64,000 nucleotides of DNA from Zhenpiania hominis (GTDB lineage Bacteria > Bacillota > Clostridia > Peptostreptococcales > Anaerovoracaceae). Under the pieces are notes generated by a model. It worked only from the letters and a program-made list of their open reading frames with translations. It had not been told where the DNA came from and made no database searches. Made by a program: the position numbers and the translations under genes. Position 1 is the stretch's first letter. The number at the start of each line of letters is the position of its first letter. The stretch spans positions 62,001 through 126,000 of the forward strand of contig NZ_JACRYT010000005.1 of assembly GCF_014333425.1 (NCBI RefSeq), written 5' to 3'. Below, piece after piece: positions 1 to 64,000 of this stretch.

Positions 1-510
1 GTAAACGAATTGCAGAAAAAAATTGTCAGCTACATGGCTTCCATTTCTTCAACTGATACGGTAACGGAAAAGCAGGCGGCACAGCTTTCCGGTCTGATGC
101 ATGTGGCGGCAGATATTGAACATGTAGGGGATTATTGTGAAAATATTGCAGTTTTCGCGGAAGAGAAAACGAAAAATAAGTATGAGTTTTCTGATGCGGC
201 ATGCGCGGAGATTTATGAGTGTTTTGATCATGCGGCACGTATGCTGAGAGACAGTATAGAAGCTCTGGAAACAGGCGACTACCGGGTGGCTAAGGGAGTG
301 AAAGAGCAGGAAGAGCAGCTGAATCATATAGAAGTTCTCTTAAGAAAGCAGCATATGAAACGGATCAGCGAGAAAAAATGTTCTCCGGAGTTTACTGTCA
401 TTTATACAGATGTAATACATAATATTGAACGTATTGGCGATTGCTGCGATAATATTGCCAATGCGGTTCTGGATAATGTTAATTTTAAAGCTTCCGACAG
501 CAGCAACTGA
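1..510 (+). CDS. PhoU-domain protein, 5' end outside window (probably C-terminus of a Na/Pi cotransporter)
   Basis: The reading frame is open from base 1 (V-N-E-L-Q-K-K...), so only the C-terminal 169 residues are present. Two helical PhoU-type repeats are visible, each with the family's metal-binding/turn signature: D-I-E-H-V-G-D-Y-C-E-N-I near the start and N-I-E-R-I-G-D-C-C-D-N-I near the end. The xNELQ start followed by two repeats is how the cytoplasmic tail of NptA/YjbB-type sodium:phosphate symporters usually reads; a free PhoU is the alternative and cannot be excluded without the upstream DNA. It is followed within 51 bases by a PhoB/PhoR-like two-component pair, which fits a phosphate-linked context. 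Confidence 0.75.
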   Translation, partial: VNELQKKIVSYMASISSTDTVTEKQAAQLSGLMHVAADIEHVGDYCENIAVFAEEKTKNKYEFSDAACAEIYECFDHAARMLRDSIEALETGDYRVAKGVKEQEEQLNHIEVLLRKQHMKRISEKKCSPEFTVIYTDVIHNIERIGDCCDNIANAVLDNVNFKASDSSN

Positions 511-512
511 AT

Positions 513-541
513 TTGAAAAAAACACAAAATTATGATAAAAT
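513..541 (+). promoter_or_regulatory. possible sigma-A promoter for the two-component operon
   Basis: TTGAAA (513-518), a 17-base spacer and TAAAAT (536-541) form a reasonable -35/-10 pair directly after the PhoU-domain stop codon. The predicted start would leave only about 13 untranslated bases before the ATG at 561, unusually short, so this may be chance. Confidence 0.3.
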
Positions 542-560
542 ATTAGGGTGGTGGATAATC

Positions 561-1250
561 ATGAAAAAAATTCTCATTATTGAAGATGAACCGAATATTC
601 GGGAACTGGTACTGTATAACCTGAAAGCCAATGGATATGAAGGCATTGAAGCGGAAGACGGTTATATGGGAATTACGATGGTACATAAGGAAAAGCCGGA
701 TTTGATTCTTCTGGATATCATGCTTCCGGGTAAAAATGGATACGACATCTGCAAGGAATTGAGAGAAGAGGGGAATGAAACCCCGATTATTATGCTGACA
801 GCTAAAAATGAGGAAATTGATAAAGTCCTCGGGCTGGAATTCGGCGCGGACGATTACATTTCAAAACCATTTGGAATTCGGGAATTGATGGCGAGAATTA
901 AAGCAGTTCTGAGACGGTATGACAATACACATGACAATCTGCCGCCGGGTGAACATATTTTAAAGATCAATGATCTGGAAATCAATATTGAGAGACATCA
1001 GGTGAAAGTAGGAGAGCAGCTTGTGGATCTGACTTTGAAAGAGTTTGAGCTTCTTTGCTATCTGGCGGAAAACAGGGGGCATGTTTTAACTCGAGATCAG
1101 CTTTTAGACAAAGTCTGGGGGATCGAATATGCCGGAGAAACCAGAACAGTAGATGTGCATATCCGATATCTGCGTAAAAAATTGGGGCAGAGCGGGGATG
1201 AAGAAAAATATATTGAAACGATCAGAGGTAAAGGATATAAGATAAAATGA
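561..1250 (+). CDS. OmpR/PhoB-family response regulator
   Basis: A 229-aa DNA-binding response regulator. The receiver domain (residues 1-115) has the acidic pair E-D-E near the N-terminus, the phospho-acceptor Asp in L-L-D-I-M-L-P-G (about residue 52) and the conserved Lys in I-S-K-P-F-G (about residue 103). The C-terminal winged helix (residues 130-229) is of Trans_reg_C type, ending R-G-x-G-Y. An in-frame ATG at 513 exists, but the ATG at 561 is preceded by a GGGTGG ribosome site and starts the canonical K-K-I-L-I-I-E-D-E. The stop overlaps the kinase start (ATGA), so the two are co-translated. The PhoU-domain neighbour suggests phosphate or envelope sensing, but the regulon is unknown. 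Confidence 0.93.
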   Translation: MKKILIIEDEPNIRELVLYNLKANGYEGIEAEDGYMGITMVHKEKPDLILLDIMLPGKNGYDICKELREEGNETPIIMLTAKNEEIDKVLGLEFGADDYISKPFGIRELMARIKAVLRRYDNTHDNLPPGEHILKINDLEINIERHQVKVGEQLVDLTLKEFELLCYLAENRGHVLTRDQLLDKVWGIEYAGETRTVDVHIRYLRKKLGQSGDEEKYIETIRGKGYKIK

Positions 1251-2200
1251 GAAATAAATTTATTCGAGCCGCAGGCGAAATTGTTCTGTTTAACCTGTTG
1301 GCGCTGTTTCTTGTTTACAGGCTGTTTATCGCATCGCGCATGGAAGCTGCGGGGTCCGTGGATGAAAGCATTTTTATTGTGAGGAGCGGACTGTGGATTT
1401 TTGTCGGGATCTATCTGATCGGTATGATTCTTTTAGGAATTCACATCTATCTCAATATGGTAAAACCTGTGGGCAGAGCTCATGAAGATCTGAAAAGGGC
1501 TGCGGAAGAAAGTAAACGGGCGGAGATGATCCGTAAAGAGTTTGTGGCAAATGTCAGCCATGAGCTGAAAACTCCCCTTACTTCCATATCTGGATTTATC
1601 GAGACTTTGCAGCAGGGCGCCGCGGAAGATCCGGAGATTCGAACCAGATTCATTGATATAATCGCAATTGAAACTTCCCGTTTAAAACGACTGATTGAAG
1701 ATTTACTGGTTTTATCAGACATTGAAAATCGAAAAGAGTCCGCGGATGTTCAGGAATTCAGCGCTAAGGAGGAAATTGAGAAAACGGTACAGACCCTGCA
1801 ACCGATTGCAGAAGACAAAAATGTAGAGTTAATAACCGGTTTTGATGAAGATGTTGTTATCTTGGGCAGTCCGGATCGCTTTCGCCAAATGATGGTAAAT
1901 CTGATCGAAAATGCAGTGAAGTATTCAGAAGAAGGCGGTCGCGTTTGGATTGAAGCAAGAAAACTGGATACAAAGGTTCAGGTTACAGTGAAAGATGAAG
2001 GAATCGGTATTGCGGAAGAACATCTGGATCGACTTTTTGAACGTTTTTATCGCGTTGATAAATCCAGATCCGCAAAGGCCGGGGGGACCGGACTCGGATT
2101 ATCCATTGTGAAACACATCGCGGCATTGTTCAATGCAGAGTTAAAAGTGGAAAGCAAGGTCGGGGAGGGATCAATTTTCTATGTAATCTTTGAAAGGTAG
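1247..2200 (+). CDS. PhoR-like sensor histidine kinase
   Basis: A 317-aa membrane kinase. Two hydrophobic segments (about residues 9-27 and 45-68) bracket a short extracytoplasmic loop of about 17 residues, followed by a coiled linker, a HisKA H-box (N-V-S-H-E-L-K-T-P-L-T-S, His about 104) and a HATPase domain with N (N-L-I-E-N-A), G1 (D-E-G-I-G-I) and G2 (G-G-T-G-L-G-L) boxes. The loop is too short for a classic periplasmic sensor domain and no PAS or HAMP is evident, so the signal probably comes through the membrane or a partner such as the upstream PhoU-domain protein. Translationally coupled to the regulator by a 4-base overlap. Confidence 0.93.
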   Translation: MRNKFIRAAGEIVLFNLLALFLVYRLFIASRMEAAGSVDESIFIVRSGLWIFVGIYLIGMILLGIHIYLNMVKPVGRAHEDLKRAAEESKRAEMIRKEFVANVSHELKTPLTSISGFIETLQQGAAEDPEIRTRFIDIIAIETSRLKRLIEDLLVLSDIENRKESADVQEFSAKEEIEKTVQTLQPIAEDKNVELITGFDEDVVILGSPDRFRQMMVNLIENAVKYSEEGGRVWIEARKLDTKVQVTVKDEGIGIAEEHLDRLFERFYRVDKSRSAKAGGTGLGLSIVKHIAALFNAELKVESKVGEGSIFYVIFER

Positions 2201-2210
2201 GCTATTATAT

Positions 2211-4520
2211 ATGGAGACACTCGACTATTTAATAAGTGATCTGGCATATATTCTCGTAGTAGCTGGAATTGTGACGCTGATTTTTAAGAAAATTGGTCAG
2301 CCGGTTGTTCTGGCATATATTATTGCGGGTTTTTTAATCAGTCCTAACTTTTCTTACCTTCCCACGATTATTGAAGTGGAGGATATCGAAGTATGGGCCA
2401 ATATTGGAATTGTTTTTTTGATGTTCGGTCTGGGACTGGAATTCAGTTTTAAAAAAATTGCCACTGTGGGGGGAAGTGCCTTCGTTACCTCTATGACGGT
2501 GATGATGTCCATGATCATCATTGGATATGCGACAGGACAGCTTCTCGGCTGGGAGAAAATGGACAGTATCTTTTTAGGCGGAATGATTTCCATGTCCTCA
2601 ACAATGATTATTCTAAAGGCCTACGAAGAATATAAGTTGAAAAAAGAAAAGTTTGCCCAGCTAGTATTGGGGACGCTTGTTATTGAAGATATCGGGGGCA
2701 TTTTTATGATGATCATTCTGTCAACTCTCGCAGTCGGACAGAGTACATCTGGTTTGGATGTTTTCAAAAATATTGGGATGCTGCTGCTTGATCTTGTAAT
2801 CTGGCTGGTTTTAGGAATTTATCTGATCCCAACTTTTTTAAAAAAAATATCCCGCCTTGTGAACGATGAATTGTTACTCATTATATCCATTGGGTTATGT
2901 TTGGGGATGGTTGTAATTGCTAACGCAATTGGCTTTTCATCAGCTTTGGGGGCATTCCTGGCTGGTTCGATTCTGGCGGGGACTTTTCAGGGCAAGCGGA
3001 TTGAGAGTATGGTTAAACCGATCAAAGATTTGTTCGGCGCTGTATTTTTTGTTTCAGTAGGGATGCTGATTGAACCCAATCTGTTGGTCGAATATCTGGG
3101 ACCGATACTGATAATCACTGCTGTTACGATTTTAGGGCAGATGACATTTGCCACACTTGGTATCCTTTTCTCCGGGCAGTCACTCCATACAGCGATTCGC
3201 GGAGGCTTCAGCATGGTTCAGATCGGTGAATTCTCATTCATTATCGCTTCTCTTGGAATGAGTCTTGGGGTAATCAGTGATTTTCTTTATCCGATTGTGG
3301 TATGTGTTTCTGTAATTACTACATTTACGACTCCGATATTTATAAAAAATTCAGAGCGTGTTTATGAATTTGCCCGGCACCATCTATCCCCCAAGTTGTA
3401 CAAATTTTTGAACCGCCATACATCGGAACAACAGAGTACAGCAGATAAAGACTGGGACTGGAATCGATACATCAAGCGTTTTTTTGTCCGCACACTGATC
3501 TGTACGGTTGCGATTCTGTTCATATATGTTGGAGGAACCAGCTTTTTACTTCCTTTTTTACAAGAATATATGCATGGAATTGAGGCGAATTTCATTGCGG
3601 CGGGCATTACTTGTCTGTTTATGATACCGCTGATTAATATTATGTGTTCCAAAAAAAGCGTTTTGTATACGAAGTTGTGGCTGAAAAGTCAGGCGAATAG
3701 AATGCCGCTGTTGGCATTTACCGGCATGCGAATCGTTATTTCCTGCGGATTCATTGTTATGACTTTGAGAAAGCTGCTGCATCTCCCCTATATTCCACTT
3801 ATCGTATTGTCTTTTGCGGCAATTGTATTTATTGTAAAATCGGACTATATCAAGGGAAAAACTTTGAAAATAGAGATGCGTTTCATAGAGAACTTTTATG
3901 AAAATACTCTTGCGAGACAGAAACGGGAGCGAGGGATAAAAGGAGAACATCACTGGCTGGATGAATCCTTTTTCGTAGTGGAATTCAATGTAACCAAGAC
4001 GATCCCGCAGAATACGATTCTCGAGTTCTGTCAGAGCCGCTTTTTTCATGTGACGATTATTAAGATTATCCGAGATGGCAAACATCTCAATATGCCAAGT
4101 GGGAAAACCAGAGTGATAGAAGGCGATGTGATTCATGCGATTGGAACGAAAACGGAAATTGAAGCCTGCATCCTGATGCTGGAGAACGCGGAACATATCC
4201 AGGAACCACAGGAACCAATGGTGACGCTCAGAGAGTATATCTATGGTCAAATTTTTTACGAAATTGAGCCGGAAAAACAGATTATATGCTGTCCGATTGA
4301 AGTGGAAGAAGGAGCCAGCCTGATAAAAAAATCGATTAAAAATTCCGGATTCCGTACAAAATATAAAGGGTATATTCTTGGAATCGAAAGAGGAATGTTG
4401 TCGATTGTGAATCCGGATATTGATATGGTAATCGAAGAAGGCGATTTGCTGTGGGTAATCGGTACTCAAAAAATGGCAAATAGCTTGCTGAAAGCTGATT
4501 TTTTAGATGAAGAAGAATAA
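2211..4520 (+). CDS. KefB/CPA2-type cation:proton antiporter with C-terminal TrkA-C-like region
   Basis: About 769 aa. Residues 1-385 are a Na_H_Exchanger fold with roughly 12 hydrophobic segments and the CPA2 signatures A-Y-I-I-A-G-F-L-I-S-P, F-G-L-G-L-E-F and S-A-L-G-A-F-L-A-G. Two more hydrophobic blocks follow (about 430-540), then a soluble tail with two TrkA-C-like units (I-x-E-G-D-V-I-H-A-I-G-T and I-E-E-G-D-L-L-W-V-I-G-T) typical of ligand-gated potassium efflux proteins. The ATG at 2211, with AAAGG upstream, is preferred over an in-frame ATG at 2190 inside the kinase gene. It directly follows the kinase, so it may be co-transcribed and could be its target. Ion specificity (K or Na) cannot be read from sequence. 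Confidence 0.88.
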   Translation: METLDYLISDLAYILVVAGIVTLIFKKIGQPVVLAYIIAGFLISPNFSYLPTIIEVEDIEVWANIGIVFLMFGLGLEFSFKKIATVGGSAFVTSMTVMMSMIIIGYATGQLLGWEKMDSIFLGGMISMSSTMIILKAYEEYKLKKEKFAQLVLGTLVIEDIGGIFMMIILSTLAVGQSTSGLDVFKNIGMLLLDLVIWLVLGIYLIPTFLKKISRLVNDELLLIISIGLCLGMVVIANAIGFSSALGAFLAGSILAGTFQGKRIESMVKPIKDLFGAVFFVSVGMLIEPNLLVEYLGPILIITAVTILGQMTFATLGILFSGQSLHTAIRGGFSMVQIGEFSFIIASLGMSLGVISDFLYPIVVCVSVITTFTTPIFIKNSERVYEFARHHLSPKLYKFLNRHTSEQQSTADKDWDWNRYIKRFFVRTLICTVAILFIYVGGTSFLLPFLQEYMHGIEANFIAAGITCLFMIPLINIMCSKKSVLYTKLWLKSQANRMPLLAFTGMRIVISCGFIVMTLRKLLHLPYIPLIVLSFAAIVFIVKSDYIKGKTLKIEMRFIENFYENTLARQKRERGIKGEHHWLDESFFVVEFNVTKTIPQNTILEFCQSRFFHVTIIKIIRDGKHLNMPSGKTRVIEGDVIHAIGTKTEIEACILMLENAEHIQEPQEPMVTLREYIYGQIFYEIEPEKQIICCPIEVEEGASLIKKSIKNSGFRTKYKGYILGIERGMLSIVNPDIDMVIEEGDLLWVIGTQKMANSLLKADFLDEEE

Positions 4521-4527
4521 AATTTTT

Positions 4528-4566
4528 CAAAGAAACCGCAAGTTATATAAATTTGCGGTTTCTTTG
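4528..4566 (+). terminator. strong intrinsic terminator (palindromic, possibly bidirectional)
   Basis: A 14-base stem (CAAAGAAACCGCAA, complement at 4553-4566) with an 11-base loop starts 8 bases after the antiporter stop. A T-run precedes the stem and TCTTTG ends it. It closes the two-component/antiporter operon. Confidence 0.8.
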
Positions 4567-4573
4567 AATTAAC

Positions 4574-4602
4574 TTGCGAAATCTAAAAAGATGTGATATA
4601 AT
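4574..4602 (+). promoter_or_regulatory. sigma-A-type promoter with extended -10 for the DUF1538/P-II operon
   Basis: TTGCGA (4574-4579), a 17-base spacer and TATAAT (4597-4602) with an upstream TG (extended -10). It sits just after the preceding terminator and about 48 bases before the DUF1538 start. Confidence 0.8.
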
Positions 4603-4649
4603 ATTCTAAAAGTTCGTTATTTTCTGTCGAAACCAAGAAGAAAGGTGGG

Positions 4650-6137
4650 ATGCGATTGAATGCACTATTAGAAAAGTTGAAGGAAGTCTTTGTTTCAGTA
4701 CTTCCGATTACAATGATCGTTCTAATTCTGAATTTTACCCTGACACCCATGTCCGGCAGTATGGTAATCCGGTTTTTAATCGGAGCAGTATTGATTATCG
4801 CCGGTCTCTCGGTTTTTCTTCTGGGTGTTGATCTGGGAATCACTCCGATTGGGAACCATATGGGTTCCTTTATTACAAAGAGCAACAAATTCGTTATTGT
4901 AGTTTTGGCTGGAATGGCTCTGGGATTTTTTATTTCGATTGCCGAACCGGATCTTCACATTCTGGCTAATCAGGTGGATAGTGTAACCGATGGACTGATT
5001 CCCAAAATCACCATTGTCATCGTTGTTTCTATTGGAATCGCGGTGCTGCTTGGCACTGGACTAGGCAGAATTGTAAAAGGGTTTCCGCTTTATAAGCTTT
5101 TGACAATTCTCTATTTGATTATACTGGTTCTTGCTTTATTTACTTCAAGAGAGTTTCTTGCGATTTCTTTTGATGCGTCAGGAGCTACGACGGGCGCCAT
5201 GACAGTTCCCTTTATTATGGCGCTGGCAATTGGCGTAACCGCTATGAGAAAGGACTCTAAATCATCGGAAAAAGATAGTTTTGGCTTGGTAGCGATTGCG
5301 TCTACTGGCGCGATTATAGCTGTGATGATAATGAGTATTCTTTTCGGCACTGATGAGATACACGGTAGCATGACGGTTGACCCTGGAGAAAATCCGGCGA
5401 TCCTGCTTCCATTTGTTCAGGAGTTCCCGCATATCGCGTGGGAATCCGCTCTGGCGGTGTTTCTAATCTGCAATATTGCGGCAATTAAAGTAAAAGGACG
5501 CAACCTGAAACGGATCTGTATCGGACTTTTTTATAACTGGATTGGTCTGACGGTTTTTCTTGTCGGTGTAAACGCGGGTTTCCTGGACGCGGGAAGTTAC
5601 ATCGGCCATTATCTCGCAGGGAATTATTCAAATGTGATTCTGATTATTGTCGGATTTGTGATTGGGCTGCTTACCATTCTGGCAGAACCGGCAGTACATG
5701 TATTAACGCATCAGATCGAGACGGTTACGGCAGGATATGTAAAACGTCCCTATGTGCTGGGAGCTCTGTCAATTGGCGTAGGGTGCGCGGTGGCTCTCTC
5801 GGTAGTGCGGATTCTGATACCGGAATTGCTGCTATGGCATTATCTGCTTCCAGGTTATGCAATTTGTATTGGATTGATGTACTTTGCACCAAAATTGTTT
5901 GTGGGAATAGCCTTTGATTCGGGTGGCGTTGCCTCGGGACCAATGACCGCTACTTTTATTCTGACATTTACGCAAGGTGCGGCTGAGTATGTAGAATGCG
6001 CGGATGTGATGGTAGAAGGTTTCGGCGTGATCGCAATGGTAGCAATGACTCCGATTATCGCGTTGCAGGTTTTGGGTTTGATTTTTAAAATAAAAACAGC
6101 GAAACAGGGAGGAGGGGAACAAAGTGAAACCCTTTGA
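4650..6137 (+). CDS. DUF1538 family integral membrane protein
   Basis: A 495-aa, very hydrophobic protein of two homologous halves. Each half carries the same marker set: A-E-P-(D/A)-(L/V)-H followed by L-(A/T)-(N/H)-Q, and later a S/F-F-D-(A/S)-(S/G)-G-A/V-x-(T/S)-G-(A/P)-M-T motif (about residues 90, 173, 345 and 425). This internal duplication is characteristic of DUF1538, a family of presumed transporters without a defined substrate. Start: ATG 4650 behind AAAGGTGGG. It overlaps the next gene by 14 bases; the partner is a P-II-like protein, an arrangement seen when a P-II protein gates a transporter (as GlnK does for AmtB). Transport of a small ion is inference only. Confidence 0.85.
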   Translation: MRLNALLEKLKEVFVSVLPITMIVLILNFTLTPMSGSMVIRFLIGAVLIIAGLSVFLLGVDLGITPIGNHMGSFITKSNKFVIVVLAGMALGFFISIAEPDLHILANQVDSVTDGLIPKITIVIVVSIGIAVLLGTGLGRIVKGFPLYKLLTILYLIILVLALFTSREFLAISFDASGATTGAMTVPFIMALAIGVTAMRKDSKSSEKDSFGLVAIASTGAIIAVMIMSILFGTDEIHGSMTVDPGENPAILLPFVQEFPHIAWESALAVFLICNIAAIKVKGRNLKRICIGLFYNWIGLTVFLVGVNAGFLDAGSYIGHYLAGNYSNVILIIVGFVIGLLTILAEPAVHVLTHQIETVTAGYVKRPYVLGALSIGVGCAVALSVVRILIPELLLWHYLLPGYAICIGLMYFAPKLFVGIAFDSGGVASGPMTATFILTFTQGAAEYVECADVMVEGFGVIAMVAMTPIIALQVLGLIFKIKTAKQGGGEQSETL

Positions 6138-6777
6138 GTGCGTTTATTTTGTAGTTCATCATGGGCTTGCCAGTAAAATACTGCGTTTTGCAAGGAATCA
6201 CGGAATTTTCGGAGGAACCATTTTTTATGGAGTGGGAACGGTAAAGAATTTCTGGCTGGAGGTTTTTGAGCTGAGCCATACAGAGAAAGAAATTCTTGTT
6301 ATGGTAGCCAAACCAGGCTATGCTTTTCGTCTGATGAAGCTGCTGTATGAGGAGCTGGAAATGGAAAAACAAAACCATGGAATTGTATTCAGTGTGCCAG
6401 CTCTGAGCTTTACGGGCGGAGTTCATGAGACGGATTTGGAGGGAGAAGACAAGGAGGGTAAAAGCATGTATCATCTGATAACGGTGATTGTCAATAAAGG
6501 TGACGCGGAAAAAGCGCTGGAAGCGGCACAGAGCGCGGGAACACAGGGTGGAACCATTATTAATGCCCGCGGAGCGGGAAGACATGAAACAAGCAGACTC
6601 TTTTTAATGGACATTGAGCCGGAAAAAGAAATTCTGATGATGATTGTGAAAAAGGAAAACTCGCAGGCAATAACAGAGGCGATTAACCGGGAAATGCATA
6701 TGGAAGAACAGGGAAAAGGGGTTATGTTTGTTCAGGAAGTAAGCAGGGCCTATGGACTCTATCATAAGGAAAAATAA
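6124..6777 (+). CDS. tandem P-II-like regulatory protein
   Basis: 217 aa, GTG start at 6124 behind GGAGGGG, overlapping DUF1538 by 14 bases. It contains two P-II-like ferredoxin folds: residues 1-100 (G-I-F-G-G-T-I-F-Y-G...) and 110-217 (L-I-T-V-I-V-N-K-G-D... T-Q-G-G-T-I-I-N-A-R-G). Each has the V-N-K/G-x-A pattern and the G-G-T-(I)-x-x-A-R-G turn of the P-II nucleotide/T-loop region. No uridylylation Tyr in the usual T-loop context is obvious. Fusion of two units would give a pseudo-symmetric assembly matching the two-fold repeat of DUF1538. It most likely senses a metabolite or nucleotide and regulates the adjacent membrane protein (inference from operon structure). Confidence 0.8.
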   Translation: MKPFECVYFVVHHGLASKILRFARNHGIFGGTIFYGVGTVKNFWLEVFELSHTEKEILVMVAKPGYAFRLMKLLYEELEMEKQNHGIVFSVPALSFTGGVHETDLEGEDKEGKSMYHLITVIVNKGDAEKALEAAQSAGTQGGTIINARGAGRHETSRLFLMDIEPEKEILMMIVKKENSQAITEAINREMHMEEQGKGVMFVQEVSRAYGLYHKEK

Positions 6778-6805
6778 ACACGGCAGATGAAATCCTTTTT
6801 TAATG

Positions 6806-6840
6806 AGAGATGCTCTTCAATTTCAGAGCATCTCTTTTTC
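6806..6840 (+). terminator. intrinsic terminator after the P-II-like gene
   Basis: An 11-base perfect stem (AGAGATGCTCT / AGAGCATCTCT) with an 8-base loop followed by TTTT. It isolates cpaF from the upstream operon. Confidence 0.9.
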
Positions 6841-6894
6841 GTGAAATTAACAGAGGTACCAGTACATTTGTCAAAATTTGTCGAAAAAGAATGA

Positions 6895-6922
6895 TTGCAA
6901 AAAAATTCCAGTGTGTTATACT
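6895..6922 (+). promoter_or_regulatory. promoter of cpaF
   Basis: TTGCAA (6895-6900), a 16-base spacer and TATACT (6917-6922) with TGT before it (extended -10), 30 bases upstream of the cpaF ATG. Confidence 0.7.
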
Positions 6923-7831
6923 ATACACAAGAAAGGAAAAATAAGTAAAATATGGATAAAAATGAAATTATAAAGCAGGATATAAATGTGAGAACTATTA
7001 TTCAGAAAATACGGAATGCTTTGGCTCTGGAGGAAGAGGAGTTGACCGATGAGTTTGTCCGCGAGACCATTGAGGCACATATTTTAAAGGATAGAAGACT
7101 GATACAGAGACATCCGAAAGACGTAGAAAAACTGATCGACCGAATTTTTTTCTCTATGCGGAGAGAACTGGACATTCTGCAGCCTTATATTGAAGATGAA
7201 CAGGTCTCTGAAATTATGGTAAATGGAAAGGATCATATCTTCGTTGAAAAAAATGGAATGATACAGAAGGCAGAGATTCAGTTTGATACCACAGAAGATC
7301 TGGAAGAGCTGATCCGAAGACTGGCGGCAGGGGTCCGTCGGGAAATTAATGAATTAAACCCGATCGTTGACGCTCGTCTGCCGGATGGATCCAGAGTAAA
7401 CGCTGTTTACAAAAATATTGCTCTGAACGGACCAATCCTTACGATTCGAAAATTTCCGCAGAAAGCAATTGATATGCCCGCGTTGATAACAATGGGGAGC
7501 ATCACAAAAGAAGCGGCGGATTTTCTTCAATCTATGGTAAAAGCGGGGTACAATTGTTTTATCAGTGGGGGAACTTCTTCCGGGAAAACGACATTTCTCA
7601 ATGTGCTGTCCAACTTTATTCCTCATGATGAGAGGGTAATTCTAATTGAAGATTCCGCGGAATTGCAGATTAAGCAGATCCACAATCTGGTGCGATTGGA
7701 ATGCAAACAGGCCAATGTCCAGCAGAAAGGCAGGGTGACCATGGAGGATTTGATCAAGACCAGTCTGCGAATGCGTCCAGATCGTATTATCGTAGGGGAA
7801 GTCCGGGGAAAGGAGGTGATGGATATGATAC

Positions 7832-7848
7832 AGGCAAATATATCTACT
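7832..7848 (+). other. left attachment site (attL) with inner arm
   Basis: The core hexamer AGGCAA (7832-7837) belongs to the cpaF codons for Q-A. It is followed by the left arm ATATATCTACT (7838-7848), which mirrors the right arm with one mismatch. A six-base junction matches the 6-7-base core used by Tn554-family recombinases. Confidence 0.8.
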
Positions 7849-7894
7849 AGAGAAAAAATGCGTTTGATGTTTTTTAACAAATTTCAAAATCATA

Positions 7895-7923
7895 TTGCAA
7901 AATTTACATTTTTTGCATATAAT
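7895..7923 (+). promoter_or_regulatory. rightward left-end promoter with embedded operator-like inverted repeat
   Basis: TTGCAA (7895-7900), a 17-base spacer and TATAAT (7918-7923) are near consensus. Between and overlapping them is an inverted repeat TGCAAAA ... TTTTGCA (7896-7902 and 7911-7917), placed where a repressor would block polymerase. It reads into the element from the left end, 47 bases from the arm. No ORF of note begins until 8238, leaving a 300-base leader. Confidence 0.6.
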
Positions 7924-8237
7924 AACTATAAATTACAAGATACTTTTTTTCATAATTATAAATTGGAACAGGTTAAAGATGAGAAAGCTGATAGAAACAG
8001 TTGAGATAAGAGTAAACAAGTTATTAAATCTTTCAAGCAGTTAAATACGAGTGCAAGAAAGGAGAAGTTCAAAGAGTATTAAAAAAGGAGATCAAATAGT
8101 GATATAGTATGAGAGCCAGATCGAAATGTTTTAATCAATAGTGAAGCTACAAAAGGAAATGCGTAATAGTACCTAAATCGCTCCACCAAAAAAGCGAAAG
8201 AGATGTTAAAAAATATAATATTTGGCAGGAAATACAG

Positions 8238-9515
8238 ATGGATAAGATAATATTAGAAAAAGGATGGGATTTATCGGCATATTCCGGTTTATGCAGTTAT
8301 GGTAAAACACTTTTTAACACTGGAACTCTTTCCACTTACTTTTGTGCAAAGCAAGACTGGAATACATATCGATTTTTGCTTCAAGAACTCCATCTAAAGC
8401 AATTAGAAGGAGTGGATTTCCATGGAAGAGAAACATTTGAGGAAAGAATAAATAAATTAAAAGGGATCGATGAAATTTCTATATTAAAAAAACTATTTAA
8501 GTTAATTTGTATGCCAGGATGGTTAAGCGAAAAAATAGCATATATTTATTCATGGGAGCAAATTGATTATGCTTGGAAGGGATTCACGCAGCCAATGGAT
8601 CCAGAAAAACGGAAACGATTAAAAGAAGTGGTGCGCGAGTTAGAATTATTAGAAGCAGATGATACGCTACCAATGGGAGAAAAAGCAATTCGAAGAAACA
8701 ATTTGAAGGCAGAAAAGAAATATCTTAACGATGGGCCAAGTTACTATCCAATGAGACGGAAGAAAACAGGGGATAAGATTTATAAGACTTGTTTTGAGGA
8801 TCATATCTCGAGACTTATTATGAGAGAACTTAGAAAATATAAGAATGGAGAGCCGATTCCTAATACCCCTTCATCTTGCTTGAGTGAGGAAAAAGGTGAG
8901 GCGCTTGTAACCAACCAGTTTTTAAAAGAAACGATACTGCACGATGAACCTCAGAAGAAAAAAGAGAAAGCGATCCTTTATGTGCATGGTGGACTGATTC
9001 AATGTCTTAAGGAGAAGCACCCGATAGAAAGCCGTAAAGCAAAGGTCTACACAATACGAGGCATTGTAGAATTGAATATCAATTACTGTCAAAAATGTAG
9101 CATACATTTTATTAGCATTGATGAGTTAAGATACTATCTAAAAAAATATCAGGCGATTTTTACAGATTTTCGTTGGATCGAAGAGAACAGTGCCCGAGAA
9201 GATGTAATAAATTATAGTTCTCAAATCCATCAATCGCCATTGTATTTATGTGGATATACAGTGGACTCCAAGATTGGTTTAGATGCTTCGACAAGGCAAA
9301 ACATTCTAAGCAAGATTATAGATTTCGAGATTCTAAAGAAATATGAAATTATTCAGTATTTAGATTTTTTTATCAAACGGAATGGAGCGATTCAGGCTAA
9401 TAAATTTGCAAAAGAAAAATGGAAGTCAGATATCGAATTTGTAAGAAGTTATCACTTTGAAACGCAGCAAGAGGTGTGCATAAAACAGATCAAGCGCATA
9501 CAAAAGAAACGTTAA
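8238..9515 (+). CDS. unrecognised 425-aa protein with a CxxC zinc-ribbon-like motif
   Basis: I do not recognise a named family. Residues 1-180 are mixed charged and aromatic sequence. The middle (about 245-310) reads like a small beta-rich module containing N-Y-C-Q-K-C-S-I-H-F-I-S, one Cys pair of a possible zinc ribbon, with H-P-I just before it. The C-terminal 90 residues (L-C-G-Y-T-V ... K-W-K-S-D-I-E-F-V-R-S-Y) are helical and have the look of a helical repeat I associate with clostridial mobile-element proteins of unknown function. Its codons are AT-richer than those of the transfer genes. It is the first gene inside the left end, so a nucleic-acid role at the element end is possible but unproven. 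Upstream (8005-8237) I see no other gene. Confidence 0.7.
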   Translation: MDKIILEKGWDLSAYSGLCSYGKTLFNTGTLSTYFCAKQDWNTYRFLLQELHLKQLEGVDFHGRETFEERINKLKGIDEISILKKLFKLICMPGWLSEKIAYIYSWEQIDYAWKGFTQPMDPEKRKRLKEVVRELELLEADDTLPMGEKAIRRNNLKAEKKYLNDGPSYYPMRRKKTGDKIYKTCFEDHISRLIMRELRKYKNGEPIPNTPSSCLSEEKGEALVTNQFLKETILHDEPQKKKEKAILYVHGGLIQCLKEKHPIESRKAKVYTIRGIVELNINYCQKCSIHFISIDELRYYLKKYQAIFTDFRWIEENSAREDVINYSSQIHQSPLYLCGYTVDSKIGLDASTRQNILSKIIDFEILKKYEIIQYLDFFIKRNGAIQANKFAKEKWKSDIEFVRSYHFETQQEVCIKQIKRIQKKR

Positions 9516-9554
9516 ACGTATTAATAGTATTCTAACTAAGAAAAGGAGGATGAG

Positions 9555-9806
9555 ATGAAAAGTACAGGAATCGTGAGAAGGATTGATCCCCTGGGGCGAA
9601 TTGTACTTCCGAAAGAGCTACGACGAACCTTAGATATTGAACTTAGAGATTCAATAGAAATATTTACTGATGGGGATAGGATTTTGCTGAGAAAGTATAG
9701 AAAAAACTGTATCATTTGTGGTTCGGAAAGCGATCTTATGACCTTTAAGGGAAAACCTGTTTGCAGGGCATGTATTGAGAGTCTAAGAAGAGAAACTTGT
9801 GAATAA
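9555..9806 (+). CDS. AbrB/SpoVT-like transition-state regulator with C-terminal zinc ribbon
   Basis: 83 aa. Residues 1-47 form the swapped-hairpin AbrB fold: K-S-T-G-I-V-R-R-I-D-P-L-G-R-I-V-L-P-K-E-L-R. A short C-terminal ribbon has two Cys pairs, C-I-I-C-G and C-R-A-C. This architecture is common in clostridial AbrB-like DNA-binding regulators. A strong AAAAGGAGG site precedes the ATG at 9555. It sits 39 bases downstream of the unknown 425-aa gene and may control the left-end promoter or sense host growth state (inference). Confidence 0.9.
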   Translation: MKSTGIVRRIDPLGRIVLPKELRRTLDIELRDSIEIFTDGDRILLRKYRKNCIICGSESDLMTFKGKPVCRACIESLRRETCE

Positions 9807-9898
9807 TGCGTAATAACTTATATTCATGGGAGGTGATGATATAAGGATAAGAGAACATTAAGCTTAATGAGATGCATATAAAAAATTGGTTTTGGATT

Positions 9899-9924
9899 AC
9901 AGCAGATAACTCTGCTGTTTTTTT
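9899..9924 (+). terminator. intrinsic terminator
   Basis: A 7-base stem (ACAGCAG / CTGCTGT) with a 6-base loop and a T-run, between the AbrB-like gene and the DUF5688 gene. Confidence 0.85.
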
Positions 9925-9950
9925 GCGCGAAAATTTAGGAGGAGAGATTT

Positions 9951-10838
9951 ATGGAGAAAAGAATGATCTATGCAGAGTTTAAAGCCCGGTTGATAAAAGA
10001 ACTGGAAGAAAAATTTATGTGTGAAGGAGAATTACAAAAACAAACGGTCATTCAATCAGGAGACAGGATGTTAACCGGCTTACATCTTGAAAAAGAAAGT
10101 TCAGGGATAGCGTGTACCATCTTCATTGAGGACTTATATCGAGATTATTTAGAACATGGAGATTTTAATCTTGCTGTGCTTGGTGCAGGAGAACTTCTTC
10201 AAAGAGAAGCGCCAGAATTCATGCGAAATCGTGCAGTGGATATAACTCCAGAATATATAAAAGAAAATGTTTTTTGTGAATTACTCGGAGGACGTTACAA
10301 TCAGGAATTCCTTAGAACCGTTCCTCATCTATCTGTGAAGAATACAGATTTGGCAATTACATATCGCTGTATGGTTGGAGAAGATTCAAGTGGAATTGCA
10401 GCTTTTTTTATTCATCCTGATCTGATGGCCTATAGTGGAATGACTTTGAAGGAATTACATCAGACGGCACTATCAAACACACAACGAATGTTCCCTATGG
10501 AAATTATGGAATTAGCTCCAGAGATGAAAGCCATTACGAATCAACAGAAAGTGTTTGGTGCGACAGCGATTCTCTATCCTGGTGTTTTGGAAGCAATTGC
10601 CGAAAAAGAAAACAGTGACTTTTATCTTCTACCTTCCTCAATTCACGAGATGATTCTTGTTCCAGATCAAGGTAACTTTTCTGAAAAGGAACTGAGATGG
10701 ATTGTCAGGAGTGCCAATCAGGAAGTCGTAGCACCGAATGAGGTGCTGTCCGACAGCATTTATCGTTATAAAAAGGATGAAAGGAAGCTAGAGCGCTGTA
10801 AGGAACCGACGGAGCGTCAGGTGGAACAGGATCGTTAA
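9951..10838 (+). CDS. DUF5688 family protein
   Basis: 295 aa, ATG 9951 behind AGGAGGAG. Family features: L-Y-R-D-Y-L-E-H-G-D-F near residue 60, a V-D-I-T-P-E-Y-I-K-E block, A-I-T-Y-R-C-M-V-G-E near 145, and P-M-E-I-M-E-L with L-Y-P-G-V-L-E-A-I-A in the last third; Y-L-L-P-S-S-I-H-E-M-I-L-V-P is the usual C-terminal signature. No catalytic motif, signal or membrane segment. DUF5688 proteins are frequent in Lachnospiraceae and their mobile elements, with no assigned role. The C-terminal 30 residues are charged. Confidence 0.8.
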   Translation: MEKRMIYAEFKARLIKELEEKFMCEGELQKQTVIQSGDRMLTGLHLEKESSGIACTIFIEDLYRDYLEHGDFNLAVLGAGELLQREAPEFMRNRAVDITPEYIKENVFCELLGGRYNQEFLRTVPHLSVKNTDLAITYRCMVGEDSSGIAAFFIHPDLMAYSGMTLKELHQTALSNTQRMFPMEIMELAPEMKAITNQQKVFGATAILYPGVLEAIAEKENSDFYLLPSSIHEMILVPDQGNFSEKELRWIVRSANQEVVAPNEVLSDSIYRYKKDERKLERCKEPTERQVEQDR

Positions 10839-10911
10839 AAAATATGAAAAGACTTCCTAAGAAACAGCCTTTTTGCCTATATAATAGAGCATAGGAGAAA
10901 GGAGTAGATGT

Positions 10912-11238
10912 ATGGAAGAAGTAAGAATGGAACAAACACTTGAGGATCGGATCTGGGATCAGATTTGCCAAGATGTATGGGAACGGTTGAATCATAATCC
11001 AAAATATCAAGACGTCTTGGTGGAAAAGGAACGTTTATTGGACAGATATGAAAATGTGACACATATTTTAGAGTATACGTCCAGTGGAGAATTGCGACTA
11101 TCTGAACAAGAGCAAGAAGCATTGAAATCTTTACTAAGGCTTGAAGATAAGTGTCAGGAAATCGAACAAAGAGAAATCTACAAAGAAGGCTTTCGCCATT
11201 GTTATTTCCTGTTGAAAGAAATTGAGAGGAGCGGTTAA
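10912..11238 (+). CDS. small helical protein, DUF6809-like
   Basis: 108 aa, ATG 10912 behind AAAGGAG. Predicted all-helical and highly charged. The ending (E-I-Y-K-E-G-F-R-H-C-Y-F-L-L-K-E) resembles the E-x-F-x-x-G-F-x-x-G-x-x-L-x-x-E tail of DUF6809 proteins found in clostridial ICEs and phages. An in-frame ATG at 10927 is an alternative start. Function unknown. Confidence 0.65.
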   Translation: MEEVRMEQTLEDRIWDQICQDVWERLNHNPKYQDVLVEKERLLDRYENVTHILEYTSSGELRLSEQEQEALKSLLRLEDKCQEIEQREIYKEGFRHCYFLLKEIERSG

Positions 11239-11239
11239 A

Positions 11240-11356
11240 ATGAAGGAAAAACAAACAGATTATATGATCTATTTTGGAAGGATAAATACAATCGTTATAA
11301 CTTGTCACTGGAAAGAGTCGCGAGAAACGTTATGGAAAAATTATTTAAAGAAGTGA
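11240..11356 (+). CDS. small 38-aa protein, possibly TnpW-like
   Basis: The start ATG overlaps the previous stop (TAAAATG) and is served by GAGGAGCGG, so it looks translationally coupled. The 38-residue product (M-K-E-K-Q-T-D-Y ... N-Y-L-K-K) contains I-V-I-T-C-H-W-K-E-S-R-E-T, which recalls the T-Y-I-V-T-S-H-F-x-E-x-x-R-E-T core of the short transposon-encoded TnpW proteins found in Tn1549-like elements. The resemblance is weak and by eye. Confidence 0.45.
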   Translation: MKEKQTDYMIYFGRINTIVITCHWKESRETLWKNYLKK

Positions 11357-11369
11357 TAAGAATGTAAGG

Positions 11370-11393
11370 GCAACAGGGCAACTGTTGCTTTTT
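11370..11393 (+). terminator. intrinsic terminator
   Basis: A GCAACA / TGTTGC stem with a 7-base loop followed by TTTTT, after the small 38-aa ORF. Confidence 0.8.
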
Positions 11394-11465
11394 ATTATGG
11401 TAAGAATACGAAAGTAAGGTATGTTTTATTGCTGGAAGAGACAATAGCGAATAAGGAGGACCGCG

Positions 11466-12272
11466 ATGGCAGTATTTCGTGTGGAGAAAACAAAAGATTA
11501 TACGGTAATGGCAAATCATCATTTGAAGAATCAGACGTTGTCACTGAAAGCAAAAGGGCTTTTATCTTTGATGCTGTCGCTTCCAGATACATGGGATTAT
11601 ACACTCCGAGGACTATCCGTGATTTGTAAAGATGGTGTGGATGGAATTCGGACTGCGGTTAAGGAACTGGAAGAACAGGGGTATATAAAACGTAGACGAA
11701 TCCGAAATGAAAAAGGACAATTGATAACGATAGAGTATATGATTTATGAATATCCAAACAGGGAAGGAATGCCTATCAAGGAAGGGAGGGAAATGGGGAA
11801 CCCTGTGCAGGCGCTTCCAAAACAGGAAAAGCCTGCACAGGTACTTCCAATCCAATTAAATACGAAAGTATCAAATACACAAAAACAAAATACATCATCC
11901 ATCAATATGGATTCCATAGATGCTATTCGCAGTAGGTTTTGCGAGAAACTTGACACCTGTACACTACAGAAAAAATTAGGGAAACGCCGACTGGATCAAA
12001 TCATTGAACTTCTTTCTGAAACGGTATTTCTGGCTTCCCATCAAGAGTATTTTTCGATTGGAAAGTATGAGTATCCAGCGAAGTTGGTCTTGGAACGTCT
12101 GACATCGTTAGATTGCAGCCATTTAGAATATATTCTGGAATGTATGGAAAAGCAGAATCAACCAATTCGCAATATTCGCGAGTATTGGTTGACCGCATTA
12201 TTTCGTGCTCCGGTTACGATTGATGCATACTATGATTCCGAAGTGCGATGCGAGAATTCGGATTTTTTATGA
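11466..12272 (+). CDS. DUF6017 / replication-initiator-like winged-helix protein
   Basis: 268 aa. The N-terminal 100 residues form a winged helix of replication-initiator type (F-R-V-E-K-T-K-D-Y-T-V-M-A-N-H-H-L-K followed by L-S-L-K-A-K-G-L-L-S-L-M-L-S-L-P). A low-complexity linker (residues 95-145) leads to a C-terminal helical DUF6017 domain ending in N-I-R-E-Y-W-L-T-A-L-F. This protein occupies the first slot upstream of transfer operons in Tn1549-like elements and probably acts in element replication or its control; the exact role is not established. ATG 11466 follows AAGGAGGACCGCG. Another ATG frame inside this gene (11429-11629) is a shadow. Confidence 0.82.
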   Translation: MAVFRVEKTKDYTVMANHHLKNQTLSLKAKGLLSLMLSLPDTWDYTLRGLSVICKDGVDGIRTAVKELEEQGYIKRRRIRNEKGQLITIEYMIYEYPNREGMPIKEGREMGNPVQALPKQEKPAQVLPIQLNTKVSNTQKQNTSSINMDSIDAIRSRFCEKLDTCTLQKKLGKRRLDQIIELLSETVFLASHQEYFSIGKYEYPAKLVLERLTSLDCSHLEYILECMEKQNQPIRNIREYWLTALFRAPVTIDAYYDSEVRCENSDFL

Positions 12273-12316
12273 TACACTAAAAAGAGGATAATTAAATGGA
12301 AGGCAGGAGATGGAAG

Positions 12317-13996
12317 ATGGAGAGAACGAAATGGCATAGATGGATAGGACTACTTCTGATGATTCTAGTAATCAGCGGGAACTGTGGATGGAATCTGGAT
12401 ACCGTATATGCAAGCATGATAGGAAGAGTTACAAAGGTGAAGACACTTCCACAAGGTGTCCATACGATTCAGATAACCTGGAACCGAATAAAAGGCGCAA
12501 ACTTTTATCAGATTTACCGTGCAGCAAAAAAGCAAGGACCATACAAAAAAATTAAAAAGACGAGGAAACGTTCTTTTTTCGATCGAAAGCGGGTGCCAGG
12601 AAAACGATATTGGTACCAAATTCGCGCTTGCAGGGGTAAATCGAAAGGATCATTCTCAAGAAAAACCAGCGGAATGTCCAAACCGGAAACCGTAACCGGG
12701 TTAAAGGTAGAACAGGTGTCGGATCAATGCCTTAATATAAGTTGGAAGCGAGCAAAGGGTGCAACTGCCTATCAACTATACCGATCTACATCCAAAACAA
12801 GTTCTTATAAAAAGATAGGGAAGATAAGGCGTACGAATTATCAAGATAGCCAACTTCAACCTGAAAAAACGTACTTTTATAAAGTCCGTGCATGCCGTGG
12901 AAATGTATATGGTAAATTTTCAACTCAAAGAAGTGGCCGGACTCGTGGGAGAGAGCGGCAACAGGTTACGATTCCAAAGAATCCCATACCGGATCCGTCC
13001 CTGGCTACACAGCGGCATCTGAAAATCTTAGATATGGAAACAGGGCAGGAAGTACAGGAGTTAAGCGCAGGAGAAGATTATCTGCTTTCCTCAAGCAGCT
13101 TATATGCAATGTCCACTTCGGAAGCCTATGATGCAGATTCAAAAACAAAAGCAATGTCCTATTGCCATATTACACCACAAAGGAGTGAGGAAGGAATCTT
13201 AAAAGCGGTTCTTTCTCCGCTTCTTGCTGGAACGCTCTACTTTCAGAATGAAGATGGAATTGAACGATCTTATCCGATTACAGAAGGGACCAAGATTCAG
13301 ACAGCCTCTATGAATATCGAACTGGGAGGAGCGGTTCCGCCAGGATTTATCGAAAGCTATGAGACGATCTATAATCGGCAATATCTGTATCAAGTGGAGA
13401 AAAATCCGGAGCATCTTATTCTGATTGGGGCGGAAAATGAAAGAGTACAAACCGTATTTTTGATGGAACCCTATCAGATAAATACCGAGAATGCGTATTT
13501 AGAAGTGACGCAGACTGCATTTGGCGGGACGACTATCCAGCCAATCCGCTACTATAGTGATAAACTTTTGGAAGGACGGCTAAATTCATCTATTTCATTG
13601 CTTCGAAATGAAAGTACCCTGGCGAATATCGTGGCGAATGCTATTCGCGCGGGGAATGGACTTTGTGACTTGATAGAGAAAGAAGATCTTACGAAGAAAG
13701 CAGAAGAACAAGCCATACGTGTCTCTACATACAACGGGAACTCTTCCTATTGGCACAATCTCGGAGGAAATCCAGGGCAACGCTACGGGAACTGTGGCTA
13801 TCAATCCGTAAATGAAAATATCACAAAAGGCGGAATGGGAAGCGCACATTGTGTAGCTGTGGCGGCAATTGACGCCTATTATACTTCACCAGGCCACCGA
13901 CAGAACCTCTTAGCACCGTCCCATGCTTATATTGGAACGGGGATTGTGTATCATGGAGCAGACAGCTTTACGATTACCCAAGCCTATGCAAAATAA
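12317..13996 (+). CDS. secreted CAP (SCP/PR1) domain protein with two fibronectin-III-like repeats
   Basis: About 559 aa. A signal peptide (M-E-R-T-K-W-H-R-W then a hydrophobic core, cleavage near V-Y-A-S) is followed by two Fn3-like repeats (about 35-115 and 120-205), each with an I-(T/S)-W-x-R-x-K-G-A-x-x-Y-Q-(I/L)-Y-R strand. A middle region of about 200 residues is unassigned. The C-terminal CAP domain (about 430-559) shows S-x-x-W-H, the N-x-x-Y-Q/S-V-N-E-N motif, H-C-V-A-V and S-P-G-H-R-Q-N-L-L. ATG 12317 has AGGAGA six bases upstream; the in-frame ATG at 12296 is an alternative. No sorting signal, so it is released. Surface cargo of the element, possibly acting on recipient cells or the gut environment (inference). 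Confidence 0.85.
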   Translation: MERTKWHRWIGLLLMILVISGNCGWNLDTVYASMIGRVTKVKTLPQGVHTIQITWNRIKGANFYQIYRAAKKQGPYKKIKKTRKRSFFDRKRVPGKRYWYQIRACRGKSKGSFSRKTSGMSKPETVTGLKVEQVSDQCLNISWKRAKGATAYQLYRSTSKTSSYKKIGKIRRTNYQDSQLQPEKTYFYKVRACRGNVYGKFSTQRSGRTRGRERQQVTIPKNPIPDPSLATQRHLKILDMETGQEVQELSAGEDYLLSSSSLYAMSTSEAYDADSKTKAMSYCHITPQRSEEGILKAVLSPLLAGTLYFQNEDGIERSYPITEGTKIQTASMNIELGGAVPPGFIESYETIYNRQYLYQVEKNPEHLILIGAENERVQTVFLMEPYQINTENAYLEVTQTAFGGTTIQPIRYYSDKLLEGRLNSSISLLRNESTLANIVANAIRAGNGLCDLIEKEDLTKKAEEQAIRVSTYNGNSSYWHNLGGNPGQRYGNCGYQSVNENITKGGMGSAHCVAVAAIDAYYTSPGHRQNLLAPSHAYIGTGIVYHGADSFTITQAYAK

Positions 13997-14022
13997 AAAA
14001 AGTAAGTAAAACAAAAGTCAAC

Positions 14023-14053
14023 AGAAGCGTTGGAATCTCCGCGCTTCTTTTTT
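14023..14053 (+). terminator. intrinsic terminator after the CAP-domain gene
   Basis: An AGAAGCG / CGCTTCT stem with a 12-base loop and TTTTT, 27 bases after the stop codon. Confidence 0.8.
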
Positions 14054-14127
14054 GATCGGGAAGGGATATATGAAGGATATACGAAAACGGTTAAAAGAAC
14101 CTTAAGCTACGAAAGAAATGAATGCAG

Positions 14128-14150
14128 AAGACCTTCGGGTCTTTTTCTTT
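14128..14150 (+). terminator. second intrinsic terminator (UUCG loop), possible attenuator
   Basis: A perfect AAGACC-TTCG-GGTCTT hairpin followed by TTTCTTTT, 42 bases before the adhesin ATG. Lying between the preceding terminator and a gene start, it could act as an attenuator in the adhesin leader. Confidence 0.75.
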
Positions 14151-14191
14151 TACAAAAAGTAGATGCCAAGATGAAGAAAAGGGGAACTCTT

Positions 14192-17100
14192 ATGGAAACG
14201 GTAAAGAAAAAAGGAAAACGATTTCTGATTTTGCTTTTGATTGCAATGCTGATTTGCGGAATTCCATTAGAAGTCCGTGCTGGAGCTGTGAAAGAATCCA
14301 ACATAGCTCAGAACGGAGAAGCGATCCAATTGGAGGCAGCAGATATAAAAACAGAAAGCGTAATGAAAGAATTAGAGCAACAAAATGGGATGGTACTGTT
14401 CAGTACCGGAGCATCACCGCTTGCTGCAAACGCTCGTGTGGAATTAACCTATTCCAGAACCATCCAGTATGAAAATTTCTTTACGAGGAATTTTCGTGTA
14501 AAAATTGACGGAAAGACAAAAGTTGCATATTGTGTTCAACCAAAAGAAACACCACCTGCAGAAGGTGCACATACAGCAATCGATTATAATAACAAGCTTA
14601 TGAGTAAGGCACTATACTACAGTTGGGGCTATCCGGGATATGATCGGAATACCAAGCAGTATGTAAGTAAAAAGGATGATGACGATGATTGGGCAGACGA
14701 TGATGATGCCTACGCGCTTTGTCATATGATTCTAAGCTACTTATATGATAAAAGCAGTGCGGATTCAGACGCTTTTTACGGTGTCAGCAGCGACACGATT
14801 AAACTTGTCAAACAGGTAGCTGATAAAATCGAAAATGACTGGCCCGATGCACCTACGGATTCCTCATTAAAACTAAATTATTCCAGCGTCAAGGCAACGT
14901 GGGATGCAGAAAATCAAGTGCAAGAAACACCTGTATTTCGTCTAACTGCGCATTCCGATAATCGAATCCAGATCCCACTCCCCAAAGGCGTCAAAATCCA
15001 TCGGACTCGTGATGGTGTTACGAAAACCTATGGAAGCGAACGAACAATTAAGGTATATGGTGGTGATACCTTTTATTTTACGGCGGACAAGAGTGTAAGA
15101 GGAACTTGGAAGACAGGAAATTTAGAGGGTTCTCTGTCCAGTTTTAATCCTTATTTAATAAGGGTTTCCGGAAGCCAGGATATTCTTTTTTGCGGTACTG
15201 GAGAAACTTCTAACACTTCCTTTTCGGTTACCTGGGTAGAATGGGGAAAATTAACCGTAAAAAAACTACTGGAAGACGGAGAAAAAAGTATCGATCTGGA
15301 ACTGGATTTTTACGATGGGATTCAATTTCAACTTACAGGAAATAACGTAAATATTGCCTTAAAGCCGGACAAAAATGGGAATCTTATAGATTCAAATGGA
15401 AATACAACTTTGGAACTGTTACCTGGCACTTATGTTTTGAGTGAAACTTCTGTGCCGGATCGATATCGGGAAAAACTTCAAAAGGAGATTATTATTACAG
15501 CAGGGGAAGAACGCAAAGAAAGCTTGAATAACCTTGTGAAAAAAGGAAATTTTCGCCTTCTAAAGGTTTATAAAGAAGACCTGCAGGACAACGAATCCAT
15601 CGTTTTTGATCGGGAAGCCGGGGTGGTATTCCGCGTTTGGGACGCAGATTATTACATGGCAGGCTGGAATTTTGAAGATGTGCCAACCATGTTTAAAGAT
15701 GAGATTACAACGGATCAGAATGGAGAAGCCGGGACGAAAGACCTGCCGGTGGGTGAGTATCTGGTTCAGCAGGTGACAACCGATCAGAACCACTGGAAAG
15801 TGAAAGACTTTTTTGTTGACATCGAAGATAAAACAACCACAACAAAACCGATTACTGTGATTGGAAACAAAACGACCGAAGTACCCGTGAAATTTATTAA
15901 AATTGATGCAGAGACCGAGAAAGTGGTACGGATTGCTGGAATTCAGTTCCAAGTATATGATCGGGAAGGTAATTTGATTATACAACAGGATAAAAAAGGA
16001 AATCCGGTTGATACTTATGTGACAGATGCAAACGGAGAGGCCTGGATGGAAGCCGCATTGCCGGCAGGCCAGTATCAGGTAAAAGAAATCAAGGCTCCTC
16101 CGGGTTATGCACTTGCAGATGAGATGGTTTCCTTCTCTGTCAATTCCGAGACCCAAAAAGGAGAAGTCATCGAAGTACGAGTTGCGGATAAACCGCAAAA
16201 AGTGGAACTCCTGCTTCATAAACAGGCAGAGACCTTTCTTCCAGATCCAACATATGCACGCTTTTCCTATGTGGAGATGGCCATGCCATTTGTCAAATTT
16301 GATGTAATGGCGGCAGAGGACATAGAGACTGGAGATGGAACCATCCGGCTTAAGAAAGGATCCATTGCAGAATCCGATCTTTTGACCGATGAACAGGGAA
16401 GTGCACAGACAAAGCCACTGTACCCAGGAAAGTATGTCATACTCGAAAAAGGTTTATACAGTAAAGTAAAACAATATCATCTGAAGGAAACCGATCTTAC
16501 AAATATCGTTACAAACTGGCAGATCGCATTACAAGATGCAGGAAAGAAATTACCATCTCAAATAGAACGTGAGGCCTTTGAAACGGCACTTTCCAAGCCA
16601 TTAGAGCAGGAATTTAAAATCGATCATGAAGGGAATAGCTTCTGGGAAGCACCAAGAGTTACAGGGCCAGAGTATTCGTTTGATTCCATTCAGGAAAAAA
16701 TTCTACAAGATTATCTGCGCGACCTTCCGGTGGAACAGATAGAAGAAATCTGGAGAGAACTTTCTTTGGATCGGTATGATGTACCACAGGATGGAATTGT
16801 CGCACAGGTAGAACTGAAAGCGGATGAAGCTGCAGTTGAAATTACAAGACAGGAACTGACAATCAAAAATAAGCTGAAAAAAGGCGGAATGAAACTTACA
16901 AAAACGGATCTCAGTGACGGAAGACCGATTCCAAATACAGGGATACGCATTTATTTGGAAGATCAAAGGACGGTTATTTTTGAAGGAAGAACTGATCAAG
17001 ATGGAATCCTCACTATTCCAGAACTTCCGATCGGCCACTACTATTTTCAGGAATACGACGCACCTTCGGGATACCTAATTGATGAGAATCTCTATTCCTT

Positions 17101-17947
17101 TACCATTCAGGAAGGAATCATAACAAAGTGCCAGATGACTAATCAAATGCAAATGGGGCGGATCCGGATACAGAAAAGCGGAGAATCTTACCAAATTAAG
17201 GATAAAAAGGAGTATCTCTATGAAAAAAACGAAGCTCTTGCAGGAGCCGAATTTGCAGTGATAGCGGCGGAAAATATTTATTCTCCTACTGGACATCTGT
17301 ATGTAAGAAAAGGTGCTACTGTAGAACGAATGGTAACGAATCAAAAAGGACAGGCAGAAACAAGACCACTGCACTTGGGAAAATATCAGATAAAAGAAAT
17401 CAAAATCCCAGAGGGATATGTGAAAGCAATCGATCGTCTTGTTGAACTGAAACCGGGAGAGCAAAATATAGAAGTCGTTGACGTACAGGTAAATATCCAA
17501 AATCACCGAATCAAGGGCGGGGTAGAAATCAGCAAGGTCGATGTTTCTACCAAGGAACCTCTACCAAACACCGGAATCCGTATTTTAGATGAAAGAAAAC
17601 AGGAAATCTTAAAAGGAAGAACGGATAAAGATGGAAAACTGACATTTCAAAAGATGCCTGCAGGAATTTATTATTTCCAGGAATTTGATGCTCCACCGAA
17701 TTATCAACTTAACGAAGAAGCGCATCTATTTGAAATAAAAGAAGATGGGGAAATCGTTCGATGTGAAATGACCAACAAAGCAAATCCAGTAGTGATGGGG
17801 AATACTCCCCAAACTGGTGATGGGAATAAAATTGGACCGTTGATCGGGATTTTACTGCTTTCTTTGATTGCCTTGTTCTTTGCAGCTCTCACAAAACGAA
17901 GGGATGTCGAAGAATGGGAGAATCAAGAAGTCGATCAAGATAAGTAG
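14192..17947 (+). CDS. large sortase-type surface protein: thioester-like domain plus SpaA/Cna-B repeats
   Basis: About 1251 aa. ATG 14192 (AAGGGGA upstream) begins a signal peptide (K-K-K-G-K-R-F-L-I-L-L-L-I-A-M-L, cleavage near V-R-A-G). Residues 90-200 resemble a thioester domain: A-Y-C-V-Q-P (Cys about 114) and, later, D-D-A-Y-A-L-C-H-M-I-L-S-Y; the second partner (normally Gln in T-Q-x-A) appears as C-H here. Several SpaA/Cna-B isopeptide-type repeats follow (G-x-x-x-(L/I)-x-K-x-D ... G-x-Y-x-(F/V)-x-E-x-x-A-P-x-G/N-Y), two of them near-duplicates around 900 and 1100. The C-terminus has N-T-P-Q-T-G-D, a hydrophobic stretch and a basic tail, i.e. a sortase signal of variant type. An upstream in-frame region (14030-14191) spans a terminator and is not used. 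Adhesin or mating-contact protein by inference. Confidence 0.87.
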   Translation: METVKKKGKRFLILLLIAMLICGIPLEVRAGAVKESNIAQNGEAIQLEAADIKTESVMKELEQQNGMVLFSTGASPLAANARVELTYSRTIQYENFFTRNFRVKIDGKTKVAYCVQPKETPPAEGAHTAIDYNNKLMSKALYYSWGYPGYDRNTKQYVSKKDDDDDWADDDDAYALCHMILSYLYDKSSADSDAFYGVSSDTIKLVKQVADKIENDWPDAPTDSSLKLNYSSVKATWDAENQVQETPVFRLTAHSDNRIQIPLPKGVKIHRTRDGVTKTYGSERTIKVYGGDTFYFTADKSVRGTWKTGNLEGSLSSFNPYLIRVSGSQDILFCGTGETSNTSFSVTWVEWGKLTVKKLLEDGEKSIDLELDFYDGIQFQLTGNNVNIALKPDKNGNLIDSNGNTTLELLPGTYVLSETSVPDRYREKLQKEIIITAGEERKESLNNLVKKGNFRLLKVYKEDLQDNESIVFDREAGVVFRVWDADYYMAGWNFEDVPTMFKDEITTDQNGEAGTKDLPVGEYLVQQVTTDQNHWKVKDFFVDIEDKTTTTKPITVIGNKTTEVPVKFIKIDAETEKVVRIAGIQFQVYDREGNLIIQQDKKGNPVDTYVTDANGEAWMEAALPAGQYQVKEIKAPPGYALADEMVSFSVNSETQKGEVIEVRVADKPQKVELLLHKQAETFLPDPTYARFSYVEMAMPFVKFDVMAAEDIETGDGTIRLKKGSIAESDLLTDEQGSAQTKPLYPGKYVILEKGLYSKVKQYHLKETDLTNIVTNWQIALQDAGKKLPSQIEREAFETALSKPLEQEFKIDHEGNSFWEAPRVTGPEYSFDSIQEKILQDYLRDLPVEQIEEIWRELSLDRYDVPQDGIVAQVELKADEAAVEITRQELTIKNKLKKGGMKLTKTDLSDGRPIPNTGIRIYLEDQRTVIFEGRTDQDGILTIPELPIGHYYFQEYDAPSGYLIDENLYSFTIQEGIITKCQMTNQMQMGRIRIQKSGESYQIKDKKEYLYEKNEALAGAEFAVIAAENIYSPTGHLYVRKGATVERMVTNQKGQAETRPLHLGKYQIKEIKIPEGYVKAIDRLVELKPGEQNIEVVDVQVNIQNHRIKGGVEISKVDVSTKEPLPNTGIRILDERKQEILKGRTDKDGKLTFQKMPAGIYYFQEFDAPPNYQLNEEAHLFEIKEDGEIVRCEMTNKANPVVMGNTPQTGDGNKIGPLIGILLLSLIALFFAALTKRRDVEEWENQEVDQDK

Positions 17948-17971
17948 TTCTGCGAAAAAAGATAAAACCAA

Positions 17972-18002
17972 GGAAAGGCAGCCTTCGCTTTGCTGCCTTT
18001 CC
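17972..18002 (+). other. 11-bp perfect hairpin before the transfer operon
   Basis: GGAAAGGCAGC pairs with GCTGCCTTTCC around a 9-base loop. No T-run follows, so it is a poor terminator; it ends 15 bases before the SSB start. It could be a processing or attenuation hairpin or part of an origin of transfer upstream of the mobilization genes. Confidence 0.6.
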
Positions 18003-18017
18003 GGAAAGGAATAGAAA

Positions 18018-18353
18018 ATGAATCGAGTGACATTAATCGGGAGACTGACAACCGAACCGAAAGTATCAGAAACAGAGACAACAACTGTGTTGAATATGGT
18101 GATTGCAGTCAGGCGGCCAACCAAAGACGATAAAGCGGACTTTCCACTTATCACGGTATTTGGAAAATTGGCGAACCATTGTGCCGAACATCTGCAAAAG
18201 GGAAGCCTGATTGGAGTGGATGGGAAACTGCAGACCAGTCGGTATGAAGATGAAACCGGACATATGACTTATCGCTGCAATGTGGTAGCAAATAAAATTG
18301 ATTTTCTGAGTTGGGGAGAACCGCGCGATGAAGACGAAGCCGATTCGGAGTAG
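18018..18353 (+). CDS. ssb: single-stranded DNA-binding protein
   Basis: 111 aa, an OB-fold without the usual acidic C-terminal tail of chromosomal SSBs (ends D-E-D-E-A-D-S-E, a short acidic stretch, but lacks the D-D-I-P-F tip). Signatures: N-R-V-T-L-I-G-R-L-T-T-E-P at the start, P-L-I-T-V-F-G-K-L-A and G-S-L-I-G-V-D-G-K-L-Q-T-S-R-Y-E. ATG 18018 behind GGAAAGGAA. First gene of the transfer operon, it probably coats the transferred strand. It overlaps mobC by 26 bases. Confidence 0.93.
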   Translation: MNRVTLIGRLTTEPKVSETETTTVLNMVIAVRRPTKDDKADFPLITVFGKLANHCAEHLQKGSLIGVDGKLQTSRYEDETGHMTYRCNVVANKIDFLSWGEPRDEDEADSE

Positions 18354-18690
18354 TCAGTCCCCTGTTCGAGTCTATTTATCGAAAGAAGAACATCTGCGTC
18401 TGAATCGGCTATGCCAAGCGAGCGGTTATTCGAAGTCGGCCTATTTCCGAAGCCTTCTGAATTTATCGGTACCAAAGCCAAAGCCGCCGATTGAGTATCA
18501 TCTGTTTATGAGGCATCTTTCTGCTGTCGGGAACAATCTGAATCAAATTGCAAAAGTGGCGAATGCATTCGGAATTGTGAAACCAGAGGAATGGGAACAG
18601 ATTTCTCTGGAATTAAAAACACTCATACTGGAAATTCGGAGGGATTTTCAGCTTCCGGAAAGAATGAATGATGGCAATCACAAAGATTAA
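18328..18690 (+). CDS. MobC-like relaxosome accessory protein
   Basis: 120 aa. N-terminal ribbon-helix-helix-like segment (V-R-V-Y-L-S-K-E-E-H-L-R-L-N-R-L) and the MobC hallmark G-N-N-L-N-Q-I-A-K at about residue 70, then a long helix. MobC proteins bind the origin of transfer and assist nicking. Overlaps ssb upstream and the relaxase downstream, so the three are translated as a unit. Confidence 0.88.
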   Translation: MKTKPIRSSQSPVRVYLSKEEHLRLNRLCQASGYSKSAYFRSLLNLSVPKPKPPIEYHLFMRHLSAVGNNLNQIAKVANAFGIVKPEEWEQISLELKTLILEIRRDFQLPERMNDGNHKD

Positions 18691-19972
18691 GCCAATTTAT
18701 CAAAGCAGAGGGCTGAGGCAACCGATCGAGTATATAACCGATTTTCGAAAAACAGAAAAAAAGGAAGATATTTTGAATCAAGTTTCGGATTATGTAAGAA
18801 ACCCGGAAAAAACACAAGCTCCGTTTGTAACAGGAATTAACTGCCAGCCAGATACTGCACCAGAAGAAATGGATTACGTGAAAAAACAGTTTGGAAAAGA
18901 AGATGGGATCTTAGCCCATCATGTTTTCCAATCGTTCCTGCCGGGAGAAATCACACCGGGATTGGCCCATCAGCTTGGAATCGAACTTGCGACACGCTTA
19001 TGGGCGGATCGATTTCAGGTAGTAATTGCAACCCATCTTGACAAGGCTCATATCCATAATCATCTGCTCCTGAATTCGGTTTCCTTTGTAGATGGAAAAA
19101 AATACAACGGATGCAAAAAGACCTATGCAGAAATTCGCTCTGTTTCCGATGCTCTTTGCAGAGAATACGGACTGTCCGTGATTAACCATCCGAAGTATCG
19201 GGGAAAAAGCCGTGCCGAATGGGAAGCAGAGCATTCAGGAAGGTCAACCTGGCGAAGTCTCATTCGAGATGATATTGATCTGGCGATTCAGAAATCGAGG
19301 ACAATGAGTGACTTTTATCGAGAATTGCGGCATATGCATTATGATTTAAAGATGGGAAAACACTTTGCATTACGACCAGCAGGAAAAGAGCGATACATTC
19401 GTTTGCGCTCTCTGAACCATGAAGCGTATACACTGGAAGGAATTCGTAAACGTATTGCGGAGCAGTATGCTACACATTACGGGCAAATATCAAAGCCAAG
19501 GCGATACAGTAAAAAATGCTATGCCTCGGCAGGGAAACCAAAGCGGAAACTGCCCAAATATAAAGCGTTGTACTATGTTTATTTGTTTCAACTTGGAAAA
19601 ATTAAACAAAAACGCCCGACGTATTTAGATTATCGAATCAAAGAAGAGATTCGGTATCTGGAACAAATATCGGAACAGGCAAAACTGATTGCCAAGTATA
19701 ACATTCAGGACGAGAGTGGTTTACAGGCTATTTTAGACACGCTAGAAAAAAATTGCAAATCTCTGCAAGGCGTATCGGATCCGGAACAAATGAAACAGAG
19801 AAACACGATTCAGAAAGAAATCCGAACTTGCAGACGTATTCAGACAATGAGTAAGCGACTGGCAGCAAAAAACAAATTAGTGCGGGAGAGCATCAAACAA
19901 AGACCAAAAGAGGAAATAAAAAAATCGAAATCATTTGCGAATTTTAAAGGGGGAAAGGAACATGAGCGTTGA
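18668..19972 (+). CDS. MobA/VirD2-type relaxase (MOBP-like)
   Basis: 434 aa. The N-terminal catalytic domain has a candidate nicking Tyr in the first 40 residues (I-Y-Q-S-R-G or E-Y-I-T-D) and the metal-binding three-His motif H-L-D-K-A-H-I-H-N-H (about residues 121-131). A charged helical C-terminal half (300-434) is typical for the linkage to the coupling protein. A second ATG three bases downstream (18671) is an equally possible start. It overlaps mobC by 23 bases. Covalent attachment to the 5' end of the nicked strand and transfer through VirD4 is the family's established function. Confidence 0.92.
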   Translation: MMAITKIKPIYQSRGLRQPIEYITDFRKTEKKEDILNQVSDYVRNPEKTQAPFVTGINCQPDTAPEEMDYVKKQFGKEDGILAHHVFQSFLPGEITPGLAHQLGIELATRLWADRFQVVIATHLDKAHIHNHLLLNSVSFVDGKKYNGCKKTYAEIRSVSDALCREYGLSVINHPKYRGKSRAEWEAEHSGRSTWRSLIRDDIDLAIQKSRTMSDFYRELRHMHYDLKMGKHFALRPAGKERYIRLRSLNHEAYTLEGIRKRIAEQYATHYGQISKPRRYSKKCYASAGKPKRKLPKYKALYYVYLFQLGKIKQKRPTYLDYRIKEEIRYLEQISEQAKLIAKYNIQDESGLQAILDTLEKNCKSLQGVSDPEQMKQRNTIQKEIRTCRRIQTMSKRLAAKNKLVRESIKQRPKEEIKKSKSFANFKGGKEHER

Positions 19973-20984
19973 AAGTGAAGCGGCAGAAACTGCGATTCGT
20001 ATTACGATGGATGGGACGGAAAAAATGATTTTGCTTTCTGGAAAAGCAGCAGCGCTTTCCGGAAAGCTACTGATTTATTTGACGGCTCTGTTAAGTCAAA
20101 AAAGCCGTGTACGACAGATTGCGGAAAATCCTACAGGAATGTGTACCGCAACCATTCCAGAAGAAAAGGTGAAAGAGTTTGCAGTTACTGCGAAAAAATA
20201 CAATCTGAAATTCTTTATTGCAAAAGATAAATTGCATGATCCGGGATTTGAAGATATTTGTGTGAAAGCGGAGGATGCACCTGTTGTAAAGCGGATTTGT
20301 GAAAAACTAAAAATTGGGATTCCCGATCAGCAAAACATGCAGTTGCAGGATGAAACCATTCCCTTTGAGCAGGTGATGCGAGCCTATGAAGGGAAGGCGA
20401 TGGATCTCGATCGCGCGATTAATCGGATTACGGAACGGGATTATGCCAAAGATACTCCATGCTATGTCTGTGAACGAACCAACCCTCACAAGTATATTCA
20501 ATTAGAGACAAGCAGGGAATCCTTTCACGGGGAAGCATACACTCGAACAAAATATCATGTCTATAAAGAAAATCAGTATGTGAAGACCTTTGATGATGGA
20601 AAATTTGAAGGCAGATCGATTACTTATTGGAGGGAATTGAAAGAGAAAATGCTTGTAGCTGGGGGTCTGTCTGGAACTGATCTATTGTTTTTTTCTGAGA
20701 AAGAACCATTCGAACAGTATCAAGCAAAATTTGAACAAAGCTGTACTGCTCTAGAACCGAAACAACTGAAAGAAAAACTGGAAGCAGAATTAAATGCTTT
20801 CCGCACAGAGAAAGAGAATTGCGCAAACCCCAGGAAAGCCCTGGCTGGGAAGGAGTCAGGGCATGGGCAGAAAGTTGGAAAATCTATGCAGAATAATAAT
20901 GGTACGATACATCAATTTGTATCTGAATACCATCACAAGAAGGGAAAAGAATATGGAGGGCGTAGCCATGAAATGGAGCGATAA
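19962..20984 (+). CDS. PcfB-like (DUF3801) conjugation protein
   Basis: About 340 aa. ATG 19962 has AAAGGGGGAAAGG directly upstream; an ATG at 19935 lies inside the relaxase. Residues 1-130 match the PcfB/DUF3801 pattern (E-A-A-E-T-A-I-R-I-T-M-D-G-T-E-K, then L-L-I-Y-L-T-A-L-L and L-K-F-F-I-A-K-D). The C-terminal half is helical and charged, ending in a region that overlaps the VirD4 start. In plasmid pCF10, PcfB escorts the relaxosome to the coupling protein; the same role is inferred here from position between relaxase and VirD4. Confidence 0.82.
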   Translation: MSVESEAAETAIRITMDGTEKMILLSGKAAALSGKLLIYLTALLSQKSRVRQIAENPTGMCTATIPEEKVKEFAVTAKKYNLKFFIAKDKLHDPGFEDICVKAEDAPVVKRICEKLKIGIPDQQNMQLQDETIPFEQVMRAYEGKAMDLDRAINRITERDYAKDTPCYVCERTNPHKYIQLETSRESFHGEAYTRTKYHVYKENQYVKTFDDGKFEGRSITYWRELKEKMLVAGGLSGTDLLFFSEKEPFEQYQAKFEQSCTALEPKQLKEKLEAELNAFRTEKENCANPRKALAGKESGHGQKVGKSMQNNNGTIHQFVSEYHHKKGKEYGGRSHEMER

Positions 20985-22764
20985 ACTATATGTGGCTTTC
21001 GGCCTGGGAATCGTGCTGTATTTGGGCCTGTTATTTGCTCCAGTGGTTTATGGAGAAGGAAATTTATTTGTAAAATTAAAGCAAGCAGTAGAACTTTTTA
21101 AAACCCCATTGGCTATTCAATTGATACCGGAGACGCCGAAGCTACTGCTCCTATTATGTGGCCTGTATGGATTTGCTCTGTTGGTTTACGGGAGCACGCG
21201 AGGAAATCGACATATTGGGGAAGAGTATGGATCGGCAAAGTGGGGGAATCCGAAATCCTTGTGCCGTAAGTATGCAGACCGTACCTTTCAGAAGAATCGC
21301 CTGCTAACACAAAATGTTCGGATTAGTACGACGGGAAGACCAATTCGGATCAACCAGATGAGCCTGGTGCTCGGAGGATCTGGAACCGGAAAATCTTATT
21401 TTTATGCGAAACCAAATCTTCTTCAGGCCAATACGTCTTACATTGTACTGGATCCGGCAGGGGAACTGGTCGCTGCAACCGGAAACTTCCTGGAGGAGGA
21501 AGGATATAAGGTGCGTGTACTGGATCTGGCAGAACCGGAACGATCCTGGCATTATAATCCGTTCTGGTATCTTCGAAAAGAAGCAGATATTCTACGACTT
21601 GTGAAAAGTTTATTTCAGGCAACGGTTCCAAAAGACAGTAAAAGCAGCGATCCGATGTGGGATAATCTTGCGGAAATCCTCTGTGTTGCCTATGTTGCAC
21701 TGCTTTATGATTTTGGAAGCCCAGAAGAGAAAAATATGCGTACCTTAATGTGGATTTCTCAGGAAGATACAATCGAGGAAGATGAGAATGGAGGAGTGAA
21801 AGAAAATGCGATTATGGCGTTTTTTCAAATGATTGAACAAAGAGATCCGGAACATCTGGCGGTAAAAGCCTATAAATCTGCCACAAAAGGTGCTGCAAAA
21901 ACGAGACTAAGTGTACAAGCAACCCTGCAGGGGAGACTGGAAAAATTCAACCTGGAAAGTGTATGTCGAATGACAGATTATGATGAATTGGAGTTAGCGC
22001 AAATCGGAATGGAAAAAACCGCTTTGTTTCTTGTGATCCCCGCAGAAGACACAAGTATGAATTTTATGATCAGTATGCTGTATGGTCAACTGTTCCCGTT
22101 GCTTTATGAAACAGCCAAAAAAAGCCCGGGCCTGAAACTGCCTGAACCTACTCACATTTTGATGGATGAATTTTCCAATGTAAAAGTCCCAGATGAGTTT
22201 ATGACCTATTTGACAACGGGGCGAAAACATCAAATATCCTTCTCCATTTTGATTCAATCGATCAGCCAATTAGAAAAGATGTATCCGAAAAGTGAGTATG
22301 AAACTTTGATCGGAAACTGCGATCAATTCCTGTATCTTGGTAGCAATGAACATAAAACTCAAAAGCTGATTTCGGAATGGATGGGGAAAGAAACAATCCA
22401 AGTTAAAACCAGCAATATCAGTAAAGGGCGGAATGGACAGTATTCGGAAAATGAGCAAAAAATTGCAAGGAATCTGTTGGAGCCAGATGAAGTGGACACA
22501 CAAATTGGAGAAGAGTATGCCATTTTAAAAATACGAGGAAATCGATTTGTCCTGGATAAGAAAATTGATCCAAAGAAGCACCCCAACTATGCCCGATCGG
22601 CAGATGGAGCAGGAACGCGATTTCTCTATGGGAATGCGCAACTAGACGCAAGAATCCAGGAGACAACAGAAGTCAGAGAGGCAGATTTGGAAATCAATCT
22701 TAATTTTTTGTCCAAAGAAAAGCTGGAAACGGTAGTAACACTTAGCTTATACGATGAGGAGTAA
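20968..22764 (+). CDS. VirD4/TraG-type type IV coupling protein
   Basis: About 598 aa. Two N-terminal transmembrane segments (residues 7-27 and 55-75), then the RecA-like ATPase: Walker A G-G-S-G-T-G-K-S (about 137) and Walker B H-I-L-M-D-E-F-S (about 398), plus the T-G-R-K-H-Q-I-S-F motif III region. ATG 20968 is preceded by GGAGGGC; ATG 20953 is an alternative. The 174 bases further upstream that stay open are inside the PcfB-like gene and are not coding in this frame. It connects the relaxosome to the transfer channel. Confidence 0.93.
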   Translation: MKWSDKLYVAFGLGIVLYLGLLFAPVVYGEGNLFVKLKQAVELFKTPLAIQLIPETPKLLLLLCGLYGFALLVYGSTRGNRHIGEEYGSAKWGNPKSLCRKYADRTFQKNRLLTQNVRISTTGRPIRINQMSLVLGGSGTGKSYFYAKPNLLQANTSYIVLDPAGELVAATGNFLEEEGYKVRVLDLAEPERSWHYNPFWYLRKEADILRLVKSLFQATVPKDSKSSDPMWDNLAEILCVAYVALLYDFGSPEEKNMRTLMWISQEDTIEEDENGGVKENAIMAFFQMIEQRDPEHLAVKAYKSATKGAAKTRLSVQATLQGRLEKFNLESVCRMTDYDELELAQIGMEKTALFLVIPAEDTSMNFMISMLYGQLFPLLYETAKKSPGLKLPEPTHILMDEFSNVKVPDEFMTYLTTGRKHQISFSILIQSISQLEKMYPKSEYETLIGNCDQFLYLGSNEHKTQKLISEWMGKETIQVKTSNISKGRNGQYSENEQKIARNLLEPDEVDTQIGEEYAILKIRGNRFVLDKKIDPKKHPNYARSADGAGTRFLYGNAQLDARIQETTEVREADLEINLNFLSKEKLETVVTLSLYDEE

Positions 22765-22767
22765 TTT

Positions 22768-23052
22768 ATGAAACGAGCAATATGGATAGCATGTGCGAGC
22801 ATGCTTTTTTTTGTATCTACAACTGCTGTTTGTTTTGCAGCAGGAAGTATTCAGGCTTCGATTAACAGCCTGAATACCCTGATTACAGGAGTGGTAAAGG
22901 GTGTCGGCGGAATTTGTATCATTTTGGGAATTCTTCAGTTTGGAATTTCGGTAAAGTCCCATGATGCAGCGCAACGCAGCACAGGGCTTTTGGCAATTGC
23001 AGGAGGCCTTGTGATTTTTTTCGCACCGGAGATCCTTGCAGAGATCTCCTGA
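22768..23052 (+). CDS. Maff2-family / VirB2-like small membrane protein
   Basis: 94 aa with a signal peptide (K-R-A-I-W-I-A ... C-F-A-A-G) and two hydrophobic helices separated by S-V-K-S-H-D-A-A-Q-R. Three bases after the coupling-protein stop. The family sits at this position in Tn1549-like elements and has the size and topology of a VirB2/TrbC pilin, but pilus formation is not shown. Confidence 0.85.
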   Translation: MKRAIWIACASMLFFVSTTAVCFAAGSIQASINSLNTLITGVVKGVGGICIILGILQFGISVKSHDAAQRSTGLLAIAGGLVIFFAPEILAEIS

Positions 23053-23066
23053 TGAGGAAGTGAACG

Positions 23067-23903
23067 ATGAGTATTTTGGAACATGCGCTCAAGCTGTTCA
23101 ATTCTTTTATGGAGAAAACATGGGAACTTTTAAGTCAGGGAATGGATAGTTTTTTGGGCGGAAAAATCTGGACTTTGATGTGCCAAATTAATGAAGGCCT
23201 GCAGGCCGGATCGTTTGCGCTTCTGGTGTTGTTTACTCTGATAGGAATTCTGAAAAGTGCCAGTGCCTTTTCCGATATGAAACGACCGGAAGTCGTAGTA
23301 AAGGTTTTCGTGCGGTTTATTATTGCCAAAGGACTGATTACTTATGGAGCTGCATTTATGCTAAAAGTGTTTGAAATTCTGCAAGCGGTTCTTCAGGAAA
23401 TCAATCAGTATGGAACTGGCTTTACGCATGCCAAACTGCCAGAGATCGTGAATGAAGCACTGGAAGCACCGGGTCTGTTTGAAGTGGTGGATAAAGCGAT
23501 TATGGGAATTGTGGGGCTTTTAAGTTGGATTGTGATCCTAATTGTTGCGTTGACGATATTGATTACGGTATATGCGCGTTTCTTTAAACTATACATGTAT
23601 ACAGGCTTGTCTCCCATCCTGCTCTCTACATTGGGTGGAGAGCCAACACAATCCATTGGAATTGGATTTCTGAAATCCTATGCGGCAGTGTGCCTGGAAG
23701 GTTCCATTATCACGATTGGATGCATTATTTATGCGCGAATCGCAGAAACGGTGCCTGTCACGACCTATGATCTGGATGATAGCTGGGGTGCGGTACTGAC
23801 GGTATTGGAGTATGTCGTATATTTTGTCCTTTATGCATTGGTGCTGGTTGCATCGGTAAAGGGCGCAGATCGAATTGCTAAAGAAATGATGGGAACCGGA
23901 TAA
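23067..23903 (+). CDS. VirB6/TrbL-like polytopic channel protein
   Basis: 278 aa with five or six hydrophobic segments from residue 45 onward and a conserved cytoplasmic-side R-F-F-K-L-Y-M-Y-T-G-L-S-P-I motif (about 172-185), the usual mark of the CD1112/TrbL-like conjugal proteins of clostridial ICEs. GTGAACG ribosome region, 14 bases after the Maff2 gene. It forms the inner-membrane part of the channel by homology of position and topology. Confidence 0.87.
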   Translation: MSILEHALKLFNSFMEKTWELLSQGMDSFLGGKIWTLMCQINEGLQAGSFALLVLFTLIGILKSASAFSDMKRPEVVVKVFVRFIIAKGLITYGAAFMLKVFEILQAVLQEINQYGTGFTHAKLPEIVNEALEAPGLFEVVDKAIMGIVGLLSWIVILIVALTILITVYARFFKLYMYTGLSPILLSTLGGEPTQSIGIGFLKSYAAVCLEGSIITIGCIIYARIAETVPVTTYDLDDSWGAVLTVLEYVVYFVLYALVLVASVKGADRIAKEMMGTG

Positions 23904-23930
23904 CTGGTTTCGATTGAAAGGAGGAAATCA

Positions 23931-24341
23931 ATGAAAGTTGTAATTGTTGAGCCGGAGAAGGATCCCTATGAAGCAGAACTGCCGGATACTTTGGAAGCGA
24001 TGCAGGATATTGTTGGAGGGCATATCGAAATTGCCTATCCTTTTTCCGATCGTGCGTGTATCGTCTGTAATGAAACCGGTTTGCTAGACGGCCTTCCATT
24101 GAATCGGGCCGTAAATGCAGAAACCATTATTGCAGGGACTTTTTTTGTCTGTGGTTTAGGAGAAGAAGATTTAAAGTCCCTCAGTAAGGAGCAGGTTCAA
24201 ACCTATCTAAAACGATTCCACTATCCAGAGATCTTTTTGGAATCACCCCTGGGAGGGATTGTGCCGATAAAAATAAAACGAATGGAGGAAAAGTTCAATC
24301 ATAAAGAACATCATAAGAAAGGACCAAGCCAGGAACGATGA
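23931..24341 (+). CDS. DUF3846-type protein
   Basis: 136 aa, ATG 23931 behind AAAGGAGG. Pattern V-V-I-V-E-P-E-K-D-P-Y-x-A-E-L-P ... L-E-A-M-Q-D-I-V-G-G-x-I-E (first 45 residues) is diagnostic for DUF3846; L-N-R-A-V and I-I-A-G-T-F-F-V-C-G follow. A basic tail ends the protein. It overlaps the PrgI start by four bases. Function unknown although it is often carried by ICEs and phages. Confidence 0.83.
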   Translation: MKVVIVEPEKDPYEAELPDTLEAMQDIVGGHIEIAYPFSDRACIVCNETGLLDGLPLNRAVNAETIIAGTFFVCGLGEEDLKSLSKEQVQTYLKRFHYPEIFLESPLGGIVPIKIKRMEEKFNHKEHHKKGPSQER

Positions 24342-24787
24342 AACTTGAGACAAGGATCAATAAGGAAATCCGGAACTACTCGGAACAAATTTTCTTTGGA
24401 ATGAACTTGAGAGAAACCTTTTTTTCAGCCGCAGCCGTGGTTGCCTCTATCACAACCTATTTTGCGGCAATTCCGTATTTTCATGTAGAAATTGTCAGTT
24501 GGCTTTGTATTCTTGCAGCTGCTCCGTTTGGTTTTTTAGGCTTCTTCCATTGGCATGAACTTTCGGCAGAACAGATAGCCATGCTTTTGTTGAAAGAAGC
24601 TTGCTCCCCGCGGATTATGCTGTATAAAAGCCGAAATGTTTTTTACGAATTAGAACAGGAGGTACAAAAACGTGGGAATCAAAACACTTACAAAATTGGA
24701 AAAAAGACAAAGAAGTCGAAAAAAAAGAAGGACAGCACAGGATCTGATTCCAGTCCTGAGAGAAAAAGATGGCATCTTTTTCTGTGA
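24338..24787 (+). CDS. PrgI-family conjugation membrane protein
   Basis: 149 aa. Two hydrophobic helices (about 27-47 and 51-70) preceded by E-I-R-N-Y-S-E-Q-I-F-F-G-M-N-L-R-E, the PrgI/VirB3-like signature, then a soluble tail rich in Lys. The last 116 bases are overlapped by the start of virB4, an unusually deep overlap. VirB3-like partner of the VirB4 ATPase. Confidence 0.87.
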   Translation: MKLETRINKEIRNYSEQIFFGMNLRETFFSAAAVVASITTYFAAIPYFHVEIVSWLCILAAAPFGFLGFFHWHELSAEQIAMLLLKEACSPRIMLYKSRNVFYELEQEVQKRGNQNTYKIGKKTKKSKKKKDSTGSDSSPERKRWHLFL

Positions 24788-26993
24788 AGACGGAACCGTA
24801 TCCAAAACATTTCGATTTGAGGACTTAAACTACACCATTCTTTCCGAACAGGGGAAGGAGAAAATGCTGGAGTCCTGGTCAGGGGCTCTGAATCTATTTG
24901 AACCGGGTGCAACGTATAAACTGACTTTGGTAAAAGAACGTCAGCCATTTGAGTTTTTACAAAATGAATCACTGTCCGAGGCGCTTTATTCGTATCAACA
25001 GGAATATAATGATATGCTGCAAAGAAAAATTCAAACACAGCAAGGAAGAACCCTCCATAAATACCTTACCGTATCCTGTAGTCAACAGGAAGGTGAGGCA
25101 CTGTTTCAGCGTGTTGAATCCGGGATGGGAGAGACCTTTCGGAGAATGGGAAGTGATTTTGTGCCACTTCGTACAATAGATCGGATTGGGATGTTATATC
25201 CGTTCTTTCATGAGGAGGAAATGCTCCCGGATAATGTTATGAACGCGTTAAACATGAAACATGGAATTTGCGATCTATTAGCACCGGATTATGTGGAAAA
25301 AGAACCGACCTATCTAAAATTAGGAAACCGTTATGCCAGGGGATTATATCTTCCCCCAACGCATTATCCAACCTATCTAAACGATGAGATCTTGGCAGAA
25401 ATCTGCAAATTGCCGGAACAGTTGACCCTTTCTATTGATTATATCCCTGTAGATACGATGGAAGCTTTAAAGCTGGTGGAGAAAATTAATTTAGGCGTAG
25501 AGACGAATCTCGCAGCCTGGCAACGGAGGCAGAATGAAGCAGGAAATTTTTCTGCAGTGGTTCCATATAAAATGGAGCAGGAGCGGGAAGAAGCGATTGA
25601 ATTTCATAAAGATTTGGCGGCTCGGGATCAGAGAATGCTTCTGGTTCTTCTGACCGTTTTTCATTTTGCAGATTCCATCGAACAGCTTGATCAGGATACT
25701 GCAAAACTGAAAAGCATTGCGCAGCAGAATATGTGTAAGCTTGTAACGCTAACCTTTGAACAGGTTGAAGGGCTGATTACTGCACTGCCATTTGGACCCA
25801 ACAGACTACTCAATCGAAAAGGAGGGAAGATGCGAAGCATGATTACAACCAGCGCTGCGGGGATGGTTCCATTTTCGACAAAAGAAATTACCCATAACAC
25901 CGGAATTTATTATGGGCAGAATCGAATTTCGAAGAACCTCATTCTGATTGACCGGAGAAAATTGCAGAATGGAAATTCCTTTATTCTTGGTGTATCCGGA
26001 GCCGGAAAATCTTTTCATGTCAAAGAAGAGATCGTTAGTCTTATGTTGACGACAAATGATGATATTTTAATTATTGATCCAGAGCGCGAGTATCATTCTC
26101 TTGTGAAAGCCTTTGGCGGAGAAGTTGCTGTCCTTTCTCCAACAGGGAGCACCTATATCAATGCCTTGGATATGAATGATGCTTACGGAGAGGGCGCAAA
26201 CCCGGTTACTCTAAAATCGGACTTTCTGATGTCTCTTTGCGAACAGGTAAATGGGACAAGCCTGGATGGGAAATATAAATCGCTGATTGATCGCTGCGTC
26301 ATTGAAACCTATCAAAGCTATCAGGAGAATGGATTCTGCGGGAAGCCACCAACTTTAAAAGATTTCCGTAATGTGCTTTGCAAACAGAAAGAGTCATTTG
26401 CACAAGATCTGGCATTGCTGCTGGAACTTTTTACAGAAGGTTCCTTTGATATTTTTTCCAAGCAGACGAATGTGGATGTCCATAATCGACTGCTTTGCTA
26501 TGACATTTTAGAATTATCGGCAAATCTTCAGTCCATTGGAATGACGGTGGTGCTAGATAATATTCTCCATCGGATCAGTCAGAATCGGCAGGCAAAAAAG
26601 GCAACTTGGATTATTATAGATGAAATCTATTTGATGTTAATGTACGAATATACTACGCAATTCTTTTACAAACTATGGAAGCGAATCCGAAAATATGGAG
26701 GATTTTGCGAAGGTATTACTCAAAATGTAACCGAGGTGCTTGAGAATCAAACGGCAAAGACCATGTTAGCAAACTCAGAATTTCTGGTTTTATTAAATCA
26801 GGCACCTTCCGATCAGGAGGCGCTTGCAGAACTTTTAGCGTTATCCAATGAGCAGCTCCGATATATTTCAAACGTCCCAGCAGGATGCGGACTATTAAAG
26901 ATTCAAAAAGATCTTGTACCGTTTAAGGATGAGTTCCCCAAAAAAACCAAACTATATCAACTTATGACGACGAAATTAGAAGAGGCATTATAG
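24672..26993 (+). CDS. VirB4/TraE-type conjugation ATPase
   Basis: 773 aa, GTG start at 24672 behind ACAGGAGG, which fixes the start inside the prgI gene. N-terminal CagE/TrbE-like domain to about 400 (T-V-S-K-T-F-R-F-E-D-L-N-Y), then the P-loop domain with Walker A G-V-S-G-A-G-K-S-F (about 440), I-I-D-P-E-R-E-Y, Walker B I-I-I-D-E-I-Y-L-M (about 646) and the late T-Q-N-V-T-E-V-L motif. It energises channel assembly and DNA translocation. Full length for the family. Confidence 0.93.
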   Translation: MGIKTLTKLEKRQRSRKKRRTAQDLIPVLREKDGIFFCEDGTVSKTFRFEDLNYTILSEQGKEKMLESWSGALNLFEPGATYKLTLVKERQPFEFLQNESLSEALYSYQQEYNDMLQRKIQTQQGRTLHKYLTVSCSQQEGEALFQRVESGMGETFRRMGSDFVPLRTIDRIGMLYPFFHEEEMLPDNVMNALNMKHGICDLLAPDYVEKEPTYLKLGNRYARGLYLPPTHYPTYLNDEILAEICKLPEQLTLSIDYIPVDTMEALKLVEKINLGVETNLAAWQRRQNEAGNFSAVVPYKMEQEREEAIEFHKDLAARDQRMLLVLLTVFHFADSIEQLDQDTAKLKSIAQQNMCKLVTLTFEQVEGLITALPFGPNRLLNRKGGKMRSMITTSAAGMVPFSTKEITHNTGIYYGQNRISKNLILIDRRKLQNGNSFILGVSGAGKSFHVKEEIVSLMLTTNDDILIIDPEREYHSLVKAFGGEVAVLSPTGSTYINALDMNDAYGEGANPVTLKSDFLMSLCEQVNGTSLDGKYKSLIDRCVIETYQSYQENGFCGKPPTLKDFRNVLCKQKESFAQDLALLLELFTEGSFDIFSKQTNVDVHNRLLCYDILELSANLQSIGMTVVLDNILHRISQNRQAKKATWIIIDEIYLMLMYEYTTQFFYKLWKRIRKYGGFCEGITQNVTEVLENQTAKTMLANSEFLVLLNQAPSDQEALAELLALSNEQLRYISNVPAGCGLLKIQKDLVPFKDEFPKKTKLYQLMTTKLEEAL

Positions 26994-27010
26994 GAAAGCG
27001 GGACATCACG

Positions 27011-28681
27011 ATGAAGGTACAGGAAAAAAACAAGCAGTTTTTGGAATCGGGAAAGAAGAGATTTCGTCGGTCCTTTGCAGTTCGTAACTTTCGAAAAGAA
27101 GAAAAGAAGCTGCGGGATAATTTCGCGGAAGCGGCAGGAAAACGAGAGGAACAGCAAGAAGTTGAAGAAGTCAAGACTTATCAGGAACGAGGGAAACAGG
27201 CTTTTTCCTCGATGAAGCAAAGTGCGGAGCTTGTACGCATCATACAGAGGAAAAAACAGAAATCTTCCGCAGAATTCAGACAGGCGGCGGGAATGCAAAC
27301 TGCTGAAAATTTTCAAGATATCCCAGTACAAATGGATGTTACCCAGAAAAAGAAAAGACGAACGGAGTATAAACGAAGATATTATATTCAAAAGACCTTA
27401 TCGAATTACAGAGCCAGGAGAACTTCTTTTTTCGACTTGTCGCTGCTTTCCGTACGCCAGAGCCCGAATCGCAACCTGCAGATCGCAATGCAAAAAGTAC
27501 GGAAAACATCATTGATTCTGCTTCTGAGTCTTCTTGGATTTCTTTTGTTCTCCGTTCTGATACTTGCTATGTGTGTAGAGCAGCAACCAATTACTGGCGA
27601 AACGGAAATGCTGTCAGGAACACAAGATCCGTTGACAGCAGCTTACCTGTATCTAGGAGCATTAGATGCCGATCATGGCAGACTTTCGGGAGGGGGAATG
27701 CAGCTGGATGGAGATGCGATTCTCGGATACTTTATTGCAAAGTATGGAGAGCGTTATCAATTTCGCAAGAAAGAAGTCGAGAGAATTTATACAGAAATCT
27801 ATCAAAGCGGAGGAAATGCGGAAGCATACATAAGGATGCGTTGTAGAGAAGACGGACTTCTGCAGGCATATGAACATCTGAAAGAAACAGGAATCTATCA
27901 CGGATATAAAGTCTTCGGTTCACCCTTTCCAGGAACGGTTTGGAATGGGAACATTTCTTCTAAATGGGGATGGAGGATACGTCCCAATTTTGGAACAGTA
28001 ACCGTACATCGGGGACTGGATATTGCAATGCCTGCAGGGACACCGATTGCTTCCGTTATGGAAGGTGAAGTAACCGGAATTAGTAACCATGGAGGAAGTC
28101 TGGGCAATCATGTAGAGATTCGAAGTGCGCAGAAAACGGCAGATATCCGCAGTTTGTATGCACATATGGCAACGATACGGGTTCGAACCGGGCAGCATGT
28201 AAAAGCAGGAACGGTAATTGGGACAGTCGGAACTACCGGAAATACAACTGGGCCACATTTACACATTGAATTATATGCTGGGGAGTATCAGTACAGTAAT
28301 TCTGGACAGCTTTTCTATCCGCGAATTTTTCTTGCAGAAACAAAGGATGGATTACCGAATGCTACAGAGGGAATTCCATCTGGAAAAAAGAAAGATTTAG
28401 GTATTTTTGAATTGACCGCATACTGCGCCTGCAGGAAATGTACGGGAGATGGTGATGGTATTACTGCAACGGGGACAAAAGCAGAATCTTACAAAACCGT
28501 TGCAGTGGATCCGAATGAAATTCCGCTTGGAAGTAAATTGTATATCGAAGGGATTGGAACGGTCCGAGCAGAGGATACTGGAGGAGCAATTAAAGGGAAA
28601 CGAATTGATTTATTTATTGGAAGTCATCAAGAGGCACTCTCCTTTGGGAGGCAGAAGCATCGTGTTTATTTGATGAAATGA
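27011..28681 (+). CDS. membrane-anchored cell-wall hydrolase: M23 peptidase plus 3D domain
   Basis: 556 aa. A 150-residue basic cytoplasmic N-terminus, one transmembrane helix (about 163-185), a helical region, then an M23 lysostaphin-type peptidase with H-R-G-L-D (about 333) and H-L-H-I-E (about 416), and a C-terminal 3D domain (A-V-D-P-N-E-I-P-L-G-S, E-D-T-G-G-A-I-K-G, R-I-D-L-F). In Tn1549-like elements this slot (CD1108-type) holds the wall hydrolase that opens peptidoglycan for the channel, although usually with other catalytic domains; the M23 plus 3D pairing is its variant here. Confidence 0.88.
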   Translation: MKVQEKNKQFLESGKKRFRRSFAVRNFRKEEKKLRDNFAEAAGKREEQQEVEEVKTYQERGKQAFSSMKQSAELVRIIQRKKQKSSAEFRQAAGMQTAENFQDIPVQMDVTQKKKRRTEYKRRYYIQKTLSNYRARRTSFFDLSLLSVRQSPNRNLQIAMQKVRKTSLILLLSLLGFLLFSVLILAMCVEQQPITGETEMLSGTQDPLTAAYLYLGALDADHGRLSGGGMQLDGDAILGYFIAKYGERYQFRKKEVERIYTEIYQSGGNAEAYIRMRCREDGLLQAYEHLKETGIYHGYKVFGSPFPGTVWNGNISSKWGWRIRPNFGTVTVHRGLDIAMPAGTPIASVMEGEVTGISNHGGSLGNHVEIRSAQKTADIRSLYAHMATIRVRTGQHVKAGTVIGTVGTTGNTTGPHLHIELYAGEYQYSNSGQLFYPRIFLAETKDGLPNATEGIPSGKKKDLGIFELTAYCACRKCTGDGDGITATGTKAESYKTVAVDPNEIPLGSKLYIEGIGTVRAEDTGGAIKGKRIDLFIGSHQEALSFGRQKHRVYLMK

Positions 28682-28740
28682 TCGTTGTGAATTTCAAACG
28701 GTAATGGAAAATCGGAGAGGAATGGGAAAGGAGGCACAAT

Positions 28741-29013
28741 ATGCAAGCTAAAATTGAGAAACAGCGTACAAAAATTGCGCGTCTGAAACAAAAGGAAGCA
28801 CAGGAGCAAGAACGTCTGGAAGCTTTGCAGAGTCAGCTTTCAGAAGCGGAAGAAGATCTTCGCATTCTGGAATTGACAGATATTGAAGCAATTATGAAAG
28901 AATATCGAATGGGGCACGATGATGTCATTTTATTCTTGAAAAATTTAAAAGAGAATGAAGACAGAGGAACGGAGGAAATAATTCATGTCCAAGAATTTGA
29001 AGATCTTATGTAG
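28741..29013 (+). CDS. DUF4315 family small coiled-coil protein
   Basis: 90 aa, ATG 28741 behind AAAGGAGG. Residues 3-45 are a heptad-rich coiled coil (K-I-x-K-Q-R-T-K-I-A-R-L-K-Q), then I-E-A-I-M-K-E-Y-R-M-G-H-D-D-V-I, typical of DUF4315, a fixed member of these transfer operons without known function. It overlaps the next gene by 29 bases. Confidence 0.85.
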   Translation: MQAKIEKQRTKIARLKQKEAQEQERLEALQSQLSEAEEDLRILELTDIEAIMKEYRMGHDDVILFLKNLKENEDRGTEEIIHVQEFEDLM

Positions 29014-29689
29014 TTCGATGATGATACTTATCATTGGATTCACCTGCAGTGCATGTAAAGAAGATCCGTTAGAAGGAATTTGGTATTCTGATCGAATCGG
29101 ATGTGACGAGGTTTTGCTGTTGCAAGAGGATCATCGCTATCACTATGCAGGTGAAACCGGAATCTATCAGACAGATGACACCTGTTTGATTCTTGCTGGA
29201 GATGATCTGTTCGGGGAACAAATTCTTAAGATAGAAGACGGAGAAGAAGGAGAAAAACAATTTTCTTTCAACCTTCAGGACGGTGAGGAAATTTTGGAAA
29301 CAATCCGGTTCTTTCCCAATCAGAATCAGGCAGAAGAAAGCAGGAAAGAAAAAGAAGCAAAGAAGCAGGAAGAAGAAAACGAACGTTTGGAACAGGAGAT
29401 CCGGCAAGCAGAAGTTATGCTGCTGGGGGTATGGAGCTGCAAAAAAGGAAAAACGCAATTATCAATGGAGTTTCAAGAAGGTGGGGTATTGATTGCATTT
29501 GAAAAAAACAAAAGGAATACAGAGACCATTCAGATGACTTATCAGATTAAAGATGGAAGTACCCTTATGCTCTCTGAAATGGGAAAGGAAGTTGAGAAAA
29601 AATTTTCGATTGAGACGAAAGAGGGACAGACGCACTTAACGATCAACCAGGTTGGTAATAAGATGGTTACATATGTGAAAAGTAGGTGA
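28985..29689 (+). CDS. putative lipoprotein
   Basis: 234 aa with a lipoprotein signal: K-N-L-K, hydrophobic core, and T-C-S-A-C at residues 20-24 with the modified Cys likely last. A beta-rich first domain (G-I-W-Y-S-D ... ) and a second similar unit (G-V-W-S-C ... ) are joined by a charged coiled linker (about 118-148, with R-K-E-K-E-A-K-K-Q-E-E-E-N-E). The two G-x-W units look like lipocalin-like repeats. It occupies the place of the CD1107/DUF4366 protein of Tn1549-like operons but does not resemble it. Confidence 0.65.
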   Translation: MSKNLKILCSSMMILIIGFTCSACKEDPLEGIWYSDRIGCDEVLLLQEDHRYHYAGETGIYQTDDTCLILAGDDLFGEQILKIEDGEEGEKQFSFNLQDGEEILETIRFFPNQNQAEESRKEKEAKKQEEENERLEQEIRQAEVMLLGVWSCKKGKTQLSMEFQEGGVLIAFEKNKRNTETIQMTYQIKDGSTLMLSEMGKEVEKKFSIETKEGQTHLTINQVGNKMVTYVKSR

Positions 29690-29693
29690 GGGT

Positions 29694-30641
29694 ATGCAGG
29701 AACGTGAGAAAAAAATCAAAGAACTTTTGCAGAAAGCTGAAGAAGGGGTTCAAGGCGTATTTGAGAGTGAATCCTTCCAGAGCTATTTGAAAATAATGGC
29801 CAAATTCCATGATTATTCGGCAAGGAATGTACAGTTAATTATAAGTCAAAAACCGGATGCCTCATACGTAGCAGGATATCAAAAATGGAAAAAGGAGCTA
29901 AAACGAATCGTAAAAAAAGGGGAAAAAGGGATTGCAATCGTTGCATATACACCCCAGACTCGTTATGATGAAGTTCCGAAACTGAATGAAGAAGGGAGGC
30001 CTGTTTTAGATGCGGATGGAAAGCTGGTTTATACGTTGAAAAAAACCATAAAACCAGCATTTTCTATTAAATACGTCTTTGATATTTCGCAAACAGAAGG
30101 CGAGCCGCTTCCAACTCTTCCAGACAGATTGGAAGGAACTGTTGAGAACTATGGACAGATTTTAGAGAGCGTTAAATCACTATCCAATTTTAAGATAGAG
30201 TTTCAAAAAATAGAAGGAAATGCGATGGGACTTTGTGATTTGGAGGAAAAAAGAATCGTCATTGATCGGGATATGAGTGAACTCCAGAGCATTTCCGTTC
30301 TGATTCATGAAATTGCACATGAAAGACTTCATGGAATTGCAGGGAGAGAAACGATTGATCGACAAACAAGAGAAGTAGAAGCAGAAGCAACGGCTTATGT
30401 TGTTTGTGAATACTTGGGATTAGATACTTCTGAGGTAGCCTTTCCATATATTGCTTCCTGGAGCAAAGAAAAAGATACGAAAACCTTATATCAGTCCCTG
30501 GATCGAATTCAAAAAAATGCACATGAAATGATCTGTAACTATGAAGAATATATGAAAGGTCAGGAGAAAGAGCAAGATACTGAGAAAGCTCCTGAACAAA
30601 AAAAGAAAGTACGAAAACGACAAAATGAAGTTGAACGATAA
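29694..30641 (+). CDS. ArdC-like antirestriction/metalloprotease protein (LtrC-like)
   Basis: 315 aa. The N-terminal ArdC-like ssDNA-binding domain is clear (L-K-I-M-A-K-F-H-D-Y-S-A-R-N-V-Q-L-I, then Q-K-P-D-A-S-Y-V-A-G-Y-Q-K-W and V-K-K-G-E-K-G-I-A-I). The middle carries a zinc-metalloprotease site H-E-I-A-H-E (about residue 205) with a downstream E-V-E-A-E-A-T-A-Y. A charged tail follows. ArdC-type proteins protect incoming DNA from host restriction or process host proteins; last gene of the transfer operon. ATG 29694 with GTGAGGG just upstream. Confidence 0.85.
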   Translation: MQEREKKIKELLQKAEEGVQGVFESESFQSYLKIMAKFHDYSARNVQLIISQKPDASYVAGYQKWKKELKRIVKKGEKGIAIVAYTPQTRYDEVPKLNEEGRPVLDADGKLVYTLKKTIKPAFSIKYVFDISQTEGEPLPTLPDRLEGTVENYGQILESVKSLSNFKIEFQKIEGNAMGLCDLEEKRIVIDRDMSELQSISVLIHEIAHERLHGIAGRETIDRQTREVEAEATAYVVCEYLGLDTSEVAFPYIASWSKEKDTKTLYQSLDRIQKNAHEMICNYEEYMKGQEKEQDTEKAPEQKKKVRKRQNEVER

Positions 30642-30646
30642 TTAAA

Positions 30647-30666
30647 ATTCGCAAACGTATGCGAAT
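30647..30666. repeat. 20-bp near-palindrome, copy 1 of 2
   Basis: ATTCGCAAACGTATGCGAAT begins 5 bases after the ArdC-like stop codon. It is a palindrome in 9 of 10 base pairs. The same 20-mer with one change (T-A to T-C at position 13) occurs at 54888-54907 inside the DUF3102 gene. No T-run follows, so it is not a terminator; it looks like a protein-binding site. Confidence 0.7.
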
Positions 30667-30697
30667 TTGATACAAACAGAGATAATCTTATTGGTTG

Positions 30698-30740
30698 GGC
30701 AGCAAGGGCAACGGATCCTGCTGCCTTTTTTTCTTTTTTT
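30698..30740 (+). terminator. intrinsic terminator of the transfer operon
   Basis: A GGCAGCA / TGCTGCC stem (30698-30704 and 30719-30725) followed by a run of about 15 mostly T bases. Confidence 0.88.
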
Positions 30741-31914
<1,174 letters not shown>

Positions 31915-31942
31915 TTTTTTACGTATTGTGGAGGATAGGACG

Positions 31943-32485
31943 GTGTGGAACAAAGAACTCGAATTGGCAAAAAAGTAACCCTCGCGGAAAGCGCCAAAGA
32001 TAAACGAAGGGAAACGATCCTTTCTTGCTTTAGAGAAATGTGGAATCCCAATCTTTTCAGAAGGGGTCAACTAACAGAGGATTCGGAAAGATACTTGTTG
32101 GATTGTTGGAATCTCAGAACAATCAGAGGATTGTACGTCCATTGTCTTGTATGGGGAGCCAGCCAGTGTTTATTTCCAACAGAAGAATGTCCTCTATTAT
32201 GGGATGCAGGGCAGTGGTGCGTATTGGAATGGGCATCCAATTCAACCATTTAAGGTAACTAGATGTGCCAATGCAGTGATCCAAGAATGTGGTTTAGCAA
32301 CAGTAGGAGGCGTCTTAGTTGCCTGTGGGAAGCTGGATACATATTTAGGGAAACCGTTGTCCTTACAAGAGGTTGCAACAGCGTTTTGCAACACAGGGTC
32401 TCATATAGACATGTTATATGACTATAAAATCAAAGTTTTGAAAAGGCGACTTTTAATAGGGTGTATTTTAAAGTTTAAAAATTAA
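31943..32485 (+). pseudogene. inositol-monophosphatase-like gene, frameshifted remnant
   Basis: Homology jumps between frames. It starts V-W-N-K-E-L-E-L-A-K-K then stops (frame at 31943), continues near 31970 in another frame, and the readable C-terminal part (from about 32105) is V-L-Y-G-E-P-A-S-V-Y ... G-S-G-A-Y-W-N-G-H-P-I and later L-V-A-C-G-K-L-D-T-Y-L-G-K-P. These match the IMPase pattern (G-x-G-A-x-x-N-G-x-x-I and V-A-x-G-R-x-D-x-Y). The catalytic D-x-x-D-G-T region is damaged. No single start and ribosome site can express it. Flanks the left side of the capsule locus; 32486-32558 holds only the leader of the next gene. Confidence 0.6.
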
Positions 32486-32558
32486 AGAGATGTATGGTTA
32501 GTGGAAGAAATTTTAAAGGAATAAGCATAAAAGAGAATGGTATTGAGGTGGAATATAT

Positions 32559-33278
32559 ATGGATAACACAGAAAATATGATAAATGATACCGTTGTAGTG
32601 TCAACTGGGTTCAAAAGTATGATGTTAGAAACTACCGAAAAAACAGATGCACCCCAAATCATTCTGAATAGAAGTATTTTCTATCGCTTATTAAAGCGTA
32701 TACTTGACATAATGCTGAGTTTGATTGGACTTGTGATACTGTCACCCATTTTTCTTATTACAGCAATTGCGATATATATAGATGATCCAGGTCCAATTCT
32801 ATTTAAACAGGAGAGAAGCGGGATCAATGGTAAACCGTTTATTATGTGGAAATTCCGCAGTATGTATCAAAATGCACCAGAGCTTCGGTTTGAATTGGAA
32901 GATCAAAATGAACTTGACGGTCCAGCTTTTAAGATAACAAATGATCCAAGAGTGACAAGGGTAGGTAAATTTATCCGCAGAAAAAGTATCGATGAGTTGC
33001 CTCAACTGATAAATATATTAATAGGAAATATGAGTATTGTTGGGCCGAGACCGTTGCCTACATATGAAACGGAGCAACTTACGGCAGCACAAAAGAAAAG
33101 GTTGTTGGTAAAGCAAGGGCTCATATGCTACTGGCAGATAAGCGGCAGAAACGATATTTCTTTTTCCGAGTGGATGAAGATGGACATTCGATATATCAAT
33201 GAAGCAAGCATATTGACGGATTTGAAAATAATAATAAGTGCGATACCAGCGGTGATAGGAATGAAAGGTGCACGGTAG
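32559..33278 (+). CDS. polyprenyl-phosphate glycosyl-1-phosphate transferase (capsule initiating enzyme)
   Basis: 239 aa, single membrane re-entrant/hydrophobic segment (about 47-73), then the sugar-transferase (Bac_transf) core: Q-E-R-S-G-I-N-G, M-W-K-F-R-S-M, the D-P-R-V-T-R-V-G-K-F-I-R-R-x-S-I-D-E-L-P-Q motif, and I-V-G-P-R-P. It transfers a sugar phosphate to undecaprenyl phosphate, starting the repeat unit. Short form lacking the N-terminal multi-TM domain of WbaP; the donor sugar (Gal, Glc or GalNAc) cannot be told. First gene of the capsule operon. Confidence 0.92.
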   Translation: MDNTENMINDTVVVSTGFKSMMLETTEKTDAPQIILNRSIFYRLLKRILDIMLSLIGLVILSPIFLITAIAIYIDDPGPILFKQERSGINGKPFIMWKFRSMYQNAPELRFELEDQNELDGPAFKITNDPRVTRVGKFIRRKSIDELPQLINILIGNMSIVGPRPLPTYETEQLTAAQKKRLLVKQGLICYWQISGRNDISFSEWMKMDIRYINEASILTDLKIIISAIPAVIGMKGAR

Positions 33279-33302
33279 CAATAGAAAGAAAGCAGTTTGA
33301 AC

Positions 33303-34277
33303 ATGGCGATATTAATCTGTGGTGGGGCAGGATATATAGGCTCTCATACAAACAAATTACTTGCAGACAATGGGTATGAGACCATCATATTTGATAATCT
33401 CATATATGGACATGAAGAAGCAGTAAAGTGGGGAATTTTCAGAAAAGGAGACTTGAAAAATTCAGATGAAATTGAAGAACTATTCCAGGACTATAAGATT
33501 GATGCGGTATTACATTTTGCTGCGTACGCTTATGTAGGGGAGTCAGTAAAAGAGCCCGAAAAATACTATATAAATAATGTATCTAACACACTTAATCTTT
33601 TAAAAACTATGCGTAAGCATGGTTGTAAAAAAATTATCTTTTCATCGACTTGCGCTACATATGGTAAGCCTGTAAATATGCCTATCACTGAAAACATGAA
33701 GCAGATGCCTATCAACCCATACGGTACAAGTAAGTATATGATAGAAAGGATACTGGATGACTATCATCGAGCGTATGATCTTGAATATGTAGTATTACGA
33801 TATTTTAACGCTGCTGGAGCAGACTTCGGAGGAGAGGTAGGTGAAAGCCATGACCCTGAGACACATGTGATACCATTGTTGCTTGATGCAGCTTCAGGGA
33901 AAAAAGATGAATTTAAGATATTTGGCACGGATTACCAAACACCAGATGGAAGCTGTATCAGAGATTATATCCATGTTGTAGATCTCGCCAGGGCACATTT
34001 AGCAGCATTGAAATACCTTGAGCAAGGAAGGAAAAGCGATTGCTTCAATTTGGGGAATGAAGTAGGTATATCAATTTTTGAATTGATAGAGACAACAAGA
34101 AAAGTGACCGGGAAGAACTTCAAAGTCATATATGCAGATAAACGCGTAGGAGACCCTGCAGTACTTGTTGCTAGTAGTGCGAAAGCAAAGGCTACATTTA
34201 ATTGGAAACCGAAATATTCAGATATAGAGACGATAATTAAGTCTGCATGGCAGTGGCATGAGAATAAAGCGTATTGA
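33303..34277 (+). CDS. galE: UDP-glucose 4-epimerase
   Basis: 324 aa SDR: Rossmann motif G-G-A-G-Y-I-G-S-H, catalytic S-S-T-C-A-T-Y-G and Y-G-T-S-K (Y-x-x-x-K), and N-L-G-N-E at 250. Starts at ATG 33303; an upstream TTG in frame is not needed. It supplies UDP-galactose for the repeat unit. A second, truncated galE lies at the opposite end of the locus (53000). Confidence 0.93.
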   Translation: MAILICGGAGYIGSHTNKLLADNGYETIIFDNLIYGHEEAVKWGIFRKGDLKNSDEIEELFQDYKIDAVLHFAAYAYVGESVKEPEKYYINNVSNTLNLLKTMRKHGCKKIIFSSTCATYGKPVNMPITENMKQMPINPYGTSKYMIERILDDYHRAYDLEYVVLRYFNAAGADFGGEVGESHDPETHVIPLLLDAASGKKDEFKIFGTDYQTPDGSCIRDYIHVVDLARAHLAALKYLEQGRKSDCFNLGNEVGISIFELIETTRKVTGKNFKVIYADKRVGDPAVLVASSAKAKATFNWKPKYSDIETIIKSAWQWHENKAY

Positions 34278-34296
34278 GAAAGGTGATTGCGTTTGT

Positions 34297-35397
34297 ATGA
34301 GTGAAAAAATTAAAGTATTACACATTGTAGAAGCATTTGCTGGGGGCATGATAAGTGTCATACAAGGCATCGTAAATAATACAAATAAAAGCTTTCAACA
34401 TTATATACTTTTTAATATAAGAAAAGAATCCCCTAAAGTGCCTGAAGATTTTTTTAAGAAAGATGTCATCTTGATTCCAGCTAGACATCTTATACGTGAA
34501 ATAGATTTATCTGAAGATATAAAAGCAATCAGTGAGGTGAAGCGGACTTTTAATAACATACAACCGGATGTGGTTCATCTATATTCATCGAAAGCTGGAG
34601 TAATTGGAAGGCTGGCGTTAAACGGAAAGAAAGTGGCAATTTTTTACTCACCTCAAGGATATAGTTTTTTAATGCACGATTGCAGTGAGCTAAAAAGAAA
34701 AATGTACTATATATTTGAAAAAATATGTGGATATAGAACTAGTATGTCAGTGGCAGCTTGCAGGGGAGAATATATTTTAGCGCAAAGGGTATCGAAAAAG
34801 TCAACATGTATAAATAATGGTATAGATACAAAGGAATTAGATAGATTCAACCTAAATGTGAAAAGTGAATCAAAAAAGATAAGAGTATGTACATTAGGGC
34901 GAATTGTATCACAAAAAAACCCAGATATGTTTAATCGTATAGCTCAAGCTTTCCCTGATGTGGAATTCGTATGGATTGGCGGAGGAGAACTTCGGGAAAG
35001 GCTGACTAGTGAGAATATAGAAGTGACAGGGTGGATGACAAAGGAAAAGGCCCTCGACAAATTATTAGAATCGTCTGTATTCATACTGACATCATATTAT
35101 GAGGGTTTTCCCCTTGCGTTAATTGAGGCGATGTATTTAAAAAGATGCTGCATCGTAAGTAGTATATCGGGTAATGTAGATGCTATAAAAGATAGGAAAA
35201 CAGGGTATATATGCGGAACATTTGAAGAATATGTAGATATAATTTCGCAGTTAAAGGAGAATGGAATAGATAACAATATGTTGGAAGCTGCACATGATTA
35301 CGTTTTGAACGAACTGAACCAAACAGTTATGGCTGAAAAATATGAGAAAATATACAAAGAAGAAATAGAAAGATTACGAAAAACGGTTAGTCAATGA
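34297..35397 (+). CDS. glycosyltransferase, GT4-like
   Basis: 366 aa, GT-B fold. N-terminal H-I-V-E-A-F-A-G-G-M, then V-V-H-L-Y-S-S-K-A-G; C-terminal nucleotide-sugar domain with T-L-G-R-I-V-S-Q-K-N-P and the E-x7-E retaining motif: S-Y-Y-E-G-F-P-L-A-L-I-E-A-M. The ORF opens at 34258 inside galE, but ATG 34297 is more likely. Adds a sugar to the lipid-linked repeat unit; specificity not readable. Confidence 0.85.
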   Translation: MSEKIKVLHIVEAFAGGMISVIQGIVNNTNKSFQHYILFNIRKESPKVPEDFFKKDVILIPARHLIREIDLSEDIKAISEVKRTFNNIQPDVVHLYSSKAGVIGRLALNGKKVAIFYSPQGYSFLMHDCSELKRKMYYIFEKICGYRTSMSVAACRGEYILAQRVSKKSTCINNGIDTKELDRFNLNVKSESKKIRVCTLGRIVSQKNPDMFNRIAQAFPDVEFVWIGGGELRERLTSENIEVTGWMTKEKALDKLLESSVFILTSYYEGFPLALIEAMYLKRCCIVSSISGNVDAIKDRKTGYICGTFEEYVDIISQLKENGIDNNMLEAAHDYVLNELNQTVMAEKYEKIYKEEIERLRKTVSQ

Positions 35398-35538
35398 AAA
35401 AGGAAAGAACGTCTTATAGTAAACAAAAACCTTTAATTGTTAATGCAGTTTCACTTAAATAATCTGAGTTGAAATGGAACGAGTGACAAAGGAATGCAGT
35501 GAAGAACAAAAAGAAATTAGAGGTAGAGTTATTTGAAT

Positions 35539-37497
35539 ATGCCATTTTTAAAAAAATGTATATATAAAGTTTTGAAAAAAGAATATAAAGAAATTCTTCT
35601 GATGATTAATGATAAATCAGTAGTTTCTTTTGATGTGTTTGACACACTTTTAAAAAGAGAAGTGGCTTCACCAAGAGATGTTTTCAGAATAATGGAATTG
35701 CATTTTCAAGATAATGGAATTCAACCAATAAAAGGTTTTTCAGTATTACGAGAAGCTGCAGAGGAACAAGCTAAAAAAGAAGTTATTAATAGCGCAATCA
35801 CTATTGAGGAAATATATGATTATATTCCTGTTGATAATGCATTAAAAGCAGTTCTTATAGATATGGAATGTGAAATCGAACTCCAGTTATCATTTCCGAA
35901 CTTGATTTTTCAACTCATATATGATGCCTGTATAGAGCAAGGAAAAGATATTTATTTTATTTCCGATATGTACTTACATTATGAAATCATTGAGAAAATG
36001 CTCAAAAAAGCAGGATATAACAAAGGGAAATTATATGTGTCATCTGAAATAGGGAAAACTAAATATAATGGAGAGCTTTTTTCATATATTCGTGATACAG
36101 AAAAAATAAATACCAAGAACTGGATACATATAGGAGACTCAGTTCGCTCTGATTATTTAATGCCAAAGCGTTTAGGCATTAATGCGATTTTGATTGAAAG
36201 AGCTCCAAAGAACAATAAGTATTATGATAAGAACATGAATAATAAGAATAAACACTATATGCGTATGAATCATTTTATTAATACGCATATAAGTGAATAC
36301 CAATCTCCTTATGAGAAAATTGGATATGCGGTATTTGGACCATTGCTTTATGGATTTTCGTGTTGGCTTGCTCAAAAAATACCAGAAAATAGGACAATCT
36401 TATTTCTTGCACGTGATGGTGCAGTGATTCGAAGAGCATTCCAGATTATTTCGAAAAGATCGACGTTGTATTTATATATTTCGCGTAAGTCCGTATATGG
36501 TGCATATCTTTCTTGTGTAGAAAACACTAATGAGATAATCAAGAATAAATTCCCAATTATTTCAAGACGGCATACCACAGGAGAATTAGCAATTAGCCAT
36601 AATATTTCTGAAAGTAAGATGCAGGAACTATTTGAAAAAAATGGTATAGAGAAAGATGAAATCATAATTAGTGATGAGATAGAAAAGCAAGTATTAGATA
36701 CTATATGGCCAGTGGTTAAGAATAACGCAAAAGAACAATATCAATTGTTCCAAGAGTATCTTAACCAATTAGGTGTTTCTGCAAAGTGTGCGGTTATTGA
36801 TGTGGGTTGGCGTGGAACCACTCAGACATTATTACAGCAAGCTGGGTTTAAAGTTGGAAGAGAAAAGATAGATTGGGAAGGATATTATTTTGGAATACAT
36901 TATCTTATCAAGAATGAATTTATTCAGGAAAATAAAAACAGGATGTTTGGTTTCCTCTATAAAGAAGATTCATTTAAAGACAGGAATTATATACGAGAAG
37001 TAATACTAGGAACGATTGCATTTTTTGAAATGTTCTTCCTTTCTACAGAGGGAACTACAAAACAATATATACGAGATAATGATGGAATTGTACGACCAGT
37101 TATTGGAAAAAAAGAAAATAATAGTTTAATGAATGAAAATATTGATTTAATTCAGAATGCTGCATTAGACTTTGTATCTGATCTGAATCAATCAACAGCA
37201 AAACTGTTGGTCAATATAGATTCAAAAATTGCTTTTGGAAATTATTTGGCGTTTGTAAAAGCACCTACTAAAGAGTTATTGAGATATTTTAATGGGTACA
37301 ATTGTTTTAATGGGGATACGCCAAAGATATTTTTGGGAGAGCATGGGAGTATCTATTATTTAAGGCATCCTAGGCAACTTTATAAAGACCTTATTAGATG
37401 TGATAATAGAGCATTGTTTTTAAAACGGATTTTCAAAATACCATTGCCATATTTTCATATCTTGTATTTCTTGCGAAAGTTTTTTGATAAAACTTAA
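35539..37497 (+). CDS. large two-part protein: HAD-superfamily N-terminus plus unknown C-terminal domain
   Basis: About 652 aa. Residues 25-225 are HAD-like: S-F-D-V-F-D-T-L-L-K-R (nucleophile Asp), F-I-S-D-M-Y-L and H-I-G-D-S-V-R-S-D with the late acidic pair. The remaining ~400 residues include F-L-A-R-D-G-A-V and V-D-V-G-W-R-G-T, and are not assigned to a family by me, although proteins of this layout recur in capsule and O-antigen clusters. HAD fold suggests phosphatase or phosphotransferase activity, with a C-terminal domain that may act on lipid-linked sugar. Preceded by a 141-base gap without signals. Confidence 0.65.
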   Translation: MPFLKKCIYKVLKKEYKEILLMINDKSVVSFDVFDTLLKREVASPRDVFRIMELHFQDNGIQPIKGFSVLREAAEEQAKKEVINSAITIEEIYDYIPVDNALKAVLIDMECEIELQLSFPNLIFQLIYDACIEQGKDIYFISDMYLHYEIIEKMLKKAGYNKGKLYVSSEIGKTKYNGELFSYIRDTEKINTKNWIHIGDSVRSDYLMPKRLGINAILIERAPKNNKYYDKNMNNKNKHYMRMNHFINTHISEYQSPYEKIGYAVFGPLLYGFSCWLAQKIPENRTILFLARDGAVIRRAFQIISKRSTLYLYISRKSVYGAYLSCVENTNEIIKNKFPIISRRHTTGELAISHNISESKMQELFEKNGIEKDEIIISDEIEKQVLDTIWPVVKNNAKEQYQLFQEYLNQLGVSAKCAVIDVGWRGTTQTLLQQAGFKVGREKIDWEGYYFGIHYLIKNEFIQENKNRMFGFLYKEDSFKDRNYIREVILGTIAFFEMFFLSTEGTTKQYIRDNDGIVRPVIGKKENNSLMNENIDLIQNAALDFVSDLNQSTAKLLVNIDSKIAFGNYLAFVKAPTKELLRYFNGYNCFNGDTPKIFLGEHGSIYYLRHPRQLYKDLIRCDNRALFLKRIFKIPLPYFHILYFLRKFFDKT

Positions 37498-37568
37498 TGG
37501 TACCTTAGTAAATCTATCTCATTTGTATAGAGCTTTGAAATAAAATATAGGAGAGTGAGATATAAATA

Positions 37569-38948
37569 ATGATACGACTTGAATATCCAAGTTTATATAG
37601 ATGGACTATCGGTTTTGCAGTGCTATTTTCAAGTATGGTTGGGGGAACTATTTTAGGTATTTCTATGAATAAAATAGCCCTTATTCCTCTTTTTATAGTA
37701 CTTTGCATTGAACGCATACAAAACGTCAATATAAACCCCAAAATGTATCTCCGATTCCCACACTTAATGTTTGTTATGTATTGTATTTTGTGTGGAATAT
37801 CAGATCTTATCGCCCTATTTAACAGTTCTGCAATAGATAAATATCCTCTATATTTACCTATTGCAGAAAAAAATGCAATACAAATGATTATTGTATATAT
37901 ACCATTAGCTTTACTTGTTTGGAATTCGGTGTACTGTAAAACTTTCAAGAACATTTTTTTTAAAGCTCTAAAATATGTCGCATATATCCATTGTGGTTGG
38001 GCGGGACTTCAGTTTATATGCTTTACTACATTACAGTTGGATGTAAATACTTTTTTCTTTGAGGAAGTTTGGCATGGAATTTTAGGAATAGAGTATGGTT
38101 CAGTATACACATATGAAAATGGGATTTTAGCTATGCGTATAACAGGGCTTACTTGTGATACAGCGTATTTATCTATTCTACTTGTTTTGGGTTTTTTGAT
38201 GTCTAAATCGTGGATACCAAAGGCAATGTGTATAGGGGTGACTATTTTGTCTATGAGTCGAACAGGAATGCTTGCAATGGTTGTGGCTATAATTTTAGAA
38301 ATGATTATGCGCGAAAACAAAAATCAGTTGCATTTAAAAAAATTGTTTATGGGTATAAACGGATTTCTGCTTGCTTGCGGCGTAATGGTGATACTTTATA
38401 TGAAGATACCGGAAATACAATATTATGTTGACTATTCTTATGAACGTGTAAAAAATATATGGTCTTTTGCGACAGGTGGCACTTATGATAGTACGTCAAT
38501 ACATTTGAATTATTTACTTTACTTAATTCCAATGTTTATTACTATGTTAAATCCTCTGCAATGTTTCGTTGGTGTTGGTCCAAGAGTATCTATCCCAACT
38601 TATATTGAATTTGCAAAAGAAAATAATTTGGCATATGAACATAATTATACTCATTCATTAAGCATTGAATGTGATGTGGCGGATTTATTAATTGGCAGTG
38701 GATTAATCGGTTTTTTTCTTTATTATTATATGTTTTTTACAATTTTTTTTCATACTTCCGATAAGATGCTCAAGAAGGCAATAGTGATTTTTGTAATTGC
38801 AGGAGTTACATATCAGTTTAATGCTATGACATTATTAATACTGTTTATTATCATTGCACTCGGAGAGTTTTCTAAATTAAGGACTTTAGAAGACTATGAA
38901 AGAGACTATAAGATTGGAGAAATTATTTATGAGGCAAAACCTGATTAG
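37569..38948 (+). CDS. O-antigen/capsule polymerase, Wzy-like
   Basis: 459 aa with about 10-12 hydrophobic segments and a large loop around residues 270-360. Consistent with Wzy proteins, which are too divergent for motif-based proof. Position between glycosyltransferases and near a Wzx supports it. ATG 37569 behind AGGAGAG. The 3' end overlaps the next gene by 20 bases. Confidence 0.75.
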   Translation: MIRLEYPSLYRWTIGFAVLFSSMVGGTILGISMNKIALIPLFIVLCIERIQNVNINPKMYLRFPHLMFVMYCILCGISDLIALFNSSAIDKYPLYLPIAEKNAIQMIIVYIPLALLVWNSVYCKTFKNIFFKALKYVAYIHCGWAGLQFICFTTLQLDVNTFFFEEVWHGILGIEYGSVYTYENGILAMRITGLTCDTAYLSILLVLGFLMSKSWIPKAMCIGVTILSMSRTGMLAMVVAIILEMIMRENKNQLHLKKLFMGINGFLLACGVMVILYMKIPEIQYYVDYSYERVKNIWSFATGGTYDSTSIHLNYLLYLIPMFITMLNPLQCFVGVGPRVSIPTYIEFAKENNLAYEHNYTHSLSIECDVADLLIGSGLIGFFLYYYMFFTIFFHTSDKMLKKAIVIFVIAGVTYQFNAMTLLILFIIIALGEFSKLRTLEDYERDYKIGEIIYEAKPD

Positions 38949-39984
38949 TGTTATTGTGCCAATTTATAATATGGAAAGATATTTGGAACAGTGCATTCAA
39001 AGCCTGCTCAACCAAGATTATAAAAATATAGAGATATTATTAATCAATGATGGCAGCAATGATAATTCAGCAGCTATCTGTCGAAAATATAGCAAAAAAG
39101 ATAGAAGAATTATCTATATTGAACAAGAAAATCAAGGAGTGTCTGCCGCTAGAAACACCGGAATTTGTCACTCATCTGGAGAGTGGATATCTTTTGTAGA
39201 TGGTGACGACTGGGCTACATTAGATATGCTTTCGTCTCTATTAAGATGTGCAGAAGACAAGGATGTAATTATTGGGGACGCATATGCGGCTAAAAACGGC
39301 AAAATAGATAAATTTTCCTTTTTTACTATTGATATAGCGGAATCACAAAAAAGGAGCCCTCTTTATTTGATAGGAAATGCCTTGGGATGCACTTCCTATG
39401 GAGCTGGTAAATATAGCAATGTAGGGGTGCCTTGGGCGAAGTTATATCGACGAGAATTTTTAGTAAGGAATCATATTGAGTTTCCAGTAGGAGTCAGGCG
39501 TATGCAGGATATGCTTTTTAATATTAATATATTTTCTAAAACTCAGAGGGTAAACTTTTGTAATCGTCCTATTTATTACTATCGGATAACAGATAACTCT
39601 GTATGTCGACGATATGACTCTCAGTATGATGAGGTTATCCAGCAAATACTTTTAGGTTTAAGGGATTTAGTAGAAAGCAATAAGGACCCTGAAATACAAA
39701 AACTGTATGATTTTAAGAGAGTACAGTTACTGTTGGAAAATATTGCATTGCACTATGGACACCCTAAATGTCCTTTAGCATATAAAGAAAAAAGGAAAGG
39801 GATCAAACAAATTTTTGACTTATCGGTAAACAGAAATGCTTTAGAAACTTGCGAAAAAAGTTTATTTAGTCGCAAACAAAAAATCATTTTAGGATTGTTA
39901 TTAAATCATAGGTATGCGGTTGTTTACCAGATATATCATTTGCGAAATATGGTGCAGAAGTTTTTGAAGAATGTTGATATGTAG
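38929..39984 (+). CDS. glycosyltransferase family 2
   Basis: 351 aa, GT-A fold: S-V-I-V-P-I-Y-N-M-E-R-Y-L at residue 6, I-L-L-I-N-D-G-S-N-D (about 37-46), N-x-G-V-S-A-A-R-N-x-G and the D-G-D-D metal site (about 98). ATG 38929 is behind TTGGAGAAA; the ATG at 38896 lies deep in wzy. Inverting transferase of the repeat-unit pathway. Confidence 0.88.
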   Translation: MRQNLISVIVPIYNMERYLEQCIQSLLNQDYKNIEILLINDGSNDNSAAICRKYSKKDRRIIYIEQENQGVSAARNTGICHSSGEWISFVDGDDWATLDMLSSLLRCAEDKDVIIGDAYAAKNGKIDKFSFFTIDIAESQKRSPLYLIGNALGCTSYGAGKYSNVGVPWAKLYRREFLVRNHIEFPVGVRRMQDMLFNINIFSKTQRVNFCNRPIYYYRITDNSVCRRYDSQYDEVIQQILLGLRDLVESNKDPEIQKLYDFKRVQLLLENIALHYGHPKCPLAYKEKRKGIKQIFDLSVNRNALETCEKSLFSRKQKIILGLLLNHRYAVVYQIYHLRNMVQKFLKNVDM

Positions 39985-39998
39985 TAAGGAAATCAAAG

Positions 39999-41870
39999 AT
40001 GAATGAGAGAAAATGGGTTAAACATTTGCTAAAAGAATATTTGGACTCGTTAAAACCATTTCTTACGAAAGAATGTGGGGGAATCGAATTTCCAAACCGT
40101 CATTGTGCAAGTTATAGTGATATGATATCACGAATTGAATGTTTTGCACGGGTTATGTATGGCGTTTGGCCGGCTGTTTTGGGTGGGGAAATGGATATAT
40201 GTTCTGAGTTTCTTGAGTATTATAATCGAACATTATTAAAAGGAACAAATCCAGAAGAAAAGAGCTACTGGGGAGATTTTGATAATGCTGATCAACGTGA
40301 AGTGGAAATGGTTCCTTTAGTATTGATGCTGTACTATAATCGTGAGCAAACATGGGACACATATTCAGATAAGGAAAAGAATATGGTTAATCGCTGGTTT
40401 CTTCAAGTAAATAATGGAAGAATCTATCCGTCTAACTGGCTTTTTTTTCGCCTGCTTGTAAATACAGTATTTTTGAAATTAGGAGGCAAGTACTCACAAA
40501 GTAAAATCGAAGAAACGTTGGACAAAATAGAGATGTTGTATATTGGAAATGGATGGTACATTGATGGTCCATCATTAGCGGTAGATTATTATGTTGCATT
40601 TGCATTTCATTATTATTCGCTGATTTATATTTCTATTGAAAAAGGAACTGCTGTAGCAGAACGATATAAAGAACGAGCTTGTTTATTTGCAAAAAATTTC
40701 ATTTTATGGCAGTCCAGTACAGGAAGCTGTGTACCATATGGCCGTTCATTGACATATCGGTTTGCACAAGGAGCTTTTTGGGCTGCATTGGCTTTTTCTG
40801 ACATATGGCCATATGAAAAAGGAATTATAAAGGGAATCTGTATGCGACATTTCAAATGGTGGCATGAAAGACCAATTTGTGATAATGCTGGGATTTTGAC
40901 AGTGGGATATGCTTATCAGAATGCCTTAATGTCAGAAAAGTATAATGCTTGGGGATCCCCCTACTGGGCTTTTAAATCCTTTTTGATTTTGGCGATAAAG
41001 GAAGATGATGAATTTTGGAAAGTCGAATCTCTACCACTTCCTGATATGAAGCAACAGATATATACAGACAAAATAGGAATGGCTATCGCAACAGATAAAC
41101 GTCGTAAACACACTATTTTATTTCCAAATCGCCAAATAAAAAATGAGACACTAGAGCATTATGAAGGTAAGTATATGAAGTTTGCTTATAGTAGTTATTT
41201 TGGATTTTGTGTAAGGAAAGGGCTTTTTAATTTCGAACAAAGTGGATGTGACTCTGTGTTGTCTGTATCAGAAGATGGAATGACCTTTTTCCCAAGGAAT
41301 GAGATAATTGAACCTACAATTGAAAAAGGGATACTTATTTCAATATGGCACCCTTTAAAAGGAGTTCGGATTAAAAGTTATATTATACCTGGAGAGCCCT
41401 GGCATATTCGTATACATAAAATAAAATCCGACTATAAGATTTTTTTGAGAGATGCGGGATTTGCGATTGATAGCACAGAAGGAAAAATAATTAAAGATGA
41501 AAATTCTCTTTCCTTTTTAACAACGAAAGCCAAAAGTGGTGTGAGATGTCTTACAGGAAATGGGATAAGTGGGATTTCCGATTTTTGTCCAGGGACAAAT
41601 ATATTGTATCCGCGTGTAAAAGTTCCATTTATTCAATGGCATATTCCTAAAGGTAGTACCGTTATAGCAACAGCTGTATATGGGAGTGTATTACCTGAAG
41701 AAGAAAATATTGTGGAGCCTTTTCTGACAATAAGGGGGAGAACAGCAACTATTTCAGTTAATGGGGAAATGATTTCGATGCAATTTTCTGACAAAATTAA
41801 AAAAAGAACCTATATGGATAGGTGTTTTCTTATAATGCGACGGATTGTAAGACTATATCAATCTTTGTAG
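39999..41870 (+). CDS. DUF2264-family protein
   Basis: 623 aa. N-terminal alpha/alpha-toroid-like half with the DUF2264 pattern: K-P-F-L-T-x-E-C-G-G-I-E-F-P-N-R-H-C, then E-C-F-A-R, and Y-x-D-G-P-S-x-x-x-D-Y-Y near 190; the C-terminal half is beta-rich. Related toroid proteins cleave or modify polysaccharides, but activity is not known for this family. Presence inside a capsule operon suggests action on the nascent or surface polymer. No signal peptide is visible, so it acts inside the cell unless exported another way. Confidence 0.75.
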   Translation: MNERKWVKHLLKEYLDSLKPFLTKECGGIEFPNRHCASYSDMISRIECFARVMYGVWPAVLGGEMDICSEFLEYYNRTLLKGTNPEEKSYWGDFDNADQREVEMVPLVLMLYYNREQTWDTYSDKEKNMVNRWFLQVNNGRIYPSNWLFFRLLVNTVFLKLGGKYSQSKIEETLDKIEMLYIGNGWYIDGPSLAVDYYVAFAFHYYSLIYISIEKGTAVAERYKERACLFAKNFILWQSSTGSCVPYGRSLTYRFAQGAFWAALAFSDIWPYEKGIIKGICMRHFKWWHERPICDNAGILTVGYAYQNALMSEKYNAWGSPYWAFKSFLILAIKEDDEFWKVESLPLPDMKQQIYTDKIGMAIATDKRRKHTILFPNRQIKNETLEHYEGKYMKFAYSSYFGFCVRKGLFNFEQSGCDSVLSVSEDGMTFFPRNEIIEPTIEKGILISIWHPLKGVRIKSYIIPGEPWHIRIHKIKSDYKIFLRDAGFAIDSTEGKIIKDENSLSFLTTKAKSGVRCLTGNGISGISDFCPGTNILYPRVKVPFIQWHIPKGSTVIATAVYGSVLPEEENIVEPFLTIRGRTATISVNGEMISMQFSDKIKKRTYMDRCFLIMRRIVRLYQSL

Positions 41871-41891
41871 AGTTTAGGGTTAAATTTACAA

Positions 41892-43070
41892 ATGGAGATG
41901 AAAAAGATAGATATGAAAATTGAAAAATGTTTTGGATGTACTGCCTGTGTAAATATTTGCCCCGTACAATGCTTACAGATGAAACCAGATGCCTTTGGCT
42001 TCCTATATCCTGAACTTATAGGAAACTGTATTAGGTGCGGTCTTTGCGAAAAGGTTTGTCCAGCAGAAATAGTTATAGATAAAAAATCATGTGGTGAGGT
42101 ATGTTTTGCAGCAATTGCAAAAAAAAGACATAGTGAGAGTACTTCGGGAGGGATCGCATCACTTATGTCAACAAAAGTAATTGAGAAAGGTGGGGTTGCT
42201 TATGGTGTTGGATTTAAAAGAGGAAAATGTGTTTACAACAGAATAGATTCTTTATCTGAAATTGAAGGTATAAGGGGTAGCAAATATGTTCAAGCAGAAT
42301 TGAATGATACTTTAGCCCTTATAAAATGTGATTTAGTAAATCATAAGTCCGTACTTTTTGTAGGGACACCATGTACCATTGCAGGGGCACAGCTTTATTT
42401 AGATAATCAGGGTATTGATATGGAAAAATTTATTGCAATAAGTTTTCCCTGTGGTGGTGTTCCATCTCCTTTATTTCTGCAAGAAGAAATAGGAGAGATA
42501 AATCAAACCAATATAACAGTAAAATTTAGAGAAGGACGAAAATATCTATTTCAATGTAAAACATTATCAGGTGAAGTGTTAAAGAGTCAAACTAGAGTTA
42601 GAAGTCCTTATTTAATAGGATATGATTATCGACTGACTTTACGCTCCTGTTGTTATAGTTGTCTTTTTTCTAAGGAATCACGAATTGGTGATATTACAAT
42701 AGGAGATTTTTGGGGATTACAATCAAATAATGAGCCATTTAAAAGTCTTTATAAACGGCAGCAAACAGCTTCACTAATAATTATAACATCCCCAAAAGGA
42801 GAGGCTTTTTTTAAATTTATTGAGAAAGATATATGGCTTGAAAAGCATTCTTTAAAAGAAGCATTTATACATAATCCTAGATTACATGAGCCGGCACCTG
42901 CAATGACAATAGCTGCAAAGAATTTTCGTTCAAAATATATGCAGATAAGGAGCATCAAAAAAGCAATTTATAGCAGTTTGTCGTTATATGATTTCTTCAA
43001 AGAATACTATAGATATAGCAAATTACTACAACCATTCCATTTTATAATGGGCAAAATTAGAACACAATAG
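41892..43070 (+). CDS. FrhB-like (coenzyme F420 hydrogenase/dehydrogenase beta-subunit-type) Fe-S protein
   Basis: 392 aa. Two N-terminal 4Fe-4S clusters (C-F-G-C-T-A-C-V-N-I-C-P and C-I-R-C-G-L-C-E-K-V-C-P), then FrhB domain motifs: S-T-S-G-G-I-A-S, V-G-T-P-C, S-F-P-C-G-G-V-P-S, and S-C-C-Y-S-C-L-F-S with I-G-D-I-T-I-G-D-F-W. In exopolysaccharide clusters such proteins are common and usually neighbour a polysaccharide pyruvyl transferase, which is absent here. Probably a redox enzyme of repeat-unit tailoring; substrate unknown. A 135-base gap follows with no visible signals. Confidence 0.85.
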   Translation: MEMKKIDMKIEKCFGCTACVNICPVQCLQMKPDAFGFLYPELIGNCIRCGLCEKVCPAEIVIDKKSCGEVCFAAIAKKRHSESTSGGIASLMSTKVIEKGGVAYGVGFKRGKCVYNRIDSLSEIEGIRGSKYVQAELNDTLALIKCDLVNHKSVLFVGTPCTIAGAQLYLDNQGIDMEKFIAISFPCGGVPSPLFLQEEIGEINQTNITVKFREGRKYLFQCKTLSGEVLKSQTRVRSPYLIGYDYRLTLRSCCYSCLFSKESRIGDITIGDFWGLQSNNEPFKSLYKRQQTASLIIITSPKGEAFFKFIEKDIWLEKHSLKEAFIHNPRLHEPAPAMTIAAKNFRSKYMQIRSIKKAIYSSLSLYDFFKEYYRYSKLLQPFHFIMGKIRTQ

Positions 43071-43229
43071 AACGAATGCTAAAAATTTAAACCTGATAAT
43101 ATATAATTACGGACAACATTGTAATACATGTGAAATGGTTATTGATGAATTTCTTATATATGTGACAACTTTGATATAGAAAAAGATGTATGGATATATG
43201 AGATAATGAAGTATTTAAGATGGAAGAAT

Positions 43230-44630
43230 ATGAACACGATGAGCAAGACAAGTAACTTAGTAAAAAATACATTGATGCTCTCTATTGGAACCGCTTTATC
43301 GAAAGGAATACAATTTATTTTAGTGATATTTGTAAGCCGATGGTTATCTACGGAGATTTATGGGACGTTTGATGTATTGTGTACATATATCACATTACTC
43401 CTTCCCATTTTGTCTATATCGACAGGAGAGGCTGTTTTTCGTTTTTCGGTTTCAAGTAAAACACAGAAAGAACAGTCGGGATATATAACAAATGGGTTTG
43501 TCCTTGTTACATGCAATTTAATAATTTGTATAGGGGTGCTTGCCGTACTATCCGGTGTTAAATTGCTTTCTGCTAAGCTTGTATTACAGTTTTTATTCCT
43601 TTTGGGAACTCAACTGTTCAATTATTATCTGCAGGCATTTTTGAGAGCAATTAAAAGACTCAATATATATACGATAAGTAATATCATATCAGCATTTATG
43701 ATAGCATTCTGTTCGGTGCTTTTTATTCGAGTACTCCAGTTTAGAATGGATGGATTAATATATGCTTATTCTATTGGGTATATGGTGGCAAATCTATTGA
43801 TCATTTTTTCGGCTAGGCTATGGAATTACATTACTTTGAAAACAATTTCACGAAAAATAGTGAAGCAATTGGTTCACTATTCTTTGCCATTGGTGCCAAA
43901 CGATATTTCATGGTGGATATTGAATGTTTCAGATCGACAGGTGATATCGATTGCATTAGGCGCAGCAGCAAATGGGATTTATGCTATTGCTAATAAGTTA
44001 CCAGCTTTATGTAATTCGATCTTTGGGATGTTCAGCGTATCATGGCAGCAAAGCATGGCAGAAAAAATCGAGATGGAAAACTGGCAGGAATATGCTAATC
44101 AGGTGTATAACCAAATGACGGTTGTCTTGTTAACATTGTGTTCAGGCATTTTGAGTGTGACATTTATCTTTTTTAATTATATGTTTGACATAAAATATTA
44201 TTCGGGAATGGTCTATGTACCAATTTTACTAACGGCTACTATTTTTTCATCATGGATGTTGTTTTTTGGAGGGGTACAGATTGCACTGAAAAAAACGTCG
44301 GAAAATGGAGTTACTACAGTTATAGGCGCTATTATTAACTTAATTATCAATATTGCTTTAATCCATTTTATTGGTTTATATGCAGCAGCTATTTCCACAC
44401 TTGTGGCAAATATAATTACTGCTGTATTACGTCGACATAGGCTGAAGTGGTTCGTTAGATTTTGGTCAGACTCAAAAACCCGAAGCTGCTGGATTATATA
44501 TGGATATTTTATTGTCAGCTTTTATTTTTTTCAAGAATATATAGTACTTGAATGGATTAATATCTTGCTAGCAGGAATTGCATTTATTGCAGTGAATCAT
44601 CAATTTTTACAGGCCTTTTTTAGAAGATAG
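43230..44630 (+). CDS. lipid-linked repeat-unit flippase, Wzx-like
   Basis: About 466 aa with 12-14 hydrophobic helices, beginning N-T-L-M-L-S-I-G-T-A-L-S-K-G; polysaccharide biosynthesis protein/MATE-like fold. Starts at 43230, 43239 or 43206 are all weakly supported by the ribosome sites. It flips the undecaprenyl-linked repeat unit outward. Confidence 0.85.
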   Translation: MNTMSKTSNLVKNTLMLSIGTALSKGIQFILVIFVSRWLSTEIYGTFDVLCTYITLLLPILSISTGEAVFRFSVSSKTQKEQSGYITNGFVLVTCNLIICIGVLAVLSGVKLLSAKLVLQFLFLLGTQLFNYYLQAFLRAIKRLNIYTISNIISAFMIAFCSVLFIRVLQFRMDGLIYAYSIGYMVANLLIIFSARLWNYITLKTISRKIVKQLVHYSLPLVPNDISWWILNVSDRQVISIALGAAANGIYAIANKLPALCNSIFGMFSVSWQQSMAEKIEMENWQEYANQVYNQMTVVLLTLCSGILSVTFIFFNYMFDIKYYSGMVYVPILLTATIFSSWMLFFGGVQIALKKTSENGVTTVIGAIINLIINIALIHFIGLYAAAISTLVANIITAVLRRHRLKWFVRFWSDSKTRSCWIIYGYFIVSFYFFQEYIVLEWINILLAGIAFIAVNHQFLQAFFRR

Positions 44631-44679
44631 TATTCAATGGCATTGTAATTAATAAACAAGAAGTTGAGAGGAGATTAGA

Positions 44680-45639
44680 TTGTTCATGAAGCATAAACGA
44701 ATACTTGTTACAGGCGGAGCAGGATTCATTGGTTCCAATCTGTGCGAACGGTTGTTAAATGAGGGTAATGAAATTATTTGTTTGGACAACCTGTTTACTG
44801 GCAGGAAGGAGAATATCCGGCATTTACTGGATAACTCGGATTTTGAGTTTATTCGGGGCGATATCATCAATGAGGTGTACATAGAATGTGATGAGATATA
44901 TAATCTGGCTTGCCCTGCAAGTCCGATTCACTATCAGGCCGACCCGATCAAGACCATAAAGACAGGAGTGTTCGGTGCACTTCATCTTTTAGGTCTTGCC
45001 AAGAGGTGTAATGCGAGGATACTTCAAGCATCAACAAGCGAGGTATACGGAGATCCACAGATACATCCACAGCCGGAAAACTATAGAGGCAGTGTAAATC
45101 CGATCGGCATACGTGCTTGCTATGATGAGAGTAAGCGGATTGCTGAGACTTTGTTCTTCGATTATCACAGGGCATATGGAGTAGATATCAAAGTAATTCG
45201 CATTTTCAATACTTATGGGCCAAGGATGAGATCGGATGATGGAAGAGTGGTGTCAAATTTTATCACACAGGCACTGAAGGGAGAAAAACTTACGGTTTAT
45301 GGTGATGGAAGCCAAACCAGAAGTTTCTGTTATGTTGATGATCTAGTAGATGGAATGATAAAGATGATGGAAAGTAGAGAGGGATTCACAGGCCCCGTCA
45401 ATTTAGGAAATCCAGGAGAGTTCACGATGCTGGAGCTTGCGGAAAAAGTAAAAATCATTACTCGTTCCAAGTCGGAGATTGAATATATGCCACTTCCGGC
45501 AGATGATCCGACACAAAGACAGCCAGTAATCGATTTAGCGAAGAAAGAACTTGATTGGGTGCCGAAGGTAGCACTTGAAGATGGATTAAAGAAGACGATA
45601 CCATACTTTGCAGAAATGATAAAGAAGGAGAAGCAGTAA
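44680..45639 (+). CDS. UDP-glucuronate decarboxylase (UDP-xylose synthase)-type SDR
   Basis: About 319 aa. G-G-A-G-F-I-G-S-N at the N-terminus; the discriminating [12 protein letters not shown] motif, S-T-S-E-V-Y-G-D-P, and Y-D-E-S-K-R (catalytic Tyr) mark the UXS subgroup. A TTG at 44680 lies 6 bases from GAGGAG, and the ATG at 44686 is 12 bases away; the TTG is better spaced. Converts UDP-glucuronate, made by the next gene, to UDP-xylose, so the polymer probably contains xylose. Confidence 0.87.
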
Positions 45640-45642
45640 GAT

Positions 45643-46851
45643 ATGGATAAAAGAATAGTGGTAGTAGGAACGGGATATGTGGGCTTATCAAATGCGATAC
45701 TTCTTGCCCAGCATAATGAAGTAATAGCGGTAGATTTATTACCTAAAAAAGTACATATGATAAACAATGGTGAGAGTCCATTAAAGGATAAAGAGATAGA
45801 AGATTATTTAGAAAGCGGTAATCTTAACCTTACTGCCACAACGGACGGAGATATGGCATATATGGGTGCAGATTTTGTCATTGTATCTACACCTACAGAC
45901 TACGATCCAGAAGAGGATTACTTCAATACCGATTCCGTAGAGAGTGTAGTAGAACAGGTACGGAAGCTAAATCCATCTGCTTATATTGTAATAAAGAGCA
46001 CAGTTCCTATAGGATTCACAAGGGCTATACAGGAGAAGTTCGATACCGATCATATCCTGTTTTCGCCTGAGTTTCTAAGAGAAGGACAGGCTCTTAAGGA
46101 TAACCTTCATCCGTCGCGCATTATTGTCGGAGCAAACATGGAGAGCGGAGAATCTGTGGTGAAAGCGAAAGAATTTGCGGGACTTTTAAAGGAGGGGGCT
46201 CTTAAAGAAGATGTGCCTGTTCTCATCATGGAAACTACCGAGGCAGAAGCGGTGAAGCTGTTTGCCAACATGTATCTTGCAATGAGAGTATCATACTTTA
46301 ATGAACTTGATACATATGCGGAAGCACAAAAACTTGACACAGAGTCGATTATCAGAGGGGTATGCTATGATCTTAGAATAGGAGGAGGCTATAACAATCC
46401 CTCCTTCGGATATGGAGGATATTGTTTCCCTAAAGATACCAAACAGCTTTTAGCTAACTATAAGGGAATTCCGCAAAATATCATAGGGGCAGTGGTAGAT
46501 TCTAATATCACAAGAAAAGGCTTCATAGCGGAGCAGATAATTAAGACATTAAAGAAAAGAAAAGAAGATAGGAGCGTAGCTGGGGTCTACCTGTTAGCCA
46601 TGAAAACGGGATCAGATAATTTCAGACAGTCTGCGATTTTAGATATCATCGAGATATTGAAAAAGAGAGATATTGAGATCATCATATATGAACCGGCACT
46701 CAAGGAAAACCTTTTCATGGGGTGCAAGGTTATTCGTGATATTGATGCGTTCAAAGCTGTATGTGATATTATCATAGCTAACAGAAAAACAGCAGAACTT
46801 AAAGATGTTGCAGATAAAGTATATACCAGAGATATATTTTTATCGGATTAA
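45643..46851 (+). CDS. ugd: UDP-glucose 6-dehydrogenase
   Basis: 402 aa. N-terminal NAD fold V-V-G-T-G-Y-V-G-L-S, E-F-L-R-E-G-Q-A (about 147), and the catalytic Cys segment G-Y-C-F-P-K-D. Oxidises UDP-glucose to UDP-glucuronate; feeds the neighbouring decarboxylase. Three bases separate the two genes. Confidence 0.92.
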   Translation: MDKRIVVVGTGYVGLSNAILLAQHNEVIAVDLLPKKVHMINNGESPLKDKEIEDYLESGNLNLTATTDGDMAYMGADFVIVSTPTDYDPEEDYFNTDSVESVVEQVRKLNPSAYIVIKSTVPIGFTRAIQEKFDTDHILFSPEFLREGQALKDNLHPSRIIVGANMESGESVVKAKEFAGLLKEGALKEDVPVLIMETTEAEAVKLFANMYLAMRVSYFNELDTYAEAQKLDTESIIRGVCYDLRIGGGYNNPSFGYGGYCFPKDTKQLLANYKGIPQNIIGAVVDSNITRKGFIAEQIIKTLKKRKEDRSVAGVYLLAMKTGSDNFRQSAILDIIEILKKRDIEIIIYEPALKENLFMGCKVIRDIDAFKAVCDIIIANRKTAELKDVADKVYTRDIFLSD

Positions 46852-46886
46852 GATATTTAGCCTAAAAAGGTGAAAAGGAGATGGAT

Positions 46887-47957
46887 ATGGAGATGAAAAC
46901 AGAAAAAGAGCAGATGCAACCGAATAAGGGTAAAAAAAAGAAATTGGTTTTCATTATAGCGATAATCATCATAGCCGCCATTATAGTGCTTGCAGTAGTA
47001 ATAGCACTCGACCATGAGGAAGTACAAAAACAGAATATTCAGTCTACGACAGAGGTGGAACAGATGATCTATGGTGACGAGAGCCTTGGGATAGACGCAG
47101 AGGTAGATGAATCGCTTAAGGATTACAGAAATATCGTCATTTATGGACTGGATGCAGAAGATAAGGACTCCGCATCTGGACATAGAAGCGATGCCATGAT
47201 GATTTTAAGCATCAATAAAAAGACGGATGCAGTTAAGCTGTTTTCTGTATATCGTGATACATATCTTCAGATCAATGATGATGGAACTCTTGACAAGACG
47301 AATCATGCCTATGCCTATGGGGGTATGCGTCAGAGTATGAAGGCACTAAACCAGAATCTCGATCTGAATATCCGAGAAGCGATAACGTTCAATTGGAAGG
47401 CAACCGCTGATCTGGTAGATGCACTGGGTGGTATTGAGATGGATGTGCAGGATAATGAGATCCAATTTATAAATCAGCATTTAAACGGAATGGGTGCAGA
47501 GGAGCAATATATCACTCAGAGTGGTACGCAGACTCTGAGTGGAAGGCAGGCAGTAGCATATTCGAGAATACGGTATGATTCAAGCGATTTTAAGAGAAAT
47601 GAGAGGATGCAGGCAGTGCTGATTGCAACATTTAAAAAGGCGCAAACTCTTGGAGCAGGACAACTTATGAGTATCATGGATGATGTGGTAGGAGAGATAG
47701 ACAGTAACATGAGCAGGAATACGATGACAGAGATATTAAGTCAGATTAAGGAATTGGATATCGATGAAAACATGGGATGGCCGTTTAAGAAGCAGGGTTG
47801 GATGCATAATGAAATTTATTACTGTGTACCGGTAACGTTAGCTTCCAATGTATCGGAACTTCATGCCAGAGTATTCGGACAGAGCGGATATGTGCCAACG
47901 GAGTTTGTACAGAACGTAAGTAGTCAGATCGAATCCATCAGCGGATATAGTCAATAA
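46887..47957 (+). CDS. LytR-CpsA-Psr (LCP) family wall-polymer ligase
   Basis: About 356 aa. Short basic cytoplasmic start, one membrane helix (about 19-41), then an extracellular LCP domain: S-D-A-M-M-I-L-S, F-S-V-Y-R-D-T, and L-S-G-R-Q-A-V-A-Y-S-R-I-R. ATG 46887 has AAGGAG six bases upstream. It attaches the capsule polymer to peptidoglycan. Confidence 0.9.
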   Translation: MEMKTEKEQMQPNKGKKKKLVFIIAIIIIAAIIVLAVVIALDHEEVQKQNIQSTTEVEQMIYGDESLGIDAEVDESLKDYRNIVIYGLDAEDKDSASGHRSDAMMILSINKKTDAVKLFSVYRDTYLQINDDGTLDKTNHAYAYGGMRQSMKALNQNLDLNIREAITFNWKATADLVDALGGIEMDVQDNEIQFINQHLNGMGAEEQYITQSGTQTLSGRQAVAYSRIRYDSSDFKRNERMQAVLIATFKKAQTLGAGQLMSIMDDVVGEIDSNMSRNTMTEILSQIKELDIDENMGWPFKKQGWMHNEIYYCVPVTLASNVSELHARVFGQSGYVPTEFVQNVSSQIESISGYSQ

Positions 47958-47973
47958 AGGAGGGAGTGTGCAT

Positions 47974-48708
47974 ATGGGAGAAAAATGGATATATACAGAT
48001 ATTCATGCACACATCATCCCAGGAGTAGATGATGGATCCTCAAGTATGGAAGAAAGCCTTGAAATGGCCGAACTCGCATATCAAGAAGGGGTACGGGCGA
48101 TCATTGCAACACCACATTATGGAAGACGCAATCCTGAGTACAATACAAATCGTACAGTCGCATTAGCTATGGAATTGCGGGAGAAGATCAAAAAAAACCA
48201 TCCGGATTTGAGTCTCTTTCTGGGGAATGAATTGTATTACAGTCCCGGAATTATTGAGGAAGTAAACTCCAGAAAAGCATTTACATTGGGAAGTACAAAC
48301 TACGCGTTGGTCGAATTTGATGTGCTGGCAGAATATCCGGAGTTGAAACGTTGTATCAGAGAGTTTGTGATGGAAGGCTACCGGCCAATCCTCGCGCACA
48401 CAGAGCGATATAGATGTCTCTTTCATGACATAAGCAGGGTAAAAGAGCTAATCGAGCAGGGTGCATACATACAGGTGAATACCAGAGGATTTATACAAAA
48501 AAAGAGGGAGGAACGCAGTTTATGGTGTTGGGAATTGCTTGAGACTGGTTTGATTCATTTTATAGCAAGTGATTGTCATAATATGCGGGAACGAAAACCC
48601 ATCATGAAAACGGCAATAAGGGAAATGGTGAAGCTGGCAGGAGAAGAAGCAGTAAAGGAAATTGTATATGCCAATATCTTTAAACTGCTCAAGAATGAAT
48701 ATATCTAG
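47974..48708 (+). CDS. CpsB/CapC-like PHP tyrosine-protein phosphatase
   Basis: About 244 aa. Metal-binding PHP motifs: D-I-H-A-H-I-I-P-G-V-D-D-G at the N-terminus, T-P-H-Y-G, G-N-E-L-Y-Y and A-S-D-C-H-N near the end. Dephosphorylates the CpsD kinase, tuning polymer length. ATG 47974 (or GTG 47968) behind AAAGGAGGG. Confidence 0.9.
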   Translation: MGEKWIYTDIHAHIIPGVDDGSSSMEESLEMAELAYQEGVRAIIATPHYGRRNPEYNTNRTVALAMELREKIKKNHPDLSLFLGNELYYSPGIIEEVNSRKAFTLGSTNYALVEFDVLAEYPELKRCIREFVMEGYRPILAHTERYRCLFHDISRVKELIEQGAYIQVNTRGFIQKKREERSLWCWELLETGLIHFIASDCHNMRERKPIMKTAIREMVKLAGEEAVKEIVYANIFKLLKNEYI

Positions 48709-48719
48709 GAGGAACATAA

Positions 48720-49445
48720 ATGAATCATGAGAGAAATGAGATAGAATTCGATCTGCAAGAGGTTTTCTATATATTAAAAAAGAAGATTCTGCTTATCATT
48801 CTTGTGGCAGTTCTGGGAGCAGTGGCAGCCGGTGTATACAGTTTTCTTCTGGCCTCTCCCATATATCAGTCTACGGCAAAAGTGTACATACTGTCACAGT
48901 CTACATCATTAACTTCTTTTGCAGATATCCAGATCAGCTCCAGTTTAACAACAGACTATGAAGAGATGATTACGGGCAGACGTGTAGTCGGACAGGTAAA
49001 GGAAAATTTGAATCTTGATATGAAATATGAAGACATCGTGGAAATGGTAACGATTGAGAACCCTCCGGACACACGCATTTTAAATATATCAGTGGAATCT
49101 ACAGATGCGCAGGAAGCGGCGGATATGGCAAATGAGTTTGCGGAAGTGTCGAGAGAGCAGATTTCGAGGATCATGGAGACCGATGAGCCGGCGTTATTTG
49201 AGACAGCTATCGTGGAAGACGATCCGATCAAACCGCAAAAGGCAAGGAATACTATACTGGGGTTCCTGATTGGCTTGATATTGTCAGCGTTCGTGGTGAT
49301 TGTGCTGCATGTGCTTAATGACAATATCAAGAATCAGGAGGATGTGGAAAGGTATCTAAACCTCAATACGCTTGCCAATGTACCGCTTGAAAAGGGCAGT
49401 AAGGGAAAGAAAGAAAAGAAAGGGACACTCAGAAGAGAACGGTAA
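48720..49445 (+). CDS. Wzz/CpsC-type chain-length and kinase-activator protein
   Basis: 241 aa, two transmembrane helices (about 22-43 and 180-200) with an extracytoplasmic domain between them and a final cytoplasmic basic tail. N-terminal F-D-L-Q-E-V-F-Y-I-L-K-K-K and the P-x-x-P-x-x-P-like P-I-K-P-Q-K-A-R-N before TM2 mark the family. It activates CpsD and sets chain length. Start fixed by TAGGAGG. Confidence 0.9.
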   Translation: MNHERNEIEFDLQEVFYILKKKILLIILVAVLGAVAAGVYSFLLASPIYQSTAKVYILSQSTSLTSFADIQISSSLTTDYEEMITGRRVVGQVKENLNLDMKYEDIVEMVTIENPPDTRILNISVESTDAQEAADMANEFAEVSREQISRIMETDEPALFETAIVEDDPIKPQKARNTILGFLIGLILSAFVVIVLHVLNDNIKNQEDVERYLNLNTLANVPLEKGSKGKKEKKGTLRRER

Positions 49446-49463
49446 GGAAAGGAGAACGGATTC

Positions 49464-50144
49464 ATGCTGGATATAGAATTTGGAAATTTGCAGGAACCAG
49501 AATATGGACGAAGAGAGGCGCTGAATTCACTTAGAACGAATATACAGTTTTCCGGATCGGGATTACAGACATTGTTGTTTACAAGCTGTCAACCTAACGA
49601 GGGAAAGAGTACCATATCGTTTGAGTTGGCATACTCAATGGCAACAAATGGAAAAAAGACGGTGTTCGTCGATGCCGATCTCAGAAAGTCGGTAACGATC
49701 AATCGATATAAAATTACTAACCAAAGAAAGCGAATCGGCGGTTTGTCGCACTATTTGTCGATGCAGGCAACTCTGGACGATGTCCTTTGTCATACAAATG
49801 TAGAAAATATGGATATCATTTTATCAGGGCCTTATACACCGAATCCTACCGCCTTATTCAATGAACCTGCGTTTGATGTACTCTTACAAACGCTTAGAAA
49901 GTTATATGACTATGTGATTATAGATACCCCACCGCTTGGGGCCGTCATCGATGCTGCAGTCATAGCACCTAAGTGTGATGGGGCAATCCTTGTTCTGGAA
50001 GCCAATATGACAAATTCCAGGGCAGCTATCAGCGTAAAAAAGCAACTTGAGCTTGTAGGTAGCAACATATTGGGAGTAGTCCTTAATAAAGTCCCTGTAA
50101 GGAGTAGTGGATATTATTATCAGTATTATGGTGAATACAAATAG
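49464..50144 (+). CDS. CpsD/CapB-type bacterial tyrosine kinase
   Basis: 226 aa. P-loop P-N-E-G-K-S-T (about 46-52), Walker A' V-F-V-D-A-D-L-R, Walker B V-I-I-D-T-P-P, and the C-terminal Tyr cluster S-G-Y-Y-Y-Q-Y-Y-G-E-Y-K. Autophosphorylates on the tail and regulates polymerization with CpsB and CpsC. Complete phospho-regulatory triad. Confidence 0.92.
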   Translation: MLDIEFGNLQEPEYGRREALNSLRTNIQFSGSGLQTLLFTSCQPNEGKSTISFELAYSMATNGKKTVFVDADLRKSVTINRYKITNQRKRIGGLSHYLSMQATLDDVLCHTNVENMDIILSGPYTPNPTALFNEPAFDVLLQTLRKLYDYVIIDTPPLGAVIDAAVIAPKCDGAILVLEANMTNSRAAISVKKQLELVGSNILGVVLNKVPVRSSGYYYQYYGEYK

Positions 50145-50162
50145 CGGAGGGAAGATGCATAA

Positions 50163-51047
50163 ATGAAAGGGATCATATTAGCAGCAGGTAAGGGAACGAG
50201 GCTCTATCCAATAACGAAATCAATCTGCAAGCCGTTGCTTCCTGTGTATGATAAACCTCTGATCTATTATTCTATTTCAACATTGATGTTGGCTGGGATA
50301 AGAGATATATTGATTATTATACCTGATGGACAGCAGATTGCGTTTAGAGAATTGCTAGGAGATGGTAGTAAGTTTGGAATAAATATCGAATATGCGATAC
50401 AGGACGTACCGAGAGGAATCGCAGATGCATTTATTGTAGGCGAGCGCTTTATCAAGAACGATCAAGTCTGTCTTATGCTTGGCGATAATATATTCTATCA
50501 TCCGAATCTTGAAGGGATCTTAAAAAAAGCAATGCGATTCGTAAAAAATGCAAGTAAAGCAACGATATTTGGGATAAAGGTAGAAGATCCATATTCATTT
50601 GGTGTAGTGGAATTTGATGAAAATGGAAGAGTGATATCAATAGAAGAAAAGCCGGACTACCCAAAGTCTCAGTATGCAGTACCTGGATTATACTTCTATG
50701 GAAATGATGTGATCGATATAGCAAAAGAGCTTAAACCGTCAGCAAGAGGTGAGCTTGAGATAACGGATGTGAATATTGAGTACTTGAATCGAGGGAAATT
50801 GAACGTAATACCGCTTGATGAAGAGGTCATTTGGCTTGATGCAGGGACGGTCACTACATTACATGAAGCGGCATGTAGGGTATATGAGATGCAGCAGATA
50901 GGAGTCTATGTGTCGTATCCTGAAAAAGTAGCTATAGATAAAGGTTATATTACTTGGGATAAATTTATTCATGAAATAGAGGAAATGCACAACACAGAGT
51001 ATGGAAAACATTTAAAGGATATGATGGATAGCATCAAACTAATATAA
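50163..51047 (+). CDS. rfbA: glucose-1-phosphate thymidylyltransferase
   Basis: 294 aa: K-G-I-I-L-A-A-G-K-G-T-R-L-Y-P and P-L-L-P-V-Y-D-K-P-L-I-Y-Y signature; E-K-P at 160; D-A-G-T near the C-terminus. Makes dTDP-glucose. The rest of the rhamnose pathway (rfbB, rfbC, rfbD) is absent from this window, so dTDP-sugar conversion must use host enzymes or end at another product. Confidence 0.92.
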   Translation: MKGIILAAGKGTRLYPITKSICKPLLPVYDKPLIYYSISTLMLAGIRDILIIIPDGQQIAFRELLGDGSKFGINIEYAIQDVPRGIADAFIVGERFIKNDQVCLMLGDNIFYHPNLEGILKKAMRFVKNASKATIFGIKVEDPYSFGVVEFDENGRVISIEEKPDYPKSQYAVPGLYFYGNDVIDIAKELKPSARGELEITDVNIEYLNRGKLNVIPLDEEVIWLDAGTVTTLHEAACRVYEMQQIGVYVSYPEKVAIDKGYITWDKFIHEIEEMHNTEYGKHLKDMMDSIKLI

Positions 51048-51090
51048 TTTTTTTGTGATCTAAAAATTATGAGAAGGAGAAACTAATTGG

Positions 51091-52113
51091 GTGTTAAATA
51101 AAAGACATTTACAGAATATTTCAATTGCGGTAATTGGAGATTATTTTCTTGACAGATTTATTTATATAGATACAAATAGGACAAATAAATCCCTTTATGG
51201 CAACGGTCCAGTATATCATGTCAATGAGGTTAGGAAATATGCTGGAGCAGCGGGAACAATTGCAAAAAACTTGGCTAATCTGGGTGTTGGACATATCTAT
51301 GCTATTGGATTTATCGGAAATGACAGTAATGGAGTCGATCTAAGAAATTCAATGACTGCACTAGGCATTGATTGTGAGGGACTTATTGTAACTGATGCTT
51401 GTATTACACCAACGTACACTATGGTACTTCAAAAAGGTTCTGTGCAAAGTGAAATCTGTGAATATGATTACTTAAATGATAGTGTGACCCCCATAGAAAT
51501 ACAGAAGCAAATTTCAAGTGCCATATATAAATTAGCAAATGAGAATGATTTAGACGCAATAATTGCGCTAGATCAACTAGATACGGAAGACTGTGGTGTT
51601 ATTACTTCGTTAGTTGCGAAAACTTTATCATATATAGGTAATAAAAAAATAGTTTGTTTTGATTCTAGAAAACACATTGGAAAGGTAAAAAATGCGATTA
51701 TTAAATGCAACTATAAAGAATTTATGGAATCCGAATTATATGATAGTTCAATAACATTTCAAGACTCATGCAAAAAGATAAGTAAGGAAACAGGGCAGAC
51801 CCTTATTGTAACGAAAGATAAAGAGGGTGCATTTATAGTAGTAGACGGTAAAGTGACTCATATTCCTGCAAGAGAAATAGAACAGCCTATAGATTCTCGT
51901 GGTGCTGGTGACGCATTTACTAGTGGTTTTGTTACTGCCTTTTGTTGTGGAACTTCACTTTATACTTCTGGTCTAATTGGAGCAGTAACAGCATCATTGT
52001 GTGTAACTGAAATTGGTACAACAGGACGTATGCTATTTGATGATGTAATGAATACCTATGAAAGGTGGCGTAATCATGACAGCTTCAGATATTTCTCAAA
52101 AATTACATATTGA
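51091..52113 (+). CDS. PfkB-family sugar kinase (heptose-kinase-like)
   Basis: 340 aa, GTG start behind AAGGAG. N-terminus I-A-V-I-G-D-Y-F-L-D-R resembles HldE/RfaE kinase domains; Y-A-G-A-A-G-T-I-A-K-N-L and the catalytic D-S-R-G-A-G-D-A-F-T-S-G (about 268-279) are intact. It phosphorylates a sugar or sugar-1-phosphate-type substrate; the specific one is unknown. Its last 38 bases overlap a protein-kinase gene. Confidence 0.82.
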   Translation: MLNKRHLQNISIAVIGDYFLDRFIYIDTNRTNKSLYGNGPVYHVNEVRKYAGAAGTIAKNLANLGVGHIYAIGFIGNDSNGVDLRNSMTALGIDCEGLIVTDACITPTYTMVLQKGSVQSEICEYDYLNDSVTPIEIQKQISSAIYKLANENDLDAIIALDQLDTEDCGVITSLVAKTLSYIGNKKIVCFDSRKHIGKVKNAIIKCNYKEFMESELYDSSITFQDSCKKISKETGQTLIVTKDKEGAFIVVDGKVTHIPAREIEQPIDSRGAGDAFTSGFVTAFCCGTSLYTSGLIGAVTASLCVTEIGTTGRMLFDDVMNTYERWRNHDSFRYFSKITY

Positions 52114-52999
52114 TAAAGGCAAAACTCTCACAACGAAGGGTAGCAAGTATCTAATAATTAGGGCTATAGGGCTTGGGAAGAATAATGTTGTATACTATGC
52201 GTTAGGCATAGAAGGTTTACGGAAAGGAATGTTTGTTGCAATAAAGATACAATATAATTTGGAGGGAAAACGAGTAAAACGATTTTTTCGTGAAGTTTCT
52301 TTCCTGCGTCAACATCAACATTTATATACGGTAAAGTATTATGATGAAGGATATTATCAAGTAACAAATAAAAGATATCCATTTGTTGTAATTTCATATT
52401 TGCCATATACATTAGAAGATTACATTATCAATTTTGAAATGAGCTTTGAGAAAAAACTATGTTTTGCATGTCAAATGGCATCCGTACTATGCTGGCTGAA
52501 AAGGTTAAATACGCTTCATCGTGACATAAAGCCATTAAATATTCTTACAGATGGAGAAAATGCAGTTTTGGGGGATTTTGGACTAATCAAAAACTTAAAC
52601 AAAGAACGATTACTAATATCAGAATGGGATGATGGCGAAGCAGAGGATATTCTAGATATATCAGATACGATACCGAGGTTTTATCGTACACCAGAACTGG
52701 TTCGATTTGCGAAGAAGGAAGACATTCTTCGTATAGAATCTGACACTTTTCAAATGGGACTTGTATACGGTAGACTGTTTACAGGAAAAAATCCGTTACA
52801 GCCATCTAAAATGAAGTTGGATGATTTGAACATTTCCTTTTCTGAAGTTGATGAATATAATGTAGAATATAGAATCGTAAAAAGGCTCAACTGTTTAATA
52901 AGGAAAATGTTAAACATGGATTATAATATACGGGCAACTCCAGAATATGTTCTTCAAGAAATGATGGAGGTATATAAAATCTATGCTGTATATCCATGA
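52076..52999 (+). CDS. eukaryotic-type Ser/Thr protein kinase-like protein
   Basis: About 307 aa. G-L-G-K-N-N-V-V-Y glycine loop (~32), V-A-I-K-I catalytic Lys (~58), H-R-D-I-K-P-L-N catalytic loop (~148), D-F-G-L (~167) and Y-R-T-P-E activation-segment end. All active-site residues are present. No membrane anchor or PASTA repeats, so it is cytoplasmic. ATG 52076 behind AAAGGTGG, nested in the end of the sugar-kinase gene, so the two are coupled. The kinase may control the sugar kinase or capsule synthesis (inference). Confidence 0.85.
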   Translation: MTASDISQKLHIDKGKTLTTKGSKYLIIRAIGLGKNNVVYYALGIEGLRKGMFVAIKIQYNLEGKRVKRFFREVSFLRQHQHLYTVKYYDEGYYQVTNKRYPFVVISYLPYTLEDYIINFEMSFEKKLCFACQMASVLCWLKRLNTLHRDIKPLNILTDGENAVLGDFGLIKNLNKERLLISEWDDGEAEDILDISDTIPRFYRTPELVRFAKKEDILRIESDTFQMGLVYGRLFTGKNPLQPSKMKLDDLNISFSEVDEYNVEYRIVKRLNCLIRKMLNMDYNIRATPEYVLQEMMEVYKIYAVYP

Positions 53000-53350
53000 A
53001 CCTATCGTGAATTTTATATAGCAAGAGGCGTTACTGGTGTTTGGGATTATATTCATGTGGTCGATGTGACAAAGGGGCATGTATCAGCCTTGGAATTTCT
53101 GAACAGGAACCCGAGATTTCATGCATTTAATCTGGGAACTGAGCAAGGTGTCAGCGTTCTAGAACTACTCGAAACCCTTCAAAAGATAAACAGTGTAAAG
53201 GTACCGTATCGCTTCGTCCTACGTTGCCCGGGTGATGTGGTAGAATGCTATGCGTCCGTTGAAAAGGTGAAATATGTACTGGGCTGGCAGGCAAAGCGAA
53301 GTCTGGAAAATATGACAATGGATGCTTGGCGGTTTGAAATTAGTTGCTAA
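53000..53350 (+). pseudogene. galE C-terminal fragment
   Basis: The frame from 53000 reads ...T-G-V-W-D-Y-I-H-V-V-D-V-T-K-G-H-V-S-A-L-E-F-L, then F-N-L-G-T-E-Q-G-V-S-V and D-V-V-E-C-Y-A-S ... L-G-W-Q-A, i.e. the last third of a UDP-glucose epimerase. The Rossmann and catalytic portions are missing and there is no start signal (ATG-like 53057 is internal). It differs clearly from the intact galE at 33303, so it is a separate ruin, perhaps a recombination scar at the right edge of the capsule locus. Confidence 0.85.
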
Positions 53351-53409
53351 GTCTAAAATATTATAATTGGCAGGTAGGGCGCATGTTCATAATACTACAG
53401 GAGAAGAAT

Positions 53410-53952
53410 ATGGGAAGGATTACTTTCGCAGAAAGATTGCATGATATCCTCAGAGAAAGAGATATCATGCAGGTGGAACTTTGTAAAATGACGGGTATAG
53501 GAAAAAGTGCAATGAGTCAGTATTTGAGTGGAGCTTTTACTCCAAGGCAGGAGACTTTGTATAAGCTGGCTTCTGCTTTGGATGTCTCCGAGGCATGGCT
53601 TATGGGATATGATGTGCCTTGTGATAGAAAGATTCCTACTGGCAGAGAATCAGATTCCGATTCCTTTTATTTCACTGCTGCCGATGATAGTATGGCATCA
53701 TTTTGTATCCCAAATGGTTCCAAAGTTCTTATTCAAAAAAACGATTACGCCCATTCGGGTCAGATCGTATGCTTTTCCATTGCGGATGCTCAAGAGATGC
53801 TCTTGAGAAAATTATACAAGCAGGGGACTGGGTTCGTTTTCACTGCATCGTCAAGCGGTGATTACCCGCCTTTTATTTTCAGCGAGTCAGACTTTTCTGC
53901 CCGCAGGCTGAAAATTCACGGTGTTGCAATAAAAGTCATCATTTCACTATAG
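53410..53952 (+). CDS. XRE-type repressor with S24 (LexA-like) peptidase domain
   Basis: About 180 aa. HTH residues 5-60 (M-Q-V-E-L-C-K-M-T-G-I-G-K-S-A-M-S-Q-Y), then an S24 domain with nucleophile Ser in D-D-S-M-A (about 98) and a Lys in L-L-R-K-L-Y (about 137). Such phage/ICE repressors self-cleave upon RecA activation; no A-G or C-G cleavage pair is obvious in the linker, so cleavability is open. ATG 53410 follows AGGAGAAG. Likely controls element genes; first gene after the capsule locus. Confidence 0.87.
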   Translation: MGRITFAERLHDILRERDIMQVELCKMTGIGKSAMSQYLSGAFTPRQETLYKLASALDVSEAWLMGYDVPCDRKIPTGRESDSDSFYFTAADDSMASFCIPNGSKVLIQKNDYAHSGQIVCFSIADAQEMLLRKLYKQGTGFVFTASSSGDYPPFIFSESDFSARRLKIHGVAIKVIISL

Positions 53953-54054
53953 TGCAGGTATGAAATTTTTAAAGACAGAAAATGCAGTTTAGATTAAGTC
54001 TAGAAAATGTAAACTGACGAAAAGTACGTTCACTGTGTGTGAAAATTTTAAGAG

Positions 54055-54099
54055 AAAAATCCCTGCATTAGCTATCATTCAATGCTTGCAGAGATTTTT
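54055..54099. terminator. terminator between convergent genes (possibly bidirectional)
   Basis: AAATC-CCTGCA pairs with TGCAG-AGATTT around 54087-54097, followed by TTTT; on the other strand the stem is also followed by Ts. It lies between the repressor gene (+) and the DUF3102 gene (-). Confidence 0.6.
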
Positions 54100-54128
54100 G
54101 AGGGAGTGCTCTTCCAATTTATCCATAT

Positions 54129-55217
54129 TTATTTTTTCACTTCCATCCGTTCTGCCATGGACGTAAGCACATCGCTGATGGAAGCTTTTAATTCTTCGGC
54201 CGTCTTAGAATTTAGTTTCCGGAGCCGACTGAGACTTTCTTCTAAATCCTCGTAAGTTTGTTGAAGACTGAGTAAAATGTATTCACATTTTACAGCTTCC
54301 TTTGCCATTCTGGCACGAAGATTTGCTGCTTTTTTGTCAGCATCCAGCTTTTCTGCCTTTTCTTTTAACTTTTCCAACTGTTGATTGAATTTTTCTGTTG
54401 CTTTGCGCATTTCATCGTCTTTTTTTCGCAACACTTTTTCCGTTGCCTCTTTTTCTGCCTGTTGTAAGGCGTTTAACTCTTTTTGGTGAGCGGAAATAAG
54501 GGCTTCTTTTTCTTTAAGTAAAGACGATTTTTCCTGTTCCGCTTTTTTCAGCTTTTCCCGCTCTTCTGCAACTAATTGCTCCAACTGTTTCTGTACTTCC
54601 GTGTCACGATTCTTTTCTGCCTGTAGAGCCTGATCTTCCAGAGAGGAAATTTTTTTTGTCAGGGCTTCGATCCTGTTTTGATTTTCTGCCTCTTGTTTTT
54701 TCTGTTCTTGTTCTTTTTTCTCGAATACCGTTATCTTTTCTTGAAGTACCACATTTTCCTGTTTCGCTTCTTGAATCATCTTTTTTAGTTGTGCAATGGA
54801 CATGTCCGTCACATTATTTTTCTGTACAAAAGGTTCTCGATCTTCGGAAGGAAGTGCTAATAATTGTAATGCCTGAGAATATCCGATATTCGCAAACGTC
54901 TGCGAATTTGCAAGGCCAGTTTTACCATATTCTTCATAAAGCTTCATTAGGTTATTCGCTGTGCGCTGAGAAAACTCAACACGCTCTTTCAACCAATCTG
55001 CCCACTTCCCATGTTTGATAATCTGCTTTGCCTCAGTCAACCGTTTCCCAATTTCAATGGAATTTAGGAGGACGGTTTGCTGCGTTTGGGCGGTGATCAT
55101 GCGGATTTCTGTTACAAGCTGTGTTTCCTGTTGCGAATGATCCATTTCAACAAAGCTTTCGTTTGTAGTTGCCATAGCGGTATGTTCTTCTTTTTTCATT
55201 TCTGTATTGTTCTTCAT
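54129..55217 (-). CDS. DUF3102-type protein with long coiled coil
   Basis: 362 aa. N-terminal DUF3102 block: I-M-T-A-like region then A-K-Q-I-I-K-H-G-K-W-A-D-W-L-K, F-S-Q-R-T-A-N-N-L-M-K-L-Y, and the motif N-S-Q-T-F-A-N-I-G-Y-S-Q-A-L-Q-L-L (about residues 100-120). From about 150 to 330 it is a very charged coiled coil (Glu/Lys/Gln-rich). DUF3102 proteins occur on clostridial ICEs with suspected ParB-like or structural roles. The codons for N-S-Q-T-F-A-N contain a 20-bp near-palindrome also found at 30647 (see findings). Confidence 0.75.
   Translation of the reverse strand: MKNNTEMKKEEHTAMATTNESFVEMDHSQQETQLVTEIRMITAQTQQTVLLNSIEIGKRLTEAKQIIKHGKWADWLKERVEFSQRTANNLMKLYEEYGKTGLANSQTFANIGYSQALQLLALPSEDREPFVQKNNVTDMSIAQLKKMIQEAKQENVVLQEKITVFEKKEQEQKKQEAENQNRIEALTKKISSLEDQALQAEKNRDTEVQKQLEQLVAEEREKLKKAEQEKSSLLKEKEALISAHQKELNALQQAEKEATEKVLRKKDDEMRKATEKFNQQLEKLKEKAEKLDADKKAANLRARMAKEAVKCEYILLSLQQTYEDLEESLSRLRKLNSKTAEELKASISDVLTSMAERMEVKK
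54888..54907. repeat. 20-bp near-palindrome, copy 2 of 2, inside the DUF3102 gene
   Basis: ATTCGCAAACGTCTGCGAAT; 19 of 20 bases equal the copy at 30647-30666 and 9 of 10 base pairs are palindromic. It is within codons for the conserved N-S-Q-T-F-A-N of the protein. Confidence 0.7.
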
Positions 55218-55314
55218 GATGAAACTCCCTTTCTTTTATCAATCTTGTTAAGGTTGTGATATAGACCTTTCCAGCAGGCAGAGCCGAGAACCCTGCCTGC
55301 CTCAAAAGATACGG

Positions 55315-55557
55315 TTAGATTTCTCGATTGTTTAATAAGGCGATTAATGTCCGTATTTCTTTTGGGTGAAAGGTAATCCCTCTTGACATATGTTCATGCT
55401 CCGGATCCCAGTCACGGATATCATATTTGGGTGCATTTCCATTCCAAGAGACAAGATTCAATTCCTTATTCCACCCGGTTGGGTATTCGGTAATGATTCC
55501 GATTCGTTCTTTGATTTCAAATACGATTTCTTCTCTTTCTGTTCTCTGAATTGCCAT
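55315..55557 (-). CDS. YdbC/PC4-like ssDNA-binding protein
   Basis: 80 aa. Pattern F-E-I-K-E-R-I-G-I-I ... G-W-N-K-E-L-N-L-V-S-W-N-G-N-A-P-K-Y-D-I-R-D-W-D and G-I-T-F matches YdbC, a PC4-like family that binds single-stranded DNA. The start at 55557 has AAAGGAGA just upstream on the minus strand; a longer frame starting at 55608 lacks a ribosome site. Transcribed toward the DUF3102 gene, with a stem-loop (GCAGGCAG / CTGCCTGC) between them at about 55275-55301. Confidence 0.85.
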   Translation of the reverse strand: MAIQRTEREEIVFEIKERIGIITEYPTGWNKELNLVSWNGNAPKYDIRDWDPEHEHMSRGITFHPKEIRTLIALLNNREI

Positions 55558-55620
55558 ATTGTGTTCTCCTTTCCAAAATGGTTGAATTAAGAAATAGATT
55601 TTTGCCACCGAATGTGGTGG

Positions 55621-55792
55621 TGAATGCTTATATCTGTGGTAGTGGTAGCGCAGCGGAAGTGAGAAGGCCAGTCAAGGGCGTAAGACTTTTTCAGATTTTT
55701 TTTCGAAGGAGAAAAATGTTAAAAAGTTGCGGATGCACCCTTGACGTCAGCCAGCGAACGACCAATCATGGCCACCCACAGAATAAGCATCC
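55621..55792. other. long nested hairpin / structured noncoding element
   Basis: Outer stem ATGCTTAT-a-TCTGTGG (55624-55639) pairs with CCACAGA-ATAAGCAT (55776-55790), 15 pairs with a single bulge. A second stem GTCAAGGG / CCCTTGAC (55670-55677 and 55737-55744) is nested within, and an inner ACTTTTT / AAAAAGT pair closes on a T-rich loop. Short ORFs that cross it on both strands have no ribosome sites and overlap each other, so this is structure, not coding. It may be an origin (oriT or single-strand origin) or a regulatory RNA. Confidence 0.6.
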
Positions 55793-56281
55793 TTTTAAGG
55801 TCACTTAAAAGAACCGATTGCATATAAAAACGTTCTCCAGGCAATGTGGAGAACGAACCGATTAGAAAAATGCAGGCAGAGACTTGCAGAGAATTTTCAT
55901 GGATAGAAAGATAAGACAAAAGCTGCAAGGACATAACGGTATATATGGGAAAAATAATGGAAGTCAATCTTATATAAATTCCTGTGAAATCGTAAAAAAC
56001 ATGTGTATGTATAAGATTTCCGTTTTATTAGGCCGAACAGCCTTTTGATCCGGAAATAGGAATTTCAAATAAATCAGGATCATTGCGAGTAGAGACGTGT
56101 AGGAGCTTTATGTAGAAAATAGTTCCTTTGAAAGAGCAAAATGCGATTAAAAAGTAGAAGAATCTTGTTTTTCTCAGAAAGGAAACCAAAAAGAATTCCG
56201 GTTACCCCTGATAACAAAGGAATCTTTCAGTATATAAGGTGGCAGGGAATCTGCAGAAATGAAAAAAGTTCAAAAGAATGA
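55793..56281. other. gene-free stretch with two further hairpins
   Basis: Immediately after the nested hairpin are CTTTTAA / TTAAAAG (55792-55811) and CGTTCTCC / GGAGAACG (55831-55855). From 55860 to 56281 I see no convincing gene, repeat or promoter. ORFs here are under 85 codons without ribosome sites. Confidence 0.5.
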
Positions 56282-56521
56282 TTAGAGAGAGGAATTTGAT
56301 TCCGTTTCTTCCGGTTGCTTGTCCTGTTCAACAACAAATAATTCTTCAATCGGACAGTCAAACAGTTTTAATAATTTATCAATCGTTGCAAAACTGATGG
56401 AGGAAGTCTCATTTTCCAGCATTTTATTCAGTGCTGTATAATTTGTATCCAGCTTTCTTACAAGCCAATACTTGCTTTTTCCACTTTTTTTCAACACTTC
56501 TTTTAAGTTTAAATATACCAT
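56282..56521 (-). CDS. small XRE-family regulator
   Basis: 79 aa, HTH (K-S-G-K-S-K-Y-W-L-V-R-K-L-D-T-N-Y-T-A-L-N-K-M-L followed by I-S-F-A-T-I-D-K-L-L-K-L-F-D-C), the short Cro/C1-type fold with a charged tail. The start at 56521 has AAGGTTCC-type weak ribosome match (GGAGGT on the minus strand at about 56530). Divergent from the 56667 gene. Confidence 0.82.
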   Translation of the reverse strand: MVYLNLKEVLKKSGKSKYWLVRKLDTNYTALNKMLENETSSISFATIDKLLKLFDCPIEELFVVEQDKQPEETESNSSL

Positions 56522-56614
56522 AGCTTAAGGAACCTCCTGCCTAGTATTATAGCCAGAAGAGAGTTAGAAAATAAGGCGTTTAGAGTTGAGTCAATTATAA
56601 TTTACTGTATGCTA

Positions 56615-56623
56615 TGGTATAAT
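56615..56623 (+). promoter_or_regulatory. extended -10 promoter of the divergent gene
   Basis: TGG-TATAAT, i.e. TG-n-TATAAT at 56615-56623; no clear -35. In the intergenic region between the divergent XRE gene and the 73-aa gene, where that repressor could bind. Confidence 0.5.
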
Positions 56624-56666
56624 GATAGCAGAGACGCAGATAGTAGATTTAAGAAATGGGGATAAA

Positions 56667-56885
56667 ATGCTAAGTACGAAAGCAAAGCAGCAAATCGAAG
56701 TACATGAGGAAGCCATTAAAAAGATTTTAAAAATGGAACTGCCAGGAGATTTGTATCAGGAGATCGTAAGTTATATACAGTTGGTGAGAGGGTTAAGCCG
56801 AATTGCCTTTCTGTTTTATCCCTATAAAAAGAAAGAACTAAATCAGGACACTTCTAAAGGATACAAAGAGAATGACGTAAAGTAG
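56667..56885 (+). CDS. unknown 72-aa helical protein
   Basis: M-L-S-T-K-A-K-Q-Q-I-E-V-H-E-E start with GGGGAT four bases upstream; an in-frame ATG at 56622 coincides with the -10 box and is unlikely. Mostly helical with a Tyr/Phe cluster (F-L-F-Y-P-Y-K-K-K). No family recognised. Divergent to the XRE gene. Confidence 0.5.
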   Translation: MLSTKAKQQIEVHEEAIKKILKMELPGDLYQEIVSYIQLVRGLSRIAFLFYPYKKKELNQDTSKGYKENDVK

Positions 56886-56999
56886 AAGAAACGCGGTATT
56901 TTCTTAAAAAGCTTTCAAGTCAGAAATTTTTTATTTCATTTTCATATTTCCAATCTGTCCATCCTATTGATTTCATAGAACAATCGAGCGTTTCTATGA

Positions 57000-57045
57000 A
57001 AGAAAAACGCATCAAAGTGCTGAAATCAACAAATTCGATGCGTTT
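57000..57045 (-). terminator. intrinsic terminator of the RadC-like gene (minus strand)
   Basis: Perfect 9-bp stem AAACGCATC / GATGCGTTT (57005-57013 and 57037-57045) with a 23-base loop; on the minus strand it is followed by TTCTTTC. Confidence 0.6.
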
Positions 57046-57092
57046 ACTCTGCGCTTATGCCAGATAAAGTATGTAGGAGATTTTTTATTTGT

Positions 57093-57551
57093 TTAGACGA
57101 AATTCCATTCTTTCAGACTGATAAAATCACTTTCATTACCAACGATAATATGATCCAGAACAGGAATTCTAAGAAGTTTACCTGCTTGGACTAATTGTTT
57201 TGTAGTTTCAAAATCTTTCTTGCTGGGATTTGGATTTTCAGAAGGATGATTGTGAGCGAGAATAGCGGCGGATGCATTGCATTGAATCAGAAATTTGAAG
57301 ATCTCTCTTGGATGAATCAGTGTGGAATTCAGAATCCCGATCGACGCCGTATGATAGCCGATAATGCTTCCTTTTGCATTCAGCGCAATCACAAGAAAGA
57401 CTTCCTGTGGATTTAAATGTAGTTTGCAAATTTTGGTTAAAAATTGATGGGCCGGAATGGGACTTGAAATTTCGTAGTGCTCCAAAGATTCAACGGAATC
57501 TTCTTTTACGAGCTGCAGTTTGTACTTGACATATTCATATGGTGTGTTCAT
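57093..57551 (-). CDS. RadC-like JAB/MPN-domain protein
   Basis: 152 aa. JAMM metal site H-N-H-P-S-E-N-P-N-P-S-K-K-D (about 106-119) with the upstream E in E-V-F-L-V-I; the typical S-x-x-x-S motif region. No N-terminal HhH repeat as in chromosomal RadC, so it is the mobile-element-type JAB form. Start at 57551 has GGGAGGA upstream on the minus strand. Function unproven; RadC family proteins are common on ICEs. Note that Tn554 of Staphylococcus inserts in a radC gene, but this one is intact here. Confidence 0.85.
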   Translation of the reverse strand: MNTPYEYVKYKLQLVKEDSVESLEHYEISSPIPAHQFLTKICKLHLNPQEVFLVIALNAKGSIIGYHTASIGILNSTLIHPREIFKFLIQCNASAAILAHNHPSENPNPSKKDFETTKQLVQAGKLLRIPVLDHIIVGNESDFISLKEWNFV

Positions 57552-57858
57552 ATGGGTTCCTCCCTCCCATGAATGATAGTTTGTACACTGCAAATCAAAG
57601 TGCGGATACTTGGGATATCAGGCATAGTACGGAGTGAGGATGGGATGTCATAGGGAGAACGACTTATTTTTCTATTTTTTTTGCAAAAAAAAGGGACAAA
57701 ATCAGGAGAGCGACCTTGACAGGAACACAGAACGACGGAAACTAAAGATTCCTGGGATCCGCAGGACTGGTGCGCCCAGTCCGTTCTATTTTTATAAAGA
57801 GAAAATATTTGACAAAAAAACCGATATTTCAGCACGATCCAGATAGTGAGATCGTTCT
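57552..57858. other. 307-base stretch with hairpins before the sigma-like gene
   Basis: Contains GGACTGG / CCAGTCC (57764-57770 and 57776-57782) followed by GTTCTATTTTTAT, i.e. a terminator-like or attenuator hairpin, and an ACGATC / GATCGT inverted repeat at 57835-57854 right before the sigma-like gene. TTGACA at 57808 could be a -35 box but has no matching -10. No gene is seen. Confidence 0.5.
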
Positions 57859-58332
57859 ATGATTGTGAAGCGAAATCACTTTATAAACATACGCTTGAAA
57901 GGGAAGGTGATAGTCATTTCTTTTTATGAAAAAGTAGAACGGGAATTTGATGCTTACTGCAAGCGTACCCTGAAAAACAAACTGGTTGATTACAAACGGC
58001 AGCAAGCCTGTCTTCGTAGGAAAGAGCTTTCCTTTGATGAGACGCAGCAAAGAAAACTGGATCAATTTTTCTCTACGATGGATGAGTATTTTGCAGATAT
58101 GATTCAGTTTGGAGATTATGCAATCGAGTTGAAAGATGAAACGCTCTATAAGGCCCTGTTGCAACTATCCGAAGAGAAGCAGATGATTCTTATTTGCCAC
58201 TATGCAATGGGAATTAGCGACAGAGAGATTGCAACTCAGTTAGCACTTCCCAAAACAACGGTCCGATACCGAAGGGAGGCGGCGTTACAGAGGTTAAAAT
58301 CTTTGATGGACCAAGGGGCAAAGAACGAATGA
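57859..58332 (+). CDS. sigma-70-like regulatory factor (Tn916 Orf7-like)
   Basis: 157 aa. N-terminal part (F-D-A-Y-C-K-R-T-L-K-N-K-L-V-D-Y-K-R) resembles sigma region 2 remnants, and the C-terminal third is a region-4 HTH (I-S-D-R-E-I-A-T-Q-L-A-L-P-K-T-T-V-R-Y-R-R). The ATG at 57859 lacks a good ribosome site; an internal GTG near 57907 behind AAGGGAAG is an alternative. Followed by an ATGA-overlapped small HTH protein, the same pair found in Tn916-type elements. It probably regulates ICE excision/transfer genes. Confidence 0.82.
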   Translation: MIVKRNHFINIRLKGKVIVISFYEKVEREFDAYCKRTLKNKLVDYKRQQACLRRKELSFDETQQRKLDQFFSTMDEYFADMIQFGDYAIELKDETLYKALLQLSEEKQMILICHYAMGISDREIATQLALPKTTVRYRREAALQRLKSLMDQGAKNE

Positions 58333-58559
58333 GCCGTTATACACGTATTACATTTCCTGTCATTACTGGTGCAATCAAGGGAGACACTCTCGCAATGGAG
58401 CAGATCCTGAATCATTATAAGGGGTATATTAATAAATTGTCAGTGGACAAACTCTACGACCATTTGGGAAATGAACGTCTTACAATAGACAGTCAACTTC
58501 AAAAAATATTGGAACTGCACCTGATTGTTGCGGTTCTAAAATTCCAAATCCGCAAATAA
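58329..58559 (+). CDS. helix-turn-helix protein, Tn916 Orf8-like
   Basis: 76 aa. P-V-I-T-G-A-I-K-G-D-T-L-A-M-E-Q-I-L-N-H-Y-K-G-Y-I-N-K-L-S matches the HTH_16-type conjugative transposon protein. Four-base overlap (ATGA) with the sigma-like gene. Confidence 0.85.
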   Translation: MSRYTRITFPVITGAIKGDTLAMEQILNHYKGYINKLSVDKLYDHLGNERLTIDSQLQKILELHLIVAVLKFQIRK

Positions 58560-58562
58560 AAG

Positions 58563-58583
58563 AAAAAGTGATTTCGCTTTTTA
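58563..58583 (+). terminator. intrinsic terminator after the sigma/HTH pair
   Basis: AAAAAGTG-attt-CGCTTTTT with TT following; stem of eight pairs including one G-T, 3 bases after the stop. Confidence 0.65.
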
Positions 58584-58936
58584 TTGGAACCTTTACAATT
58601 TCATACTGCGAAAGGTACGTTTGAACTGCAGGGAGCGAGTTTCGATTGTACGCCAGGACCCTGTTTATAGGCGAGCGAACTCTACAACCGATCAAACAGG
58701 GAGGGAAACTCTGTCTGCGAAGAACTGCAGAAAAGAATCATGATACGTCCGTCAGATGTACGGTGCCCACGGGAATGGGAAAGGACTGCACTTGCAGGAC
58801 TGCGGAGCTGCATCCAACAGCCGCCTTTTTGCAGATAAAAATTGATCGTTCAGTATGAATTAAATAAAAAAGGAACCCTGTTTTTTGCGTGTATAATGTA
58901 GATAGTGTAAGAATGGAAAAGAAATGAGAGGGAATT
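58584..58936. other. 353-base leader region of the recombinase cassette
   Basis: Contains CCCTGTTT / AAACAGGG (58659-58666 and 58694-58701), a terminator-like hairpin GCGG-ag-CTG / CAGCCGC + TTTTT (58802-58830), and TATAAT at 58892-58897 as a possible -10 (no -35). A 70-aa ORF (58646-58858) crosses the hairpins and lacks a ribosome site, so it is not called. Confidence 0.5.
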
Positions 58937-60058
58937 ATGAAGTTTTATCAGGTGGAATCTATCAAAGAGCAGGAAATCGTTTATTATATTATTCGGAGAA
59001 TGACTGATTTTTGTATGCTTCCGGAAGAAAGTCAGTATCTTGCCTATCGGATTCGTACGAACCTATCACCCAATACGGTGAAGCGCGCGGCATTTTCCAT
59101 TATGTATTACTGCGAGTTTCTAAAACAAAAGGATTTAAGAAAAGAAGAGATCTGGCAACTTTCTTTTGCGTTCCAGCACGAGCATTTCATTGAATTTTTG
59201 AATTGGTTAAAAAATGGGAACCATACGGATCGTAAAGGAAAATTGCCAAGTAATCGAACCTGTAATATGTACCTGAGAGATGTATTAGAATTTTACCGTT
59301 ATCTTGAACAGCAGGGAACGGAAGAATTAAAAGTGCTTTCGGAACAGGAGAACACCTTTATAACTTCCTGTGGCATTCGGAAGCATAAAATGATCAGGCG
59401 ATTTCGAGGTTTCTTCAGAGAGGAGCCATCCAAAGGGGATAGCATTACAGCAGAACGTATCGGAGCACTCGTGGCAGCTTGTACGAATCTGAGAGATTCC
59501 CTGCTTCTGCTACTTCTGGCAGAAACCGGATTTCGAATTGGAGAGATTCTGGGAATTCGATTGGAGGATATTGATTTTTCTTCCAGACAAATTCAAGTCC
59601 AGTTTCGATCCAATAATAAAAATCAGGCGAGAGCAAAAAACGCAGAATATCGAAAGGCACTTTTAAGTCCGACCACCTTTTCTCATTTAACAACCTATCT
59701 GACACAATGCAGAAAGAATGGATATTCGGATTATCTATTCGTGAACTTAGAAGGAAAACAGCTTGGCCAACCCATGAAGGTACAAAGCGTTTATGCGATG
59801 CTAAAACGATTGGAACAGAAAACCGGAATTGCAAGCCATCCACATCAACTCCGTCATTATTTTGCTAATGCACGGTACAATGCAGGCTGGGAGTTGCTTT
59901 TGATTAGTAAAGCTCTTGGTCACAGGCAGCTAGAGACCACGCGCAACTATCTGAATCTGGAAGAGGAAACGCTGCGCAGTGCGTCTCAAACGTATTTTGA
60001 ACAGACTGAAGCGCTTACGCAGATTTCGACGCTGATTGGAAACGGAGGGCAAGAATGA
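58937..60058 (+). CDS. tyrosine recombinase 1 (Tn554 TnpA-like)
   Basis: 373 aa. SAM-like N-terminal domain (T-V-K-R-A-A-F-S-I-M-Y-Y), catalytic domain with Arg I in E-T-G-F-R-I-G-E (about 200), H-Q-L-R-H (about 303), G-H-R and the Tyr in T-R-N-Y-L (about 337). All catalytic residues are intact. Length matches Tn554 TnpA (about 361). ATG 58937 behind GAGAGGGA; overlaps recombinase 2 by four bases. Confidence 0.92.
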   Translation: MKFYQVESIKEQEIVYYIIRRMTDFCMLPEESQYLAYRIRTNLSPNTVKRAAFSIMYYCEFLKQKDLRKEEIWQLSFAFQHEHFIEFLNWLKNGNHTDRKGKLPSNRTCNMYLRDVLEFYRYLEQQGTEELKVLSEQENTFITSCGIRKHKMIRRFRGFFREEPSKGDSITAERIGALVAACTNLRDSLLLLLLAETGFRIGEILGIRLEDIDFSSRQIQVQFRSNNKNQARAKNAEYRKALLSPTTFSHLTTYLTQCRKNGYSDYLFVNLEGKQLGQPMKVQSVYAMLKRLEQKTGIASHPHQLRHYFANARYNAGWELLLISKALGHRQLETTRNYLNLEEETLRSASQTYFEQTEALTQISTLIGNGGQE

Positions 60059-61743
60059 AATCGAATGTACAGAGCCAGCGAGCAGATACAGGGCTTTCTG
60101 CCCTTGGGATTTTGCAGGAAATCGAAGCCTGTCCGGTTCTTGCGGAACGGCAAAAACAGAAGCTTTGTTCCTTTTTCACTTCTTATCCACACCGTTCCGC
60201 AAAAGAGATTACCTATTCGGATCGGGAAGCGTATGGAGTGTATCTGCTTCAGACTGGAGTAAAGAAAAAGCATGCGGAATATCTGCATGCTTTGGATCAA
60301 TTCAAACTTTGGTATCAGGAAATGCAGCCACTTACAGTTGTCGAAAAGCGCCTTTCGTTTACTGACGATCGCATCTTTCTTCTTTATCATCCAGATACGA
60401 GAATTGCAAAGGAGCTTTTCAAAACAGCGGATAAGGAAGAACTGCTTTGGGACTTTTCCCAACCTGCTTCAGAATCTTTTACCGATCAGGTGTTTGAACT
60501 TCTGAATACAATTTTAATGCAGCCAATGGATCGGAAGCTTCGGAGAGCCAGGCTTCTGGTACTCAAACAACTCTATGCGTTTGGTATTCGGTATCACCTT
60601 TCTTCGATTCTGCACCTGGATTTGGCAGACGAAAAGCGATTTGAACTGTATTTAAATCAAACACCCCATCTGCAACGCTACCGAAAATCAGCGCTCTCTT
60701 ATTTTCGAAAGACCTTATTTCTGCAATCGGATTCCATCTGTTGGGATGCAAGCGTCTGGTATTTAGAACGCTTTCATTTGGATTCGGCAAGGGTGAACGT
60801 GGCTAATCCAGTCCGTCAGTTTTCCTTTTTAGAAATCCAAGATCCGGAGCATCGGAGATATGGGCAGCAGTATCTTCGTTACTTGCTGGGTGCAACGGAA
60901 CTTTCGATTGCAACGATTCGTTTTCATTATAGTGTGTGCAAATCATGTTTCCGCTTTCTGGAACAGGAAGCCATTTCTTTCACAGAACTGAAGGATTCCG
61001 TGTTGGAAGACTTTCTGCATGCAGAGAAGACTGATTGTGCGGAAACTATCAATCGAAAGGTGATTGTGTTAAGCCAGATGTTCCATTATCTGTCTGTTCG
61101 GGAGAACCTGTCCGTTCCGTTTGACAGCGCACTTCATATTCGAAAAAGCCAGCCGTACCACTATAGGGGGAATGTGACAGAAAAACGAATGGAGGAAGTT
61201 ATAGATGCCTTGTCCGATTTGGATACAACACTTCGGCTGATGGTTGTGACCCTTTTTTGTACCGGACTTCGAAAAAATGAGGTGTGTGTGTTGACTGGAG
61301 ATTGTCTGTCCCATGATGGGACCGATGGATGGATTCGACTGTACCAGTCCAAGCTTCGAAAAGAAAAACGGATCCCCATTCCGGACGGATTGTATCAGAT
61401 GCTGAAGCAGTATATCGAAACCGAACGTAGAACGGCGAATGACTACCTGTTTCAAAATGCAAAAGGGGATGCGTATAATGCGCAGACGTTTACGAATCGG
61501 ATGCGAATGGCCTGCGGGAAATGGAACTTTGCGCAAGATGGGTACCAGTTTCGAGCACATGCCTTTCGGCACTGGTTTGCAACAGAACTCTTTGAGGAAT
61601 CCAACCTTCAGGTTGTCCGGGAATTCTTAGGACATGACCATGATGATATGACGAAAGCCTATATTGATGGAATTCCCAGGCAGATTCAGGAAAAAAGCCA
61701 CGCTTATTTTATGGAACATGAAAATGAATTTATGAAAGACTAA
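60055..61743 (+). CDS. tyrosine recombinase 2 (Tn554 TnpB-like, large)
   Basis: 562 aa. Long N-terminal arm-binding region, catalytic Arg in C-T-G-L-R-K-N-E (about 405), H-A-F-R-H (about 502), G-H-D and nucleophile Tyr in K-A-Y-I-D (about 536). Size is between Tn554 TnpA and TnpB (about 630). ATGA overlap with recombinase 1. Catalytically intact. Confidence 0.92.
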   Translation: MKSNVQSQRADTGLSALGILQEIEACPVLAERQKQKLCSFFTSYPHRSAKEITYSDREAYGVYLLQTGVKKKHAEYLHALDQFKLWYQEMQPLTVVEKRLSFTDDRIFLLYHPDTRIAKELFKTADKEELLWDFSQPASESFTDQVFELLNTILMQPMDRKLRRARLLVLKQLYAFGIRYHLSSILHLDLADEKRFELYLNQTPHLQRYRKSALSYFRKTLFLQSDSICWDASVWYLERFHLDSARVNVANPVRQFSFLEIQDPEHRRYGQQYLRYLLGATELSIATIRFHYSVCKSCFRFLEQEAISFTELKDSVLEDFLHAEKTDCAETINRKVIVLSQMFHYLSVRENLSVPFDSALHIRKSQPYHYRGNVTEKRMEEVIDALSDLDTTLRLMVVTLFCTGLRKNEVCVLTGDCLSHDGTDGWIRLYQSKLRKEKRIPIPDGLYQMLKQYIETERRTANDYLFQNAKGDAYNAQTFTNRMRMACGKWNFAQDGYQFRAHAFRHWFATELFEESNLQVVREFLGHDHDDMTKAYIDGIPRQIQEKSHAYFMEHENEFMKD

Positions 61744-61758
61744 GGAAGGAATAAAGAA

Positions 61759-63249
61759 ATGAAAAAACAGGCACACCAAAGCAATGGATTGGAACTGCAA
61801 GCGTGTTCGGATGCACGCAGCAAACATCGTGAAGAAGCATGGAAGGCTCCTTTACATTGGCTCAAGAAGGAGAAGCTGCGGGAGGAACTACGCACCTTTC
61901 TGGACACTCGTGTACAAGAGGTTTCATTTACTACCTGGAAAAAGGAGAAATCTCCCTGTCGACAGGTTTGTCGGTTTTTAGAAGAAAAGGAATCTGAGTT
62001 GAAAAGTTTTCATGAAAAAACCTATGAGGAACTTAAACAGAGTCTGACCGCATGGCTGCTTGCAAATGGGTATGTGGTGTATAAGAAGCACTATCGTAAG
62101 GATAGAGGGAAATATACTTATCAGGATGCGGATGCAATCTGTTATTTAAAAAAGATCTATCGATTTTTAGGCAAAAAGGAGGAGTCGGAAGTTTCGGATC
62201 CGTGGGACTTGCGTTCCCTGGATATTCCTCCGGAACAAAATCCAATCAATCCACATTATCGGTTAGATTTTGTAGGAATCAAACAAGATGCAATGCGACA
62301 GGAAGTGAAAGACGTGTTGGCTTTTCATGCTCGATATAAAGCGGCGGAGACACTGCGGCTGGAATTGTGGGCAGTAACCGCTTTTTCCCGTTTTTTGCAG
62401 AAGAGCTTCCCAGAAGTGGAGTCGTTTAAACAGATTCAAAGAGTGCAACTGGAAGACTACCTTATCTATGTACGGACAGAATCAAAACTGAAAAGTTCCA
62501 GTTATGCTTCGCAGTTTGTACATTTAAAGAATGTATTCATTGATCTCGGACAAATGAAGGAATGGCCGCATTTGACCAATCTCTTTTTAAAAACAGATTT
62601 TAAGACACGGATTACAATCAAAATGAAAATCTATTCGGAAGAAGAACTGAAACGACTGAATCAAGGAATTGTAACATTGGAACCACAAGTTGCACGGGCA
62701 CTGTTCCTGCATCAGATTCTGGGGCTTCGAATTTCAGATACACTGACGCTGCGAACCGACTGTCTTCTTGAGAAGTGTGCAGGTTTTGTGATTCGCATCC
62801 ACCAGCCGAAAACGACATCCTATGAAAAGCCAATCACGGAGGAGGTGATGCAGTTGGTGCAGGCCGCAATTTCGAATACCTTTCAGAACCATGGAGAAAC
62901 GGACTATATCTTCGTTCAGGATCGCCATCCGGAAAAACCGATGTCCTATGGGAAAGTGGAATATCAATTGAAGGCAATGATTCGAGAAAAACAAATCTTA
63001 GATGATCAGGGAACTCTCCTTCAATTTGGTACACATATTTTTCGGCATAATTATGGAAAGAAATTGGCGGAATTGGGGCTGGATGATTATACGATTATGC
63101 AGCTTCTTGGACATTCTACGTTACGATCGATACGACATTACCGGATGTTAGGTAGCAAACAGTTAGCAGAAGAGACAAGAGAGATGCGCAACAAGCTGGA
63201 TCGGCGCATACGGCCATATTTACAGGAGTGGGGTTATGAAGAAGTATGA
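61759..63249 (+). CDS. tyrosine recombinase 3 (third member of the cassette)
   Basis: 496 aa. Arg in L-G-L-R-I-S-D (about 324), H-I-F-R-H (about 426), G-H-S and Tyr in R-H-Y-R-M (about 460), all intact. Tn554 has two tyrosine recombinases plus TnpC, so a third full-length enzyme is the unusual part. Fifteen bases after recombinase 2, AAGGAAGGA ribosome site; overlaps the TnpC-like gene by 14 bases. All three differ from each other and are not recent duplicates. Confidence 0.9.
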   Translation: MKKQAHQSNGLELQACSDARSKHREEAWKAPLHWLKKEKLREELRTFLDTRVQEVSFTTWKKEKSPCRQVCRFLEEKESELKSFHEKTYEELKQSLTAWLLANGYVVYKKHYRKDRGKYTYQDADAICYLKKIYRFLGKKEESEVSDPWDLRSLDIPPEQNPINPHYRLDFVGIKQDAMRQEVKDVLAFHARYKAAETLRLELWAVTAFSRFLQKSFPEVESFKQIQRVQLEDYLIYVRTESKLKSSSYASQFVHLKNVFIDLGQMKEWPHLTNLFLKTDFKTRITIKMKIYSEEELKRLNQGIVTLEPQVARALFLHQILGLRISDTLTLRTDCLLEKCAGFVIRIHQPKTTSYEKPITEEVMQLVQAAISNTFQNHGETDYIFVQDRHPEKPMSYGKVEYQLKAMIREKQILDDQGTLLQFGTHIFRHNYGKKLAELGLDDYTIMQLLGHSTLRSIRHYRMLGSKQLAEETREMRNKLDRRIRPYLQEWGYEEV

Positions 63250-63598
63250 GAAAATGCTTGAAGTTAATCGGAAACGAAATCAGGAAAAGGAACAGCTTGC
63301 TCGGAAGGCCATTTTTTCTCTGAAACAGGAAGGCCTTCCGATTTCAGTTGCAACATTGGTGCAACGTACCGGATTATCAAGAGGGTACTTTTATAAAATG
63401 AAAGAAATCAGAGACCTTTGGGAAAAGGAGCAGGCAACTGGGGTTCAGGAACCTGTAGGAGAGTTTATAGATCCACGTGATAAAGAGATTGAGAAGTTGA
63501 AAGCAGAGCGAGATTATTTGATAGAAGAAAAAAAGAGACTGGAGCAAGTCTTAAAAAAATATGAGCTTGGATTTTTAACGAGAAAGGACAGAATGTAA
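63236..63598 (+). CDS. TnpC/DUF6262-like recombination accessory protein
   Basis: 120 aa. N-terminal helical pair and an HTH (V-A-T-L-V-Q-R-T-G-L-S-R-G-Y-F-Y-K), then a coiled coil (I-E-K-L-K-A-E-R-D-Y-L-I-E-E-K-K-R-L). Matches the TnpC of Tn554, which affects efficiency and orientation of integration. Last gene of the element. Overlaps recombinase 3. Confidence 0.87.
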   Translation: MKKYEKMLEVNRKRNQEKEQLARKAIFSLKQEGLPISVATLVQRTGLSRGYFYKMKEIRDLWEKEQATGVQEPVGEFIDPRDKEIEKLKAERDYLIEEKKRLEQVLKKYELGFLTRKDRM

Positions 63599-63643
63599 TC
63601 CCGTTAATGAACTATAAGTGTGCATATTGTGTATTATGTAGAA

Positions 63644-63678
63644 CCGTTGTAATTCTAAAGGCTGCAACGGCTTTTTTT
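63644..63678 (+). terminator. intrinsic terminator at the right end
   Basis: CCGTTG / CAACGG (63644-63649 and 63665-63670), followed by CTTTTTTT. Ends the recombinase operon 28 bases before the right core. Confidence 0.85.
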
Positions 63679-63694
63679 ATGGGAAAAGAACAGG

Positions 63695-63711
63695 AGTACA
63701 TATATAGGCAA
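63695..63711 (+). other. right attachment site (attR) with inner arm
   Basis: Right arm AGTACATATAT (63695-63705), inverted relative to the left arm with one mismatch, followed by the core AGGCAA (63706-63711) and then host cpaF codons. Confidence 0.8.
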
Positions 63712-64000
63712 TGAATACAGGGCATGACGGGAGTTTGTCCACCGGACACGGAAATTCCATTTCCGGTATGCTCCGGCGGCTGGAATCCATGTTCCTGCAG
63801 GCGGCAGATTTCCCTATAGATGCCATACGGGCGCAAATTGCAGAGGGAATTGATCTGATTATACATTTGGGGAGACTGTCGGACGGGAGCCGCAAGGTTT
63901 TGGAGATTGCCGAGATCGATGGTGTTTCTCAGGGGGAAATACAGATCAATATGCTTTTTCGTTATCGGCCTTCCAAGGGGCTGATTCGGACAACAAATCA
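63711..64000 (+). pseudogene. cpaF: cpaF 3' part, displaced by the ICE (runs off the window)
   Basis: The frame from the ATG at 63711 reads M-N-T-G-H-D-G-S-L-S-T-G-H-G-N-S then M-L-R-R-L-E-S-M, I-A-E-G-I-D-L-I-I-H and R-L-S-D-G-S-R-K, the CpaF His box and C-terminal domain, open to base 64000 (96 codons plus 2 bases). It continues exactly from the codon where the 5' part ends at 7837. Without Walker motifs it cannot be an ATPase, but it could be translated from the ATG, with CAGGAG at 63691 as a distant ribosome site. Confidence 0.92.

Follow-up and report, generated by a model that had tools for sequence, protein, structure and literature searches.

A single cpaF gene in the window (the whole stretch of 64,000 nucleotides analyzed here) is split at 7832-7837 / 63706-63711 by a 55,874-bp element, which carries conjugation genes, a Wzy-type capsule locus and a SpaA/thioester protein, and has three tyrosine recombinases and a DUF6262/TnpC-like protein at its right end. 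We interpret it, with a probability of about 0.78, as a site-specific ICE with a recombination module of the Tn554/GInt kind, moving by a proposed core mechanism from cpaF to cpaF.

Joining the flanks restored the cpaF reading frame. After removal of one AGGCAA and the intervening 55,874 bp, 391 codons were read without a break and stayed open to the window end, with EVMDMIQA-MNTGHDGSLSTGHGNS across the junction; this bears out the original prediction that both halves of one cpaF are in the window and join in frame across I-Q-A / M-N-T-G-H. As it stands, the 5' ORF continues to 8004, adding ~55 element-coded residues. The core starts with the last two bases of a Gln codon, covers an Ala codon and ends on the base that opens the following codon, directly before MNTGHDGS. 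An uninterrupted cpaF with the same junction was sought and found at the protein level. The best intact CpaF in the protein database is identical to the joined protein at 390 of 391 residues and EVMDMIQAMNTGHDGSLST spans the junction in all 48 of the best-ranked CpaF matches there, thus the split is not due to chance. The element-side arms (left ATATATCTACT, right reverse-complemented ATATATGTACT; 10/11 identical) agree with the predicted 11-bp inverted repeat with one mismatch. The predicted size of 55.9 kb also held, but the AGGCAA pair is not necessarily a duplication of the target.

Features of the split cpaF gene and the inserted element, in window positions
Feature	Positions	Strand	Basis or remark
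cpaF 5' part	6952..7837	+	Residues 1-295, ends I-Q-A; PF00437 E 3.5e-42; joined frame
attL 6-nt core AGGCAA	7832..7837		Codon position shared by the 12 attL sites read (window counted)
Left terminal arm ATATATCTACT	7838..7848		10/11 identical to reverse complement of right arm
MazE-family (PF04014) protein near left end	9555..9806	+	G001 left-end counterpart, 49% identity
CAP-domain + fn3 protein	12296..13996	+	Domain search
1305-aa SpaA-repeat protein with thioester domain	14030..17947	+	PF17802 (six stretches), PF20610
Conjugation module	18018..30641	+	Pfam
Small resolvase-type serine recombinase	31129..31752	+	PF00239
Wzy-type capsule/exopolysaccharide locus	32559..51047	+	Pfam
Protein kinase-like protein	52058..52999	+	PF00069
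DUF3102 protein	54129..55217	-	Counterpart in G001 element
Sigma-70 region 4 protein, upstream of recombinase operon	57859..58332	+	PF08281; counterpart in G001 element
Recombinase 1, GinA/TnpA-like, 373 aa	58937..60058	+	PF00589; R-HxxR-H-Y present
Recombinase 2, GinB position, 562 aa	60055..61743	+	Catalytic residues present
Recombinase 3, GinC position, 496 aa	61759..63249	+	Catalytic residues present
GinD/TnpC-like DUF6262 protein	63236..63598	+	PF19776 E 4.2e-22
Right terminal arm AGTACATATAT	63695..63705		Element side of attR
attR 6-nt core AGGCAA	63706..63711		Second copy of AGGCAA
cpaF 3' part (MNTGHDGSLSTGH onward)	63706..64000	+	Cut by window end

The predicted ICE label is supported by the conjugation module. 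Based on Pfam, its first genes encode an SSB, MobC/NikA, a MobA/VirD2 relaxase, DUF3801 and a VirD4-type coupling protein, followed by a weak TrbC/VirB2 match, DUF3846, PrgI, a VirB4/TraG-like ATPase, an M23+3D peptidase and ArdC; the relaxase, coupling protein, VirB4 and mating-pore genes of an ICE thus all lie inside the integrated element. Tn1549-like ICEs of Clostridia carry a MobA/VirD2 relaxase, MobC, VirD4, PrgI, VirB4 and an M23 peptidase, and the window element resembles them in this gene set, whereas its recombination module and target differ. The capsule locus includes genes for a sugar transferase, glycosyltransferases, a Polysacc_synt flippase, epimerases, a UDP-sugar dehydrogenase, LCP, CpsB/CapC, Wzz, a CpsD-like ATPase and a nucleotidyl transferase, with a sub-threshold match to Wzy_C (all Pfam). 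The SpaA-repeat protein is a putative adhesin. The PADLOC matches of the kinase-like protein look like general kinase similarity.

All three recombinases look catalytic from their residues (in recombinase 3, R324, H426xxR429, H452 and Y461). Recombinase 1 is 30% identical to TnpA of Tn552-II over 344 aa, and recombinase 3 is 24% identical to its TnpB over about 427 columns, a better match than that of recombinase 2; TnpC of Tn552-II likewise matches DUF6262. The window therefore holds homologues of TnpA and TnpB, plus TnpC by the shared DUF6262 match. When compared to plasmids, the DUF6262 (GinD-like) protein had only weak Curtobacterium matches. Tn554-related elements have two recombinases and TnpC, whereas the window has an additional one (recombinase 2), and its element is 56 kb with conjugation genes and cpaF as target, compared to 9 kb for Tn554 and Tn552-II. 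It also differs from these in that the cargo lies upstream of recombinase 1 (about 51 kb) and the DUF6262 gene adjoins the border, its stop being 107 bp from the right core.

GInts are described as having a ginABCD operon, strict target sites, large cargo and proposed 6-nt staggered cuts (PMC5385486). Set against that description by gene order and Pfam, the window resembles them in its three-recombinase operon with a small TnpC-like fourth gene at one end. However, classical GinC is described in PMC5385486 as missing the first arginine of the catalytic set and in PMC10214605 as missing the RHRY motif, whereas recombinase 3, in the GinC position, has the full set. In addition, GInt cargo follows ginD with ginA at the border, while in the window the ginD-like gene adjoins the border, and GInts are described as putatively non-mobilizable (PMC5385486), unlike an element with a conjugation module. 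The SE elements have four recombination genes and a 6-bp footprint copied from the donor's left to the new site's right (PMC10214605), similar by description to the gene count here and to the 6-nt left-to-right core pattern shown below; their proteins (IntA, Tfp, IntB and Srap) and hosts (Gammaproteobacteria) set them apart in the same account. RIT elements, for which PMC10214605 gives three coding regions and terminal repeats of 34 bp, share the three adjacent tyrosine recombinases, but the window has a fourth gene and arms agreeing over about 11 bp.

A search for other elements at the same codon found them in 13 other genomes, by related recombinases or ends. Among 80 loci with related recombinases (third recombinase 33-40% identical to the window's), seven reach this cpaF codon, and in five of the seven genomes a single contig carries the two cpaF halves; six further genomes were added by recombinases and/or ends, giving 14 elements with the window counted. 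Cultured carriers include Coprococcus comes MSK.16.63 and Blautia luti MSK.16.34. One MAG holds both an empty and an occupied cpaF junction. Arms like the window's were found at both ends of the elements of one type (L041; TTATATGTACT / TTATATGGACT) and of a 41-kb element (G001; TTATATTTACC / TTATATTTACT). Some L041-type elements also contain a large serine recombinase, which was rejected as the agent at cpaF because neither G006 nor G145 was found to have one.

Cores were compared in 12 attL/attR pairs. For four of these (G162, G190, G281 and G290; one decidable), the halves are on separate contigs and were matched through the gene instead of through linkage. The two cores are identical in five pairs, including the window's, and differ in seven, with as few as 0/6 and 1/6 positions matching, and the cpaF target thus tolerates cores other than AGGCAA. 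Five insertions were decidable from intact orthologues of genus mates (identified by sequence match for G006), and in all five the sequence at attL is native to the host and that at attR is foreign. The sample is small (random sides would give such a result with a two-sided chance of 1 in 16); G004 and G239 belong to one genus, with N-terminal halves 99% identical, and may not be fully independent. The foreign attR reads AGGCNN, the commonest cpaF form, in four of the five. Given the native attL and the mostly cpaF-like foreign attR, we conclude that the elements at cpaF probably move from cpaF to cpaF. Simple duplication of 6 nt does not account for these cores, and the core pattern in the relatives appears to follow an 'att-brought-in' rule as in Tn554; the window, with its two identical cores, does not itself show this rule. 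Tn552-II is described under that term with a short spacer, its left end holding sequence of the target and its right end sequence of the donor (PMC12486829), the arrangement that the relatives' cores fit in 5/5 decidable cases, and the Tn554/SE core rule is described in PMC10214605.

Coupling sequences of the Tn916 kind, where the target's 6 nt may remain at one junction or the other once the heteroduplex is repaired and the side is not fixed, are an unlikely alternative. Core mismatch is tolerated at the cpaF elements, as it is by Tn916. GInts are also described with heteroduplex resolution (PMC5385486), but the fit of attL to the host in all five decidable insertions speaks, on this small sample, against an unfixed side. 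It is very unlikely that the element is an ordinary integrase-type ICE, in which identical 6-nt cores recombine to leave a true direct duplication and the attL/attR differences are later mutations. Many ICEs do integrate by recombining identical short cores in element and target, and the window and four other pairs have identical cores; against this, the majority of pairs differ, the intact genes of genus mates fit attL and not attR, and decay would hardly have left AGGCNN in most of the foreign attR cores.

In the 41-kb element, which sits at the same cpaF codon, the conjugation genes, regulators and recombinases follow one another as they do in the window (30-61% identity), including most of the conjugation module (40-61%; SSB and DUF3846 were not found there), so the backbone seems to have long travelled as a unit. 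The capsule locus had no match in that element at E 1e-5 and alone looks like later cargo. A further alternative is that the element proper is only a small island at cpaF, unable to conjugate, into which the conjugation and capsule regions came as separate, unrelated insertions. It might be proposed from the six whole L041-type elements (about 16-22 kb, same codon), all of which lack homologues of the window's conjugation genes, but is very unlikely in light of this shared order.

Under the favored cpaF-to-cpaF reading, the recombinases would bind the TTATAT-NTAC-like arms together with conserved-motif DNA and cut 6 nt apart, and the excised circle would carry the 6 nt from the left junction in the donor. 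Transferred by the relaxase and type IV system that the element encodes, the circle would insert into a recipient cpaF with its 6 nt ending up at the right junction, and the right core would thus record the previous cpaF. Insertion would remove the CpaF C-terminus with the conserved His motif, which should inactivate that CpaF, and would meanwhile deliver the capsule locus and the surface protein. We infer excision, transfer and pilus loss for the window element. Some Tad pili could persist when one CpaF is lost, because one genome (G005) has intact cpaF copies alongside the split one.

The literature searched (preprints and most subscription papers were outside its scope) yielded no description of elements of this kind in cpaF; an insertion sequence in an Actinobacillus tadA/CpaF gene has an unrelated AT-rich target (PMC12561309). 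The Tn554/GInt-type recombination module and the conjugation module, described apart in the literature consulted, are joined here. This combination would explain how GInt-like islands can pass from cell to cell, something that could not be demonstrated by the GInt authors (PMC5385486). The cores provide a sequence-only test of integration direction and possibly a way to trace a mobile element's previous host gene. The element would also couple loss of one surface structure, a Tad pilus motor, with gain of others, a capsule and surface protein.

Related trios adjoin other conserved motifs, i.e., ABC Walker B, flavodoxin, Flp1 pilin and cupin (right ends only). Targets were assigned for 54 of the 80 loci, cpaF included, in a stricter regex count of right ends with one false flavodoxin label (L030, actually cpaF); among loci that the regex left unassigned, visual inspection gave Flp for L007 and L009, flavodoxin for L066 and L079 and ABC for L010, L017 and L070. 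A terminal-arm search up to 60 kb upstream of six loci, and 13.3 kb for a seventh, revealed no convincing N-terminal half for the ABC, flavodoxin, cupin and Flp classes, which consequently rest on right junctions. In the recombinase tree, where looser target labels were used (22 of 81 rows without one; L024 not firmly ABC, L044 a cupin, L057 unsure), the window pairs with L030, a pairing that the program marked as a long-branch join. The case is evenly balanced for a large Clostridia family of trio elements whose att sites are signature-motif DNA of big protein families, so that the target is a gene family, recombinase clades mostly stay with one motif and the right core of 6 nt records the gene in which the element sat before its last jump. 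Of the five target motifs (CpaF, Flp1 pilin, ABC Walker B, flavodoxin and cupin), two belong to Tad pilus genes.

The element that splits cpaF in the window appears to be a novel variation on GInt/Tn554-like elements. The original prediction, a 55.9-kb ICE inserted in cpaF, described the contents of the window correctly: two AGGCAA copies with equivalent positions 55,874 bp apart, 11-bp arms with one mismatch, and an unbroken cpaF frame upon joining the flanks were all present where it had placed them. Our analysis adds the recurrence of such elements at this codon, the identity of the recombination module, a shared ICE backbone and a rule for the 6-nt cores. The insertion point lies 3' of the codons for both Walker motifs (A and B) of CpaF, immediately ahead of its His-containing motif (MNTGHDGSLSTGH). 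The upstream ORF retains 295 CpaF residues and gains ~55 element-coded residues, and we infer from the missing part that CpaF function is lost.

Looking for an uninterrupted cpaF had been proposed along with the original prediction, and searching proteins with the CpaF of the joined frame recovered an intact one of 409 aa (P0102) with a single difference in 391 query residues (at residue 22). The junction EVMDMIQAMNTGHDGSLST occurred in all 48 best-ranked matches (P0102-P0149) and in 67 of the 120 matches listed, the best 120 of 7997. These are protein sequences, with the source shown for few of the closest matches; judged by identity, the closest intact proteins would be from the window's own species. 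Among the matches listed, the nearest relatives with names were Anaerovorax odorimutans (80%) and, at 74%, an Anaerovoracaceae bacterium; as a guess resting on a single protein, the host may belong to that family or lie close to it. Another database CpaF (P0219, 308 aa) matches the window's at 99% identity in its first part, has no residues between Walker B and the His motif, and is out of frame thereafter. It apparently represents an allele with a deletion in this region. In a MAG with a related element (G007, locus L080), one contig terminates within an intact cpaF junction; the final 37 bases of this contig are the same as those with which the right flank of the element begins on a different contig. 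On the basis of these identical bases, empty and occupied cpaF forms appear to coexist there, or, possibly, an assembly artefact gives this impression.

Scanning genomes with an aligned set of recombinase 3 relatives gave 135 loci encoding relatives, the best 80 of which were kept (recombinase 3 33–40% identical to the window's). A DUF6262-like tblastn match lay just downstream of recombinase 3 in all 80. Use of the same codon by other elements was seen in seven loci (L030, L041, L046, L048, L050, L064 and L080), where the C-terminal half of cpaF came next, from that codon; the remnant at L064 looks degraded. Both cpaF halves were on one contig in five of the seven genomes, ~41.1, 21.8, 19.6, 19.6 and 15.9 kb apart. 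Between the recombinases of the window and their counterparts at the seven loci, identity is only ~33–48%. A sample of 397 genomes from the family to which Blautia luti (G003) belongs contained 389 with a CpaF match (E 1e-20). Thirty, picked by eye for a weak best CpaF match with some weak ones left out, were re-examined; in six of them, an element of this type was at the codon. Three (G239, G145, G162) were recognised by recombinases 93–97% identical to those of L041, and three (G290, G281, G190) only by terminal sequences, because their contigs end nearby. With G002 and G003 from the same sample, at least 8 of the 397 genomes have an element at the codon; counting the window's, the family is represented at the cpaF codon by 14 elements.

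Three further genomes, G306 (L174, L175; ~67 kb), G011 (L176; ~14 kb) and G164 (L187, L188), have cpaF split at most ~15 nt from the window's site by elements with ends unlike those of the window family, and no related recombinase was found in their fetched parts. This suggests that different elements converge on this cpaF motif. A second cluster of splits lies at ~residue 280, in the Walker B codons (RPDRIIVGEVRG), in G202, G064, G168, G319 and G270, with other end sequences (L185, L186, L190-L197); at the G064 split there is a divergent recombinase trio (~25–28% identity). A wider hotspot may exist in the motif region of cpaF.

Recombinases 1, 2 and 3 all contain the R, HxxR, H and Y residues; in 1 and 2, the first arginine was identified by eye. 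Over 344 aa, recombinase 1 and TnpA of Tn552-II share 30% identity, TnpB of Tn552-II matches recombinase 3 (E 9e-24) better than recombinase 2 (E 7e-15), and TnpC shares the Pfam family DUF6262 with the fourth recombination gene. Unlike in a classical GInt, the third recombinase has full catalytic residues, the operon placement is reversed and conjugation genes are present; compared with Tn554, there is one extra recombinase. By these features, the element is neither a classical GInt nor Tn554, but would work like them. Excision, transfer and loss of the pilus would be expected.

Gene content of the window element, in order
Feature	Position	Content or placement
Left part		MazE-family protein, DUF5688, weak DUF6664 match, DUF6017, CAP-domain protein
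SpaA-repeat protein	14030-17947	1305 aa, with thioester domain; within conjugative element
Conjugation part		SSB, MobC/NikA, MobA/VirD2 relaxase, DUF3801, VirD4, weak TrbC match, DUF3846, PrgI, VirB4-like, M23+3D peptidase, ArdC
Small resolvase		After ArdC, before capsule locus
Capsule locus	32559-51047	
After capsule		PfkB, protein kinase-like genes, HTH/S24 protein, DUF3102, sigma-70 region 4 protein, four recombination genes

In the 41-kb element of G001 (L030), homologues occur in window order at 30–61% identity, i.e., MazE, SpaA/thioester (short match), MobC, relaxase, DUF3801, VirD4, TrbC, a 278-aa protein, PrgI, VirB4, M23, ArdC, DUF3102, sigma-70 and all four recombination genes. No window capsule gene was detected in it at E 1e-5. 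From this, the capsule genes were probably carried as cargo by an old conjugative backbone. In the G001 element, the relative of the SpaA/thioester protein has the corresponding position, and SpaA-like repeats were seen by eye upstream of the trio in the genome of L054.

None of six whole L041-type elements, which are smaller, had a homologue of the window conjugation genes. The cargo of the G002 element includes a type I restriction-modification system, and a large serine recombinase is encoded in the G002, G003, G004 and G239 elements; it was not found in those of G006 and G145. An optional block of L041-type elements (L104, 1542-6899, and counterparts) contains DUF6551, a 262-aa protein with weak similarity to the large serine recombinase, that recombinase and an HTH protein. 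It was detected in the same four elements, not in the same two, and is perhaps a nested element.

Cores of the 12 elements in which both were readable, with alignment against the arms done by eye; the cpaF halves of G162, G190, G281 and G290 are on different contigs
Element	attL	attR
Window	AGGCAA	AGGCAA
G001	AGGCAC	AGGCAA
G002	TATGCC	AGGCAT
G003	AAAGCC	AAAGCC
G004	AGGCTT	AGGCGA
G006	CAGCAA	AGGCTA
G145	AGGCTT	AGGCTT
G162	AGGCGC	AGGCTC
G190	AGGCAT	AGGCAC
G239	AGGCGT	AAAGTA
G281	AGGCAT	AGGCAT
G290	ATGCCA	ATGCCA

Five core pairs were identical and seven differed, one at all six positions. The native side was judged from intact cpaF orthologues of the same genus. For G002, L-[VIMT]-[CGS]-L-N-T-G in all nine loci read (of 15 other matches) fits attL (V-C), not attR (E-A). 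For G004 and G239, of one genus, Q-A-F-N-T-G (6/6) fits attL (F), not attR (I). S-S-A-M-L-N-G-H in all nine read for G006 (of 15 other matches) fits attL, as does Q-A-C or Q-A-F for G190 (4/4; attL is C, attR is R). M or L in all seven read for G001 (of 22 other matches) leans to attL (L; attR is I) and is not decisive, and G162, with no genus mate for comparison, is outside the decidable set. The left core was the target's own and the right core foreign in all five decidable insertions. Four of the five foreign right cores were AGGCNN, which is also the form met most often in intact cpaF genes: of the 30 loci in the family sample that are nearest to the window's CpaF, 27 could be read and 17 had it. 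The simplest reading, from five cases with two of one genus, is that the previous home of these elements would also have been a cpaF. The native-left, foreign-right cores fit the rule given in published accounts of Tn554-related elements and SEs, where 6 bp taken from the left side of the donor site (7 bp in Tn552-II) turn up on the right side of the new one (PMC10214605, PMC12486829). The equal cores of the window are consistent with the left-native rule but silent on it.

Scanning by script for motifs to the right of the recombination genes gave target assignments in the 80 loci, i.e., ABC ATPase Walker B (n = 21), flavodoxin (n = 14, after removal of the false L030 from 15), Flp-like (n = 10) and cupin (n = 2); with the seven cpaF loci added, 26 had no assignment. 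An element-end sequence such as GGGTACATTTTA lay immediately ahead of the motif in most assigned cases. Among the pieces checked, Flavodoxin_4 was detected in 3/3 (from ~position 75–81 of 155), Flp1_like in 3/3 (from position 18 of 49) and Cupin_2 in 1/1, slightly under its cut-off. One of three ABC pieces had the ABC C-terminal domain and two had no Pfam match; these two and one more match ABC ATPases of solved structure, with the matches starting in the Walker B region. The left halves of the ABC, flavodoxin, Flp and cupin targets were sought and not found, and these classes are known from right junctions. Target labels clustered on the recombinase 3 tree (6 changes versus 28.9 on average after shuffling; 0/200 shuffles gave so low a number), in a test with looser labels, 22 unlabelled rows and near-copies, which inflate such tests. 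L042 and L044 encode identical recombinase 3 proteins and adjoin, at a similar DNA stretch, an ABC gene (L042) and a cupin gene (L044). One recombinase can thus use two targets, and the enzyme reads DNA rather than the protein motif as such. The recombinase 3 of L054 is nearly identical to that of L042 and L044; of the three loci, one adjoins an ABC ATPase gene and the other two a cupin gene, and the stretch around TGCCG is common to them.
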